A DNA stretch of 32,264 nucleotides from a virus: positions 1 through 32,264 of the IMG/VR virus record IMGVR_UViG_3300029199_000279, one strand, 5' to 3'. A program made the position numbers and the translations under genes. Under the pieces are notes generated by a model. That model made no database searches. It saw only the letters and a list, made by a program, of their open reading frames with translations, and was not told the origin of the DNA. Below are positions 1-32,264 of the stretch, one piece after another (position 1 is the first letter of the stretch; the number at the start of each line of letters is the position of its first letter).

Positions 1-620
1 CCCAGTTTCAGGCACGCCACGCCGGTCGTGCCCGAGCCCATGAACTGGTCGAGCACCAGGTCGCCGGGATTGGTGTAGAGCGAAACCAGATCAGCCATGA
101 GCGGCACCGGCTTCTCGGTCGGGTGGCCGCCGTAGCGACCCACGTTCACCGGGTGCGTGAACACCCCGCGTCGCCCCCCCCCGTTCCATTTGCGATGCCC
201 CGGTCCGCACCAGCAGGTGACCGCGCACTCGAACCCGCGCGCCGCCCCCTGGCCGTTGAAGCGCGGCGCGGCGTCCGGTTTCACCCAGGCGAGCGTGGTG
301 TCCCACTTCGCTCCGGCGTCCTGCAGAACGTCGCGCCAGGCCCGCACGCCCTCGGCCAGGCAGAACAGGACGGCCCATCCGCGCGCGGCCTCCACGACTG
401 CACGGGCCACATCGGCGCGGAGGGCGTTGATTCCCTCGAAGCCCAGATCCTCCATCGCGCTTTGGCCGCCAAGGGCGCGCTTTCTGCCCTTCGAGGCGTG
501 CAGTTCGTCCTCGTAGGGCGGGTCCGAGATCACATGGTCGACCGGCCCAAGCCCCGCCATGACCTCAAGGCAGTCGCCGTGGTAAAGCGTCGCCGCGCCG
601 ATGGTGACCGCCCCGCTCAT
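1..620 (-). CDS. Site-specific DNA methyltransferase (beta-class order), 3' end outside window
   Basis: The gene starts at an ATG at 620 and reads 206 codons before running off the left edge. It likely transfers a methyl group from S-adenosylmethionine to an exocyclic amino group of DNA. The catalytic motif DPPY lies near residue 34, a middle region near residues 40-160 would hold target recognition, and the SAM-binding motif FMGSGTT comes near the C-terminus, preceded by the usual HPTEKP segment. This motif order is that of beta-class N4/N6 methylases. The start overlaps the stop of the upstream primase gene by four bases (ATGA), so translation is probably coupled. No restriction enzyme is visible beside it, so it is more likely an orphan phage methylase protecting phage DNA. 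Target base and recognition sequence cannot be read from sequence alone. Confidence 0.9.
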   Translation of the reverse strand, partial: MSGAVTIGAATLYHGDCLEVMAGLGPVDHVISDPPYEDELHASKGRKRALGGQSAMEDLGFEGINALRADVARAVVEAARGWAVLFCLAEGVRAWRDVLQDAGAKWDTTLAWVKPDAAPRFNGQGAARGFECAVTCWCGPGHRKWNGGGRRGVFTHPVNVGRYGGHPTEKPVPLMADLVSLYTNPGDLVLDQFMGSGTTGVACLKL

Positions 621-1639
621 TCGACCAACCCTCCGTCCTCATCGACGGTCGCGGGCCTGGACGCAATCAGCATGTCGTTGAAGTCCATCCCCGGCGTGGG
701 GCGTGCCACCCGCACCCGGCGTCCATGGCCCGCGTGGAACCCGACCGCCTTGGCCAGCGTCTTTTCCAGCGCGCCCTGATCGCCGTCCGCGTCCACGCAC
801 AGCATCAGGTCCTTGACGACCGGGGGCAGGTCGAGCGCCGCCATGTTCCCCAGGCTCCCCGCCGCCCAAACGGGCAGCCCGGTCGCCAGCATCACCGACA
901 GTGCCGTCTCGATCCCTTCCGCCACGCCCAGCTTCGGCGCGGCTGGGCATAGCCGGATGGCCCCGCCCCACACCGCGCCCGCCATCTTCTTCGGGCTGCT
1001 CACCCGCGCCTTGCCCGATCCGTCCGGCAGCAGGAATGTTCGATGGATGCCCGAAACCCGCCGCTGCCCGTCCTGCACCGCCGCCACCATGGCCGGGAAC
1101 ATCAGCCCCGTATCGGCGTGCCGCAGGCTGGGGTGGAAGCGCAGCGTCGGCGGAACGCCGCCAAGGGCCTCGACTTCGATCCCGCGCGCCCGCAGGTAAG
1201 TCTCGACCAGAGTGCCCACAGCCGGGCGGCTTTCCGCCCACACGCCGCGCGCCCAGGCGATCCGGTCTTCCTTCTCGCGGTCGATGTCTTCCCGTTTGGG
1301 CCGCGCGATGGGTTTGGCCTTGGGCCGCGTGCGGCCTTGCGCGTCCGGCTGCAGCCCGGCGCGCACGGCCAGGTCCTCGACCGCCTCCGCGAACGACATG
1401 CCGAACCGCTCGCGCACCCAGTCGATGGCATCGCCGTGCCATCCGCAACCGAAGCAGTGCGCGAATCCCTTATCCTCGTTGACCGAGAACGACGGCGTCT
1501 TTTCCGAATGGAACGGGCAACAACCCCAGAACTCGCGGCCACGGCGCTTCAGCGCCACATCCGCGCCAATCATGTCGACCAGCCCGGTGCGCGCCCGCAC
1601 CTCGTCCAGGAACCGCTCGTCGAACCGCCCGCCCGTCAT
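617..1639 (-). CDS. DnaG-like primase with CHC2 zinc finger and Toprim domain
   Basis: This 340-residue protein probably makes RNA primers for phage DNA replication. The N-terminus holds a CHC2-type zinc finger (C41, H44, C62, C65) in the typical CPFHSEKTPSF and HCFGCG contexts. The C-terminal half holds a Toprim domain, with the glutamate motif VAEGIETALS near residues 239-248 and the metal-binding CVDADGD near 280. The layout matches phage primase/Toprim proteins that lack a helicase domain. No helicase is visible in the window. It overlaps both neighbours by four bases (ATGA junctions) inside a leftward replication operon that starts at the cro-like gene. The start ATG at 1639 is chosen for the overlap and the family N-terminus (FLDEVRARTGLVDMIG). 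Confidence 0.93.
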   Translation of the reverse strand: MTGGRFDERFLDEVRARTGLVDMIGADVALKRRGREFWGCCPFHSEKTPSFSVNEDKGFAHCFGCGWHGDAIDWVRERFGMSFAEAVEDLAVRAGLQPDAQGRTRPKAKPIARPKREDIDREKEDRIAWARGVWAESRPAVGTLVETYLRARGIEVEALGGVPPTLRFHPSLRHADTGLMFPAMVAAVQDGQRRVSGIHRTFLLPDGSGKARVSSPKKMAGAVWGGAIRLCPAAPKLGVAEGIETALSVMLATGLPVWAAGSLGNMAALDLPPVVKDLMLCVDADGDQGALEKTLAKAVGFHAGHGRRVRVARPTPGMDFNDMLIASRPATVDEDGGLVE

Positions 1640-2022
1640 TCCGCCGCCTCCCCGATCCGCTCGTGGACGGCGCGGATGCCGTCGCCGGTTTCGCGTTCAA
1701 TGGTGGCCGCGACCTGCGTCAGCAGTCCCAGGGGCGACGCGGCGGGCGCGAAGGAATCCACTCCCTCCCGGCCCAGATGGCTATCCAGGTCCGCCGCCGA
1801 ATACCCGGCCTGCAGCAGAAGCGACAGCAGCACGCAGGCGTCGTCCATGATGGCGTCCATGGCGCTGCCGGTCTTAAGGCCCTTGACGAACGCCTCGCGC
1901 ACCGCGCCCGTGCGGTCGAAACCGACCGAGAGCACCCATTCCTGGCCCTGCCACTCGACGGTCTCGCTGATTTTCATCCGCCGGTTCGGCAGCCGGTCCT
2001 GGCGCGGGCATTCATCGGTCAT
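1636..2022 (-). CDS. TSCPD-domain (ribonucleotide reductase C-terminal-like) protein
   Basis: A protein of 128 residues. The segment FVKGLKTGSAMDAIMDDACV, followed by LSLLLQAGYSAADLDSHLGR and a terminal SPLG motif, resembles the TSCPD domain found at the C-terminus of some ribonucleotide reductases and as free-standing phage proteins. The conserved TSCPD cysteine is not evident, so metal or redox activity should not be assumed. A role in nucleotide metabolism or replication is inferred from its place directly upstream of the primase. The ATG at 2022 is preferred over an in-frame TTG at 2037 because a GAAGGGGG Shine-Dalgarno sequence lies about seven bases before the ATG. It overlaps the gene upstream (stop at 2012) and the primase (ATGA). 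Confidence 0.72.
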   Translation of the reverse strand: MTDECPRQDRLPNRRMKISETVEWQGQEWVLSVGFDRTGAVREAFVKGLKTGSAMDAIMDDACVLLSLLLQAGYSAADLDSHLGREGVDSFAPAASPLGLLTQVAATIERETGDGIRAVHERIGEAAE

Positions 2023-2323
2023 GGCCGCCCCCTTCAAGGGCGACCAGCGCGCCCGCCAGGTAGTTGATGCCGCCCAGGATTTCCGCCCGCGCGCGGGCCG
2101 TATCGCCCGCCTGCGCGAACCGCGCGGCTTCCTGTGCCTTCTTCTGCGCCTGGCCCAGCGGGAACCCGACGCCCACCATGGCCGTGATCGCCATCATCGG
2201 CTGGCGCTCGAACGGCTCGCCCGATGCGTGCCGGTCCCGGCCCTTGCCTTCGGCGGCCTCCGTCAGGGCTGCCTGCAGAACGGCGGCCAGCGTCTCGTAT
2301 CCCTTGGGGGCAGGGGGTTTCAT
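2012..2323 (-). CDS. Small phage protein of unknown function
   Basis: A 103-residue protein of unrecognised family. It is helix-rich and charged, with alanine-rich stretches (LAAVLQAALTEAAEG; AQKKAQEAARFAQ) and a C-terminal segment ILGGINYLAGALVALEGG. No signal peptide or clear membrane span is present. The start at 2323 overlaps the stop of the CII-like gene (ATGA at 2320-2323), and its end overlaps the TSCPD gene, so it is embedded in a tightly coupled operon. The longer reading frame upstream of 2323 is only a shadow of the CII-like gene. Position suggests a replication or regulatory accessory role, but nothing in the sequence proves this. Confidence 0.8.
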   Translation of the reverse strand: MKPPAPKGYETLAAVLQAALTEAAEGKGRDRHASGEPFERQPMMAITAMVGVGFPLGQAQKKAQEAARFAQAGDTARARAEILGGINYLAGALVALEGGGHDR

Positions 2324-2835
2324 TCCCGGTCCTCCCCGCGCTCGACAGCCTCCAGTGCCTTGTCGATCCGCGCCAGCACCTCCATGGCCTCGGCCACCTC
2401 GCGGCGAAGCTCCATGGACCGGACCTCGTCCGCCGTGATGGTGCCGCCGTGCGCGAACGCCTCGCCCAGCTTGCCGATGGCTTCGCCCGCCTCCTTGGCC
2501 AGCGCGCCCAGGTGCTCGACCCATTGCGCGTCGCCCGTGGTTGGCGGCTTGGGGATCAGCAGGTATCCCTGCAGGTCCGCCATGGCGCGGGTGACCATCG
2601 GGCACCCGGCGTCGGCCTCCAGGTCGGCGACCACGTCGATGGGCGCGAACATGGCCTCGTGCGCCCGCCCGTACCGCCCGATGCGCTGGTAATCGACCCG
2701 TGTGATGGACGCCGCCGATTCCTGGCCGCCGACCGCCTTGGTCAGCCGCCGGAACGCGGCCTTGAGCGCCATGTACGAACAGGCCGGAAAGGCCCGCCCC
2801 AGGGAATCCGATTGTGAATTGTGATGCCCGCTCAT
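2320..2835 (-). CDS. Phage regulatory protein, CII-like
   Basis: A 171-residue protein. Residues 22-90 resemble the phage regulatory CII family (PF06892-like): MALKAAFRRLTKAVGGQESA leads to a helix-turn-helix-like stretch and then FAPIDVVADLEADAG and PMVTRAMADLQGYLL, a pattern typical of that family. It is therefore probably a DNA-binding transcriptional regulator. The C-terminal third is a charged helical region. The start ATG at 2835 has a GGGGGAG ribosome-binding site eight bases upstream. It lies just downstream of the cro-like gene in the same leftward direction, the position expected for a lambda cII-type gene. A 66-codon gene on the opposite strand separates it from cro. Confidence 0.72.
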   Translation of the reverse strand: MSGHHNSQSDSLGRAFPACSYMALKAAFRRLTKAVGGQESAASITRVDYQRIGRYGRAHEAMFAPIDVVADLEADAGCPMVTRAMADLQGYLLIPKPPTTGDAQWVEHLGALAKEAGEAIGKLGEAFAHGGTITADEVRSMELRREVAEAMEVLARIDKALEAVERGEDRE

Positions 2836-2894
2836 GCGTAAACTCCCCCGGCTTGCGCGGTGCTTAGCAAGCCCGTCCATGCCATGCTGGGACC

Positions 2895-3095
2895 ATGGAA
2901 AAGCAACCGAATCGATTGGAAACACTGGCCGCGCTCTGTGAGCAGAAGCTGCTGGCCGACCCGAACCACCCGCGTGCGAAGCGCCTTGCGCGCGACCTTG
3001 CGACGTTCCGGGCGGCGCAGAGGACCGGGGACCGCATATCCCGCCAGGACGGGGCAAACGCGCCAGAGGGTGCAGAAGGAAAGGAAGATCGGTGA
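2895..3095 (+). CDS. Small protein opposite the leftward early operon
   Basis: A 66-residue ORF with composition like a real basic helical protein (LETLAALCEQKLLADPNHPR, then KRLARDLATFRAAQR). No family is recognised. It lies on the plus strand between the minus-strand cro-like and CII-like genes, starting 59 bases from the CII-like start and ending two bases before the cro-like stop. If transcribed, its RNA would be antisense to the leader between cro and the CII-like gene. The ribosome-binding site is weak (GGGA just before the ATG). It might be a regulatory small protein, an antisense transcript or a chance ORF. Confidence 0.5.
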   Translation: MEKQPNRLETLAALCEQKLLADPNHPRAKRLARDLATFRAAQRTGDRISRQDGANAPEGAEGKEDR

Positions 3096-3097
3096 CA

Positions 3098-3313
3098 TCA
3101 TCCGCCGCAGCCCCCGACCACTCTCTTCAGGTCGAAAAAATCGTTCGGCAGAACCTCTCCATTGGTTCCTTCGATAATCTTTTCCATAACCTGATGTGTC
3201 GGGGCGCGGTTGTCGGCGATGATCCGGGCAATGGTCGATTGCGGCACGCCGATTCGTCTGGCGAACCAGGCTTTGCTGCGTTCTTCCTTTTTGAGCCAAT
3301 CTTCAAGCCGCAT
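3098..3313 (-). CDS. Cro-like transcriptional repressor (HTH)
   Basis: A 71-residue single-domain helix-turn-helix protein. After the N-terminal MRLEDWLKKEERSKAWFARR comes IGVPQSTIARIIADNRAPTH, a clear HTH. The end contains GEVLPNDFF, typical of Cro/YdaS-type phage repressors. It is divergent from the CI-like repressor gene, and its promoter carries the operator at 3353-3366 between a TTGACA -35 box (3370-3375, minus strand) and the start. It probably competes with CI for the shared operators and commits the phage to lytic growth. The start at 3313 fits the family length; the longer frame upstream would run through the operators. Confidence 0.88.
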   Translation of the reverse strand: MRLEDWLKKEERSKAWFARRIGVPQSTIARIIADNRAPTHQVMEKIIEGTNGEVLPNDFFDLKRVVGGCGG

Positions 3314-3352
3314 ACCGAAACCCTCTCTCGTCAACAGTCTTGGCTTAAGAAA

Positions 3353-3366
3353 GAGCAATATCGCTC
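3353..3366. promoter_or_regulatory. Operator (14-bp palindrome) in the leftward cro promoter
   Basis: The site is GAGCAATATCGCTC, an interrupted dyad with GAGC/GCTC arms. It sits immediately after a TTGACA -35 hexamer on the minus strand (3370-3375), in the -35/-10 spacer of the promoter for the cro-like gene. The same site in reverse orientation occurs at 4557-4570. It is probably the binding site of CI and/or Cro. Confidence 0.82.
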
Positions 3367-3369
3367 TTT

Positions 3370-3375
3370 TGTCAA
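3370..3375 (-). promoter_or_regulatory. -35 box of leftward early promoter
   Basis: TTGACA on the minus strand, followed by a 17-base spacer that contains the operator at 3353-3366. The -10 region (about TTTCTT) is weak. The layout matches that of the rightward promoter at 4571. Confidence 0.65.
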
Positions 3376-3389
3376 GAGCGATGTCGCTT
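3376..3389. promoter_or_regulatory. Operator copy 2 (imperfect)
   Basis: GAGCGATGTCGCTT matches the 14-bp consensus GAGCRATATYGCTC with two changes. It lies between the cro promoter -35 box and the repressor gene, so it could control both directions. Confidence 0.65.
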
Positions 3390-3409
3390 GGTGCGGGCGG
3401 GGCTAAAAT

Positions 3410-3423
3410 GAGCGATATTGCGC
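3410..3423. promoter_or_regulatory. Operator copy 3, at the start of the CI transcription unit
   Basis: GAGCGATATTGCGC, next to a TAAAAT -10-like box at 3404-3409. Its position near the expected transcription start would let CI repress its own synthesis. It also overlaps an upstream in-frame ATG (3408), which argues that this ATG is not the true repressor start. Confidence 0.65.
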
Positions 3424-3440
3424 GGAAAGGAGTATTGATC

Positions 3441-4202
3441 GTGGCGAAGGAAGCTGAACAGACCGCCCGCAAGCGGGTCGAGAAGGCAATGAAGATAACC
3501 GGCTGGAAGCCATCGCGGCTTGCCAAGGAGGCTGGTATTGCCGTTTCGACTTTAACTCGTTTCCTCTACCGCGATCCCGGCTACACCTTAAGCCTGCCAA
3601 CGCTTGCCAAGATTGATGAGGCTGTTCGCTTGTACTTGGATCGGCAGCCGTTTTCACCGCAGACCATTCAATGGCGTCTTGAATACTTCGGCGATGCCGG
3701 TGCTGCGCTGGAGCCCACAAATTCCGACATCATCACCATCCATGTGCGCGGTGCGGTGCAGGCCGGGCACTGGGCCGAGGCCATGGAATGGCCGGTCGAC
3801 GACTGGCAAAAGATATCCCTCCCGCGCCCGGACGGTCACCGCAGTTACTTCGGATTGCGCGTGCGCGGCCCCTCCATGAACCAGGTTTATCCTGACGGCA
3901 CGATCCTGGTCTGCGTGCCGTTCCACGACTACGACCATGGGCTGGAGGACGGCGACCACGTCATCGTCCAGCGTTGGCAGTCCGGCCAGGTCGAGGCCAC
4001 GGTGAAGGAGCTTCGACGCGGGCCGGAAGGCGCGGTCTGGCTCTGGCCGCGCTCCGATCACCCGGAGCACCAGGCCCCGATAGCCTTGCCGCGCAACGGC
4101 CAGGACCACCCGGACTACGACGGCACCGACGAAATCCGCGTGGTCGCCGTCGTTGTCGCGGACTACCGCGTCCGCAACCGCAAGGGGGCGGGCGATGGCT
4201 GA
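3441..4202 (+). CDS. CI-like phage repressor with S24 (LexA) peptidase domain
   Basis: A 253-residue lysogeny repressor. The N-terminus carries a helix-turn-helix (KPSRLAKEAGIAVSTLTRFL). The C-terminal half is an S24/LexA-like self-cleavage and oligomerisation domain: the catalytic serine lies in LRVRGPSMNQVYPDG, followed by the GDHVIV strand and a conserved lysine in VKEL. Induction by RecA-stimulated autocleavage is therefore likely. The GTG start at 3441 is preferred because AAAGGAG (3426-3432) sits eight bases upstream. An in-frame ATG at 3408 lies within the operator and promoter region. The gene overlaps the following membrane-protein gene by eight bases. Operators flank this two-gene unit on both sides. 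Confidence 0.92.
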   Translation: MAKEAEQTARKRVEKAMKITGWKPSRLAKEAGIAVSTLTRFLYRDPGYTLSLPTLAKIDEAVRLYLDRQPFSPQTIQWRLEYFGDAGAALEPTNSDIITIHVRGAVQAGHWAEAMEWPVDDWQKISLPRPDGHRSYFGLRVRGPSMNQVYPDGTILVCVPFHDYDHGLEDGDHVIVQRWQSGQVEATVKELRRGPEGAVWLWPRSDHPEHQAPIALPRNGQDHPDYDGTDEIRVVAVVVADYRVRNRKGAGDG

Positions 4203-4494
4203 CGACGAAGACGACATCGGCTGGGACGATATCGCCGCCGCCAGGGCCGCGCCGAAACAGCGCGGCCTTCCGCTCATCTACCACCGCCCGCTGATCATCC
4301 CCATCCTGCGCATCGCCGGGTGGGCGGCGCTCTTGGGCGCACCCGTGGCCGTCGCTGCCCTGGGGCGGCCCGGCATCTGGCTAGCCGCCGGGGCTATTGG
4401 CGGGGCTGTTGGGTGCCTCGCCAGCGCCGAGGCCCTGGCCATCCTGGCCGACATCCGCGACGAACTCGCCGACCGCCGCCGCCCCAGGAAATAA
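4195..4494 (+). CDS. Small membrane protein cotranscribed with the repressor
   Basis: A 99-residue protein with an acidic N-terminus (MADDEDDIGWDDIAAAR), then two probable transmembrane segments near residues 33-57 (PIIPILRIAGWAALL region) and 60-80 (glycine/alanine-rich), and a short basic tail. Family not recognised. It overlaps the repressor stop by eight bases, so it is probably expressed in the lysogen together with CI. Genes in this place often alter the lysogen, for example by superinfection exclusion, but that is only inference here. Confidence 0.8.
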   Translation: MADDEDDIGWDDIAAARAAPKQRGLPLIYHRPLIIPILRIAGWAALLGAPVAVAALGRPGIWLAAGAIGGAVGCLASAEALAILADIRDELADRRRPRK

Positions 4495-4518
4495 ACCCGA
4501 AACACCCTTCCGACCGTA

Positions 4519-4534
4519 GCGCCCTGACAGGCGC
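4519..4534 (+). terminator. Possible weak terminator after the repressor unit
   Basis: GCGCC and GGCGC form a five-base stem with a six-base loop, followed by GAATTT. It stands 25 bases after the membrane-protein stop and before the rightward early promoter. The short stem and lack of a T-run make this tentative. Confidence 0.3.
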
Positions 4535-4556
4535 GAATTTGCCGCGCCGGAAAATA

Positions 4557-4593
4557 GAGCGATATTGCTCTTGACAAAGTTGCGATATTGCTC
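4557..4593 (+). promoter_or_regulatory. Rightward early promoter with two operators
   Basis: Operators lie at 4557-4570 (GAGCGATATTGCTC) and 4580-4593 (TTGCGATATTGCTC), with a TTGACA -35 hexamer at 4571-4576 between them. The second operator fills the -35/-10 spacer exactly as at the cro promoter. The -10 region is weak. This promoter would drive the plus-strand operon from 4630 onward, including SSB, DGR1 and perhaps the recombinase, under CI control. The 4495-4629 gap holds nothing else recognisable apart from the weak hairpin at 4519. Confidence 0.75.
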
Positions 4594-4629
4594 TTTCCTT
4601 CGAAGCGTCAAACGGACGGAGGCTTAGCA

Positions 4630-4830
4630 ATGCTCACCAATCGCATCACCCGCCCCGAGGCCCCGAGCCACGGTCGCGTTCAGGAAATGGCCAAGATCAT
4701 CGCAGACACCGCCCGCGAAAAGGGCGAAGTCACACGCCGTGACCTGTTGGCCAAGGGTTTCACCCCCGCCGAGATAGACCGCCTCGGCGACCGCGCCATG
4801 GCCGCCAGCCGAGCGGGTAGGGAGGGCTGA
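4630..4830 (+). CDS. Small early protein, unknown function
   Basis: A 66-residue protein of no recognised family. The central part, EVTRRDLLAKGFTPAEIDRLGDRA, looks like a small helical domain of the kind seen in phage early proteins that could bind nucleic acid. The ATG at 4630 has GGAGG seven bases upstream. It is the first gene after the CI-controlled rightward promoter, the position of early regulators in other phages. It ends two bases before the next gene. Confidence 0.75.
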   Translation: MLTNRITRPEAPSHGRVQEMAKIIADTAREKGEVTRRDLLAKGFTPAEIDRLGDRAMAASRAGREG

Positions 4831-4832
4831 TT

Positions 4833-5042
4833 GTGTCGAACGTGATCCCTCAGACTCTCAACAACCTGACCTCGGGTCCCAGCGAATTCGGCCATGAGAT
4901 TTCCGTGTGCGCCGAGCGCGACCAGCACGACACCACTGTGGTGATGGCCGCCGATGGCAAGGACATCGTTTTAACCATCGCCGAGGCCCGCCGCATGGGA
5001 CGCCTCCTTGAAAAGGTGGCCCGAAAGGCGGGTGGCAAATGA
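4833..5042 (+). CDS. Small early protein, unknown function
   Basis: A 69-residue protein starting at GTG 4833. No family is recognised. The visible pattern is a beta-rich centre (HDTTVVMAADGKDIVLTI) followed by a basic helix ending EKVARKAGGK. Its stop TGA overlaps the start of the next small gene (ATGA at 5039-5042). It belongs to a chain of overlapping small early genes. Confidence 0.72.
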   Translation: MSNVIPQTLNNLTSGPSEFGHEISVCAERDQHDTTVVMAADGKDIVLTIAEARRMGRLLEKVARKAGGK

Positions 5043-5170
5043 GCACCATCCCCGCACCCGTTCTCGCCCGCTGGCGCGCCGACGCCCACCGGGTTGTGAC
5101 CGACCCTTCCTCAACCGAAAGCCTCCGCCGTTTGGCGTGGGCCTTCCTCAAGCAATGGAGGTTTTCATGA
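5039..5170 (+). CDS. 43-residue micro-protein in the early operon
   Basis: A 43-codon gene tied to both neighbours by ATGA overlaps (5039-5042 and 5167-5170), which is strong evidence that it is translated. The product contains VLARWRADAHRVVTDP and ends in LRRLAWAFLKQWRFS, a basic aromatic helix. No known family is recognised. Its last codons contain GGAGG, which can serve as the ribosome-binding site of the next gene. Confidence 0.68.
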   Translation: MSTIPAPVLARWRADAHRVVTDPSSTESLRRLAWAFLKQWRFS

Positions 5171-5559
5171 CCGACAATCCCAAGGCGGCGGACGGGCGCT
5201 CCCTGCCCACCGCCTTCACCTTTGGCCAGTTCTTGCAGCTTCTCGAAGACGGCGAGTTCCACGGCGAACTCTCCGACGCCCTGCAGGAGATCAACGCCAA
5301 GCTCTCGCAGTACGTCCTCGACTACGGCGGTAAGCCCAAGGGCAAGCTGACCATCGCCCTCGATTTCACCCTCGACAAAGGCGTGTTTGAGATCACGGGC
5401 GACTACACCGTGAAGCTGCCCAAGGCCCCGCGCGGCAAGACCGTCGCGTGGTCCACCGCCGAGAACCGCTTCACCCCCCAGAACCCCAAACAGATGCAGT
5501 TGTTCGGCGTGCGCGACGTGACGCCAGCCGCCGAAGCCGCGCCCGTGCGCAACGTCTGA
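5167..5559 (+). CDS. Conserved phage early protein, unknown function
   Basis: A 130-residue protein. Residues 20-55 form a helical stretch (FGQFLQLLEDGEFHGELSDA). A beta-rich centre follows (GKLTIALDFTLDKGVFEITG), then basic PKAPRGKT and a section ending KQMQLFGVRDV. I recognise the general pattern as a phage protein usually found beside DUF2303 genes, but no function is known to me. Its start overlaps the 43-residue gene by ATGA and its ribosome-binding site GGAGG lies inside that gene. DUF2303 follows after 25 bases. Confidence 0.8.
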   Translation: MTDNPKAADGRSLPTAFTFGQFLQLLEDGEFHGELSDALQEINAKLSQYVLDYGGKPKGKLTIALDFTLDKGVFEITGDYTVKLPKAPRGKTVAWSTAENRFTPQNPKQMQLFGVRDVTPAAEAAPVRNV

Positions 5560-5584
5560 CGCACCTTAACGAAAGGAGTTTCCC

Positions 5585-6580
5585 ATGCCCGACACCGAAA
5601 CCCAGCGCCCCGACCGGCCCGACACCGTGGCCGACGCGGTCGCCCGCATCGTCCGCGATCACATCCGCCCCGAGGTGGTGACCGTCAAGGGCCAGAAGGG
5701 CGGGCCGGATACCGAGGTTCTCGTCCTGCCGGACGGCCACGGCGGCCTCAAGGCCCATCCGGTCAAGCCCTTCCTCGACCCTTACCGCGACAAGCCGGAG
5801 CGCCGCCAGGGCACCGCCAGGCTGACCGATCTGGACAGCCTGATCGGCCACGTGACCCGCTTCAAGGACGACGGCTCGGCGCTGTTCGCCATCGACAACC
5901 GGGACGCCCCGGCCATCGTCGCGGTTCTCGACTACCACCCGGAAGGGGCCGAGAGCGATCCTCGCTTCGGCACCCACCGCGCGCGCTACGATTTCCCCCT
6001 CTCCGACGAATGGAAGGCATGGCGCACCGTCGATGGCCAGGCTCTCGATCAGATCGACTTCGCCGAGTTCCTGGAAGACCGCATCGTCGATGTCATGGCC
6101 CCGCCACAGTTCCTGACCGCGCGGGTCGACCCCAACGCCCCCAAGGAGGACGAGCCCGACGAGGACGCCGACAAGCGCCTTCTCGACTTGGTCTCCAAGA
6201 TCGGCGGCAGGGTCTGCGGCCCCTCTCGCCTGATGGAACTGGCCAAGGGCTTGCGCATCCACGACCAGCAGACGGTCAAGGAGGTGGTGAACACCACGAC
6301 CGGCGAGGTGCAGATCCAGTTCGAGACCGAGCACCGCGATGCCGAAGGCAAGCCGATCCAGGTCCCGAACCTGTTCCTACTGGCCATCCCAGTCTTCCAC
6401 AACGGCGCGGCCTACCGCGTGCCGGTCAGGCTCCGCTACCGGCTTCGCGCCAGACGCATCACCTGGAGCCTGCAGATGCACCGTCCTGATCTGGTGCAGG
6501 ACCACGCCTTCGACGAAGCCTGCAGGCGGGCCGCCGAGGAAACCGGCCTGCCGCTCTACTTCGGCCAGCCGGAGGAATAA
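5585..6580 (+). CDS. DUF2303 (YfdQ-like) phage protein
   Basis: A 331-residue protein matching the DUF2303/YfdQ family of phage early proteins. Visible family features are the N-terminal DADAVARIV-type helix, HPVKPFLDPYRDKPERR, LDSLIGHVTRFKDDGSALFA, a DYHPEG motif and the FAEFLEDRI segment. The C-terminal part (residues 215-331) is beta-rich and ends in LPLYFGQPEE. The biochemical role of the family is unknown to me; its members lie in early or recombination operons. AAAGGAG precedes the ATG at 5585. It may form a functional pair with the preceding 130-residue protein. Confidence 0.88.
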   Translation: MPDTETQRPDRPDTVADAVARIVRDHIRPEVVTVKGQKGGPDTEVLVLPDGHGGLKAHPVKPFLDPYRDKPERRQGTARLTDLDSLIGHVTRFKDDGSALFAIDNRDAPAIVAVLDYHPEGAESDPRFGTHRARYDFPLSDEWKAWRTVDGQALDQIDFAEFLEDRIVDVMAPPQFLTARVDPNAPKEDEPDEDADKRLLDLVSKIGGRVCGPSRLMELAKGLRIHDQQTVKEVVNTTTGEVQIQFETEHRDAEGKPIQVPNLFLLAIPVFHNGAAYRVPVRLRYRLRARRITWSLQMHRPDLVQDHAFDEACRRAAEETGLPLYFGQPEE

Positions 6581-6584
6581 GGCC

Positions 6585-6809
6585 ATGCGCGGCGGAACCA
6601 TCGGCACGGCCCCACAGGCCCGCAACCTCGACGCCAACCGGCTCTACCCGGAAGAGCAGGCCCTGCTCGCCGCCGTCCGCCGATGGTTCCGCTACCGCAC
6701 CCCGGAAAACCTTCGCCACGTCGTGCTCGCCGCCAGGGACTGGATCAGGGCCGAGCATCGCCGTGAAGACGGCCACACCCCACAAACCGAAAGGAGGGCG
6801 CTGCAATGA
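6585..6809 (+). CDS. Small early protein, unknown function
   Basis: A 74-residue basic protein. It contains RLYPEEQALLAAVRRWFRYR followed by PENLRHVVLAARDWIRAEHR, two amphipathic helices rich in arginine and tryptophan. No family is recognised. It starts four bases after the DUF2303 stop and overlaps the next small gene by ATGA (6806-6809). AAAGGAGGG near its end is the ribosome-binding site of the next gene. Confidence 0.7.
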   Translation: MRGGTIGTAPQARNLDANRLYPEEQALLAAVRRWFRYRTPENLRHVVLAARDWIRAEHRREDGHTPQTERRALQ

Positions 6810-6928
6810 ACCGCCGCATCCTGCGCCGCGCGCGCAACCAACTGACATCGACCGGATGGGCCATCGTCGCCGCCTTCCTGCTCGCGGCGGCGCTGACCGC
6901 ACTCCGCATCGGCGCGGGAGGGCTGTGA
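6806..6928 (+). CDS. 40-residue single-span membrane protein
   Basis: A 40-codon gene starting at the ATG that overlaps the previous stop. The product has a basic N-terminus (MNRRILRRARNQ) and one hydrophobic span (WAIVAAFLLAAALTAL), so a small inner-membrane protein is likely. AAAGGAGGGC upstream is a very good ribosome-binding site. It ends one base before the GTG start of the HD-domain gene. Function is unknown. Confidence 0.65.
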   Translation: MNRRILRRARNQLTSTGWAIVAAFLLAAALTALRIGAGGL

Positions 6929-6929
6929 C

Positions 6930-7502
6930 GTGCAAAACACGACCACCTGGATACAGACCGCCTCCGGTCGCGCCTGGAACCTGACCGCGCCGACGCCCGA
7001 CGCCGTTCACTGGCCAGACATCGCCGAGAGTCTCGCCAAGATTTGCCGCTTCAACGGCCACTCCACCGTCTTCTACAGCGTCGCCCAGCACTGCTGCCTG
7101 GTTGCCGACCTGCTGCCGCCCGAACACCGCCTCCACGGCCTGCTGCACGACGCGCACGAGGCTGTGGTGGGCGACATGACCGCGCCCGTGAAGGCCGTCC
7201 TCAAGGACTTGGGCGGAAACGGGGCCTTTGACCACTTGGCCGAGATCACGGATCGCGCCGTGTTCGCCGCCGCCGGGCTGCCGTTCCCTTGGCCGACCGA
7301 TGCTAAGGCCGCCGTCAAATGGGCCGATATGACCCTGCTGGCGACCGAGCGCCGCGACCTGCTGGCCGAAAGTGCCATGCCCTGGGGCGCGCTCCCCGAT
7401 CCCGCGCCCGCGCGCATCACCCCCTGGGCATGGCCCAGGGCCATGGAGGAATGGCTGACCCGCCTCGACCGCCACCTCCCCCACTCGAACAGGAGGACCT
7501 GA
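6930..7502 (+). CDS. HD-domain phosphohydrolase
   Basis: A 190-residue HD-superfamily protein. The metal-binding set is visible: H in [16 protein letters not shown] (residues about 43-58), the HD doublet in [15 protein letters not shown] (about 70-84) and a later aspartate in [15 protein letters not shown]. Proteins like this in phages resemble YfbR-type 5'-deoxynucleotidases, so a role in nucleotide pools is plausible but not shown. The start is GTG at 6930, one base after the previous stop. The stop lies two bases before the ssb start, so the two are surely cotranscribed. Confidence 0.85.
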
Positions 7503-7504
7503 TC

Positions 7505-7999
7505 ATGGCCGGTTCCGTCAACAAGGTGATTTTGGTGGGCAACCTGGGGCGCGACCCCGAGGTTCGCCACGCGCAGAACGGCAACAAGATCGTCCAGCTA
7601 TCGCTGGCCACGTCCGAGTCCTGGAAGGACAAGAACACGGGCGAACGACGCGAACGCACCGAATGGCACCGCGTGGTGATCTTCAATGAACGCCTCGCCG
7701 ACGTGGCCGAGCAGTACCTGCGCAAGGGCGCGAAGCTCTACCTCGAAGGCCAGCTTGCCACCCGCAAGTGGACCGACAACGCGGGCACCGAACGCTACAC
7801 CACCGAGGTGGTTCTGCAGCAGTTCCGTGGCGAGTTGCAGATGCTCTCCGGGCGCGAGGGCTCCGGCCCACCGCCCGCAGGCGGCCCCGACGACTACAGC
7901 ACGCAGGGCGGCGGCCAGGCCAGCGCCAGCCAGAACGGCGACACCGGGTCGAGTCCGCCGCCGCCCGACCCCGACCTCGACGACGAGATTCCGTTCTAA
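7505..7999 (+). CDS. ssb: Single-stranded DNA-binding protein
   Basis: A 164-residue SSB. The OB fold spans residues 1-110, with the family motifs [37 protein letters not shown] and [17 protein letters not shown] flexible Gly/Pro/Gln-rich linker follows, and the protein ends in the acidic tip DLDDEIPF that recruits partner proteins. It coats single-stranded DNA in replication and recombination. It lies directly upstream of the two DGR1 target genes in the same direction. GGAGGACCTGATC precedes the start. Confidence 0.97.
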
Positions 8000-8023
8000 C
8001 CCAAGGACATGAAAGGGCTACCC

Positions 8024-8560
8024 ATGACCAAGACCGATCACACCGAACTCCCCGCCATCGGCGCTCCGTTCGAGGGCGGATTCTACGCCGGAAAGTTCTT
8101 CGGCGCGGATGGCGCACCCTACGCATTGATCGTCGCGCCAAAAGCCGAAGGCGAAACCGAATGTGTTTTCAAGGCCAAGCGCACCGCCGACAAGGGCGCG
8201 CGCAGCCTGCGTGATGGCCTCGCCAACTCCGAGGCCATGAACGACGATAACCACCCCGCCGCCCGGTTCTGCCGCTCCCTGACCATCGGCGGCTTCGACG
8301 ACTGGTACCTGCCCAGCCGCCACGAGGCCGCGCTGCTGGCCGAGAACCTGATGCCCGGTAAGGACTATGTGCCGGAACAGACTGTGGCGGACGCCTTCAA
8401 GGAAGACGGGCCGGAAGCTTTCAGCCGCACGCTGTACTGGACCTCGACGGAGTTCTCGCCCGGCTCCGCCTGGGTCCAGTACTTCGACTTCGGCTACCAG
8501 TACGGCGGCGACAAGGCCTGGTCCCTCCGCGTCCGCGCCGTCCGCAAATACCCCCTTTAA
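8024..8560 (+). CDS. DGR1 target protein 1 (DUF1566, C-type-lectin-like fold)
   Basis: A 178-residue DUF1566-type protein. Family features are PAIGAPFEGGFYAG, the GGFDDWYLPSRHEAALL motif and the terminal YWTSTEF-W-SLRVRAVRK pattern. The last 30 residues are encoded by variable repeat VR1 (8461-8547), which matches the template repeat TR1 except at adenine positions. This puts hypervariable residues on the presumed ligand-binding face near the C-terminus. There is no signal peptide or transmembrane span, so it is cytoplasmic or virion-bound. A paralogue follows immediately. The ATG at 8024 is preferred over one at 8009 because GAAAGGG precedes it. Confidence 0.9.
   Translation: MTKTDHTELPAIGAPFEGGFYAGKFFGADGAPYALIVAPKAEGETECVFKAKRTADKGARSLRDGLANSEAMNDDNHPAARFCRSLTIGGFDDWYLPSRHEAALLAENLMPGKDYVPEQTVADAFKEDGPEAFSRTLYWTSTEFSPGSAWVQYFDFGYQYGGDKAWSLRVRAVRKYPL
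8461..8547 (+). repeat. DGR1 variable repeat VR1
   Basis: This 87-bp segment aligns without gaps to TR1 (9797-9883). All 11 differences lie at TR adenines, most in AAC codons changed to TAC, GAC, TTC or GGC. The 3' end, from TCCCTCCGCGTCC on, is identical to TR1 and would serve as the initiation-of-homing region. Confidence 0.95.
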
Positions 8561-8573
8561 CGCTTACCCATTT

Positions 8574-8596
8574 CCCAGGCCGCTGTGCGGCCTGGG
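8574..8596 (+). other. Post-VR1 hairpin/cruciform (DGR homing element)
   Basis: A perfect 10-bp stem, CCCAGGCCGC / GCGGCCTGGG, with a TGT loop. It starts 26 bases beyond the end of VR1, just after the target stop. The same distance separates VR2 from its hairpin, although the stem sequence there differs. Such hairpins downstream of the VR raise homing efficiency in the Bordetella phage DGR. A terminator role is less likely as no T-run follows. Confidence 0.85.
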
Positions 8597-8623
8597 GCAA
8601 CACCTGCAACCAGGAGAAAACCC

Positions 8624-9145
8624 ATGAACGACACTAAGATTCCCGCCATCGGCGAGCCTTTCGGCGGCGGCTTCTTCGCCGGGCTGTACTACGAAAACGG
8701 CATTCGTCACGCCCTGATCGTGGCCCCCAAGGCCGAGGGCCAAGCCGGCAGCCTGAAATGGGGCGAGCGCGGCGAGACGGGAGCCCGCTCGCTGATCGAC
8801 GGCCTCGCCAATACCCGCGCCCTTGGCGACGACCACCCCGCCGCCAAATTCTGCCGCGACCTGCGCATCGGCGGGTTCGACGACTGGCACCTGCCCGCAA
8901 TCGACCAGATGTCCGTCCTGCGCGCCAACCTCACGCCGGAAGACGATCACGTCCCCGCGCAAACCACCGCCGAGGCGTTCAAGGAGGGCGGCACCGAAGC
9001 CTTCGACATCAGCGAGTGGTACTGGACATCGACCGAATGGTCCGGCGGCTACGCCTGGGTCCAGGACTTCAGCTACGGCTACCAGACCACCAGCGTCAAG
9101 GACTGGTCCCTCCGCGTCCGCGCCATCCGCAAATGTCCGATTTAA
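8624..9145 (+). CDS. DGR1 target protein 2 (DUF1566, C-type-lectin-like fold)
   Basis: A 173-residue paralogue of the preceding protein, sharing PAIGEPFGGGFFAG, HALIVAPKAEG, GGFDDWHLPAIDQM and the WYWTSTEWSGGYAWVQ-SLRVRAIRK end. The C-terminal 30 residues come from VR2 (9045-9132). It lacks a signal peptide. A clear AGGAG ribosome-binding site precedes ATG 8624. Two tandem targets fed by one TR allow independent diversification of two related binding proteins, perhaps subunits of one complex. What they bind cannot be inferred. Avd1 follows 61 bases downstream. Confidence 0.9.
   Translation: MNDTKIPAIGEPFGGGFFAGLYYENGIRHALIVAPKAEGQAGSLKWGERGETGARSLIDGLANTRALGDDHPAAKFCRDLRIGGFDDWHLPAIDQMSVLRANLTPEDDHVPAQTTAEAFKEGGTEAFDISEWYWTSTEWSGGYAWVQDFSYGYQTTSVKDWSLRVRAIRKCPI
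9045..9132 (+). repeat. DGR1 variable repeat VR2
   Basis: This 88-bp segment aligns without gaps to TR1 (9796-9883). Of 10 differences, eight are at TR adenines. The other two are a T-to-A next to a mutated adenine and a G-to-A near the 3' end. Confidence 0.95.
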
Positions 9146-9158
9146 CCATTAACCAATT

Positions 9159-9182
9159 CCCCGACCGCTCCGGCGGTCGGGG
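9159..9182 (+). other. Post-VR2 hairpin/cruciform (DGR homing element)
   Basis: A perfect 10-bp stem, CCCCGACCGC / GCGGTCGGGG, with a TCCG loop. It starts 26 bases beyond VR2, exactly as for VR1. The stem differs in sequence from the VR1 hairpin yet keeps its length, position and pairing. Confidence 0.85.
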
Positions 9183-9206
9183 TGCTGCGGCCTAGGGAGG
9201 TTTCGC

Positions 9207-9557
9207 ATGGCGCGCGCCACTGATTTGCCGATTTACCGGGCGGCCTACGATCTGCTCAAGCTTCTGGCGAAGCTGACGCAGCAGTATCCGCGCGGCTATC
9301 GGCAAGGACTGGCGCGCGAGGTCTTTACCGAAGCCCAGGCGGTCGTGGTCGGAATCTTCCGCGCCAACTGCGCAGCCGACAAAGCGCCGATCCTGGAAAA
9401 TCTGCGAGAGCACCTGGAAACGCTCAAGCTGCTGCTTCGGCTCTCCAAGGACCTTCACCTGATCTCCCCCGGCCAATTCGGGGCCACGGTCGAACTCACC
9501 GACGCCATCGGTAAGCAGGCGTCGGGATGGATCAAATACGCAAGGAGTCGCGCCTGA
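9207..9557 (+). CDS. avd: Avd, DGR1 accessory variability protein
   Basis: A 116-residue, all-helical basic protein of the Avd / four-helix-bundle family (related to 23S rRNA intervening-sequence proteins). Typical features are LPIYRAAYDLLKLLAKLTQQ, an LREHLETLKLLLRLSKDLHL helix and the terminal IGKQASGWIKYARSR. In known DGRs, Avd forms a pentamer that binds the reverse transcriptase and TR RNA and is needed for cDNA synthesis. It lies between the target genes and TR1, the canonical order. AGGGAGG precedes the ATG at 9207. Confidence 0.93.
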   Translation: MARATDLPIYRAAYDLLKLLAKLTQQYPRGYRQGLAREVFTEAQAVVVGIFRANCAADKAPILENLREHLETLKLLLRLSKDLHLISPGQFGATVELTDAIGKQASGWIKYARSRA

Positions 9558-9883
9558 TGTCCGAAGGTCAAGGCTTTCGCGCCTGTGCGCATCATTTGGT
9601 CGGGGTAGCGTCGGCGAAGATGCCCACGGGCTTTGCCCGCAGATTTAATAATCTGCCGGTGAAACCGGCGGTGGCCGCCGCTCCAAGCGCTATGGTGGAT
9701 ACGGCGGGCCTGCTCCCCCGCGCGTCCCGGCGCGGCTTGGCTGGCGTCGATGCCGACCCGGCAATCGCCAGCCCGGCCTGTAAACCCCCGTCTGCGCGGC
9801 TACGCCTGGGTCCAGAACTTCAACAACGGCAACCAGTACAACAACGACAAGGACTGGTCCCTCCGCGTCCGCGCCGTCCGCAA
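9558..9883 (+). ncRNA. DGR1 template RNA with structured 5' region
   Basis: This region between avd and the reverse transcriptase has no convincing gene of its own and ends in TR1. It folds into a row of hairpins: GGGC/GCCC at 9628-9638, a 7-bp stem GCAGATT/AATCTGC with TAAT loop at 9639-9656, CCGGT/ACCGG at 9656-9668, GGCGG/CCGCC at 9667-9679, and a two-part stem at 9739-9773 (GGCTGGCG/CGCCAGCC outside, TGCCG/CGGCA inside). Neighbouring short hairpins share bases and may be alternative folds. It is probably the RNA recognised by Avd and RT for template-primed cDNA synthesis. Exact ends are unknown. Confidence 0.75.
9796..9883 (+). repeat. DGR1 template repeat TR1
   Basis: An 88-bp, AAC-rich template. 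Read in the target frame it gives GYAWVQNFNNGNQYNNDKDW followed by the SLRVRAVRK end. The AAC codons at the variable sites cannot mutate to stop codons by adenine changes. It is invariant relative to VR1 and VR2 outside adenines, apart from two VR2 positions. It ends only 12 bases before the RT start ATG. Confidence 0.96.
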
Positions 9884-9895
9884 GTGGAATGCGTC

Positions 9896-11017
9896 ATGCC
9901 ATCAGAGATCACCGTGGCCCAACTTTTCGAAGCCTACTACGACTGCCGCCGCTCCAAGCGAACCACGCGCGCCGCCTTGGCGTTCGAGGTGAACCTGGAG
10001 GAAAACCTTCTCACCCTACTGCATGAGCTTCGGACGGGCACGTGGCAGCCGTCGCCAGCGACGGTCTTCGCCATCACCAGGCCAAAGCCGCGCGAGGTCT
10101 GGGCCGCAGACTTCCGCGACCGCATCGTCCATCACCTCGTTTATCGCGCCATCGCGCCCCTGTTCGAACCGTCGTTTATCGCCGACTCATGCGCTTGCAT
10201 CCCCGGACGCGGCACCCTGTACGGGGCGGACAGGGTGCGCCGACACCTGTTGAGCGCCACCGAAAGCTGGACCAAGCCCGCCTTCGTGTTGAAGGCCGAC
10301 ATCGCCAACTTCTTCGGCTCCATCCGTCACGCCGATCTGTTCGCCATGCTGGCCCGCCGCGTCAAGGACCCGACCGTGCTGGACCTGTGCCGCAAGCTTG
10401 TCTTCCAGGACGTGCGCCAAGGCGCGATCCTGCGCGGTGCGGCCCATCACATGGCTTTGGTTCCGCGCCATAAGAGCCTCTTCCACGCGCCGCCCGGAAC
10501 GGGGCTGCCCATCGGCAACCTGTCCAGCCAGTTCTTCGCCAACGTCTATCTCGACGGCCTGGACCAGATGGTCAAGCGCCGCCTCCGCATGCGCCATTAC
10601 GTTCGCTATGTGGACGACATGGTGTTGGTCCACCCGGACCCGAAGACGCTGCTCCGCGCGGCGGACGCCATCCGGGAGCATCTAGCCGGGATCGGGTTGG
10701 CCTTGGCCGAGAGCAAGACCTTTGTCGCGCCCGCCGACCGGGGTGTGGATTTTGTCGGCCAGGTCATCCGCCCGCACAGAACGATAGGCCGCGCCAAGAC
10801 GCACAGGGCGGCCATGCACCGCCTTTCAGCAATGCCGAAGGAAGACATGGCGGAAAGCGTAAATTCCTACCTCGGCCTTTTCCGCCACACCGGCAGCCGC
10901 GCCCAGTGCGCCGCCATCGCGCGGCTCGCGCACCAGCGCGGGCTCAAGGTTTCCAAGGACCTGAACAAGGTCGCCATCAACACAGCTTTTTCAAAGAGAA
11001 GGAGGCAACGCCCATGA
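9896..11017 (+). CDS. DGR1 reverse transcriptase
   Basis: A 373-residue DGR-type reverse transcriptase. It opens with SEITVAQLFEAYYDCRRSKR, typical of DGR RTs. Catalytic motifs follow: KADIANFF (133-140, first Asp), GLPIGNLSSQ (203-212; SQ instead of the SP of retroviral and group II enzymes is a DGR mark) and YVDD (238-241). It copies TR1 RNA with adenine-specific errors and supplies cDNA to VR1 and VR2. The start ATG 9896 follows the TR at once; GTG 9884 is a possible alternative. The longer frame from 9527 would read through the template RNA and is not the protein. Its stop overlaps the exonuclease start (ATGA). Confidence 0.96.
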   Translation: MPSEITVAQLFEAYYDCRRSKRTTRAALAFEVNLEENLLTLLHELRTGTWQPSPATVFAITRPKPREVWAADFRDRIVHHLVYRAIAPLFEPSFIADSCACIPGRGTLYGADRVRRHLLSATESWTKPAFVLKADIANFFGSIRHADLFAMLARRVKDPTVLDLCRKLVFQDVRQGAILRGAAHHMALVPRHKSLFHAPPGTGLPIGNLSSQFFANVYLDGLDQMVKRRLRMRHYVRYVDDMVLVHPDPKTLLRAADAIREHLAGIGLALAESKTFVAPADRGVDFVGQVIRPHRTIGRAKTHRAAMHRLSAMPKEDMAESVNSYLGLFRHTGSRAQCAAIARLAHQRGLKVSKDLNKVAINTAFSKRRRQRP

Positions 11018-11631
11018 CCGTGATCGGACGCGCCGCGAACCACATTATGATCGACCTGGAGACCATCGGCACCCGGCCCGGCTCCGCGATCCTCACCATC
11101 GGGGCCGTGCGCTTCGACCCTGCCTCCAACGGCTTGGATGGTTGCGATCCGCTGGCGCTGCCCAACGAGACGGCCTTCTACCGGCGTATCGACCGTGATA
11201 GCTGCGCCCGCCTCGGCCTGACCGAGGACGCGGACACCCTGTCCTGGTGGTCCCGCCAGGCCCTGGAAGCCCGCCGCGAAGCGTTTGACGCCACGCCACG
11301 GCACGATATCGCCGAGGTGATGGCCGAGTTCGCCCGCTGGTGCGGGCGCGATCCATTCCCCTGGAGTCATGGAGCATCCTTCGACGTGGTGTTGTGCGAG
11401 GTTGTCTTTGAGCGGCTGGGCGTGCGCGCGCCATGGAAGTTCTGGAACGTCCGCGACACTAGGACCCTCTACGCCTTCATGGGCGAAAAGCCGATCCGTG
11501 ACCGCAACCACCATCACGCGCTGTGCGACGCAGCGGCCCAGGCCGCCGCCGTCCAGCGGGCCTATCGCCGCCAGAAGAACAACCATGACCCGGCGGACAC
11601 AGATCGCCACCGGCGTCGGAACATTTCGTAG
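11014..11631 (+). CDS. 3'-5' exonuclease (DnaQ-like fold)
   Basis: A 205-residue nuclease of the DEDD superfamily. The N-terminal MIDLETIGTRPGSAILTIGA gives the D-x-E pair, SHGASFDVVLCEVV gives the second Asp, and HHHALCDAAAQA gives the His/Asp of motif III (DEDDh type). It resembles phage exonuclease VIII-type or DUF5051-type 3'-5' exonucleases. It is translationally coupled to the DGR1 reverse transcriptase (ATGA overlap at 11014-11017), with GAGAAGGAGG upstream. It may trim DNA ends in recombination. Involvement in DGR cDNA processing is suggested only by position. Confidence 0.88.
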   Translation: MTVIGRAANHIMIDLETIGTRPGSAILTIGAVRFDPASNGLDGCDPLALPNETAFYRRIDRDSCARLGLTEDADTLSWWSRQALEARREAFDATPRHDIAEVMAEFARWCGRDPFPWSHGASFDVVLCEVVFERLGVRAPWKFWNVRDTRTLYAFMGEKPIRDRNHHHALCDAAAQAAAVQRAYRRQKNNHDPADTDRHRRRNIS

Positions 11632-11642
11632 GGGGGGCGGCC

Positions 11643-12020
11643 ATGGACATCTCCACCCTCCCGGCCTTGAGCATCCGCCAGCCCTGGTGCCACTACATCC
11701 TGAACGCTGGCAAGGATGTCGAAAACCGTACCTGGCCCACCCGCTTTCGCGGCCCCGTCCTGATCCACGCAGGAAAGACGCCGGAGGACGCGGCCTACTG
11801 CCGCCGGATCGGCGCACCGCTTGGCGGCATCGTCGGCGTGATGGAGATCGTGGACTGTGTGACCGCGTCCTCCAGCGAATGGTTCTGCGGCCCCTACGGT
11901 TTCGTGATCGCGAACGCCCGCCCGCTCCCGTTCATCCCCTGCCGTGGCGCGCTCGGCTTCTTCAAGCCCGACCTGACCGCCGCTGCCCCGCAACTGTTCC
12001 AGGAGGCCCCTTATGCTTGA
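11643..12020 (+). CDS. ASCH/PUA-like domain protein
   Basis: A 125-residue protein with ASCH-domain signatures: LPALSIRQPWCHYILNAGKD at the start, then VENRTWPTRFRGPVLIHAGK, and later a LGGIVGVMEIVDCV strand and GPYGFVIANARPL. ASCH domains have a PUA-like fold and bind nucleic acid or modified bases. In phages they are common in the early region. It overlaps the next gene by eight bases. A second ASCH-like gene lies at 12360. Ligand and function are unknown. Confidence 0.85.
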   Translation: MDISTLPALSIRQPWCHYILNAGKDVENRTWPTRFRGPVLIHAGKTPEDAAYCRRIGAPLGGIVGVMEIVDCVTASSSEWFCGPYGFVIANARPLPFIPCRGALGFFKPDLTAAAPQLFQEAPYA

Positions 12021-12354
12021 GGACGCCCGAACCGAAACCGACGCCGCCCCGATCCGCCCCAAGGGCATCCCGCCGCGCCCGGTGAGCTTCTGCCGCGAAT
12101 GCGGCCACCCTTACTGGCCGCGCCGCGACGACCAGGAATATTGCTCGTCCACCTGCCGCTCCAAGTACCACAAGCGGCGCTACGAGCGCGGCGCGCAGTT
12201 GTACGACTTCGCCATGGAGTGGCGCGGAAAGCGCCTCAAGGGCGGCTTCACCAGGCTCTGCCAGATCATCGACGAATGGCTCCGCGACGAGCGCGAGCGC
12301 CGCCGGGCGAACCGCAAGGTGCGCGACGCCTGGTTGAAGGAAAAGAAAGGATAA
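12013..12354 (+). CDS. Zinc-ribbon protein with basic tail
   Basis: A 113-residue protein with a four-cysteine zinc ribbon at residues about 27-49 (FCRECGHPYWPRRDDQEYCS, then SCTCR-like STCRSKYHKRRY). The rest is strongly basic and helical, ending in DERERRRANRKVRDAWLKEK. This suggests a small nucleic-acid-binding protein. No specific family is assigned. It is wedged between two ASCH-like genes, overlapping the first by eight bases. Confidence 0.75.
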   Translation: MLEDARTETDAAPIRPKGIPPRPVSFCRECGHPYWPRRDDQEYCSSTCRSKYHKRRYERGAQLYDFAMEWRGKRLKGGFTRLCQIIDEWLRDERERRRANRKVRDAWLKEKKG

Positions 12355-12359
12355 ACGCC

Positions 12360-12746
12360 ATGCCCGCCTTCGGTTTCAAGGAACGATTCGCCAAGCCCAT
12401 CGAACAGGGAATCAAGCGCCAGACCATCCGCGCCGAGCGCAAGGATGGCCGCCAGCCCTGCAGGCCGGGCGACACCCTAACGCTTTGGACCAACTGGCGC
12501 AGGAAGAACGCGCGCAAGCTGGCCGACGTTCGCTGCACCTTCTGCTCGCCCATCGTGATCGACGGGACGGATGCCGGGCCGACCGTCACCATCCGGGGCC
12601 GGGCGCTCACGCCCCATGAGATCGAGGAACTGGCCTTCGACGACGCCTTCCTCTCGGTCGGCGACTTCCTGGCCTTCTTCCGGGACACCCACGGCCTGCC
12701 GTTCAAGGGCTGGGTCATCAAGTGGGAGGCGACCCATGGGCGATAA
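12360..12746 (+). CDS. ASCH-like domain protein
   Basis: A 128-residue protein. MPAFGFKERFAKPIEQGIKR, followed by QTIRAERKDGRQPCRPGDTL, matches the start of ASCH-like phage proteins in which a basic groove binds nucleic acid. The middle ARKLADVRCTFCSPIVIDG supplies the next strands, and it ends with HGLPFKGWVIKWEATHGR. It overlaps the DUF5131 gene by 11 bases. It is probably a nucleic-acid-binding early protein working with its neighbours. Specificity is unknown. Confidence 0.8.
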   Translation: MPAFGFKERFAKPIEQGIKRQTIRAERKDGRQPCRPGDTLTLWTNWRRKNARKLADVRCTFCSPIVIDGTDAGPTVTIRGRALTPHEIEELAFDDAFLSVGDFLAFFRDTHGLPFKGWVIKWEATHGR

Positions 12747-13617
12747 GAGCGGAATCGAATGGACCGACGCCACCTGGAACCCCGTGGCGGGCTGCTCGGT
12801 CGTCTCGCCCGGCTGCACGAACTGTTATGCGGCTAAGATGGCCGCCCGGCTTGAGGCCATGGGCGGCAAGGCCGGTGCGAAATACGCCGGGCTAACCACG
12901 CCGTCGAAGGCCGGGCCGGTCTGGAACGGCACCGTGCGCCTGGACGATGGCGCGCTCGATCAGCCGATCCGCTGGAAGCGCCCGCGCCGCATTTTCGTGA
13001 ACTCCATGTCCGACCTGTTCCACGAGGACCTGCCCTTCGCCGAGGTGGCCCGTGTGTTCGAGGTAATCGGCAGCGCCATCCGCCTGCGGCGCGGCCACGT
13101 CTTCCAGATTCTGACCAAGCGCCCCGAGCGCATGGCCGAATACTTCGACTGGGCCAGAACCGACAGCGACGCCGCGCGCATCTGCCCGGCCTACTGGCCC
13201 GGCGTATGGTTCGGCGTCAGCGTCGAGGACCAACGCCGCGCCGACGAGCGTCTTGATATCCTGCGCGCCCTTCCCGCGAGCCTGCGCTGGATCAGCGCCG
13301 AGCCGCTTTTAGGCCCCCTCGACATCGACCTGACCGGCATCGGCTGGGTGGTGGCGGGCGGCGAATCCGGCCCCGGCGCGCGTCCCATGCACCCGGACTG
13401 GGTGCGTGGCCTTCGCGACCAATGCGAAGCGGCGGGCGTGCCTTTCCTGTTCAAGCAATGGGGCGAGTGGTCCCCCGGCGTCCGCTGCGACCGGCCCGGC
13501 GCGGACACTCACCGATTCCCAAACGGCACGCTCGTAAGCCGCCAGGGAAAGCGCCGTGCGGGACGCCTGCTCGACGGGCGCGCCTGGGATGACTATCCGG
13601 GGGGTGTGGATGGATAA
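12736..13617 (+). CDS. DUF5131 (phage Gp37/Gp68 family) protein
   Basis: A 293-residue member of the phage Gp37/Gp68 family (DUF5131). The N-terminus reads GIEWTDATWNPVAGCSVVSP, followed by GCTNCYA; this cysteine cluster (C-x7-C-x2-C) resembles a radical-SAM type iron-sulfur site. Other family motifs are RIFVNSMSDLFHEDLPF, FQILTKRPERM, WFGVSVEDQ, WISAEPLLGPLD and VVAGGESGPGARPM. The reaction catalysed is not known to me. It overlaps its neighbours on both sides, so it belongs to the same operon. Identity is clear, function is not. Confidence 0.92.
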   Translation: MGDKSGIEWTDATWNPVAGCSVVSPGCTNCYAAKMAARLEAMGGKAGAKYAGLTTPSKAGPVWNGTVRLDDGALDQPIRWKRPRRIFVNSMSDLFHEDLPFAEVARVFEVIGSAIRLRRGHVFQILTKRPERMAEYFDWARTDSDAARICPAYWPGVWFGVSVEDQRRADERLDILRALPASLRWISAEPLLGPLDIDLTGIGWVVAGGESGPGARPMHPDWVRGLRDQCEAAGVPFLFKQWGEWSPGVRCDRPGADTHRFPNGTLVSRQGKRRAGRLLDGRAWDDYPGGVDG

Positions 13618-13777
13618 GAACGGCCCTCGCCCGCAGGATTCAGAGACCCGCTCGCAAAACGAAGGTTTTCGTGTAATGTCAAGCGATGCCCGCGAGGAAG
13701 TCCTGGCCTTCGCCCGCGCCTTGGCGCGCCAGGCGGTCGCGGAGTATCTGGACGGAAGCCAGTCGGAACAGCGATGA
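13610..13777 (+). CDS. Small protein upstream of the recombinase
   Basis: A 55-residue protein if started at ATG 13610 (GGGGGG just upstream), or 33 residues if started at ATG 13676 (GAAGG upstream). The C-terminal part, REEVLAFARALARQAVAEYL, is a single amphipathic helix. It overlaps the recombinase start by ATGA (13774-13777), so translation is coupled. Small helical proteins in this place may act with serine recombinases, for example as directionality factors, but no homology supports that here. Confidence 0.6.
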   Translation: MDKNGPRPQDSETRSQNEGFRVMSSDAREEVLAFARALARQAVAEYLDGSQSEQR

Positions 13778-15426
13778 CAAGGTACGCGATCTATGCCCGG
13801 TATTCCTCGGATCGTCAGTCGGAACGCTCGATTGACGACCAGGTCCGGCTGTGCCGGGAGAAGATCGCCCAGGACGGCGGCCATATCGCCGACACCTACA
13901 CCGACTATGCCATAAGCGGCGGCTCGACCTTGAATCGCCCCGGCCTGCAGGCGCTCATGAACGACGCGACGCGGGGCCGGTTCGACGTGGTGTTTGCTGA
14001 GGCCCTCGACCGAATCTCCCGCGACCAGGAGGATATAGCCGCCGTCTACAAGCGGCTCCGCCATCAGGGCGTGACGATGTTTACCCTGGCCGAGGGAGAG
14101 ATCAATGAGCTTCACATCGGCCTCAAGGGCACCATGAACGCCCTGTTCCTCAAGGACTTGGCGCAGAAGACCCGGCGCGGGCAGCGCGGGCGGGTTGAGG
14201 CCGGATACTCTGCGGGCGGCATCACCTACGGATATGACATGGTGCGCGAACTCGATCCGGCTGGCGAGCTTGTGCGCGGCAAGCGGGCCGTGAATCCGGA
14301 ACAGGCCGACGTGGTGCGACGCATCTTCCAGGAGTACGTCTCCGGCAAAAGTCCGCGCGGCATCGCCGCCGACCTGAATCGTGAGGGCATCCCAAGCCCG
14401 CGCGGCGGCCAATGGAACGCATCGACCATCAACGGCAACAAGGCGCGTCGCAACGGCATCCTGCACAACGAGATATACATCGGATTCCTGATCTATAACC
14501 GCCAGCGCTTCATGAAGGACCCGGATACCGGCAAGCGTGTCGCTAGGCCGAACCCGCGCGATCAGTGGGTGGTGGTGGAGGTTCCGGCGCTGCGCATCAT
14601 CGACGACGAGACGTGGGAGCGCGCCCAGGGGTTAAAGGCGCGGCTCCGTCCGGAATCGCGCGCGACGACGCACCGAAACCGGCGGCCCAAGCGCCTGCTG
14701 TCCGGCCTGTTGACCTGCGGATGCTGCGGCAACGGCGTGACCATTGTCCGCCCCGACAGGTACGGATGCTCGGCATACCGCGAAAAAGGCGTCTGCGACA
14801 ACGCCAACACCATCACGGCCAGTGTTCTGGAAGATCGTGTCCTCGGCGGCCTGCGGGACCATCTTCTGGCCCCCGACGCCGTGGCGGAGTTCATCAAGGA
14901 GTTTCACGCCGAACTACAACGGCGGCGCAAGGACGAGGCCAAGCGGCGCACGGACGCCGAGCGCAAGCTGCGCGAGGTGGAGGGCCGGATCGACCGCATC
15001 GTGAATGCCATAGCGAATGGCACGGACTCGCCGTCCATGCACACGCTACTGCTCGATCTGGAAAAGAGGAAGGTGGAGTTGGCTAGGGACTTGGCCGAGA
15101 TCGAGGACCCGCGCGTCCTGGAAATCCACCCGAACCTCGCCGAGGTGTACAGGCGGAAAATCTCGAACCTTGAGGACGCCTTGAGGAAGGAAGGCGATGC
15201 CCGCCAGCAGGCCATGGCCATGCTGCGGACCCTGGTCGACCGAATCGTCCTCTATCCTGGCGACAAGCGCGGCAAGATGGAAATCGAAATCCAAGGGGAA
15301 CTGGCCGCCATCCTCCGTTTTGCGAATGGCGATCCAGTCCCTCTGGAAAAAAGTATGTTAAAGTTGGTTGCGGGGGCACGCTTCGGACATAAACATACTT
15401 CCCCGCGCTATGCGCTAAGCCTTTGA
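13774..15426 (+). CDS. Large serine recombinase (phage integrase)
   Basis: A 550-residue large serine recombinase. The catalytic domain starts RYAIYARYSSDRQSERSIDD, with the nucleophilic serine in the YSSD motif, and continues with YTDYAISGGSTLNRPGLQ and the DVVFAEALDRISRDQEDIA region. A recombinase domain with GYDMVRELDPAGELVRG and FQEYVSGKSPRGIA follows. A zinc ribbon (LLTCGCCGNGVTIV... YREKGVCDN) and a C-terminal coiled coil (residues about 375-440) complete the family layout. It should catalyse integration between attP and attB. No att site could be identified. Phage genes continue on both sides of it. Confidence 0.95.
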   Translation: MTRYAIYARYSSDRQSERSIDDQVRLCREKIAQDGGHIADTYTDYAISGGSTLNRPGLQALMNDATRGRFDVVFAEALDRISRDQEDIAAVYKRLRHQGVTMFTLAEGEINELHIGLKGTMNALFLKDLAQKTRRGQRGRVEAGYSAGGITYGYDMVRELDPAGELVRGKRAVNPEQADVVRRIFQEYVSGKSPRGIAADLNREGIPSPRGGQWNASTINGNKARRNGILHNEIYIGFLIYNRQRFMKDPDTGKRVARPNPRDQWVVVEVPALRIIDDETWERAQGLKARLRPESRATTHRNRRPKRLLSGLLTCGCCGNGVTIVRPDRYGCSAYREKGVCDNANTITASVLEDRVLGGLRDHLLAPDAVAEFIKEFHAELQRRRKDEAKRRTDAERKLREVEGRIDRIVNAIANGTDSPSMHTLLLDLEKRKVELARDLAEIEDPRVLEIHPNLAEVYRRKISNLEDALRKEGDARQQAMAMLRTLVDRIVLYPGDKRGKMEIEIQGELAAILRFANGDPVPLEKSMLKLVAGARFGHKHTSPRYALSL

Positions 15427-15436
15427 TATAAAGGCT
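15418..15436. terminator. Convergent hairpin between recombinase and lysis module
   Basis: AGCCTTT / AAAGGCT, a 7-bp stem with a GATAT loop, spans the stop codons of the two convergent genes. It would end the stem with A/T pairs in either direction, as in some bidirectional terminators, but the T-run is short. Confidence 0.5.
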
Positions 15437-15923
15437 ACATCCACGCAAGCCCGCCGATCACGAAACCGCCGAGCGGTATCCGGCACCAGGATTCCGGCCC
15501 GTCGAGCGGCGACCAGCGCCGCCATCGGCCCGTCCGATGCAGCCAGAACAGGAGCGGGTACATCCCACCGGCTGCGGCGCAGGCCAGCACGTATCCCGCC
15601 TGCCCGATGGCCGGGCCGTCGACCACGGCGGCGGGTATCACCGCCACGAGGGCGGGTAGTCCGAAGCGCAGCGTCATCCACCAGCGCGGCCAGTCCGTCC
15701 GGCCCGTGACGATGCTGTACCCGGCCACGGCGGCGGCCCACAGGCCGGTCCAGGGAATCCCCGTGCCGATCCCGAAGCCGAACGACCATCCGGCTGCCAG
15801 CAGGCACGCGCCCGCCAGCATCGCGGATCGCACGCCGCCCGGCACATGCACCGGCCCGATGTCGCCACGGGTGCCGTCCCACCATCGCAGGACGGCCCCG
15901 AAAATCACGAACAGCGCCCACAT
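15435..15923 (-). CDS. Multi-span membrane protein at the end of the lysis module
   Basis: A 162-residue hydrophobic protein with about four or five probable transmembrane helices (for example SAMLAGACLLAAGWSFGFGI, LPALVAVIPAAVV, AGYVLACAAAGGMYPLLFWL). It is rich in tryptophan. No family is recognised. It begins two bases before the end of the neighbouring membrane-protein gene in the same leftward direction, so it belongs to the lysis operon. It could be an accessory holin or an unrelated membrane protein. Confidence 0.75.
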   Translation of the reverse strand: MWALFVIFGAVLRWWDGTRGDIGPVHVPGGVRSAMLAGACLLAAGWSFGFGIGTGIPWTGLWAAAVAGYSIVTGRTDWPRWWMTLRFGLPALVAVIPAAVVDGPAIGQAGYVLACAAAGGMYPLLFWLHRTGRWRRWSPLDGPESWCRIPLGGFVIGGLAWM

Positions 15924-15924
15924 G

Positions 15925-16470
15925 TCAGCGCCCCTTCATGGAAGGCGGCGCGAAGGCGCGGTCGCCGAACCACCAGGTCACCGCCGTGCTGGCCGCGAAA
16001 GCCATGGAATAGATTACATAGCGGAGGACCTCTTTTACCTCGGCCTCGGCCAGGACAGCACCCAGGATCGACTGGTTGGTGCCGAGCCCATCGAGCAGGT
16101 CCCGGAACATCACATAGACCAGCGCCACCAGCCCCGCCGTCAGAACGGGCCGGAACAGCGCCCGCACGTCGTTGACCCAAGTGTGCACGCTGCCCGTGAG
16201 CTTGGCGTCCGCGCGCTGCGAGGCCCCGAGGCCGTCCCACGCGCCTTGCTGCGAGACGATGGCAAGCTCCTGCTCGGTCTCCGCCGCGCGGGCCTGCATC
16301 TGCAATTCCAGCATGCGGGTCTCGTGGCCCCACTTCTTTTCTTCCCAGGCTTGGCGCTGGCGCTCCTGCAGCCATTTCGCGCCGACGCCGACGATGCTGC
16401 CCAGCAGGCCGAAAATGCCGCCGGACGCCACGGAGGCCACGCCCCCGAGAAGGTCTCCGAGAAACTCCAT
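15925..16470 (-). CDS. Membrane protein with coiled coil, possible holin-like
   Basis: A 181-residue protein. A glycine-rich hydrophobic N-terminus (LGGVASVASGGIFGLLGSIV) is followed by a charged helical coiled coil (residues 33-75, RQRQAWEEKKWGHETRMLEL) and two probable transmembrane helices (RPVLTAGLVALVYVMF and VIYSMAFAASTAVTWWFG). The WVNDVRALFRPVLTAGL stretch resembles that in phage three-span holin-like proteins. Together with the neighbouring endopeptidase and holin genes, a lysis role is likely. The start overlaps the preceding stop by one base (TGATG). Confidence 0.75.
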   Translation of the reverse strand: MEFLGDLLGGVASVASGGIFGLLGSIVGVGAKWLQERQRQAWEEKKWGHETRMLELQMQARAAETEQELAIVSQQGAWDGLGASQRADAKLTGSVHTWVNDVRALFRPVLTAGLVALVYVMFRDLLDGLGTNQSILGAVLAEAEVKEVLRYVIYSMAFAASTAVTWWFGDRAFAPPSMKGR

Positions 16471-16676
16471 CACGAACCTCCCGCCGCCAGTTTCAGCGGC
16501 TCCAATGTATTGCCCTTGATTCCGAAGTCCCGCGTATCGCCGCTGCGTCCCAAGGGGTGGAGATAGAACTCGATTCCCCGCGCCGTGTGCATGGCGACCA
16601 TGCGGAACTCGCTTCGCCCTTCGCGCATCTCCCGCGCGAGGAACGTCTCCAAATCGATCAGATAACGCTCTGCCAT
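16470..16676 (-). CDS. Small protein of the lysis module
   Basis: A 68-residue soluble protein, MAERYLIDLETFLAREMREG at the start and a beta-rich centre (FRMVAMHTARGIEFYLHPLG). No family is recognised. It overlaps the peptidase gene upstream by 19 bases and the membrane-protein gene downstream by one base, which supports its reality. Function is unknown. Confidence 0.7.
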   Translation of the reverse strand: MAERYLIDLETFLAREMREGRSEFRMVAMHTARGIEFYLHPLGRSGDTRDFGIKGNTLEPLKLAAGGS

Positions 16677-17074
16677 ACTGTCCTCCCGGCCTTGGTGAAC
16701 CATCGGCGTCCGGGCCGAGTGTCCGTGTGTAGGAACGTCCCGTAGAACCCGAACGTGGAAAAGCCCGCCTCCCGGCAGGCATCGAGAAGCGCGCGCGGGT
16801 CGTGCCCGGCGAGGCTGATGTCGAAAGCGATCTGCAGCTTGTGCCGCGACATGGGCGCGCCGCCGACTCGCGCGTTGTGGATCGGGCAGCGGTGGCCGCT
16901 GTTGATCCGCATGGGCCGCCCAAGGATATCTCGGGCGACCTGCAGGCGATCCATGGCGTCCGGGTCCAGGTAGAACTCGCCGCAGCACGGACAGGCCAGG
17001 TTCGGCTCTTCCGGGGCGAAGTTCCCCCAGCGCCAGACGCCCGCCGGGATATCCCGCCAGTGGTCGTAAAGCAT
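16658..17074 (-). CDS. Endolysin, peptidase M15-like (D,D-carboxypeptidase fold)
   Basis: A 138-residue peptidoglycan hydrolase of the M15 type. Zinc ligands are visible: the first His and the Asp in SGHRCPIHNARVGGAPMSRH, followed by QIAFDIS, and the last His in GTFLHTDTR. An N-terminal CPCCGEFYL adds cysteines typical of the family's phage members. The protein would cut the peptide cross-links of the cell wall at lysis. There is no signal peptide, so release through the holin is likely; the holin gene ends three bases upstream. Confidence 0.88.
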   Translation of the reverse strand: MLYDHWRDIPAGVWRWGNFAPEEPNLACPCCGEFYLDPDAMDRLQVARDILGRPMRINSGHRCPIHNARVGGAPMSRHKLQIAFDISLAGHDPRALLDACREAGFSTFGFYGTFLHTDTRPGRRWFTKAGRTVWQSVI

Positions 17075-17076
17075 GG

Positions 17077-17412
17077 TCACTTTCCTTTCTTGGATTCCGG
17101 CACGTACCGCTCGATCACCTTGGCCAGCAAAACCTCGATGCCGCGCGGGCCGAGCCAGCCGACGACGCCCACCACCGCGTGGCTGGCCATCGGGTCGAGG
17201 CCCATGTACGACGCCAGGCCGCCGCCCGTGATCGCGCAGAACACGGCGGCGGGAACCTCCCACCAGAGTTCACGGCCCCAGAAATGGCGCTGCCCCATCC
17301 GGACCAGCCGGTTATGCCAAAGCACCCGCGCCAGCACGGCGGTCGGGAAAAACCCAGCCGCGCCGAGCGCCGCCTGCTGGATTTCCGGTGGAAGTTTGTC
17401 GAACAAGGCCAT
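17077..17412 (-). CDS. Phage holin, LydA-like
   Basis: A 111-residue inner-membrane protein resembling the LydA holin family. It starts MALFDKLPPEIQQAALGAAG and has hydrophobic segments near residues 15-30, 50-65 and 72-88 (HAVVGVVGWLGPRGIEVLLA is the best-matching stretch), ending in a basic tail ESKKGK. It would open the inner membrane to release the M15 endolysin encoded just downstream. ATG 17412 has AGGAAGGGGGG upstream. It is the first gene of the lysis operon after the terminator at 17432-17464. Confidence 0.8.
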   Translation of the reverse strand: MALFDKLPPEIQQAALGAAGFFPTAVLARVLWHNRLVRMGQRHFWGRELWWEVPAAVFCAITGGGLASYMGLDPMASHAVVGVVGWLGPRGIEVLLAKVIERYVPESKKGK

Positions 17413-17431
17413 TCCCCCCTTCCTCTCGAAC

Positions 17432-17464
17432 AAAAAAACAGCCGCCCTCCGGCGGAAGGGCGGC
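17432..17464 (-). terminator. Rho-independent terminator after tail tip gene
   Basis: On the minus strand GCCGCCCT / AGGGCGGC form an 8-bp stem (17441-17464) followed by a run of seven T. It ends the tail operon before the lysis genes. Confidence 0.88.
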
Positions 17465-17502
17465 AAAACGTCAAACGCGGGACGTTGAATGGCCCGTGAG
17501 GC

Positions 17503-19881
17503 TTAATTCACGTGGACCCGGCTATCCTCGGCCACGGCGGTAATCTCGACCTGCTCGCCGCCGTTCCTCGGCTTCACGGCGAGGGTCCGGCAAAGCTGGG
17601 ACCATTTCACCCCAGGACCGAACGTGAAATACGTCCGTTCCTCGGCGCTGCCCACGTATGGCGTCATCGTCAGCGCCTCCAGCAGGTGGACCTCGTCCGC
17701 CGCCGTCCCGGCCTCGCATTGATACGGCCCGGCCAGCGAGCCGTCCCGCTTGCGCAGCGCGATGTAGTGCGTCTCGCCCGCCGTCCATTCCAGCGGCTCG
17801 GACAGCGTGAGCACCTCCGCCTCGTCGTCCCAGTCCACCACCTCGCCGCCCTGGCCCCAGCGCGGCATGTCGTGGGTGACCGCGATCAGATCGCCGTAGG
17901 TCGGGATCATGCCCTCCAGTTCCGTCCGGAAGGTCACCATCTTGCGCCGATAGCGGTTGTCGGCGGCCATGTAGTCGCCCTCTCGGGTGGCGTGCGCCAG
18001 CGTGACGCAGCCGAACAGGCTCACTGTGGCGGGCTTCTCTGCAGCGGAATCGGCAAGCTTCACCGTCACCTCGGCGGGCTTCCAGGTCCGCTCGTTGAAG
18101 TACTCGACGATCACAGCGTCCGCCGTGTCGTCGGACGGCATGACATAGGCGACCTTGAACGAACCCTTCACGATGTTGCGCGGGCCGAACATGGCCACCG
18201 GAAGGCTCTGCGGCCCGTCGCGCACCACGCGCACGATGCCGCCCTGCAGGATCGGCACGGCGCGCCCACACCGCGCGATGCGCGTCAGCGCGTCCCACAC
18301 CGTGGTCTTGGTATCGAACACGCCATCGAAGGTATCCCCTCGCGCCGCCAGTGTGGCGTCCAGCGCGGCCAGGTCGGCCAGCGGCAGCCGCGCGTCCGTC
18401 AGTTGCGCCCCATACTCCGCCTTCGCCACGTCGCAGGCCGCCCATACCAGGCTCCGCGTCGCCTGCGGCGCGGACCACGTTTGCGTTCCCGCGTCCCAGA
18501 CCGGCAGCTTGCGGGTCTGGATCACGTTCACCGCGCGAGCCGTCCGCTGCGACAGGTTGTCCGTCGCCCGCATTTTGACCAGCAGCAGCGTCACGTCGGC
18601 GAACGTCTCCGGCCCGTCCACGAATGCCTTGAGGCCCGACCAGCGGATTTCATGGCCCGCCCGCGACGAGGTGTCCTTGGCGTCCGTCCGGCGCAGCCGC
18701 ACCTCGTATCGCCCCGCCACCGGCAGGGTGTACTTGTACGAAAGCCGGATCGCCGTGTTCGTGGACGCCGTGTGGCTTTCGGACGCCAGCGTCGACCAGG
18801 TCCCGGCCCCCACGGGCAGGTCGTCGTCGTCGATCTCGCGCGCCTCCACCACCCAGGTGATGGTCTTGGAATCCAGCCCGCCCGCGTCGTTGGCGTAATA
18901 GAGTCCGCGCGGAAACACGATATCCACCCCGGCCTCGTTGGCCGTGGTGTCCACCGGGTTGAGCGTGAACGGCCCCACATAGCCGTCGCCGGTCTGCTCG
19001 TTGGTGCCTTTCAGTTCCTGGCCGGACACCTCGGGCCGGGTGATGACGTTCACGTCGAACAGCGTGATCGCGCCGCCGGGCGGCACCACCTCGTAGGTGA
19101 TTTCCTCGAAATTGGCGATGTCGGTCTCGGCGATCCGGATGCGCTCGATGTCGTACTCGCCCAGGCCGAGGCAGTGAGGCTGGTACAGATACTGCTCGTT
19201 GCCGATGTACTCCGCCCATGGCTCGGCCATGATCAGGTCCGGGAACACCCGGTGCCTGCCGTACTGCGCCGGGATGGCCTGCCCCAGCCGCGCGCTATTG
19301 CCTTGCCCCTGCAGGCTGTAGGTCGGCGATGGCGCTGGCAGAGATCCGAAGTTGCTGGAAAACGCGGCGGCGGACGGCTTCGGCGGCGGGATCAGCGCGT
19401 TGAGAAGCGCGCCCCCCGCCATGGATACGATGCCGCCAACGACGCCACCGAAAATCTTGGCCGTGAGCATCTGGCTCGCCGTAAGCGGTCCCATGGCCCC
19501 GCCCATCAGGACGGAATCGGCGAACCACCCGGCGGCCACGCCGCCCACATACGCCCCGGCCACCATGATGGCGATGGACAGAACCGTCTTCAGCGGATTC
19601 TTGCCGCCGCCCCCTCCGCCGCCGCCATGCGGCAGCGCGACGAAGGCGCAGATGTCGCCAGGGCGGATCACGGTCGTGTCCCAATCCGCGCGCATCAGCG
19701 CCGCGCCGTTGAACAGGCAGACGGTCGGCACCGCGAACTCGTCGATGCCCTGCGCGTCCAGCCAGCCACGCACGGTCATGGCGTGCGGAACGGGCCGGAC
19801 GGCCCGGTCGCGCTCCGGCATGAAGGCGTTCGCTACATGGACGACAACACCGGGGCGATCCATTACTTGTACGGCGCTCAT
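17503..19881 (-). CDS. Tail tip attachment protein J (host specificity protein)
   Basis: A 792-residue tail tip protein of the lambda J type. The N-terminal ubiquitin-like part (PTVCLFNGAALMRADWDTTV, then IRPGDICAFVALP) is followed by a poly-glycine stretch and hydrophobic segment (LSIAIMVAGAYVGGVAAGW), as in TipJ homologues. The central region has the SARLGQAIPAQYGRHRVFPD motif and the REVR-like beta domains. It forms the distal tail tip that contacts the host surface. It is shorter than lambda J (1132 residues), lacking much of the C-terminal receptor-binding part, consistent with a separate receptor-binding protein (the DGR2 target). It overlaps the upstream gene by four bases. Confidence 0.92.
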   Translation of the reverse strand: MSAVQVMDRPGVVVHVANAFMPERDRAVRPVPHAMTVRGWLDAQGIDEFAVPTVCLFNGAALMRADWDTTVIRPGDICAFVALPHGGGGGGGGKNPLKTVLSIAIMVAGAYVGGVAAGWFADSVLMGGAMGPLTASQMLTAKIFGGVVGGIVSMAGGALLNALIPPPKPSAAAFSSNFGSLPAPSPTYSLQGQGNSARLGQAIPAQYGRHRVFPDLIMAEPWAEYIGNEQYLYQPHCLGLGEYDIERIRIAETDIANFEEITYEVVPPGGAITLFDVNVITRPEVSGQELKGTNEQTGDGYVGPFTLNPVDTTANEAGVDIVFPRGLYYANDAGGLDSKTITWVVEAREIDDDDLPVGAGTWSTLASESHTASTNTAIRLSYKYTLPVAGRYEVRLRRTDAKDTSSRAGHEIRWSGLKAFVDGPETFADVTLLLVKMRATDNLSQRTARAVNVIQTRKLPVWDAGTQTWSAPQATRSLVWAACDVAKAEYGAQLTDARLPLADLAALDATLAARGDTFDGVFDTKTTVWDALTRIARCGRAVPILQGGIVRVVRDGPQSLPVAMFGPRNIVKGSFKVAYVMPSDDTADAVIVEYFNERTWKPAEVTVKLADSAAEKPATVSLFGCVTLAHATREGDYMAADNRYRRKMVTFRTELEGMIPTYGDLIAVTHDMPRWGQGGEVVDWDDEAEVLTLSEPLEWTAGETHYIALRKRDGSLAGPYQCEAGTAADEVHLLEALTMTPYVGSAEERTYFTFGPGVKWSQLCRTLAVKPRNGGEQVEITAVAEDSRVHVN

Positions 19882-20294
19882 TCCGCGTCACCCTTGAAAC
19901 GATAAAACCCTTCGATCTTCCAGCCGTTCAGCACGAGCGCGTCAGGCCGCTGGAACACCACGCCGGAATCCCGCGAGCAGTGCAGGACGCCCCCTCGACC
20001 GCCATTGGCGTCCACGTCCAACCAGACGCCGACGTGCACCGGATAGCGCGCCTGGCGCAGCAGGACGCAATCCCCGTCTGCCGCCTCGCCTACCAGGTCC
20101 CAGCGGCGGCGCTCCGGGTGGTCGCGAAACGCACGGGCCAGCGACAGCAGGTCCTCCGGGTTTGGGATTTCCGGCAAGGGGCGCATGAAGTGCTCGGCCT
20201 GGATATGGCGGACGAACGCCCAGCAATGGAACGAGTCCGGCCCTTCGCCCTGCGCGCTCCACGGCAGCCCGATATACTGCGATGCCCAGTGCAT
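19878..20294 (-). CDS. NlpC/P60 tail peptidoglycan hydrolase
   Basis: A 138-residue NlpC/P60-type cysteine peptidase. The catalytic cysteine is in GPDSFHCWAFVRHIQ (around residue 24) and the catalytic histidine in YPVHVGVWLD. It ends LEGFYRFKG-like. Tail-associated enzymes of this type, equivalent to lambda gpK, locally open peptidoglycan during DNA entry. It sits between DUF1833 and J as in other siphoviruses. Its stop and the J start share ATGA. Confidence 0.88.
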   Translation of the reverse strand: MHWASQYIGLPWSAQGEGPDSFHCWAFVRHIQAEHFMRPLPEIPNPEDLLSLARAFRDHPERRRWDLVGEAADGDCVLLRQARYPVHVGVWLDVDANGGRGGVLHCSRDSGVVFQRPDALVLNGWKIEGFYRFKGDAE

Positions 20295-20317
20295 CCCTAT
20301 TTCCTTTTGTGTAAGCG

Positions 20318-20372
20318 TTTATCGCAAATCCCGAGCAACCCGTTCCGGGTTGCGACGACGCATTTGCGTAAA
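20318..20372. repeat. Nested inverted repeat in the tail operon
   Basis: The inner arms GCAACCCG / CGGGTTGC (20335-20353, TTC loop) are perfect over 8 bp. The outer arms TTTATCGCAAAT / ATTTGCGTAAA (20318-20329 and 20362-20372) pair over 11 bp with one bulged T. It fills the 101-base gap between DUF1833 and the NlpC/P60 gene. As RNA it would be a long two-part stem, while as DNA it is a strong dyad. Role unknown. Confidence 0.75.
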
Positions 20373-20395
20373 ATCAACAGCTTCCTGTGGCCGCG

Positions 20396-21004
20396 CTACC
20401 GCGCGAGGCCGGGGAAGTCCTTGGCCGTGTAGAACTTGGCCGGAAACGCCTTGTTGCCGATGTCCAGCATCCGCGCCCTTCCCGTCACGTGCATGGGGTT
20501 GGCCTCCACCTCGGACATCACCATGGTGATCGGCGGGTCCATCTGCGGCCCTTCGATGTCGGTCGACAGATAGGGCCGATAGGTGACCTCGATCTTGTCT
20601 TGCGACACCGCCGCCTCGTCCAGCGCGTCCGTGATCTCGCGGCCCACGTTGTCCATGGTGACCGTGATTTCCGGCACCGGCACCGTATCGACTGGCGGCA
20701 GGTCCAGGTCGAAGGCGAGCGCGATGAACGGCACCATCTGCCCGGCATCTTCCGGTGCGTCCGCCTCAAGGCGGGCCACCAAACCGACCAGATCCCGGTC
20801 CTCCGGGTCCATGGCGTCCAGGACCGCCTGCACCTCCGCGCCGCCGAGCGCCACCCAGCTTTCCTCGTCGGCGAAGTTTCGCACGACGCGGATCGGATGG
20901 GTGAACGTCGGGTGGCGGATTTCCAGGGTGTGCAGGATAACCACGTCGGACGGAGCCGCCGCGTATGCCTCCTGTATCGCCGCCGACAGCGCCGGATCAG
21001 GCAT
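20396..21004 (-). CDS. DUF1833 tail protein
   Basis: A 202-residue DUF1833-type phage protein. The N-terminus LSAAIQEAYAAAPSDVVILH leads to TLEIRHPTFTHPIRVVRNFA, the most recognisable part of the family, and the C-terminus ends in NKAFPAKFYTAKDFPGLAR. Its position before the NlpC/P60 hydrolase and J gene corresponds to lambda minor tail protein L, so it probably belongs to the tail tip. It overlaps the 84-residue gene upstream by eight bases. The DGR2 cassette lies directly upstream. Confidence 0.88.
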   Translation of the reverse strand: MPDPALSAAIQEAYAAAPSDVVILHTLEIRHPTFTHPIRVVRNFADEESWVALGGAEVQAVLDAMDPEDRDLVGLVARLEADAPEDAGQMVPFIALAFDLDLPPVDTVPVPEITVTMDNVGREITDALDEAAVSQDKIEVTYRPYLSTDIEGPQMDPPITMVMSEVEANPMHVTGRARMLDIGNKAFPAKFYTAKDFPGLAR

Positions 21005-21251
21005 GGTTCAGAACCTCGGTCTTGGTGAGCCCGTAGCGCTCGATCACCGTCAGGTCCTCGACATCCTGCCAGTCGGGCGCGACGTAGCCCGTATCGCCCG
21101 GCTGCAGCGTGTTGTCGTAGTCCTCGGGGTACGCGGCCATGTCCACGCGCCGCGTGAGCGTGCCTTTCAGGTACGCCATGAACTCGTCGTACTCGGGCGT
21201 GCCCGCCAGCGCGTCCAGGTCCTCGCGGGTGTTGATGGGCTTGCGGTTCAT
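20997..21251 (-). CDS. 84-residue protein coupled to the DGR2 reverse transcriptase
   Basis: An 84-residue acidic protein, with REDLDALAGTPEYDEFMAYL near the N-terminus and a C-terminal VEDLTVIERYGLTKTEVLNH. No family is recognised. Its start overlaps the RT stop by four bases (ATGA) and its stop overlaps DUF1833, so it is cotranslated with both. It could be a tail protein whose gene was originally next to the fibre gene before DGR2 inserted, or a DGR accessory factor. Composition does not decide. Confidence 0.75.
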   Translation of the reverse strand: MNRKPINTREDLDALAGTPEYDEFMAYLKGTLTRRVDMAAYPEDYDNTLQPGDTGYVAPDWQDVEDLTVIERYGLTKTEVLNHA

Positions 21252-22228
21252 CGATCTGCCTCCTTCAGGCTGGTTAACAGGTTGTGGGTATCCGCCCATT
21301 GGGCGTGTCCGCGCCAACTGGCCAGGAAGCGGTCCAGCTTCTCCCGGTTGCCGTTGGCCGAATACTTTCTGATCTTGCGTTTCGCCCGCACCACGCTTTG
21401 GCGGCGCAGCAGCTTGTGTGTGGGCCAGATGCGATAACCTAGGAAGTTGAGCCCCCGCGTCGCCGGGGCGACCGACCACTTGGAAAACCGCAGACCCAGC
21501 GCCTCGTCGATAAATGCCTCCGCATCGTCCTTCAGCGCCCGCAGGTCCGCCGCCGAATGGCCGAACACCACCGTGTCGTCCATGTAGCGCACGAACGTCC
21601 GCCACCCCAGGTCCAGCAGGAAGCGGTCGAAGGCCGTGGCGTACACGTTGGCCCACAACTGGCTGGTCAGGCTGCCGATGGGCAGGCCGCGACCCTCCGG
21701 CGGTGTGATGGCCTCGATCAACGCCAACGTCGCCCGGCAACTGATCTTCTTGCGGACCATGACGTTCAGCCGCGCCCGGTCGATGCTGTGGAAGTACCCG
21801 GCGAAGTCCATCTTCAGGTAATAGACCGGCCCTTCCTTCCCCAGCGACCGCATCAGCGCCTGTGCCCGCACCGCGCCCGCGTGCGTTCCCCGGCCCGTCC
21901 GGCAGGCATACGACATGGGCACGAAGGTGCGCTCAAAGATGGGCTCGATCACGTTCACCAGCGCGTGCTGCGCTAGGCGGTCGCGGAACGGCAGCGCCAT
22001 GATCTCGCGCGGCTTCGGGTCGCGCACCATGAACCGGCGGTATTCACCGGGGCGGTACGTCCCCGCCGCGATCTCTTGTTGCAGCATCCACAGGTTCGCT
22101 TCGGCGTACTCCTTGAACTCCAGGTATCCGAACGTGTACCGCTTGCCTCGCGCCGTCTGGCGATAGGCGCTGCGCATGTTTTCGTCCGCCAGCACCAGTG
22201 GCATCAGGTTGCGATGTTTTCTGCCCAC
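21248..22228 (-). CDS. DGR2 reverse transcriptase
   Basis: A 326-residue DGR-type reverse transcriptase. N-terminal GRKHRNLMPLVLADENMRSA and YRQTARGKR are typical of this class. Motifs are LKMDFAGYFHSI (first Asp about 141), GLPIGSLTSQ (181-190, the DGR-type SQ) and YMDD (215-218). The C-terminus has the GLNFLGYRIWPTHKLLR thumb-proximal segment. The GTG at 22228 is preferred: GGAG lies eight bases upstream and the extra residues fit the family, whereas an ATG nine codons later would lose them. A longer frame from 22423 reads through the template and is not used. Only distantly similar to the DGR1 enzyme. Confidence 0.95.
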   Translation of the reverse strand: MGRKHRNLMPLVLADENMRSAYRQTARGKRYTFGYLEFKEYAEANLWMLQQEIAAGTYRPGEYRRFMVRDPKPREIMALPFRDRLAQHALVNVIEPIFERTFVPMSYACRTGRGTHAGAVRAQALMRSLGKEGPVYYLKMDFAGYFHSIDRARLNVMVRKKISCRATLALIEAITPPEGRGLPIGSLTSQLWANVYATAFDRFLLDLGWRTFVRYMDDTVVFGHSAADLRALKDDAEAFIDEALGLRFSKWSVAPATRGLNFLGYRIWPTHKLLRRQSVVRAKRKIRKYSANGNREKLDRFLASWRGHAQWADTHNLLTSLKEADR

Positions 22229-22509
22229 GATGTCGGCTCCGGCTTTCGATGTTTCGCTACTCGCCGCTCGACCGAACCCCGAAATGTGTTCGCCGTGGCA
22301 GGGTGGGGAAGCTGACCACCTGTAAGGGTGTGTCGGCTCCGGCGGCCTTGACCGACCGAACGCCTGGAAACGATGGTCACAGCGGCCCCGCGCCCCGATG
22401 TTGTTGTTCGAGTTCGAGGGCACGTTGTTCCAGTTCGCGGAGCGGGAACCGGAGTTCGACGTGTTGCTCCAGTTGCCGCCGAATTGGGCCGCGTCTTTTG
22501 TGCCCTTCC
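22229..22509 (-). ncRNA. DGR2 template RNA region (TR2 plus downstream spacer)
   Basis: Between avd2 and RT2, the minus-strand transcript carries TR2 (22494-22374) followed by a 145-base spacer up to the RT start. Spacers of similar size after the TR in Bordetella phage DGR are needed for cDNA synthesis. No gene is seen in the spacer. Ends of the RNA are not defined. Confidence 0.7.
22374..22494 (-). repeat. DGR2 template repeat TR2
   Basis: A 121-bp repeat with the same sequence as 22932-23052 apart from 12 positions. In the target frame it encodes asparagine-rich FGGNWSNTSNSGSRSANWNN, then VPSNSNNNIGARGRCD. Eleven of the 12 differences fall at coding-strand adenines; the exception is TCC to GCC. 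AAC codons mark the variable sites. Confidence 0.96.
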
Positions 22510-22842
22510 CTACCCCTTGCGCCTCCCCGACCTGATCCAGGCGTTCAGCATCCCGCCGACCTCCGCCAGGTGCACCTGCGCCACCCGGTGTTGGTTCTGC
22601 GAGATCAGCTTCCGCTTTGGATCGGCCAGGAAGCGCAACCAGAATCGCAAGGACGCCAGACCGGCGTCCGCCGCGTAAAGACGCGACGGCTGGCCCGACT
22701 TCCCCGCGACGATGAACAAATCCACCTGCGCGAACATCGCCCGCAGGAAGGCGTCCCGCGCCACCCCGTGCTTTCGCGCGATGTTCTGTGCGATGGGGTA
22801 CATGTAGTTCACGAACCCCTCGTACTTTTCGACGATGGCCAT
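22510..22842 (-). CDS. avd: Avd, DGR2 accessory variability protein
   Basis: A 110-residue all-helical basic protein of the Avd family. It has EKYEGFVNYMYPIAQNIARK, a central ASLRFWLRFLADPKRKLIS helix and the C-terminal VAQVHLAEVGGMLNAWIRSG that matches the family end. It should assemble with RT2 and TR2 RNA. It lies between the tail-fibre VR and TR2, in canonical DGR order. The ATG at 22842 is the best start, though its ribosome-binding site is weak; GAGGAAG lies 17 bases upstream. Little similarity to the DGR1 Avd beyond the fold. Confidence 0.88.
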   Translation of the reverse strand: MAIVEKYEGFVNYMYPIAQNIARKHGVARDAFLRAMFAQVDLFIVAGKSGQPSRLYAADAGLASLRFWLRFLADPKRKLISQNQHRVAQVHLAEVGGMLNAWIRSGRRKG

Positions 22843-22894
22843 CTGCCGCGCGCTGATTACTTCCTCGCGCGCCACCCCTTGTTGCGGCGGATCA

Positions 22895-22917
22895 AGGGGT
22901 CCGCTTTCGCGGCCCCT
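22895..22917 (-). other. Post-VR hairpin/cruciform of DGR2
   Basis: On the minus strand AGGGG-CCGC / GCGG-A-CCCCT with a GAAA loop: nine base pairs with one bulged A. It begins 14 bases beyond the VR and overlaps the fibre stop codon. Same type of element as the DGR1 hairpins. Confidence 0.75.
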
Positions 22918-24058
22918 AGACAAGTCGCAGGTGGTCACAGCGGCCCCGCGCCCCGATGCTGCTGCCCGAGCTCGAGGGCACGAGGTTCCAGCGCGCGGAG
23001 CGGGAACCGGCGTTCGACGTGTTGCCCCAGTCGCCGCCGAATTGGGCCGCGTTGGGCTGGTTGTAGTAGCTGCCGCGCCCTTCCGTGCTGGCCGACCAGG
23101 TCGCCCCGCTGTCCGGGCCGCCCAGCATCGCGCCCCATTGCCACATGACGCCGGTCGCCTGCTCGACACCCCACTTCGAGACGTAACCGGCGTTGTGCTG
23201 AACCGTGATCTGGTCCGCGCCGATGGACTGCGCCTCCGTCACGCCATAGGCCGCCGCCGCGAACTCGTCGTAGGTCAGCAGCCCCTTGCCGTGGTCCGAC
23301 ATGACCTCGGCGGCCTCGTACCACGTCAGCGATCCGTAATCCGCCGTGCCGTCGCCGCCGAAGCCCAGCGCCACCTTGGGCGGGCTTGTTCCGTCCGCGA
23401 TGGTGGCCCCGTTCTTCGACGTGCCGTCCGTGTGGTGGTTCACGCCCAGCAGGTAGATGTCGCACCAGAACTTGCCAGCGACCAGCGCCATGCCGCGCGG
23501 GTCGGCGCATTCGGGCCGCCACTTCAGGTCCCACAGGCTGTACTCGTTGATGTTTGGCGTCGAATCCACGTTCAGGTTCGACAGCGCATAGTGGAAGCCG
23601 CCGATCTGCCGCGAGGTGCTCGCCGTGTACCCGCTGGGGGCCGAGAAGTTGGCGTCGGCGCGCACGCTGCCGTCGTCGCAGACATAGATGGCGTAATCCG
23701 TCCCCGCCGTCAGCGCGGGCATCGTTACCGCCGTATCCACCGAAAAATCGTGGACGACGCCATTCAATTCCACCTTGGTCCCGGCCTTCAGACTGACGGT
23801 GCCCGCGCCGGTCTTGGTGAAGGCGACCGAGTCCGCATCGGCCTTGCCGAACAGCATGTAAGCCGCCGACGCCGACGTGCCCTCGATCATCAGGTCCCAG
23901 TACGTGCCGTTGCTCGGGTCCACCCCGGCGGCGGCATCCTGGATGCAGATATAGACGTTGTTGTTGTAGCGGCAGGTGTCGAACTTCTCGTAAGCCTGCG
24001 CGCCGTTGTAATCGCCTTTCCAGGAATAGACGATTTTCCCAAGATCGATGGTCGGCAT
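22916..24058 (-). CDS. DGR2 target: tail fibre / receptor-binding protein with hypervariable C-type-lectin fold
   Basis: A 380-residue protein. The N-terminus (MPTIDLGKIVYSWKGDYNGA... YEKFDTCRYNNNVYIC) is a carbohydrate-binding-like module common in phage tail proteins. A C-terminal C-type-lectin/FGE-type domain (from about residue 170: SLWDLKWRPECADPRGMALV ... LTWYEAAEVMSDHGKGLLTY) ends in the VR-coded stretch (22932-23052). It should be the receptor-binding tip protein whose binding face is varied by DGR2, like Mtd in Bordetella phage BPP-1. Its start overlaps the upstream gene by ATGA. The last residues, after VR, are HLRLV. Confidence 0.9.
   Translation of the reverse strand: MPTIDLGKIVYSWKGDYNGAQAYEKFDTCRYNNNVYICIQDAAAGVDPSNGTYWDLMIEGTSASAAYMLFGKADADSVAFTKTGAGTVSLKAGTKVELNGVVHDFSVDTAVTMPALTAGTDYAIYVCDDGSVRADANFSAPSGYTASTSRQIGGFHYALSNLNVDSTPNINEYSLWDLKWRPECADPRGMALVAGKFWCDIYLLGVNHHTDGTSKNGATIADGTSPPKVALGFGGDGTADYGSLTWYEAAEVMSDHGKGLLTYDEFAAAAYGVTEAQSIGADQITVQHNAGYVSKWGVEQATGVMWQWGAMLGGPDSGATWSASTEGRGSYYNQPNAAQFGGDWGNTSNAGSRSARWNLVPSSSGSSIGARGRCDHLRLV
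22932..23052 (-). repeat. DGR2 variable repeat
   Basis: The 121-bp C-terminal coding segment of the fibre gene, aligned without gaps to TR2 at a constant offset of 558 bases. Amino-acid changes from TR are Asn to Asp, Arg, Leu, Ser and Gly, plus Ser to Gly and Ser to Ala. The final 24 or so bases before the stop side (encoding GARGRCD) are unchanged and likely serve as the homing initiation site. Confidence 0.95.
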
Positions 24059-24549
24059 CAGAATGTCACCTCCAGGTGTCCGTTGGCGTTGATGGAAAAG
24101 ACCGCGTTGCCCGGCAACACGGCCCACTCGTCAGGGGCGCTGGCGTCGAAGGGATCGTCGCCGTGCGACCACTCCAGCGCCGCGCCGTTGCGGGCAAGGC
24201 CGTGCCCGGCGAACACCAGCGACGCGGCGGCCTGCTGCGCCTTCGCCGCATGGTGCAGCGCGCTATATTGTCCGGGCGCGACCTCCGTGTCCTCCGGCTC
24301 TTCGGCCCAGGCGTGTGCCTGATCCGAATACGCCTGGGATTCGTCGCGCAACGTGGTGACCGTTGCCACCACGTCCGCCGCCTCGTATGTGGCCTCCAGG
24401 TCCGCGATGGCCTTGGCGGCGCTCTTGACGTTGCCGCCCTCCGTGGCGACCTCCGTCGCGGCGTCGCCGTGAACGATGTCGTGCAGCAGGCCGGAATCCG
24501 TCTCCACCTGCGTCGTGGCCGTTTCCAGCCGTTCCTGCAATGTCGGCAT
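24058..24549 (-). CDS. Tail protein upstream of the fibre gene
   Basis: A 163-residue protein. The first two thirds are a helical, alanine-rich region (LQERLETATTQVETDSGLLH; SAAKAIADLEATYEAADVV; AHAWAEEPEDTEV). The end is beta-rich (ALEWSHGDD, AVFSINANGHLEVTF). The layout suggests a trimeric coiled-coil fibre or a connector between tail tip and receptor-binding protein. No family assigned. Its stop overlaps the fibre start by ATGA. Confidence 0.78.
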   Translation of the reverse strand: MPTLQERLETATTQVETDSGLLHDIVHGDAATEVATEGGNVKSAAKAIADLEATYEAADVVATVTTLRDESQAYSDQAHAWAEEPEDTEVAPGQYSALHHAAKAQQAAASLVFAGHGLARNGAALEWSHGDDPFDASAPDEWAVLPGNAVFSINANGHLEVTF

Positions 24550-24561
24550 ATGCCCCTCCGA

Positions 24562-25077
24562 TCAGTTCCAGCCCGACGCGCCGGGCAGCGTTGTGTTGAC
24601 GGTCGCGTGCAGCCCGTCGATGGCCGCGATCAGGCCTGCGATATCCTCCGACAGCGCCACCTCCAGCGCGCCCTCGTCCAGAACCGGGCGCTCGCGCACC
24701 TCAAGCGCGGACGTGACCACCCAGCGCGCCCCGTCGCCGGGGCCGCCCCGCGTCGGCGTGGCCCGGTACGGAGCCTGCCCGCGCCCGACGAACCGGGCCT
24801 CGTGCGACACCATGCCGAGCCCACCCAGCAGGTTGATGGAAAACCACTCCCCGCCTTCCTTGGCCTTGTGCCGATACCAGGACTCGAAGATGGCGAACTC
24901 CCACGCGGTGAACCGCCAGCGCACGGGCATCCGCGTCGGCGTCTGTGTATAGCGCCGCCGCTGCCGGGCCGGGCCGGACTCCATGTCCGTCCGCAGGATC
25001 GAATCCATGGGCTCGATGCCGTACCCCTCGAACGTCGGTAGGGGCAGGACATCTGGCCATGCGACGGTGACAGCCAT
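24562..25077 (-). CDS. Minor tail protein (likely gpM-like)
   Basis: A 171-residue protein directly after the tape measure gene. It has MAVTVAWPDVLPLPTFEGYG, MPVRWRFTAWEFAIFESWYR and WFSINLLGG... pattern, which recalls minor tail proteins that join the tail tip to the tape measure. The family name is not certain. Its place between tape measure and fibre genes supports a tail-tip role. Confidence 0.72.
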   Translation of the reverse strand: MAVTVAWPDVLPLPTFEGYGIEPMDSILRTDMESGPARQRRRYTQTPTRMPVRWRFTAWEFAIFESWYRHKAKEGGEWFSINLLGGLGMVSHEARFVGRGQAPYRATPTRGGPGDGARWVVTSALEVRERPVLDEGALEVALSEDIAGLIAAIDGLHATVNTTLPGASGWN

Positions 25078-25092
25078 GCGTTTTCTCCAAGC

Positions 25093-27804
25093 TTACCGGC
25101 GCGCGCCAGCCGCCGGATCGAGGCCGTAGCGCCGTTCCAGCGTCGGGGCCATGCCCTCGCCGCGCGAGACGTTGCGGGAAATCCGGTTCTCGATTTCCTC
25201 GACGATGATTTCCAGGTTCATTCCGCCATCCCGGCCTTGGCTGACCTGCGCACGGGCCTGGGCAACCTGGCCCGCGTTGTTGTTCACGGTAACGTTGACG
25301 CCGGGGCCTTTTGACGCGGCCATGGCGGCCAGCCCGGCAATCGTCTTGGCCGTGTTGTCCTGCTGCGCCTGCGTCAGCACGCGCTCGCCGCGCAAAGCGA
25401 TGATCGGGGTCTCTCCGGGGCGCAGCCCCGGCACCGTTCCTCCGCCATGGAAACGTGGCGCGCCCGCGAACGCCAGGGGGCTCGCCCGCCTGGAGAACGT
25501 GGGCGCGCCGACCGTCCCACCCCCATGGTTGAAGCCGAAAACGCCGTCCAGCATCCCGTCGAGCAGGCCGTCCACGGCACCGCCGATGGCCTTGTCGTAG
25601 ATGCGCCCGGCGATCCGCCGCTGCAGGTCGTTTAGGACCGATTGCAGCCCGTCCGACATGGACTTGGCTCCGGTCACGATATCCACGAACGCCGTTTTGG
25701 CGGTCTGGTTCATGCCATTGATGTCGTCTTCCCACTGCTGCGCGGTGTTGGTCGACGCATCGCGGATGTCCGTCAGCGCACGCTTGATGCCGTCCGCAGC
25801 CTCGCGGCTGGAACGCAGGCGCTCTTCCTCGGCGGCCTTCACGCGGGTGGCTTCTTCCTCCCGGACCTTGGCGATCTCCGACGAGGCCCATGCCTCGATC
25901 TGCGCCCGAGCCCGCGCGGCTTCCTCGCCCGCGATCTTGAGCTTCTCAAGCTGCGCCAGCTTGGCGGCCTTTTCCTTCTCGATCAGGGCAATCCGCGCGC
26001 CCGTGGCGCGCAGGTAGTCGCTGTCCACCTGATCCAGGTACTGCCGCTGCTCTTCGCGCAGCTTCTCAAGCTCCTTGCGGATTTTCTCCGGGTCGAACTT
26101 GCTGCCGCCGCCGGTTCCTTTCGTTTCCTCGCCGCCGCCGATTCCCAGCAGCTTCTTCTGGGCATCCGTGGCGTTGCCGTCCAGGGCGGCCAGCGCGGCG
26201 TTGATTTCGTCCAGATTCCCCTTCGCCTCGACCAGCGGCTCTGCCCACTCGCCCATGGACGCGACAAGGCCCTTGAGCCGCTCGTCCTGGTCCGCCAGGG
26301 CCGAGACCTGGGTGTATAGTTCGGCGGCGCTGATCTTGCCTTCCAGGAACTGCTGCTGCAGAGCGCGGGCCGAGGCGAACACTTTCTTCGCTTCCGCGAC
26401 GGCCTTGTCTCCCGGCCCGAGCATGCCGGGGTCCATCTGCTTCGCAAGATCGAACTGGAATCGGTCGATGCGGAAGTTCCCGGCGCGGGCATAGATTTCC
26501 TGCTGCCGCACGACATCCTGCGCGGCGGCCTGCGCCGCCTCAAGCTGCGCCTTGCGGAGCGCCCGCACCTCTGCGGCCATCTCCTTCACCTTGCCGGTGC
26601 TGGTGTCGATGATGCCGTTAAAGCGGCTCAACGCCTCGCGGTGCATGTCGGCGGCTTCCTCCGCCTCGCTCTGACGGGTGGCCAGCAGGTAAACGCCAGC
26701 CGACAGTGCGGCGATGGCCACGCCGACAGGGCCGCCGAAAAACGACATTGCCGCGTTAAGGCCCCTGGCCGCCAGAGCGGCTCCGCGCGTCGCCGCCGAC
26801 ATGGCGATCATGCGCGCCGTGGCCGCCGTGCCGAAGGTGTTCATCATCTGCAGGCCCGCGACAGCGCCCGCGATCTCCACGCGGAACAGCGCCACCGCGC
26901 CAGCCGACATCCGCGCCACCATCAGCCCCGCAAGGGCCGAGGCGGCGGCTCCGGCCACATCCGTGATGGTGTCCAGGTTCTCCGCCGCGCCGCCGACCGC
27001 TTCCGTCAACCCCTTCAGGACCGATGTGATGGCGTCGTTCGCGCCCATCTCGCCGATGGTGACGAACAGGTCGTCGAACGAGTCCTTGAGGTTCGACGCC
27101 GCGCCGCCGATGGTCTCCATCTTCCGCGCCATCGCCCCGCCGAAATTGTTCTCGGCCAGGCGGCGCAGATAGTCCTGAATTTCGTCGGCGTTCTTGCCGA
27201 CCGTCTCGGTCACGCCACGGAAGGTGAACGACACCTTCTCGCCCTCCGACGCCGCCTTGATGCCGAACTCCTTCAGGCGCTCGAACTCGCCGACCGCCGC
27301 GTCCGCCACCGCCTCCACGAAGTCGATCACGGTCTTGTTCGGGATGGCCGAGGCCACGTTGCCGAACGCGCGCAGGGAGTCCGCCGAGGCGTCCAGCCCC
27401 AGGTTCTTCAGGCGAATGAACGCCGTCACCACCTCGGACAATTCGAACGGCGTCTCCCTGGCGAACTCGCGCAGCATGTCCATGGCGCGGGCCGCGTTCT
27501 CCGCCGACCCGGTCGCGGTTTCCAGACCGGCGGACAGGTCCTGGAACGTCTGGTTGATGCGCACCACCTGCGTAACCAGCGCGCCGACGCCAAGCGCGGC
27601 GGCCATGCTGGACGCGAACGCCGCCATCTCGCTGCGCAGCGCGCGGCTCGCCTTATCGAGCGCGAGCAGCCCGCGCGACGCAGGCGCGCTGGATCGCTCG
27701 ATGCGTTGCAGGGCGTCCTGGCCGTCCTTGCCCAGGCGCATCAGCGCCCGGCGGACAACCTCGCCGTCCTGCAGCGATACGCGATAGGTGATGTCATTCG
27801 CCAT
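25093..27804 (-). CDS. Tape measure protein
   Basis: A 903-residue tail length protein. The N-terminal half has the lambda-type tape measure features: GALVTQVVRINQTFQDLSAG, LREFARETPFELSEVVTAFI and FEAVADAAVG-like segments, then two hydrophobic stretches near residues 305-345 and 350-380. A long charged helical region follows, and the C-terminus has the glycine-rich FNHGGGTVGAPTFSRR and GLRPGETPIIALRGERVLTQ motifs common to these proteins. The length predicts a tail of ordinary siphovirus size. Its start overlaps the frameshifted chaperone stop by 11 bases. Confidence 0.96.
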   Translation of the reverse strand: MANDITYRVSLQDGEVVRRALMRLGKDGQDALQRIERSSAPASRGLLALDKASRALRSEMAAFASSMAAALGVGALVTQVVRINQTFQDLSAGLETATGSAENAARAMDMLREFARETPFELSEVVTAFIRLKNLGLDASADSLRAFGNVASAIPNKTVIDFVEAVADAAVGEFERLKEFGIKAASEGEKVSFTFRGVTETVGKNADEIQDYLRRLAENNFGGAMARKMETIGGAASNLKDSFDDLFVTIGEMGANDAITSVLKGLTEAVGGAAENLDTITDVAGAAASALAGLMVARMSAGAVALFRVEIAGAVAGLQMMNTFGTAATARMIAMSAATRGAALAARGLNAAMSFFGGPVGVAIAALSAGVYLLATRQSEAEEAADMHREALSRFNGIIDTSTGKVKEMAAEVRALRKAQLEAAQAAAQDVVRQQEIYARAGNFRIDRFQFDLAKQMDPGMLGPGDKAVAEAKKVFASARALQQQFLEGKISAAELYTQVSALADQDERLKGLVASMGEWAEPLVEAKGNLDEINAALAALDGNATDAQKKLLGIGGGEETKGTGGGSKFDPEKIRKELEKLREEQRQYLDQVDSDYLRATGARIALIEKEKAAKLAQLEKLKIAGEEAARARAQIEAWASSEIAKVREEEATRVKAAEEERLRSSREAADGIKRALTDIRDASTNTAQQWEDDINGMNQTAKTAFVDIVTGAKSMSDGLQSVLNDLQRRIAGRIYDKAIGGAVDGLLDGMLDGVFGFNHGGGTVGAPTFSRRASPLAFAGAPRFHGGGTVPGLRPGETPIIALRGERVLTQAQQDNTAKTIAGLAAMAASKGPGVNVTVNNNAGQVAQARAQVSQGRDGGMNLEIIVEEIENRISRNVSRGEGMAPTLERRYGLDPAAGARR

Positions 27805-28566
27805 CGTCGTCGTTCCGTTTGTTCAACGCCGCCACCATGCCGCGCTCGGCAGCGGGAATCAGTTCCACAGCCGCCCGTGTGTCGTAGCCCAGCGCCTCCG
27901 CCATCCGCAGCGCCACGCCCATGTCGATGCCCGCGACGCCGCCCATGCCGCCGAGACGAAGCTGCCCCGACGCCTTCAGCATCAGGTCCCAGGCTTGCGC
28001 GCCCTCTTCGGTTTTCGGCTGGTGTTCGGTGTAGGGGCAAAGCTCGCCCCCCTCGTTCACGCCTCCGCAGGCGCAGGGGAGTCCTTGCTCTCGGCACCCT
28101 CGGCAATATTCAGGCCCGCCGCCGTAGTGCCATTCGGCGAGGGCCTGGAGGCGTTTCCCTCCGCGACCGCCTCGGCGTGCGAGCGCGTGTACTTGATAAG
28201 GAATTCCTCGGCCATGTCGTGGTAGCGCATCAGGTCGGCCACCGCCGCCTCCGACGCCTCCATGGGCTCGCCGTCCTCCGACAACACGCCCTCCCATCGG
28301 ATGATGGCCGCCGCCGCCAGCGCCTGCGCGAACAGGAACTGCGACAGCCCGGCGCGGGCGTCCTCGTCGTTCAGGTCCGGCAGCCCCTCGACCGTCCCGC
28401 CCGCCAGCGTGATTTCCGCATGGTCGCGCAAGACGTCCTGCACCAGCCGCGCTCCCTTAGCCCGTGCGGATTCGTACACCGCCATGGTGAGCGGTCGAAC
28501 ATACAGGCGCACGCCGTGCGGCAGGTCGATCCAGTATGGGTTTTTCGGCAGGGATAGCTTAATCAT
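27794..28566 (-). CDS. Tail assembly chaperone fusion (gpGT-like), made by -1 frameshift
   Basis: A 257-residue product in which ribosomes leave the 28057-28566 frame at the GGGAAAC site (28159-28153) and continue in the -1 frame to 27794. The T-part starts RLQALAEWHYGGG, has a cysteine cluster (PEYCRGCREQGLPCACGG) and ends LIPAAERGMVAALNKRNDDD. The G and GT proteins cooperate in loading the tape measure and tail tube subunits. The T-part has no good start codon, which supports frameshifting. The cysteine cluster, probably zinc-binding, is unusual for lambda T but fits this phage group. Confidence 0.87.
28057..28566 (-). CDS. Tail assembly chaperone (gpG-like)
   Basis: A 169-residue protein: MIKLSLPKNPYWIDLPHGVR, TMAVYESARAKGARLVQDVL and a C-terminal acidic alanine-rich stretch, typical of tail assembly chaperones. 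The gene contains the frameshift signal near its end; most ribosomes should read on to the stop at 28057 and produce the short form. The ATG at 28566 is chosen for AAAGGT upstream; a GTG at 28581 is possible. It is divergent from the lipoprotein gene at 28599. Confidence 0.9.
   Translation of the reverse strand: MIKLSLPKNPYWIDLPHGVRLYVRPLTMAVYESARAKGARLVQDVLRDHAEITLAGGTVEGLPDLNDEDARAGLSQFLFAQALAAAAIIRWEGVLSEDGEPMEASEAAVADLMRYHDMAEEFLIKYTRSHAEAVAEGNASRPSPNGTTAAGLNIAEGAESKDSPAPAEA
28112..28159 (-). promoter_or_regulatory. Programmed -1 frameshift signal
   Basis: The slippery heptamer GGGAAAC (28159-28153) is in the correct phase (G GGA AAC). After a six-base spacer comes a stem-loop: AGGCCC then CGCCG pair with CGGCG and GGGCCT (28146-28112), with a small internal loop. 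Confidence 0.85.
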
Positions 28567-28598
28567 TACGGGACCTTTCACGTAAGCCGGAGGGCTCC

Positions 28599-28859
28599 AT
28601 GGTTCGTTTGTCTGTTTTCTTGTCGCTGTTCTTGCTCTCGTCCTGCGGCCCGCCCGGCGGATTCACGTCAGGCCCGCCGGGCTCCAACTGGGTGAACATG
28701 GGCTACACCCAGGCCCAGCAGGGCTGCAGCTATAAAAGCTGGACCTACCCCGAGCCGCAGAACCTCGCGGTCTATATCGACTGCATGGTTGGCCTGGGCT
28801 ACGAGCCCGATACCGACACCGTCGCCAAGCGCGAGGAACTGCGAAAGCTCGGGTATTGA
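28599..28859 (+). CDS. Small lipoprotein gene running against the late operon (moron-like)
   Basis: An 86-residue predicted lipoprotein. The signal peptide MVRLSVFLSLFLLSSC ends in a lipobox (LSSC, Cys 16) and is followed by Gly/Pro-rich linker and a small domain with two further cysteines (QQGCSYKSW and YIDCMVGLGYE) that may form a disulfide. It lies on the plus strand between two minus-strand tail genes, with CCGGAGGG just before the ATG, and ends seven bases before the stop of the tail tube gene. This placement is typical of a moron. Membrane-anchored phage lipoproteins often block superinfection, but that role is inferred. Confidence 0.82.
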   Translation: MVRLSVFLSLFLLSSCGPPGGFTSGPPGSNWVNMGYTQAQQGCSYKSWTYPEPQNLAVYIDCMVGLGYEPDTDTVAKREELRKLGY

Positions 28860-28865
28860 CGCCCG

Positions 28866-29840
28866 TCAGTAGGCGGCCACGTCGTTGGTAAGCGTGATCT
28901 GCAGCAGGTGCCCGGCCACGCTGTCGTAGGCCGCGCGCCAGTCGTAGGACGCCTGCACGCCGCCGGGGCCGCGCAGTTCCTGCTTCTTCTTCGGCAGGAA
29001 AACGCGCGGCAAGGCGAACTTCAGTAGGTAGCCCTCGGCCCCCGGAATCGAATAGCCATACTCCATGGCGACCGGAGTCTCGGCGGACACCGCCGCCGAG
29101 ATCGTGGTGTCCGTGGAAAACCGCACGTCGATGGAGCCTTCCGCCGTGGCCTCGGTTTCGTCCGCGCCGTCGATCAGGCCGTCGTCGCGGATCGTCTCGA
29201 CCCGCTCCAGGTTGTTCGAGAACGCGAACCGCCCCCCCGTCACGTTGGCAAGCTGACTGCCGCCGACCTTGATGGTGCCGGTGCCTTGGGAGAACCGCTT
29301 GAGCGCATGGGTCAGCGGCGCTGCGTCCACAGCCGACGCCTGTTCCGTTTCGCCCTGGGCCACCACGCCGATGGTGGCGTTGGCCGGGCCGGTGCGCGCC
29401 ATGTCGAACGCCAGGCTTTCCAGCTTCGCCCCGGTGTGGCGGTAATATTTCGGCACCGTCAGGCCGGTGTGGCCGACATCGAAGGTCAGGCTCGGCAGGT
29501 CGCCGCCGGACGTGAACACGTGGGTGTAGGTGCCGTCCAGGTTGTCCGTGGTATCCGCCGCGCCGAGGATTCCTTTTAGCCAGAAGCCGATGGCGCGCAG
29601 GTCCAGCGGCACGCCGAACTCACCCTCGTCCGACACCGCCTCGTAGAACGGGTCCTGGGCGTCGCGGCCCTGTCCCAGCAGGGGGTCGTAACCCAGCGGG
29701 CGCTCGGCCCCCAGGCTGCTCTCCTTGAAGGATAGGCGGGTGTAGACGCCGCCGCCGGAGCCGTCCGGTGCGGTGCCGTAGGTGGCCTCGAACGCCGCCA
29801 GAAGCTGCGCGTCGGAGCCGTAAGCTCGGGTCTTCGCCAT
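28866..29840 (-). CDS. Major tail tube protein
   Basis: A 324-residue tail tube protein. Family-like features are KTRAYGSDAQLLAAFEATYG at the start, RLSFKESSLGAERPLGYDPL, the FDVGHTGLTVPKYYRHTGAK segment and the RFSTDTTISAAVSAETPVAM region. Many copies would stack as hexamers to form the tail tube. It lies between the head-tail connector genes and the chaperone genes, the expected place. GAAAGGAG precedes the ATG at 29840. It is longer than lambda gpV (246 residues). Confidence 0.9.
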   Translation of the reverse strand: MAKTRAYGSDAQLLAAFEATYGTAPDGSGGGVYTRLSFKESSLGAERPLGYDPLLGQGRDAQDPFYEAVSDEGEFGVPLDLRAIGFWLKGILGAADTTDNLDGTYTHVFTSGGDLPSLTFDVGHTGLTVPKYYRHTGAKLESLAFDMARTGPANATIGVVAQGETEQASAVDAAPLTHALKRFSQGTGTIKVGGSQLANVTGGRFAFSNNLERVETIRDDGLIDGADETEATAEGSIDVRFSTDTTISAAVSAETPVAMEYGYSIPGAEGYLLKFALPRVFLPKKKQELRGPGGVQASYDWRAAYDSVAGHLLQITLTNDVAAY

Positions 29841-29875
29841 GGTCTTTCTCCTTTCAAACGATTAGCCCGCGCCGC

Positions 29876-30310
29876 CTATCCCAGCGGCGTCGAGGTCGCG
29901 TATTCCAAAAACACGGGCACCAATGCCGCCTTGATGGTGGCCGCCCCTTCCACCGGCTCGTCGAGAAGCTCCGGGCTGCCCGGCGACGCCATGTCGACCG
30001 CGCCGCCCAGGGTCTCGTCGGCGCTCACCGCCTGCCCGATGGCCTGCAGCAGCGCGTCCATCGCCGCGTCGCGGGTGGCGGAATCGCCGTCCTGCACCTG
30101 CACCACGACCTCGGCGCGATGCGTGTAGATGTAGCTCGTTGGCGACAGCAGGACATCCGGTTCGCCCGGCTCGCCGTCGCGCAGCACGATCAGGCCGCCG
30201 GACGGTATCTTCGCCACCTCCGGCTCGTTTCGCTTTACCGCAGGCCCGGCGATCCCTGACAGCGCCGTGAACAGGGCTTTGAGCGCCGCCTCGCGCTTGC
30301 TATCGGCCAT
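29876..30310 (-). CDS. Tail terminator-like protein (gpU-like position)
   Basis: A 144-residue protein: EAALKALFTALSGIAGPAVK, IPSGGLIVLRDGEPGEPDV and AEVVVQVQDGDSATRDAAMD, ending AALVPVFLEYATSTPLG. This resembles the pattern of tail terminator/minor tail proteins that cap the tube next to the head. The position directly before the tail tube gene in transcription order fits. It overlaps the preceding gene by 11 bases. Family name uncertain. Confidence 0.75.
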   Translation of the reverse strand: MADSKREAALKALFTALSGIAGPAVKRNEPEVAKIPSGGLIVLRDGEPGEPDVLLSPTSYIYTHRAEVVVQVQDGDSATRDAAMDALLQAIGQAVSADETLGGAVDMASPGSPELLDEPVEGAATIKAALVPVFLEYATSTPLG

Positions 30311-31058
30311 TCCGTTTCTCCCGGCTTCTCTTCGCCATTTCCGACGCCACGAGGGCGGGCAGGGCGCGCGCATGCCTCTCGACGATGCCGCCCGCGTCCG
30401 TGCGTTTCTTGATCCTGATCTGCGGCATGAGGATGAACATCGGCACTGCGCCGCGATTGAGGATGTCCTTGACGCGACCACCGCGCCCCGACCCAAGCTG
30501 CCCGCCACTGCGACCGCCCAGCTTCATGCCGCCCGCGAACGCCAGGCGCTGGATGCGCCCGCTGCGCGTCTTGGCCGCCGCCTCGGTCACCCGCAGAAAC
30601 CAGACCAGCCCCTTGCCGTCTTTCGTCGGCAGGGTGTAGGTCCACTTCTTCATAGCCACCATTTCGGCGGGGCTGATCAGCGTGCCGCCGCTCATTTTCC
30701 TAAACCCGCGCGGCTTGTTGAAGCCGGTCGGGATCGCCAGATAGCGGCTGCCGTCGGGCCGGATCACCGCGCCGTGCTCGTGCGCCTTCAGCGCTTCCTG
30801 CGTCCGCCCGCCGGGTTTTCCCCTCGGGTAGATGTAGAGCGCCGGGTTGAGCGTCTTTGTTCCCCGGCCAGGATAAACGCCGAACCGCCAGGCGTTGCCC
30901 AGCCGTCCCAGACCGGCCCCTTTGGCATCCGCCACCAGCGCGCGTCGGATACGCCCGCCCGTGCGCCCCAGCGCCGCCCGATGCGCCGCCTCGATAGCCT
31001 TGATATCGGCGGCGATGGATTTTTGCAGGTTGCCCTGCATGGCCAGTTTCAAGGACAT
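30300..31058 (-). CDS. DUF6441-like head-tail connector protein
   Basis: A 252-residue basic protein. LKLAMQGNLQKSIAADIKAI opens it and a central LNPALYIYPRGKPGGRTQEA precedes HEHGAVIRPDGSRYLAIPTG. The C-terminal third is rich in Arg and Gly. The pattern resembles DUF6441, a family seen in head-to-tail modules of alphaproteobacterial phages, equivalent in position to lambda gpZ. The assignment is from memory of the family. It ends 11 bases into the next gene. Confidence 0.78.
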   Translation of the reverse strand: MSLKLAMQGNLQKSIAADIKAIEAAHRAALGRTGGRIRRALVADAKGAGLGRLGNAWRFGVYPGRGTKTLNPALYIYPRGKPGGRTQEALKAHEHGAVIRPDGSRYLAIPTGFNKPRGFRKMSGGTLISPAEMVAMKKWTYTLPTKDGKGLVWFLRVTEAAAKTRSGRIQRLAFAGGMKLGGRSGGQLGSGRGGRVKDILNRGAVPMFILMPQIRIKKRTDAGGIVERHARALPALVASEMAKRSREKRNGR

Positions 31059-31059
31059 G

Positions 31060-31377
31060 CTACTCGCCCTCCGGGGCTGGGCACGTCCAGACCAGACGTT
31101 GGTCGTCGCGCTTCAGCGGCGCGGCGTTGATGGTGTGGGTCGCGCCGTCCACGACGAAGGCGTCTCCCTTCTGTGGCGCTGCCACGTCGGAGACGCGCAC
31201 GTCGATAACGGTGGAGGCGGAGGCAAGAGCCGCGCCGAACGTGTCGAACTCCACGTCCCCCTGGCGCAGGATCACAAGTACGTCCGGGATGTCATCGCCA
31301 GCAGCCGGGCGGAACACGGCTGGACGGCCAAGCCGCCTGAAAGCCGAATCCACGGCGCGTTGCGCAAAGCCGGTCAT
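31060..31377 (-). CDS. Head-tail joining protein
   Basis: A 105-residue protein. It has AQRAVDSAFRRLGRPAVFRP, then LVILRQGDVEFDTFGAALAS and a C-terminal beta-rich part (GDAFVVDGATHTINAAPLKR). The size, beta content and position (after the capsid and before the connector) match head-tail joining proteins of the lambda gpFII / Gifsy-2 type. It ends one base before the connector gene start. Confidence 0.78.
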   Translation of the reverse strand: MTGFAQRAVDSAFRRLGRPAVFRPAAGDDIPDVLVILRQGDVEFDTFGAALASASTVIDVRVSDVAAPQKGDAFVVDGATHTINAAPLKRDDQRLVWTCPAPEGE

Positions 31378-31394
31378 TCTCGATCCCCCGCCTG

Positions 31395-31433
31395 AAAAAA
31401 GATGGACGGCCCGAAGCCTGTAGACTCCGGGCC
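31395..31433 (-). terminator. Rho-independent terminator
   Basis: On the minus strand GGCCCGGAG / CTTCGGGCC pair with one mismatch (31433-31408) and the run of T follows (31400-31395). It sits between the DUF2190 gene and the head-tail joining gene, so it may lower expression of the connector genes relative to the capsid. Confidence 0.8.
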
Positions 31434-31449
31434 ATCCTTATGCCGCCCG

Positions 31450-31788
31450 TCAGACGGACACGCCGTTGAGGCGCACCCGCACGGTCACGTCGCCATCGGC
31501 AGCGGCGACCAGAGCCACGCCGATCAGAGTGTTGCCGGTGGCTTCGCCAGTCACCTTCTTGGCCGTATCGTCCCAGTAGACCTTGCCGAAGGCGGCCACT
31601 CCGGACCCAACGCTCGTGTCTTTGTCCATGTCGAACACGCCCTCGACCTGGATTTCCACTTCCGCGCCGTTCAGGGCGTCGTGGCAGGCCACGCCGAACA
31701 GGCCACTGGCCAGCATCCCGGCCCCGCCGGAAATGTCAGCAGCAGCCGTGGCGGTCACGGTGCGGCCTTCCTGTACGAAGTTTTTCAT
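31450..31788 (-). CDS. DUF2190 protein (capsid decoration)
   Basis: A 112-residue DUF2190 protein. Family features are MKNFVQEGRTVTATAAADIS, LFGVACHDALNGAEVEIQVE, GVFDMDKD, GKVYWDDTAKKV and the end GNTLIGVALVAAADGDVTVR. DUF2190 proteins are small beta-structured capsid-associated or decoration proteins encoded beside the major capsid gene. GAAAGGAAATCGAG upstream of ATG 31788 is a good ribosome-binding site. Its transcript is bracketed by terminators. Confidence 0.88.
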   Translation of the reverse strand: MKNFVQEGRTVTATAAADISGGAGMLASGLFGVACHDALNGAEVEIQVEGVFDMDKDTSVGSGVAAFGKVYWDDTAKKVTGEATGNTLIGVALVAAADGDVTVRVRLNGVSV

Positions 31789-31824
31789 CTCGATTTCCTT
31801 TCGGTTAAGAACTGCAAAACGACG

Positions 31825-31849
31825 AAGGGCCGCTTTGCGGGCGGCCCTT
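31825..31849 (-). terminator. Rho-independent terminator after capsid gene
   Basis: On the minus strand AAGGGCCGC / GCGGCCCTT form a perfect 9-bp stem with seven-base loop, followed shortly by TTTT. It lies just after the major capsid stop, before the DUF2190 gene. Confidence 0.8.
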
Positions 31850-31877
31850 CCGTCACATCATTGGTTCAGAGGTTGGC

Positions 31878-32264
31878 TTAAGCGCCGGGGTCCTTGTACG
31901 CGGCGCGGTACTCGACCGGGGCCGCAGCGAAGTCCAGCACCACGTCGAAGGTGATGCCCAGCAGGCTCACGTCCTGCTGCAGCATCTGCGGGCCTTCCTG
32001 GCCTTCCAGGTAGGCGTACACGATGGCCGACAGGCGGCCCGGATCGCAGAACAGATACCAGGCCGTCTCGCTCGCGGCGTCCAGAAGCGGCTCCACCACC
32101 GGGGTAAGCTGCTTGTGCGACGCGGGCACCACGTCGCCCGTCTTGGTCGGCACGACGATGTTGGCCAGGTACTGCTCGACCGTGGTTTCCAGCGCCGCCG
32201 GAACCGCGATCACGGACGGGGTATAGTTCAGCGTCTTGCCGTCCCCGTTCTTCTGGGTGCGGAT
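31878..32264 (-). CDS. Major capsid protein, C-terminal part (5' end outside window)
   Basis: An open frame from the right edge to the stop at 31878 (128 codons visible), which reads IRTQKNGDGKTLNYTPSVIA and continues without an internal start that would be needed. The C-terminus contains the ATTVEQYLANIV-like stretch LETTVEQYLANIVVPTKTGD, DAASETAWYLFCDPGRLSAI and the end VLDFAAAPVEYRAAYKDPGA, which resemble C-termini of major capsid proteins, including prohead protease-capsid fusions. The next gene is DUF2190, as expected. Whether a protease is fused N-terminally cannot be seen. Confidence 0.82.
   Translation of the reverse strand: MRTQKNGDGKTLNYTPSVIAVPAALETTVEQYLANIVVPTKTGDVVPASHKQLTPVVEPLLDAASETAWYLFCDPGRLSAIVYAYLEGQEGPQMLQQDVSLLGITFDVVLDFAAAPVEYRAAYKDPGA

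Follow-up and report, generated by a model that had tools for sequence, protein, structure and literature searches.

Two complete, unrelated DGRs with opposite guide-RNA layouts in the early and late operons of one phage contig

The IMG/VR phage contig IMGVR_UViG_3300029199_000279 (hereafter the window, i.e., the whole stretch of 32,264 bases analysed) lacks its ends at both sides and, judged from its genes, reads as a temperate siphophage. The plus-strand early operon comprises a CI-like repressor, SSB, a first DGR (DGR1), an exonuclease, and a serine integrase, and the minus-strand late operon, which converges with it, carries the tape measure, a second DGR (DGR2), minor tail genes, a gpJ-like tip protein, and an endolysin. 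The genes and sites defining this layout are as follows:

3098..3313, minus strand: Cro-like HTH gene, divergent from CI (HTH_3; start read from sequence)
3353..3423: three palindromes resembling repressor operators, at 3353, 3376, and 3410, within the cro-CI region (motif count)
3408..4202, plus strand: CI-like repressor, HTH and S24 peptidase (Pfam; PHROG transcriptional repressor)
4557..4593: two further operator-like palindromes, with TTGACA, ahead of the plus-strand operon to DGR1 (motif count)
7505..7999, plus strand: SSB, early marker gene adjoining DGR1 (PF00436, 3.3e-36)
13774..15426, plus strand: serine integrase, end of the early operon (PF07508, PF00239; phrog_95 integrase)
20396..21004, minus strand: minor tail gene after DGR2 (phrog_396)
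25093..27804, minus strand: tape measure protein, which sets DGR2 in the tail operon (PF20155)

DGR1 is complete and occupies positions 8024–11017 of the plus strand, where the two lectin-fold targets are followed by Avd, TR, and RT:

8024..8560, plus strand: VP1a, stand-alone lectin-fold (Lcl_C) target of DGR1 (PF07603; predicted structure resembles the Lcl C-terminal domain 8q4e)
8461..8547, plus strand: VRa of DGR1 (11/11 mismatches on TR adenines)
8574..8596, plus strand: 10-bp hairpin 3' of VRa (stem scan; no counterpart after TR1)
8624..9145, plus strand: VP1b, second lectin-fold target of DGR1 (PF07603, Lcl_C)
9046..9132, plus strand: VRb of DGR1 (8/10 mismatches on TR adenines)
9159..9182, plus strand: 10-bp hairpin 3' of VRb (stem scan)
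9207..9557, plus strand: Avd1 (PF22296 bAvd; phrog_3206 Avd of DGR)
9548..9798, plus strand: RT-15 RNA (RF03018), structured 5' leader (Rfam, E 4.7e-15, 72.6 bits, gathering score 82)
9797..9883, plus strand: TR1 (TR/VR alignment)
9896..11017, plus strand: RT1 (RVT_1; phrog_1423)

Comparison of TR1 with VRa revealed 11 differences, all of them at TR adenines (p 2.5e-8), and comparison with VRb revealed ten, eight of which fell on TR adenines (p 1.7e-4); the changed codons were mostly AAC codons of the TR. RT1, which starts 13 nt past the end of TR1 (a gap of 12 nt), is of the DGR type based on its GxxxSQ motif (GLPIGNLSSQ), its match to phrog_1423 (6e-107), and its grouping with DGR RTs in a tree. 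The 10-bp hairpin located after each VR, and absent after the TR, was detected in the same pattern in three related loci (L003, L004, and L014). Both VRs sit at the C-terminus of their lectin-fold targets. Searching solved structures with the VP1a sequence resulted in no match, and only a fold search with its predicted structure (mean pLDDT 83.5) gave one, the single significant hit being the C-terminal domain of Legionella Lcl (8q4e, E 3.3e-4); the N-terminus of VP1a showed no hydrophobic signal-like stretch. Two or three copies of VP1-like lectin proteins were also seen in Pseudomonas phages Aurca01, Medea1, PMBT3, U7, and U9, which are not among the best RT1 matches listed; VP1-like proteins may exist without a DGR.

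DGR2 is likewise complete, extends on the minus strand from 24058 to 21248, and is of the BPP-1 type, consisting of an Mtd-like target, Avd, TR, and RT:

22916..24058, minus strand: VP2, Mtd-like tail target (PF21916, 3.9e-27; 57% to Mtd)
22932..23052, minus strand: VR2 (11/12 mismatches on TR adenines)
22896..22916, minus strand: imperfect GAAA-loop hairpin after VR2, GGGGCCGC-GAAA-GCGGACCCC, with a one-base bulge (read from sequence)
22510..22842, minus strand: Avd2 (PF22296, 2.4e-30; phrog_3206)
22374..22494, minus strand: TR2 (TR/VR alignment)
22232..22363, minus strand: Phage_DGR RNA (RF03022), structured spacer 3' of TR2 and ahead of RT2 (Rfam, 85.4 bits; gathering score 50)
21248..22228, minus strand: RT2 (RVT_1; 54% to BPP-1 Brt; GTG start at about 22228, taken from an RT alignment)

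TR2 and VR2 differed at 12 positions, 11 of them TR adenines (p 1.7e-7), RT2 carries the DGR-type GxxxSQ motif (GLPIGSLTSQ), and VP2 matched Mtd structures at 1.5e-113. The system resembles that of Bordetella phage BPP-1 (mtd-avd-TR-brt) in gene order, in its Mtd-like target (57%) and its RT (54% identity), in the RNA family found 3' of the TR (RF03022), and in the GAAA hairpin that follows the VR. Our perfect-stem scan overlooked the hairpin of VR2; after the VRs of L089, a metagenome phage described below, the same scan found none. Unlike in BPP-1, DGR2 is part of a siphophage tail operon with tape measure and gpJ, and the genome holds an unrelated second DGR. Its neighbours are a minor tail gene on one side and a tail-fibre-like gene on the other, in agreement with the sequence-only reading, which had assigned it to the late tail operon. 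The closest tail relative, a 6.4-kb record (L291), displays about 82% nucleotide identity to the window through gpJ and two minor tail genes, but the match breaks off at about 21022 of the window, where DGR2 has its downstream edge. Beyond this point (L291 1–1241, versus window 21022–24058) a glycine-rich tail-fibre-like gene was identified, with no RT and no DGR. Since another tail-fibre gene takes the DGR2 slot, the Mtd/Avd/TR/RT block looks like a swappable receptor-binding cassette. In another record (IMGVR_UViG_2811995291_000003, L101), positions 8607–10153 encode an Mtd-like target and Avd, with an RT match of 51 residues only and no RVT_1, a possible DGR remnant.

In regard to control, palindromes of the repressor type (GAGCGATATTGCTC) were detected 11 times in the window, where 2.2 +/- 1.7 would be expected. 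Their presence at CI and ahead of the operon fits the earlier suggestion that DGR1, together with SSB and other early genes, lies downstream of a CI-controlled promoter. The five operator-like palindromes (three in the cro-CI region, two ahead of the DGR1 operon) support repressor control, and the DGR1 operon is probably repressor-controlled; a sigma-70 promoter scan of positions 3000–12000 called no promoter, including at 4557–4593. DGR1 and DGR2 are predicted to be separately timed.

The two differ in their guide RNAs. The RT-15 match, scoring just below the gathering score, starts where avd1 ends and reaches just into TR1, while the Phage_DGR RNA lies 3' of TR2, so that the difference in TR architecture claimed beforehand was confirmed. 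No BPP-1-type 3' spacer RNA was found between TR1 and RT1, where only the 12-nt gap remains, RT-15 being located 5' instead. RT-15 was present in 19 of 19 further RT1-family loci, in four close relatives, and in all five annotated RT1-family phages. Of 20 further RT2-family loci, 19 had Phage_DGR, the exception (L113) beginning at the RT itself; no crossover of the two RNAs between the families was detected among the further loci scanned. RT-15 scored 60–78 bits, under the Rfam gathering score of 82, in the clade to which the window belongs (window, L003, L004, L006, and L014), and 98–188 bits in other RT1-family members. The distance from TR end to RT start ranged from about 6 to 51 nt in RT1-family loci, leaving aside the longer one of L014, which arises from a truncated RT match, and had a median of 152 nt in RT2-family loci. 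Adenine-biased TR/VR pairs were found in 81 of 86 RT1-family and 75 of 88 RT2-family loci. RF03018 was seen in the window and 30 related loci. Generally, one DGR lineage appears to have RT-15 as the 5' leader of its template RNA; our literature search, mainly of open-access papers, found no paper tying RT-15 to DGRs.

In five annotated temperate phages, the RT1-family DGR was located in the lysogeny/recombination arm, away from tail genes, among neighbours that included an integrase and, for example, genes for SSB, exonuclease, RecT, or methyltransferase. Where viral records of this family had a tyrosine integrase, it was found within about 7 kb of the RT in 22 of 25 cases, one of which qualifies only if the record is circular. 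Similar early-arm DGRs are present in Burkholderia phage Magia and Pseudomonas phages Haboob and Cruim01, which share with DGR1 an RT of about 47–50% identity, RT-15, Avd, small lectin-fold targets, and a site between CI and integrase, but have a single DGR per record. Members of the DGR1 family, usually located near the integrase, have small stand-alone lectin proteins as targets.

A scan for RVT_1 in 188 viral records that have an RT relative identified three with two RTs (L089, L160, and L091). The metagenome phages L089 and L160 revealed the same two kinds paired, with complete TR/VR sets, RT-15 located 5' of the RT1-type TR and Phage_DGR 3' of the RT2-type TR. Both have an early arm with an integrase and an Mtd-like tail gene, L089 also RecT-like, RecE-like, and SSB genes; their late genes differ, with a 2,791-aa late protein in L089 and a tape measure protein in L160. 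In the RT phylogeny, which contained DGR RTs, the window, L089, and L160 were placed apart within both RT families, and one clade of the three was rejected (p-AU 1e-58 and 2e-67), excluding a single inherited dual cassette. Since the trees reject a common clade, the pairing of RT1-type and RT2-type is independent and, as far as can be judged from these phylogenies, arose at least three separate times. The third record, L091 (IMGVR_UViG_3300038704_000019), is an 84-kb phage with a DGR2-type and a third kind of DGR, the latter with a very divergent RT (13826–14866, minus strand), TR at 14979–15103, and VR at 16038–16162.

Among 50,697 annotated phages, RT1 matches were obtained in 144 and RT2 matches in 153, and no record harbored a second RT location. 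Dual-DGR phages had been supposed to be rarely if ever described: their rarity held (3/188 and 0/50,697), whereas L089, L160, and L091 show that the window is not unique. A search of mainly open-access literature, in which absence is not proof, turned up no phage described as having two complete DGRs. Two DGR RTs per genome are known from Trichodesmium erythraeum (PMC8867640) and Bacteroides sp. 1_1_14 (PMC3521204), though these are cellular genomes and not phages. Among 30 bacterial genomes carrying RT2 relatives, a close relative of RT1 was present in just one, where it lay on another contig. RT2-type and RT1-type DGR RTs were seen in one bin, on different contigs (L202 and L282), in the Gallionellales MAG G134.

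Altogether, the proposal of two unrelated DGRs in one phage, one early and one late, was borne out, as was each of its anatomical points that was tested, and we favor the following reading, to which we assign a probability of about 0.7: one temperate phage carries two independently acquired complete DGRs with probably unshared templates, DGR2 being BPP-1-like and acting on a tail receptor protein, and DGR1 being guided by RT-15 and acting on early lectin-fold proteins. If both are currently active, RT and Avd of DGR2 would copy TR2 with errors at adenines, as in Bordetella phage BPP-1, recruited by the structured RNA 3' of TR2, and the resulting cDNA would rewrite the C-terminal lectin domain of the tail-encoded Mtd-like receptor-binding protein VP2, so that progeny would vary in host attachment. 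DGR1 would use the same chemistry, probably with recruitment by the different structured RNA 5' of TR1, RT-15, and would rewrite two small soluble lectin-fold proteins encoded, together with SSB and integrase, in an early operon that is probably under repressor control. Both proteins most likely have their role inside or at the surface of the infected cell or lysogen, e.g., versus variable host or rival-phage factors, and not as a tail fibre. A broader form is put forward tentatively, as somewhat doubtful: a distinct early-arm DGR lineage with a 5' RT-15 leader may hypermutate small non-virion intracellular lectin proteins, in some phages beside a BPP-1-type tail DGR that would be non-interchangeable and separately timed with it.

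Both DGRs could instead serve host attachment, VP1a and VP1b being accessory virion or adhesin proteins that add receptor diversity. A virion role is conceivable because some phage tail fibres likewise end in Lcl_C (Lcl_C/DUF1566) domains, and a large survey found viral DGR targets to be tail proteins for the most part (PMC8144416). However, VP1a and VP1b, of 173–178 aa, contain neither a fibre nor a virion-attachment part, and DGRs of the RT1 family lie consistently in the early/integrase arm and not near tail genes, so that we regard this explanation as rather unlikely. A further alternative is that either RT/Avd uses either TR, the DGRs being partly redundant. Both are DGRs with related proteins, RT1 and RT2 being 33% identical and Avd1 and Avd2 27% over 88 residues, values which at the same time agree with the sequence-only reading that they are distinct. 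That reading had also found no recognizable similarity between the TRs, and indeed their local alignment score of 19 lay within the range obtained with shuffled sequences (mean 14.9, maximum 23). As the RNA families differ and their opposite layouts make non-interchangeable templates more likely, such cross-talk is improbable, and it is predicted that neither RT/Avd uses the other's TR.

Even less probable is that one DGR of the pair is a decaying remnant, to which the non-adenine differences in VRb (two) and VR2 (one) might point: RTs, Avds, and TRs are intact in both, VRa has no non-adenine difference, and relatives of both kinds displayed change almost only at adenines. That the record, an uncultivated-virus contig, joins two phages whose DGRs never shared one genome is hardly credible, since GC is 65–68% along the whole window, tetranucleotide use agrees between early and late part (r 0.87, versus <=0.83 for either part with eight other phage loci), the convergence of the operons after the integrase is the usual temperate-phage layout, and the same pairing of kinds occurs in two further contigs from other metagenomes; the check for assembly from different genomes thus did not favor a chimera.

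Another of the closest known systems is that of Quimbyviridae gut phages, in which a non-structural gene is diversified by a single RT (PMC8008677). There, too, diversification reaches one protein of the tail module and another that does not belong to the structural module, but through one RT with two targets, while the window harbors two separate RT/Avd/TR sets. The parts are ordinary and their combination is unusual; the strongest new points are the opposite guide-RNA layouts of the two DGRs, a split consistent across both RT families, and the repeated independent pairing. RT-15, an Rfam RNA that so far was just a name, gains a context as leader of a DGR template, and because its guide RNAs have opposite layouts, the window's pair lends itself naturally to testing how the RT of a DGR selects its own template. 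Phage DGRs are mostly understood as tail-fibre diversifiers, and a DGR of a second lineage in an early operon raises the question of what else hypermutation brings to a phage; if the broader proposal is true, the lectins of early-arm DGRs might be directed, e.g., against host defences or rival phages.

Follow-up and report, generated by a model that had tools for sequence, protein, structure and literature searches.

Does the second DGR of this viral DNA (DGR2) still diversify the tail of the phage that carries it, and would that change which receptors the phage can grip? The stretch analyzed here, which we call the window, is the whole of IMG/VR virus record IMGVR_UViG_3300029199_000279, a metagenomic contig of 32,264 bases that is classed as linear. 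The presence of genes for an integrase-type recombinase and a repressor suggests that the phage is probably temperate; thus, we regard the carrier of DGR2 as a lambda-like and probably temperate siphophage. The cassette lies within a lambda-like tail operon, all of it on the minus strand, in the order tape measure, 171-aa virion protein, 163-aa fibre-like protein, mtd, avd, TR, RT, minor tail proteins, and 792-aa J-like tip. The tail genes placed around the cassette are as follows:

25093-27804, minus strand: tape measure.
24058-24549, minus strand: small tail-fibre-like protein, 163 aa, upstream of and coupled to the target gene (PHROG 19294 tail fiber, 5e-5).
20396-21004, minus strand: minor tail gene.
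17503-19881, minus strand: J-like central tail-tip protein, 792 aa (PHROG 469, 9.5e-147; PHROG 31, 8.2e-114).

The stop of the 163-aa upstream gene and the start of the mtd target gene overlap by one base. This upstream protein had no relatives in the fetched Mtd loci and no match to gp19 of phage P12026.

DGR2 is very probably a BPP-1-type DGR in a temperate lambda-like siphophage, one that varies the lectin tip of a tail receptor-binding protein by TR-to-VR homing. Its parts are as follows:

22916-24058, minus strand: target gene, Mtd homologue, 380 aa, ATG start (Pfam mtd_2nd, 3.9e-27; PHROG 11262, 1.4e-121; PDB 1yu4, 1.5e-113, aa 69-379).
22932-23052, minus strand: VR (variable repeat), 121 nt, at the 3' end of the target gene; 12 differences from TR, 11 of them at TR A.
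22932-22957, minus strand: GC-rich 3' part of VR that does not vary (IMH equivalent), ATCGGGGCGCGGGGCCGCTGTGACCA; TR has the same sequence, and it aligns with the IMH region of BPP-1.
22895-22917, minus strand: post-VR DNA hairpin with a GAAA loop and a 9-bp stem containing one bulged A (DNA fold -11 kcal/mol, z -4.8).
22510-22842, minus strand: Avd accessory protein, 110 aa (Pfam bAvd, 2.4e-30; NCBIfam NF033474, 1.4e-29; Bbp7 4dwl, 7e-37).
22374-22494, minus strand: TR (template repeat), 121 nt.
22232-22363, minus strand: Rfam RF03022 Phage_DGR RNA, a structured spacer that separates TR from RT (85.4 bits against a gathering threshold of 50, full-length match).
22313, minus strand: spacer adenine (GUGGUC-A-GC) that corresponds to the one at which BPP-1 primes its cDNA, aligned with position 56 of the BPP-1 spacer.
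21248-22204, minus strand: DGR reverse transcriptase, 318 aa (8ub7, the BPP-1 bRT of the solved complex, 1.3e-109; PHROG 1423, 1.2e-111).

These parts place DGR2 in the known BPP-1/Mtd kind of DGR. The preliminary description had proposed that it works like the BPP-1 DGR, with avd, TR, and RT following the target in canonical order, and the relationship proved closer than that description could tell: all parts are direct homologues, gene order (target-avd-TR-RT, as in BPP-1 mtd-avd-TR-brt) and spacing are the same, and the two cassettes match by blastn at 65% over 2.7 kb. Protein identity to BPP-1 is 57% for the Mtd beta-sandwich and C-type-lectin domains, 60% for bAvd, and 57% for bRT; the Phage_DGR spacer RNA and the programmed residues are shared as well. 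The BPP-1 hairpin, GCGGGGCC-GAAA-GGCCCCGC, occupies the same place and has the same GRNA loop type, but its stem is perfect, whereas that of the window has a bulged A. The window also differs from BPP-1 in having unrelated target residues 1-68, one extra programmed Asn (N366), and a second DGR on the same record, and its phage would be long-tailed, with a lambda-like module containing a tape measure and J, whereas BPP-1 is short-tailed. Mtd in long-tailed phages was already known: Marinomonas phage P12026 and Synechococcus phages S-CBS1 and S-CBS3 have the Mtd fold, as the window does, and the P12026 homologue aligns from window aa 13. Searches of the Mtd siphophages P12026 and S-CBS3 returned no RT and no complete Avd.

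The machinery agrees with this assignment part by part. The avd start, in the refined coordinates, is an inner ATG of a longer open frame, and the product scores 102 bits against NF033474, where the cut-off is 80. The adjacent RT is of the DGR type, and alignment shows its YMDD and PIGSLTSQ motifs to be intact. An adenine of the BPP-1 spacer is the site of cDNA priming (PMC12875486); the window has the BPP-1-type spacer RNA with an adenine at the equivalent position, where 35 of 42 sequences have A. A post-VR hairpin is needed for efficient BPP-1 homing, and in phage DGRs its loop consensus is GRNA and it lies 4 to 34 bp from VR (PMC3240598). In the window, the IMH-like VR end is followed after 14 nt by the GRNA-loop hairpin, which starts in the target stop codon and has one bulged A in its stem. 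A scan of 76 distinct stretches downstream of VR detected a perfect stem of at least 6 bp with a 4-nt loop in 53, the loop being GRNA in 51 of these, and the same scan after TR detected such a hairpin in 1 of 76; the window stem, broken by its bulge, is not among the 53. The Phage_DGR RNA, the priming adenine, and the post-VR hairpin were absent from the preliminary description.

If the cassette operates as its BPP-1 counterpart does, the TR transcript would be held via the structured spacer by an Avd-RT complex and reverse transcribed, with bases incorporated at random wherever TR has an adenine. Steered by the GC-rich 3' end common to both repeats and by the hairpin behind VR, the resulting cDNA would then take the place of VR in the 3' end of the Mtd-like gene, and TR would stay unchanged. 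In this way some 12-13 surface residues of the C-type-lectin tip would vary, and progeny phages would grip different receptors.

The repeats carry the expected mark of such a process, in that they differ almost only at TR adenines, as in a DGR. The reported pair of 121-bp repeats with 12 differences was reproduced exactly on recomputation: 11 of the 12 differing positions (of 121) are coding-strand TR adenines (A>G 8, A>C 2, A>T 1) and one is T>G, which with 28 A among the 121 bases of TR gives a hypergeometric p of 1.7e-7 for at least 11 of 12 at A. Each of the adenine changes is at a first or second codon position. Since the TR adenines are confined to AAC, AGC, ACG, ATC, GAC, and CAA codons, randomization could give as many as 7e14 protein variants without ever creating a stop codon. 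The sole non-adenine difference, T>G, changes Ser350 to Ala; because it lies within the transferred stretch, this base must have been altered by ordinary mutation or RT error and not overwritten since.

We then compared DGR2 with its relatives, using an alignment search for Mtd that returned 388 in IMG/VR and 29 in GTDB species genomes. The IMG/VR Mtd-DGR cassettes (e.g., L050, L052, L056, and L099) share the parts and the adenine pattern with the window, with Mtd up to about 60% identical, but differ from it in the length and sequence of their N-terminal modules. Across the 87 cassettes with RT, 1,056 of 1,186 TR-VR differences (89%) are at TR A, adenines being 2,200 of 10,648 TR bases (21%); this count includes some non-A cases that come from tandem mtd copies or misplaced alignments, which were left uncleaned, and represents a few cassettes by more than one locus. 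Five pairs of contigs have cassettes that are 94.7-99.4% identical and identical TRs, yet their VRs differ at 7-20 sites, and these differences are at TR A in 7/7, 15/15, 16/16, 19/20, and 15/17 cases. Judged by this VR turnover in close pairs of other members, the Mtd-DGR family diversifies in nature, which is evidence on the family and not on the window's own copy. Searches of the Mtd relatives (the closest at about 60% aa), phages, and plasmids, from which records very close to the window may have been withheld, turned up no near relative that pairs the window's TR with a different VR. The family also supplies naturally occurring pairs, alike in TR but not in VR, in which VR turnover can be measured.

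It is improbable, but the least so of the alternatives, that DGR2 was once active and is now decaying, its VR having been diversified in the past and homing since lost or weakened. The T>G difference that was not overwritten, the bulge in the hairpin stem, and the failure of our searches to find population variants of the window phage would all fit decay. However, comparable single non-A differences occur in many relatives, and in L052 the perfect stem is likewise only 4 bp in the same scan, although its VR differs from that of the sister contig L050 solely at TR A (7/7). Moreover, the three components are conserved and have uninterrupted reading frames, the RT motifs are intact, and the spacer RNA scores well above its threshold and retains the priming A. 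The earlier claim of an intact DGR thus holds in the wording "apparently intact": every part is homologous to that of BPP-1, and the motifs, spacer RNA, priming A, and hairpin are present. DGR2 is anatomically complete and very probably functional, and we infer that the window's own copy is active.

The target itself was described beforehand as the C-terminal lectin-like end of a protein within the tail module, and both the Mtd match and the neighboring tape measure, minor tail, and J-like genes bear this out. From about residue 70 to 380 the protein consists of the two Mtd domains, beta-sandwich and C-type lectin, VR falling in the latter, and over aa 70-379 it is 57% identical to BPP-1 Mtd. 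Structure prediction, which had been proposed as a check for a C-type-lectin fold in the product of 22916-24058, gave an AlphaFold2 model (built from 38 aligned relatives; mean pLDDT 82.5) that superimposes on solved Mtd 1yu4 with an rmsd of 1.5 Å over 318 residues (Z 46) and on Mtd crystal structures generally at 1.4-1.7 Å over about 320 residues (Z 46). In its domains and fold, and in carrying VR at the lectin end, the target is thus an Mtd receptor-binding protein. The A-starting, programmed codons are at aa 343, 345, 346, 347, 349, 356, 358, 359, 363, 365, 367, and 368, plus N366; without N366, the same codons in BPP-1 Mtd numbering (the window being one lower) are 344, 346, 347, 348, 350, 357, 359, 360, 364, 366, 368, and 369. 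The term "tail-fibre protein" used earlier stands insofar as homology makes this a tail receptor-binding protein, but the protein is an Mtd-type receptor-binding tip rather than a fibre shaft. Such a protein would sit at the tail tip of the virion, and diversification of that tip is strongly supported by the sequence, the predicted fold, the RNA, and the comparison with relatives.

The N-terminal part of the target is of a different kind. Residues 1 to about 68 form a CBM5/12-like module (a weak match, 0.017, below the cut-off) that is unrelated to the N-terminus of BPP-1 Mtd: they have no match in that protein and lack its N-terminal domain (aa 1-55), which other relatives retain at 56-91%. 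Similar N-termini (up to 47%) occur instead in fibre-like proteins of phage JS10 and Pelagibacter phages. As these 68 residues are unlike BPP-1 Mtd and also model poorly (pLDDT mostly about 50 or less), the target is only presumed to attach to the virion. In relatives, this part of the protein ranges from about 10 to several hundred residues (with start codons chosen mechanically) and varies widely in sequence, and only L017 has the window type (35%); thus, the diversifiable Mtd head is carried on many anchors. The prototype tropism-switching cassette is therefore widespread and modular, the Mtd head recurring with its whole machinery on unrelated N-terminal anchors, and the window is a long-tailed-phage case of this.

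The N-terminal module also bears on a further alternative, namely that the target serves attachment to mucus or another surface while J or another fibre picks the host. We consider this unlikely, marginally more so than decay. The faint likeness to CBM5/12, the likeness to Pelagibacter phage fibre N-termini, and the presence of a J-like tip protein gene would suit it. On the other hand, BPP-1 Mtd is a proven tropism determinant, which counts against a non-receptor role for its homologue here. In the related contig L212, J is 82% identical, as is 80-83% of the DNA sequence starting with the 202-aa minor tail gene. Where the window has the RT end of its cassette, L212 carries a tail-fibre-like gene that is Gly-rich, as would suit a host adhesin that can be exchanged; L212 starts inside this region, and the whole exchange is not visible from it. 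We read this as a slot in the tail operon that is filled by different adhesin modules. With the target as a diversified receptor-binding tip, the phage of the window may switch tropism or host range, a reading tempered by the bulged base of the hairpin and by the search for near relatives with another VR, which turned up none.

In principle, any two similar 121-nt stretches could be the copies of an ordinary duplication, made different by drift or gene conversion and lying next to an unrelated RT. For TR and VR this is refuted, along with chance, by the adenine bias, its direction from TR to VR only, and its recurrence in the 87 related cassettes and the near-identical pairs.

The window contains another DGR outside the tail genes:

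8009-11017, plus strand: DGR1, with two Lcl_C-domain targets, Avd, TR (9797-9883), and RT.

We see about an even chance that two DGRs work independently and without cross-reaction in one small temperate siphophage, with DGR2 acting on a replaceable adhesin at the tail tip (an Mtd head joined to a local anchor, in a slot that holds a different adhesin in the sister contig) and DGR1 acting on two Lcl_C proteins of the early region. If so, attachment and some other binding function would be diversified separately, and the window adds a case in which the orthogonality of two DGRs in one genome can be tested. Recent duplication as the origin of the pair was ruled out: the RTs are 33% and the Avds 27% identical, and the TRs are unrelated. 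The pairing is rare in this sample, which includes many fragments: it was seen in 0 of 97 comparison records; none of 48 other Mtd records has two Avds, and those tested have at most one full-length RT each; and one of 49 DGR1-type records (G074) has an Mtd, but without an Avd, TR, or second RT for it. DGRs with two targets (PMC10743442) and a DGR with more than one TR and VR (PMC6642488) are already known, whereas the portions of the open-licence literature that were searched did not describe any phage with two separate DGRs. The VRs of DGR1 follow the same rule as that of DGR2, with 11/11 and 8/10 of their differences at TR A.

No reverse transcriptase (RT) was detectable near the Mtd homologues of loci L021-L027, L033 (Jiella, Haematospirillum), L130 and L131, or near that of G074, a DGR1-type record with an Mtd. 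These homologues, with identities of up to 59%, are either DGR-less adhesins or targets of another RT. Tandem mtd copies with a single common TR-RT were found in loci L004, L006, L038, L040, L043 and L046, where VRs are present in both or all of the copies. One contig, L005, has an intact Mtd-DGR and also the following feature:

L005 1181-6, minus strand: truncated Mtd homologue that ends within its own VR and continues in frame as a helix-turn-helix protein

In L212 (1-1240), a sister contig whose central tail-tip protein J is 82% identical to that of the window, a Gly-rich tail-fibre-like gene stands at the place that the Mtd-DGR cassette has in the window.

Among the spacer RNAs of relatives, the column of the cDNA-priming adenine (window position 22313) has G instead of A in 7 of 42 Mtd-type cassettes; the bases flanking this column are nearly invariant.

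The window also contains a second DGR, unrelated to the Mtd-type DGR2, and hairpins accompany its VRs:

Window 8009-11017, plus strand: DGR1, with two Lcl_C targets in tandem
Window about 8575-8600 and 9150-9180, plus strand: 10-bp, GC-rich hairpins 3' of both DGR1 VRs

DGR1 lies in the early region, adjoining an ssb gene, and showed no tail association. The loops of the two hairpins are TGT and TCCG rather than GRNA, the loop consensus of post-VR hairpins in phage DGRs, which may reflect different target recognition; alternatively, the hairpins may be terminators.

Separately, a pair of 40-nt inverted repeats (window 3349-3388 and 4558-4597; 88% complementary) lies close to a repressor gene.
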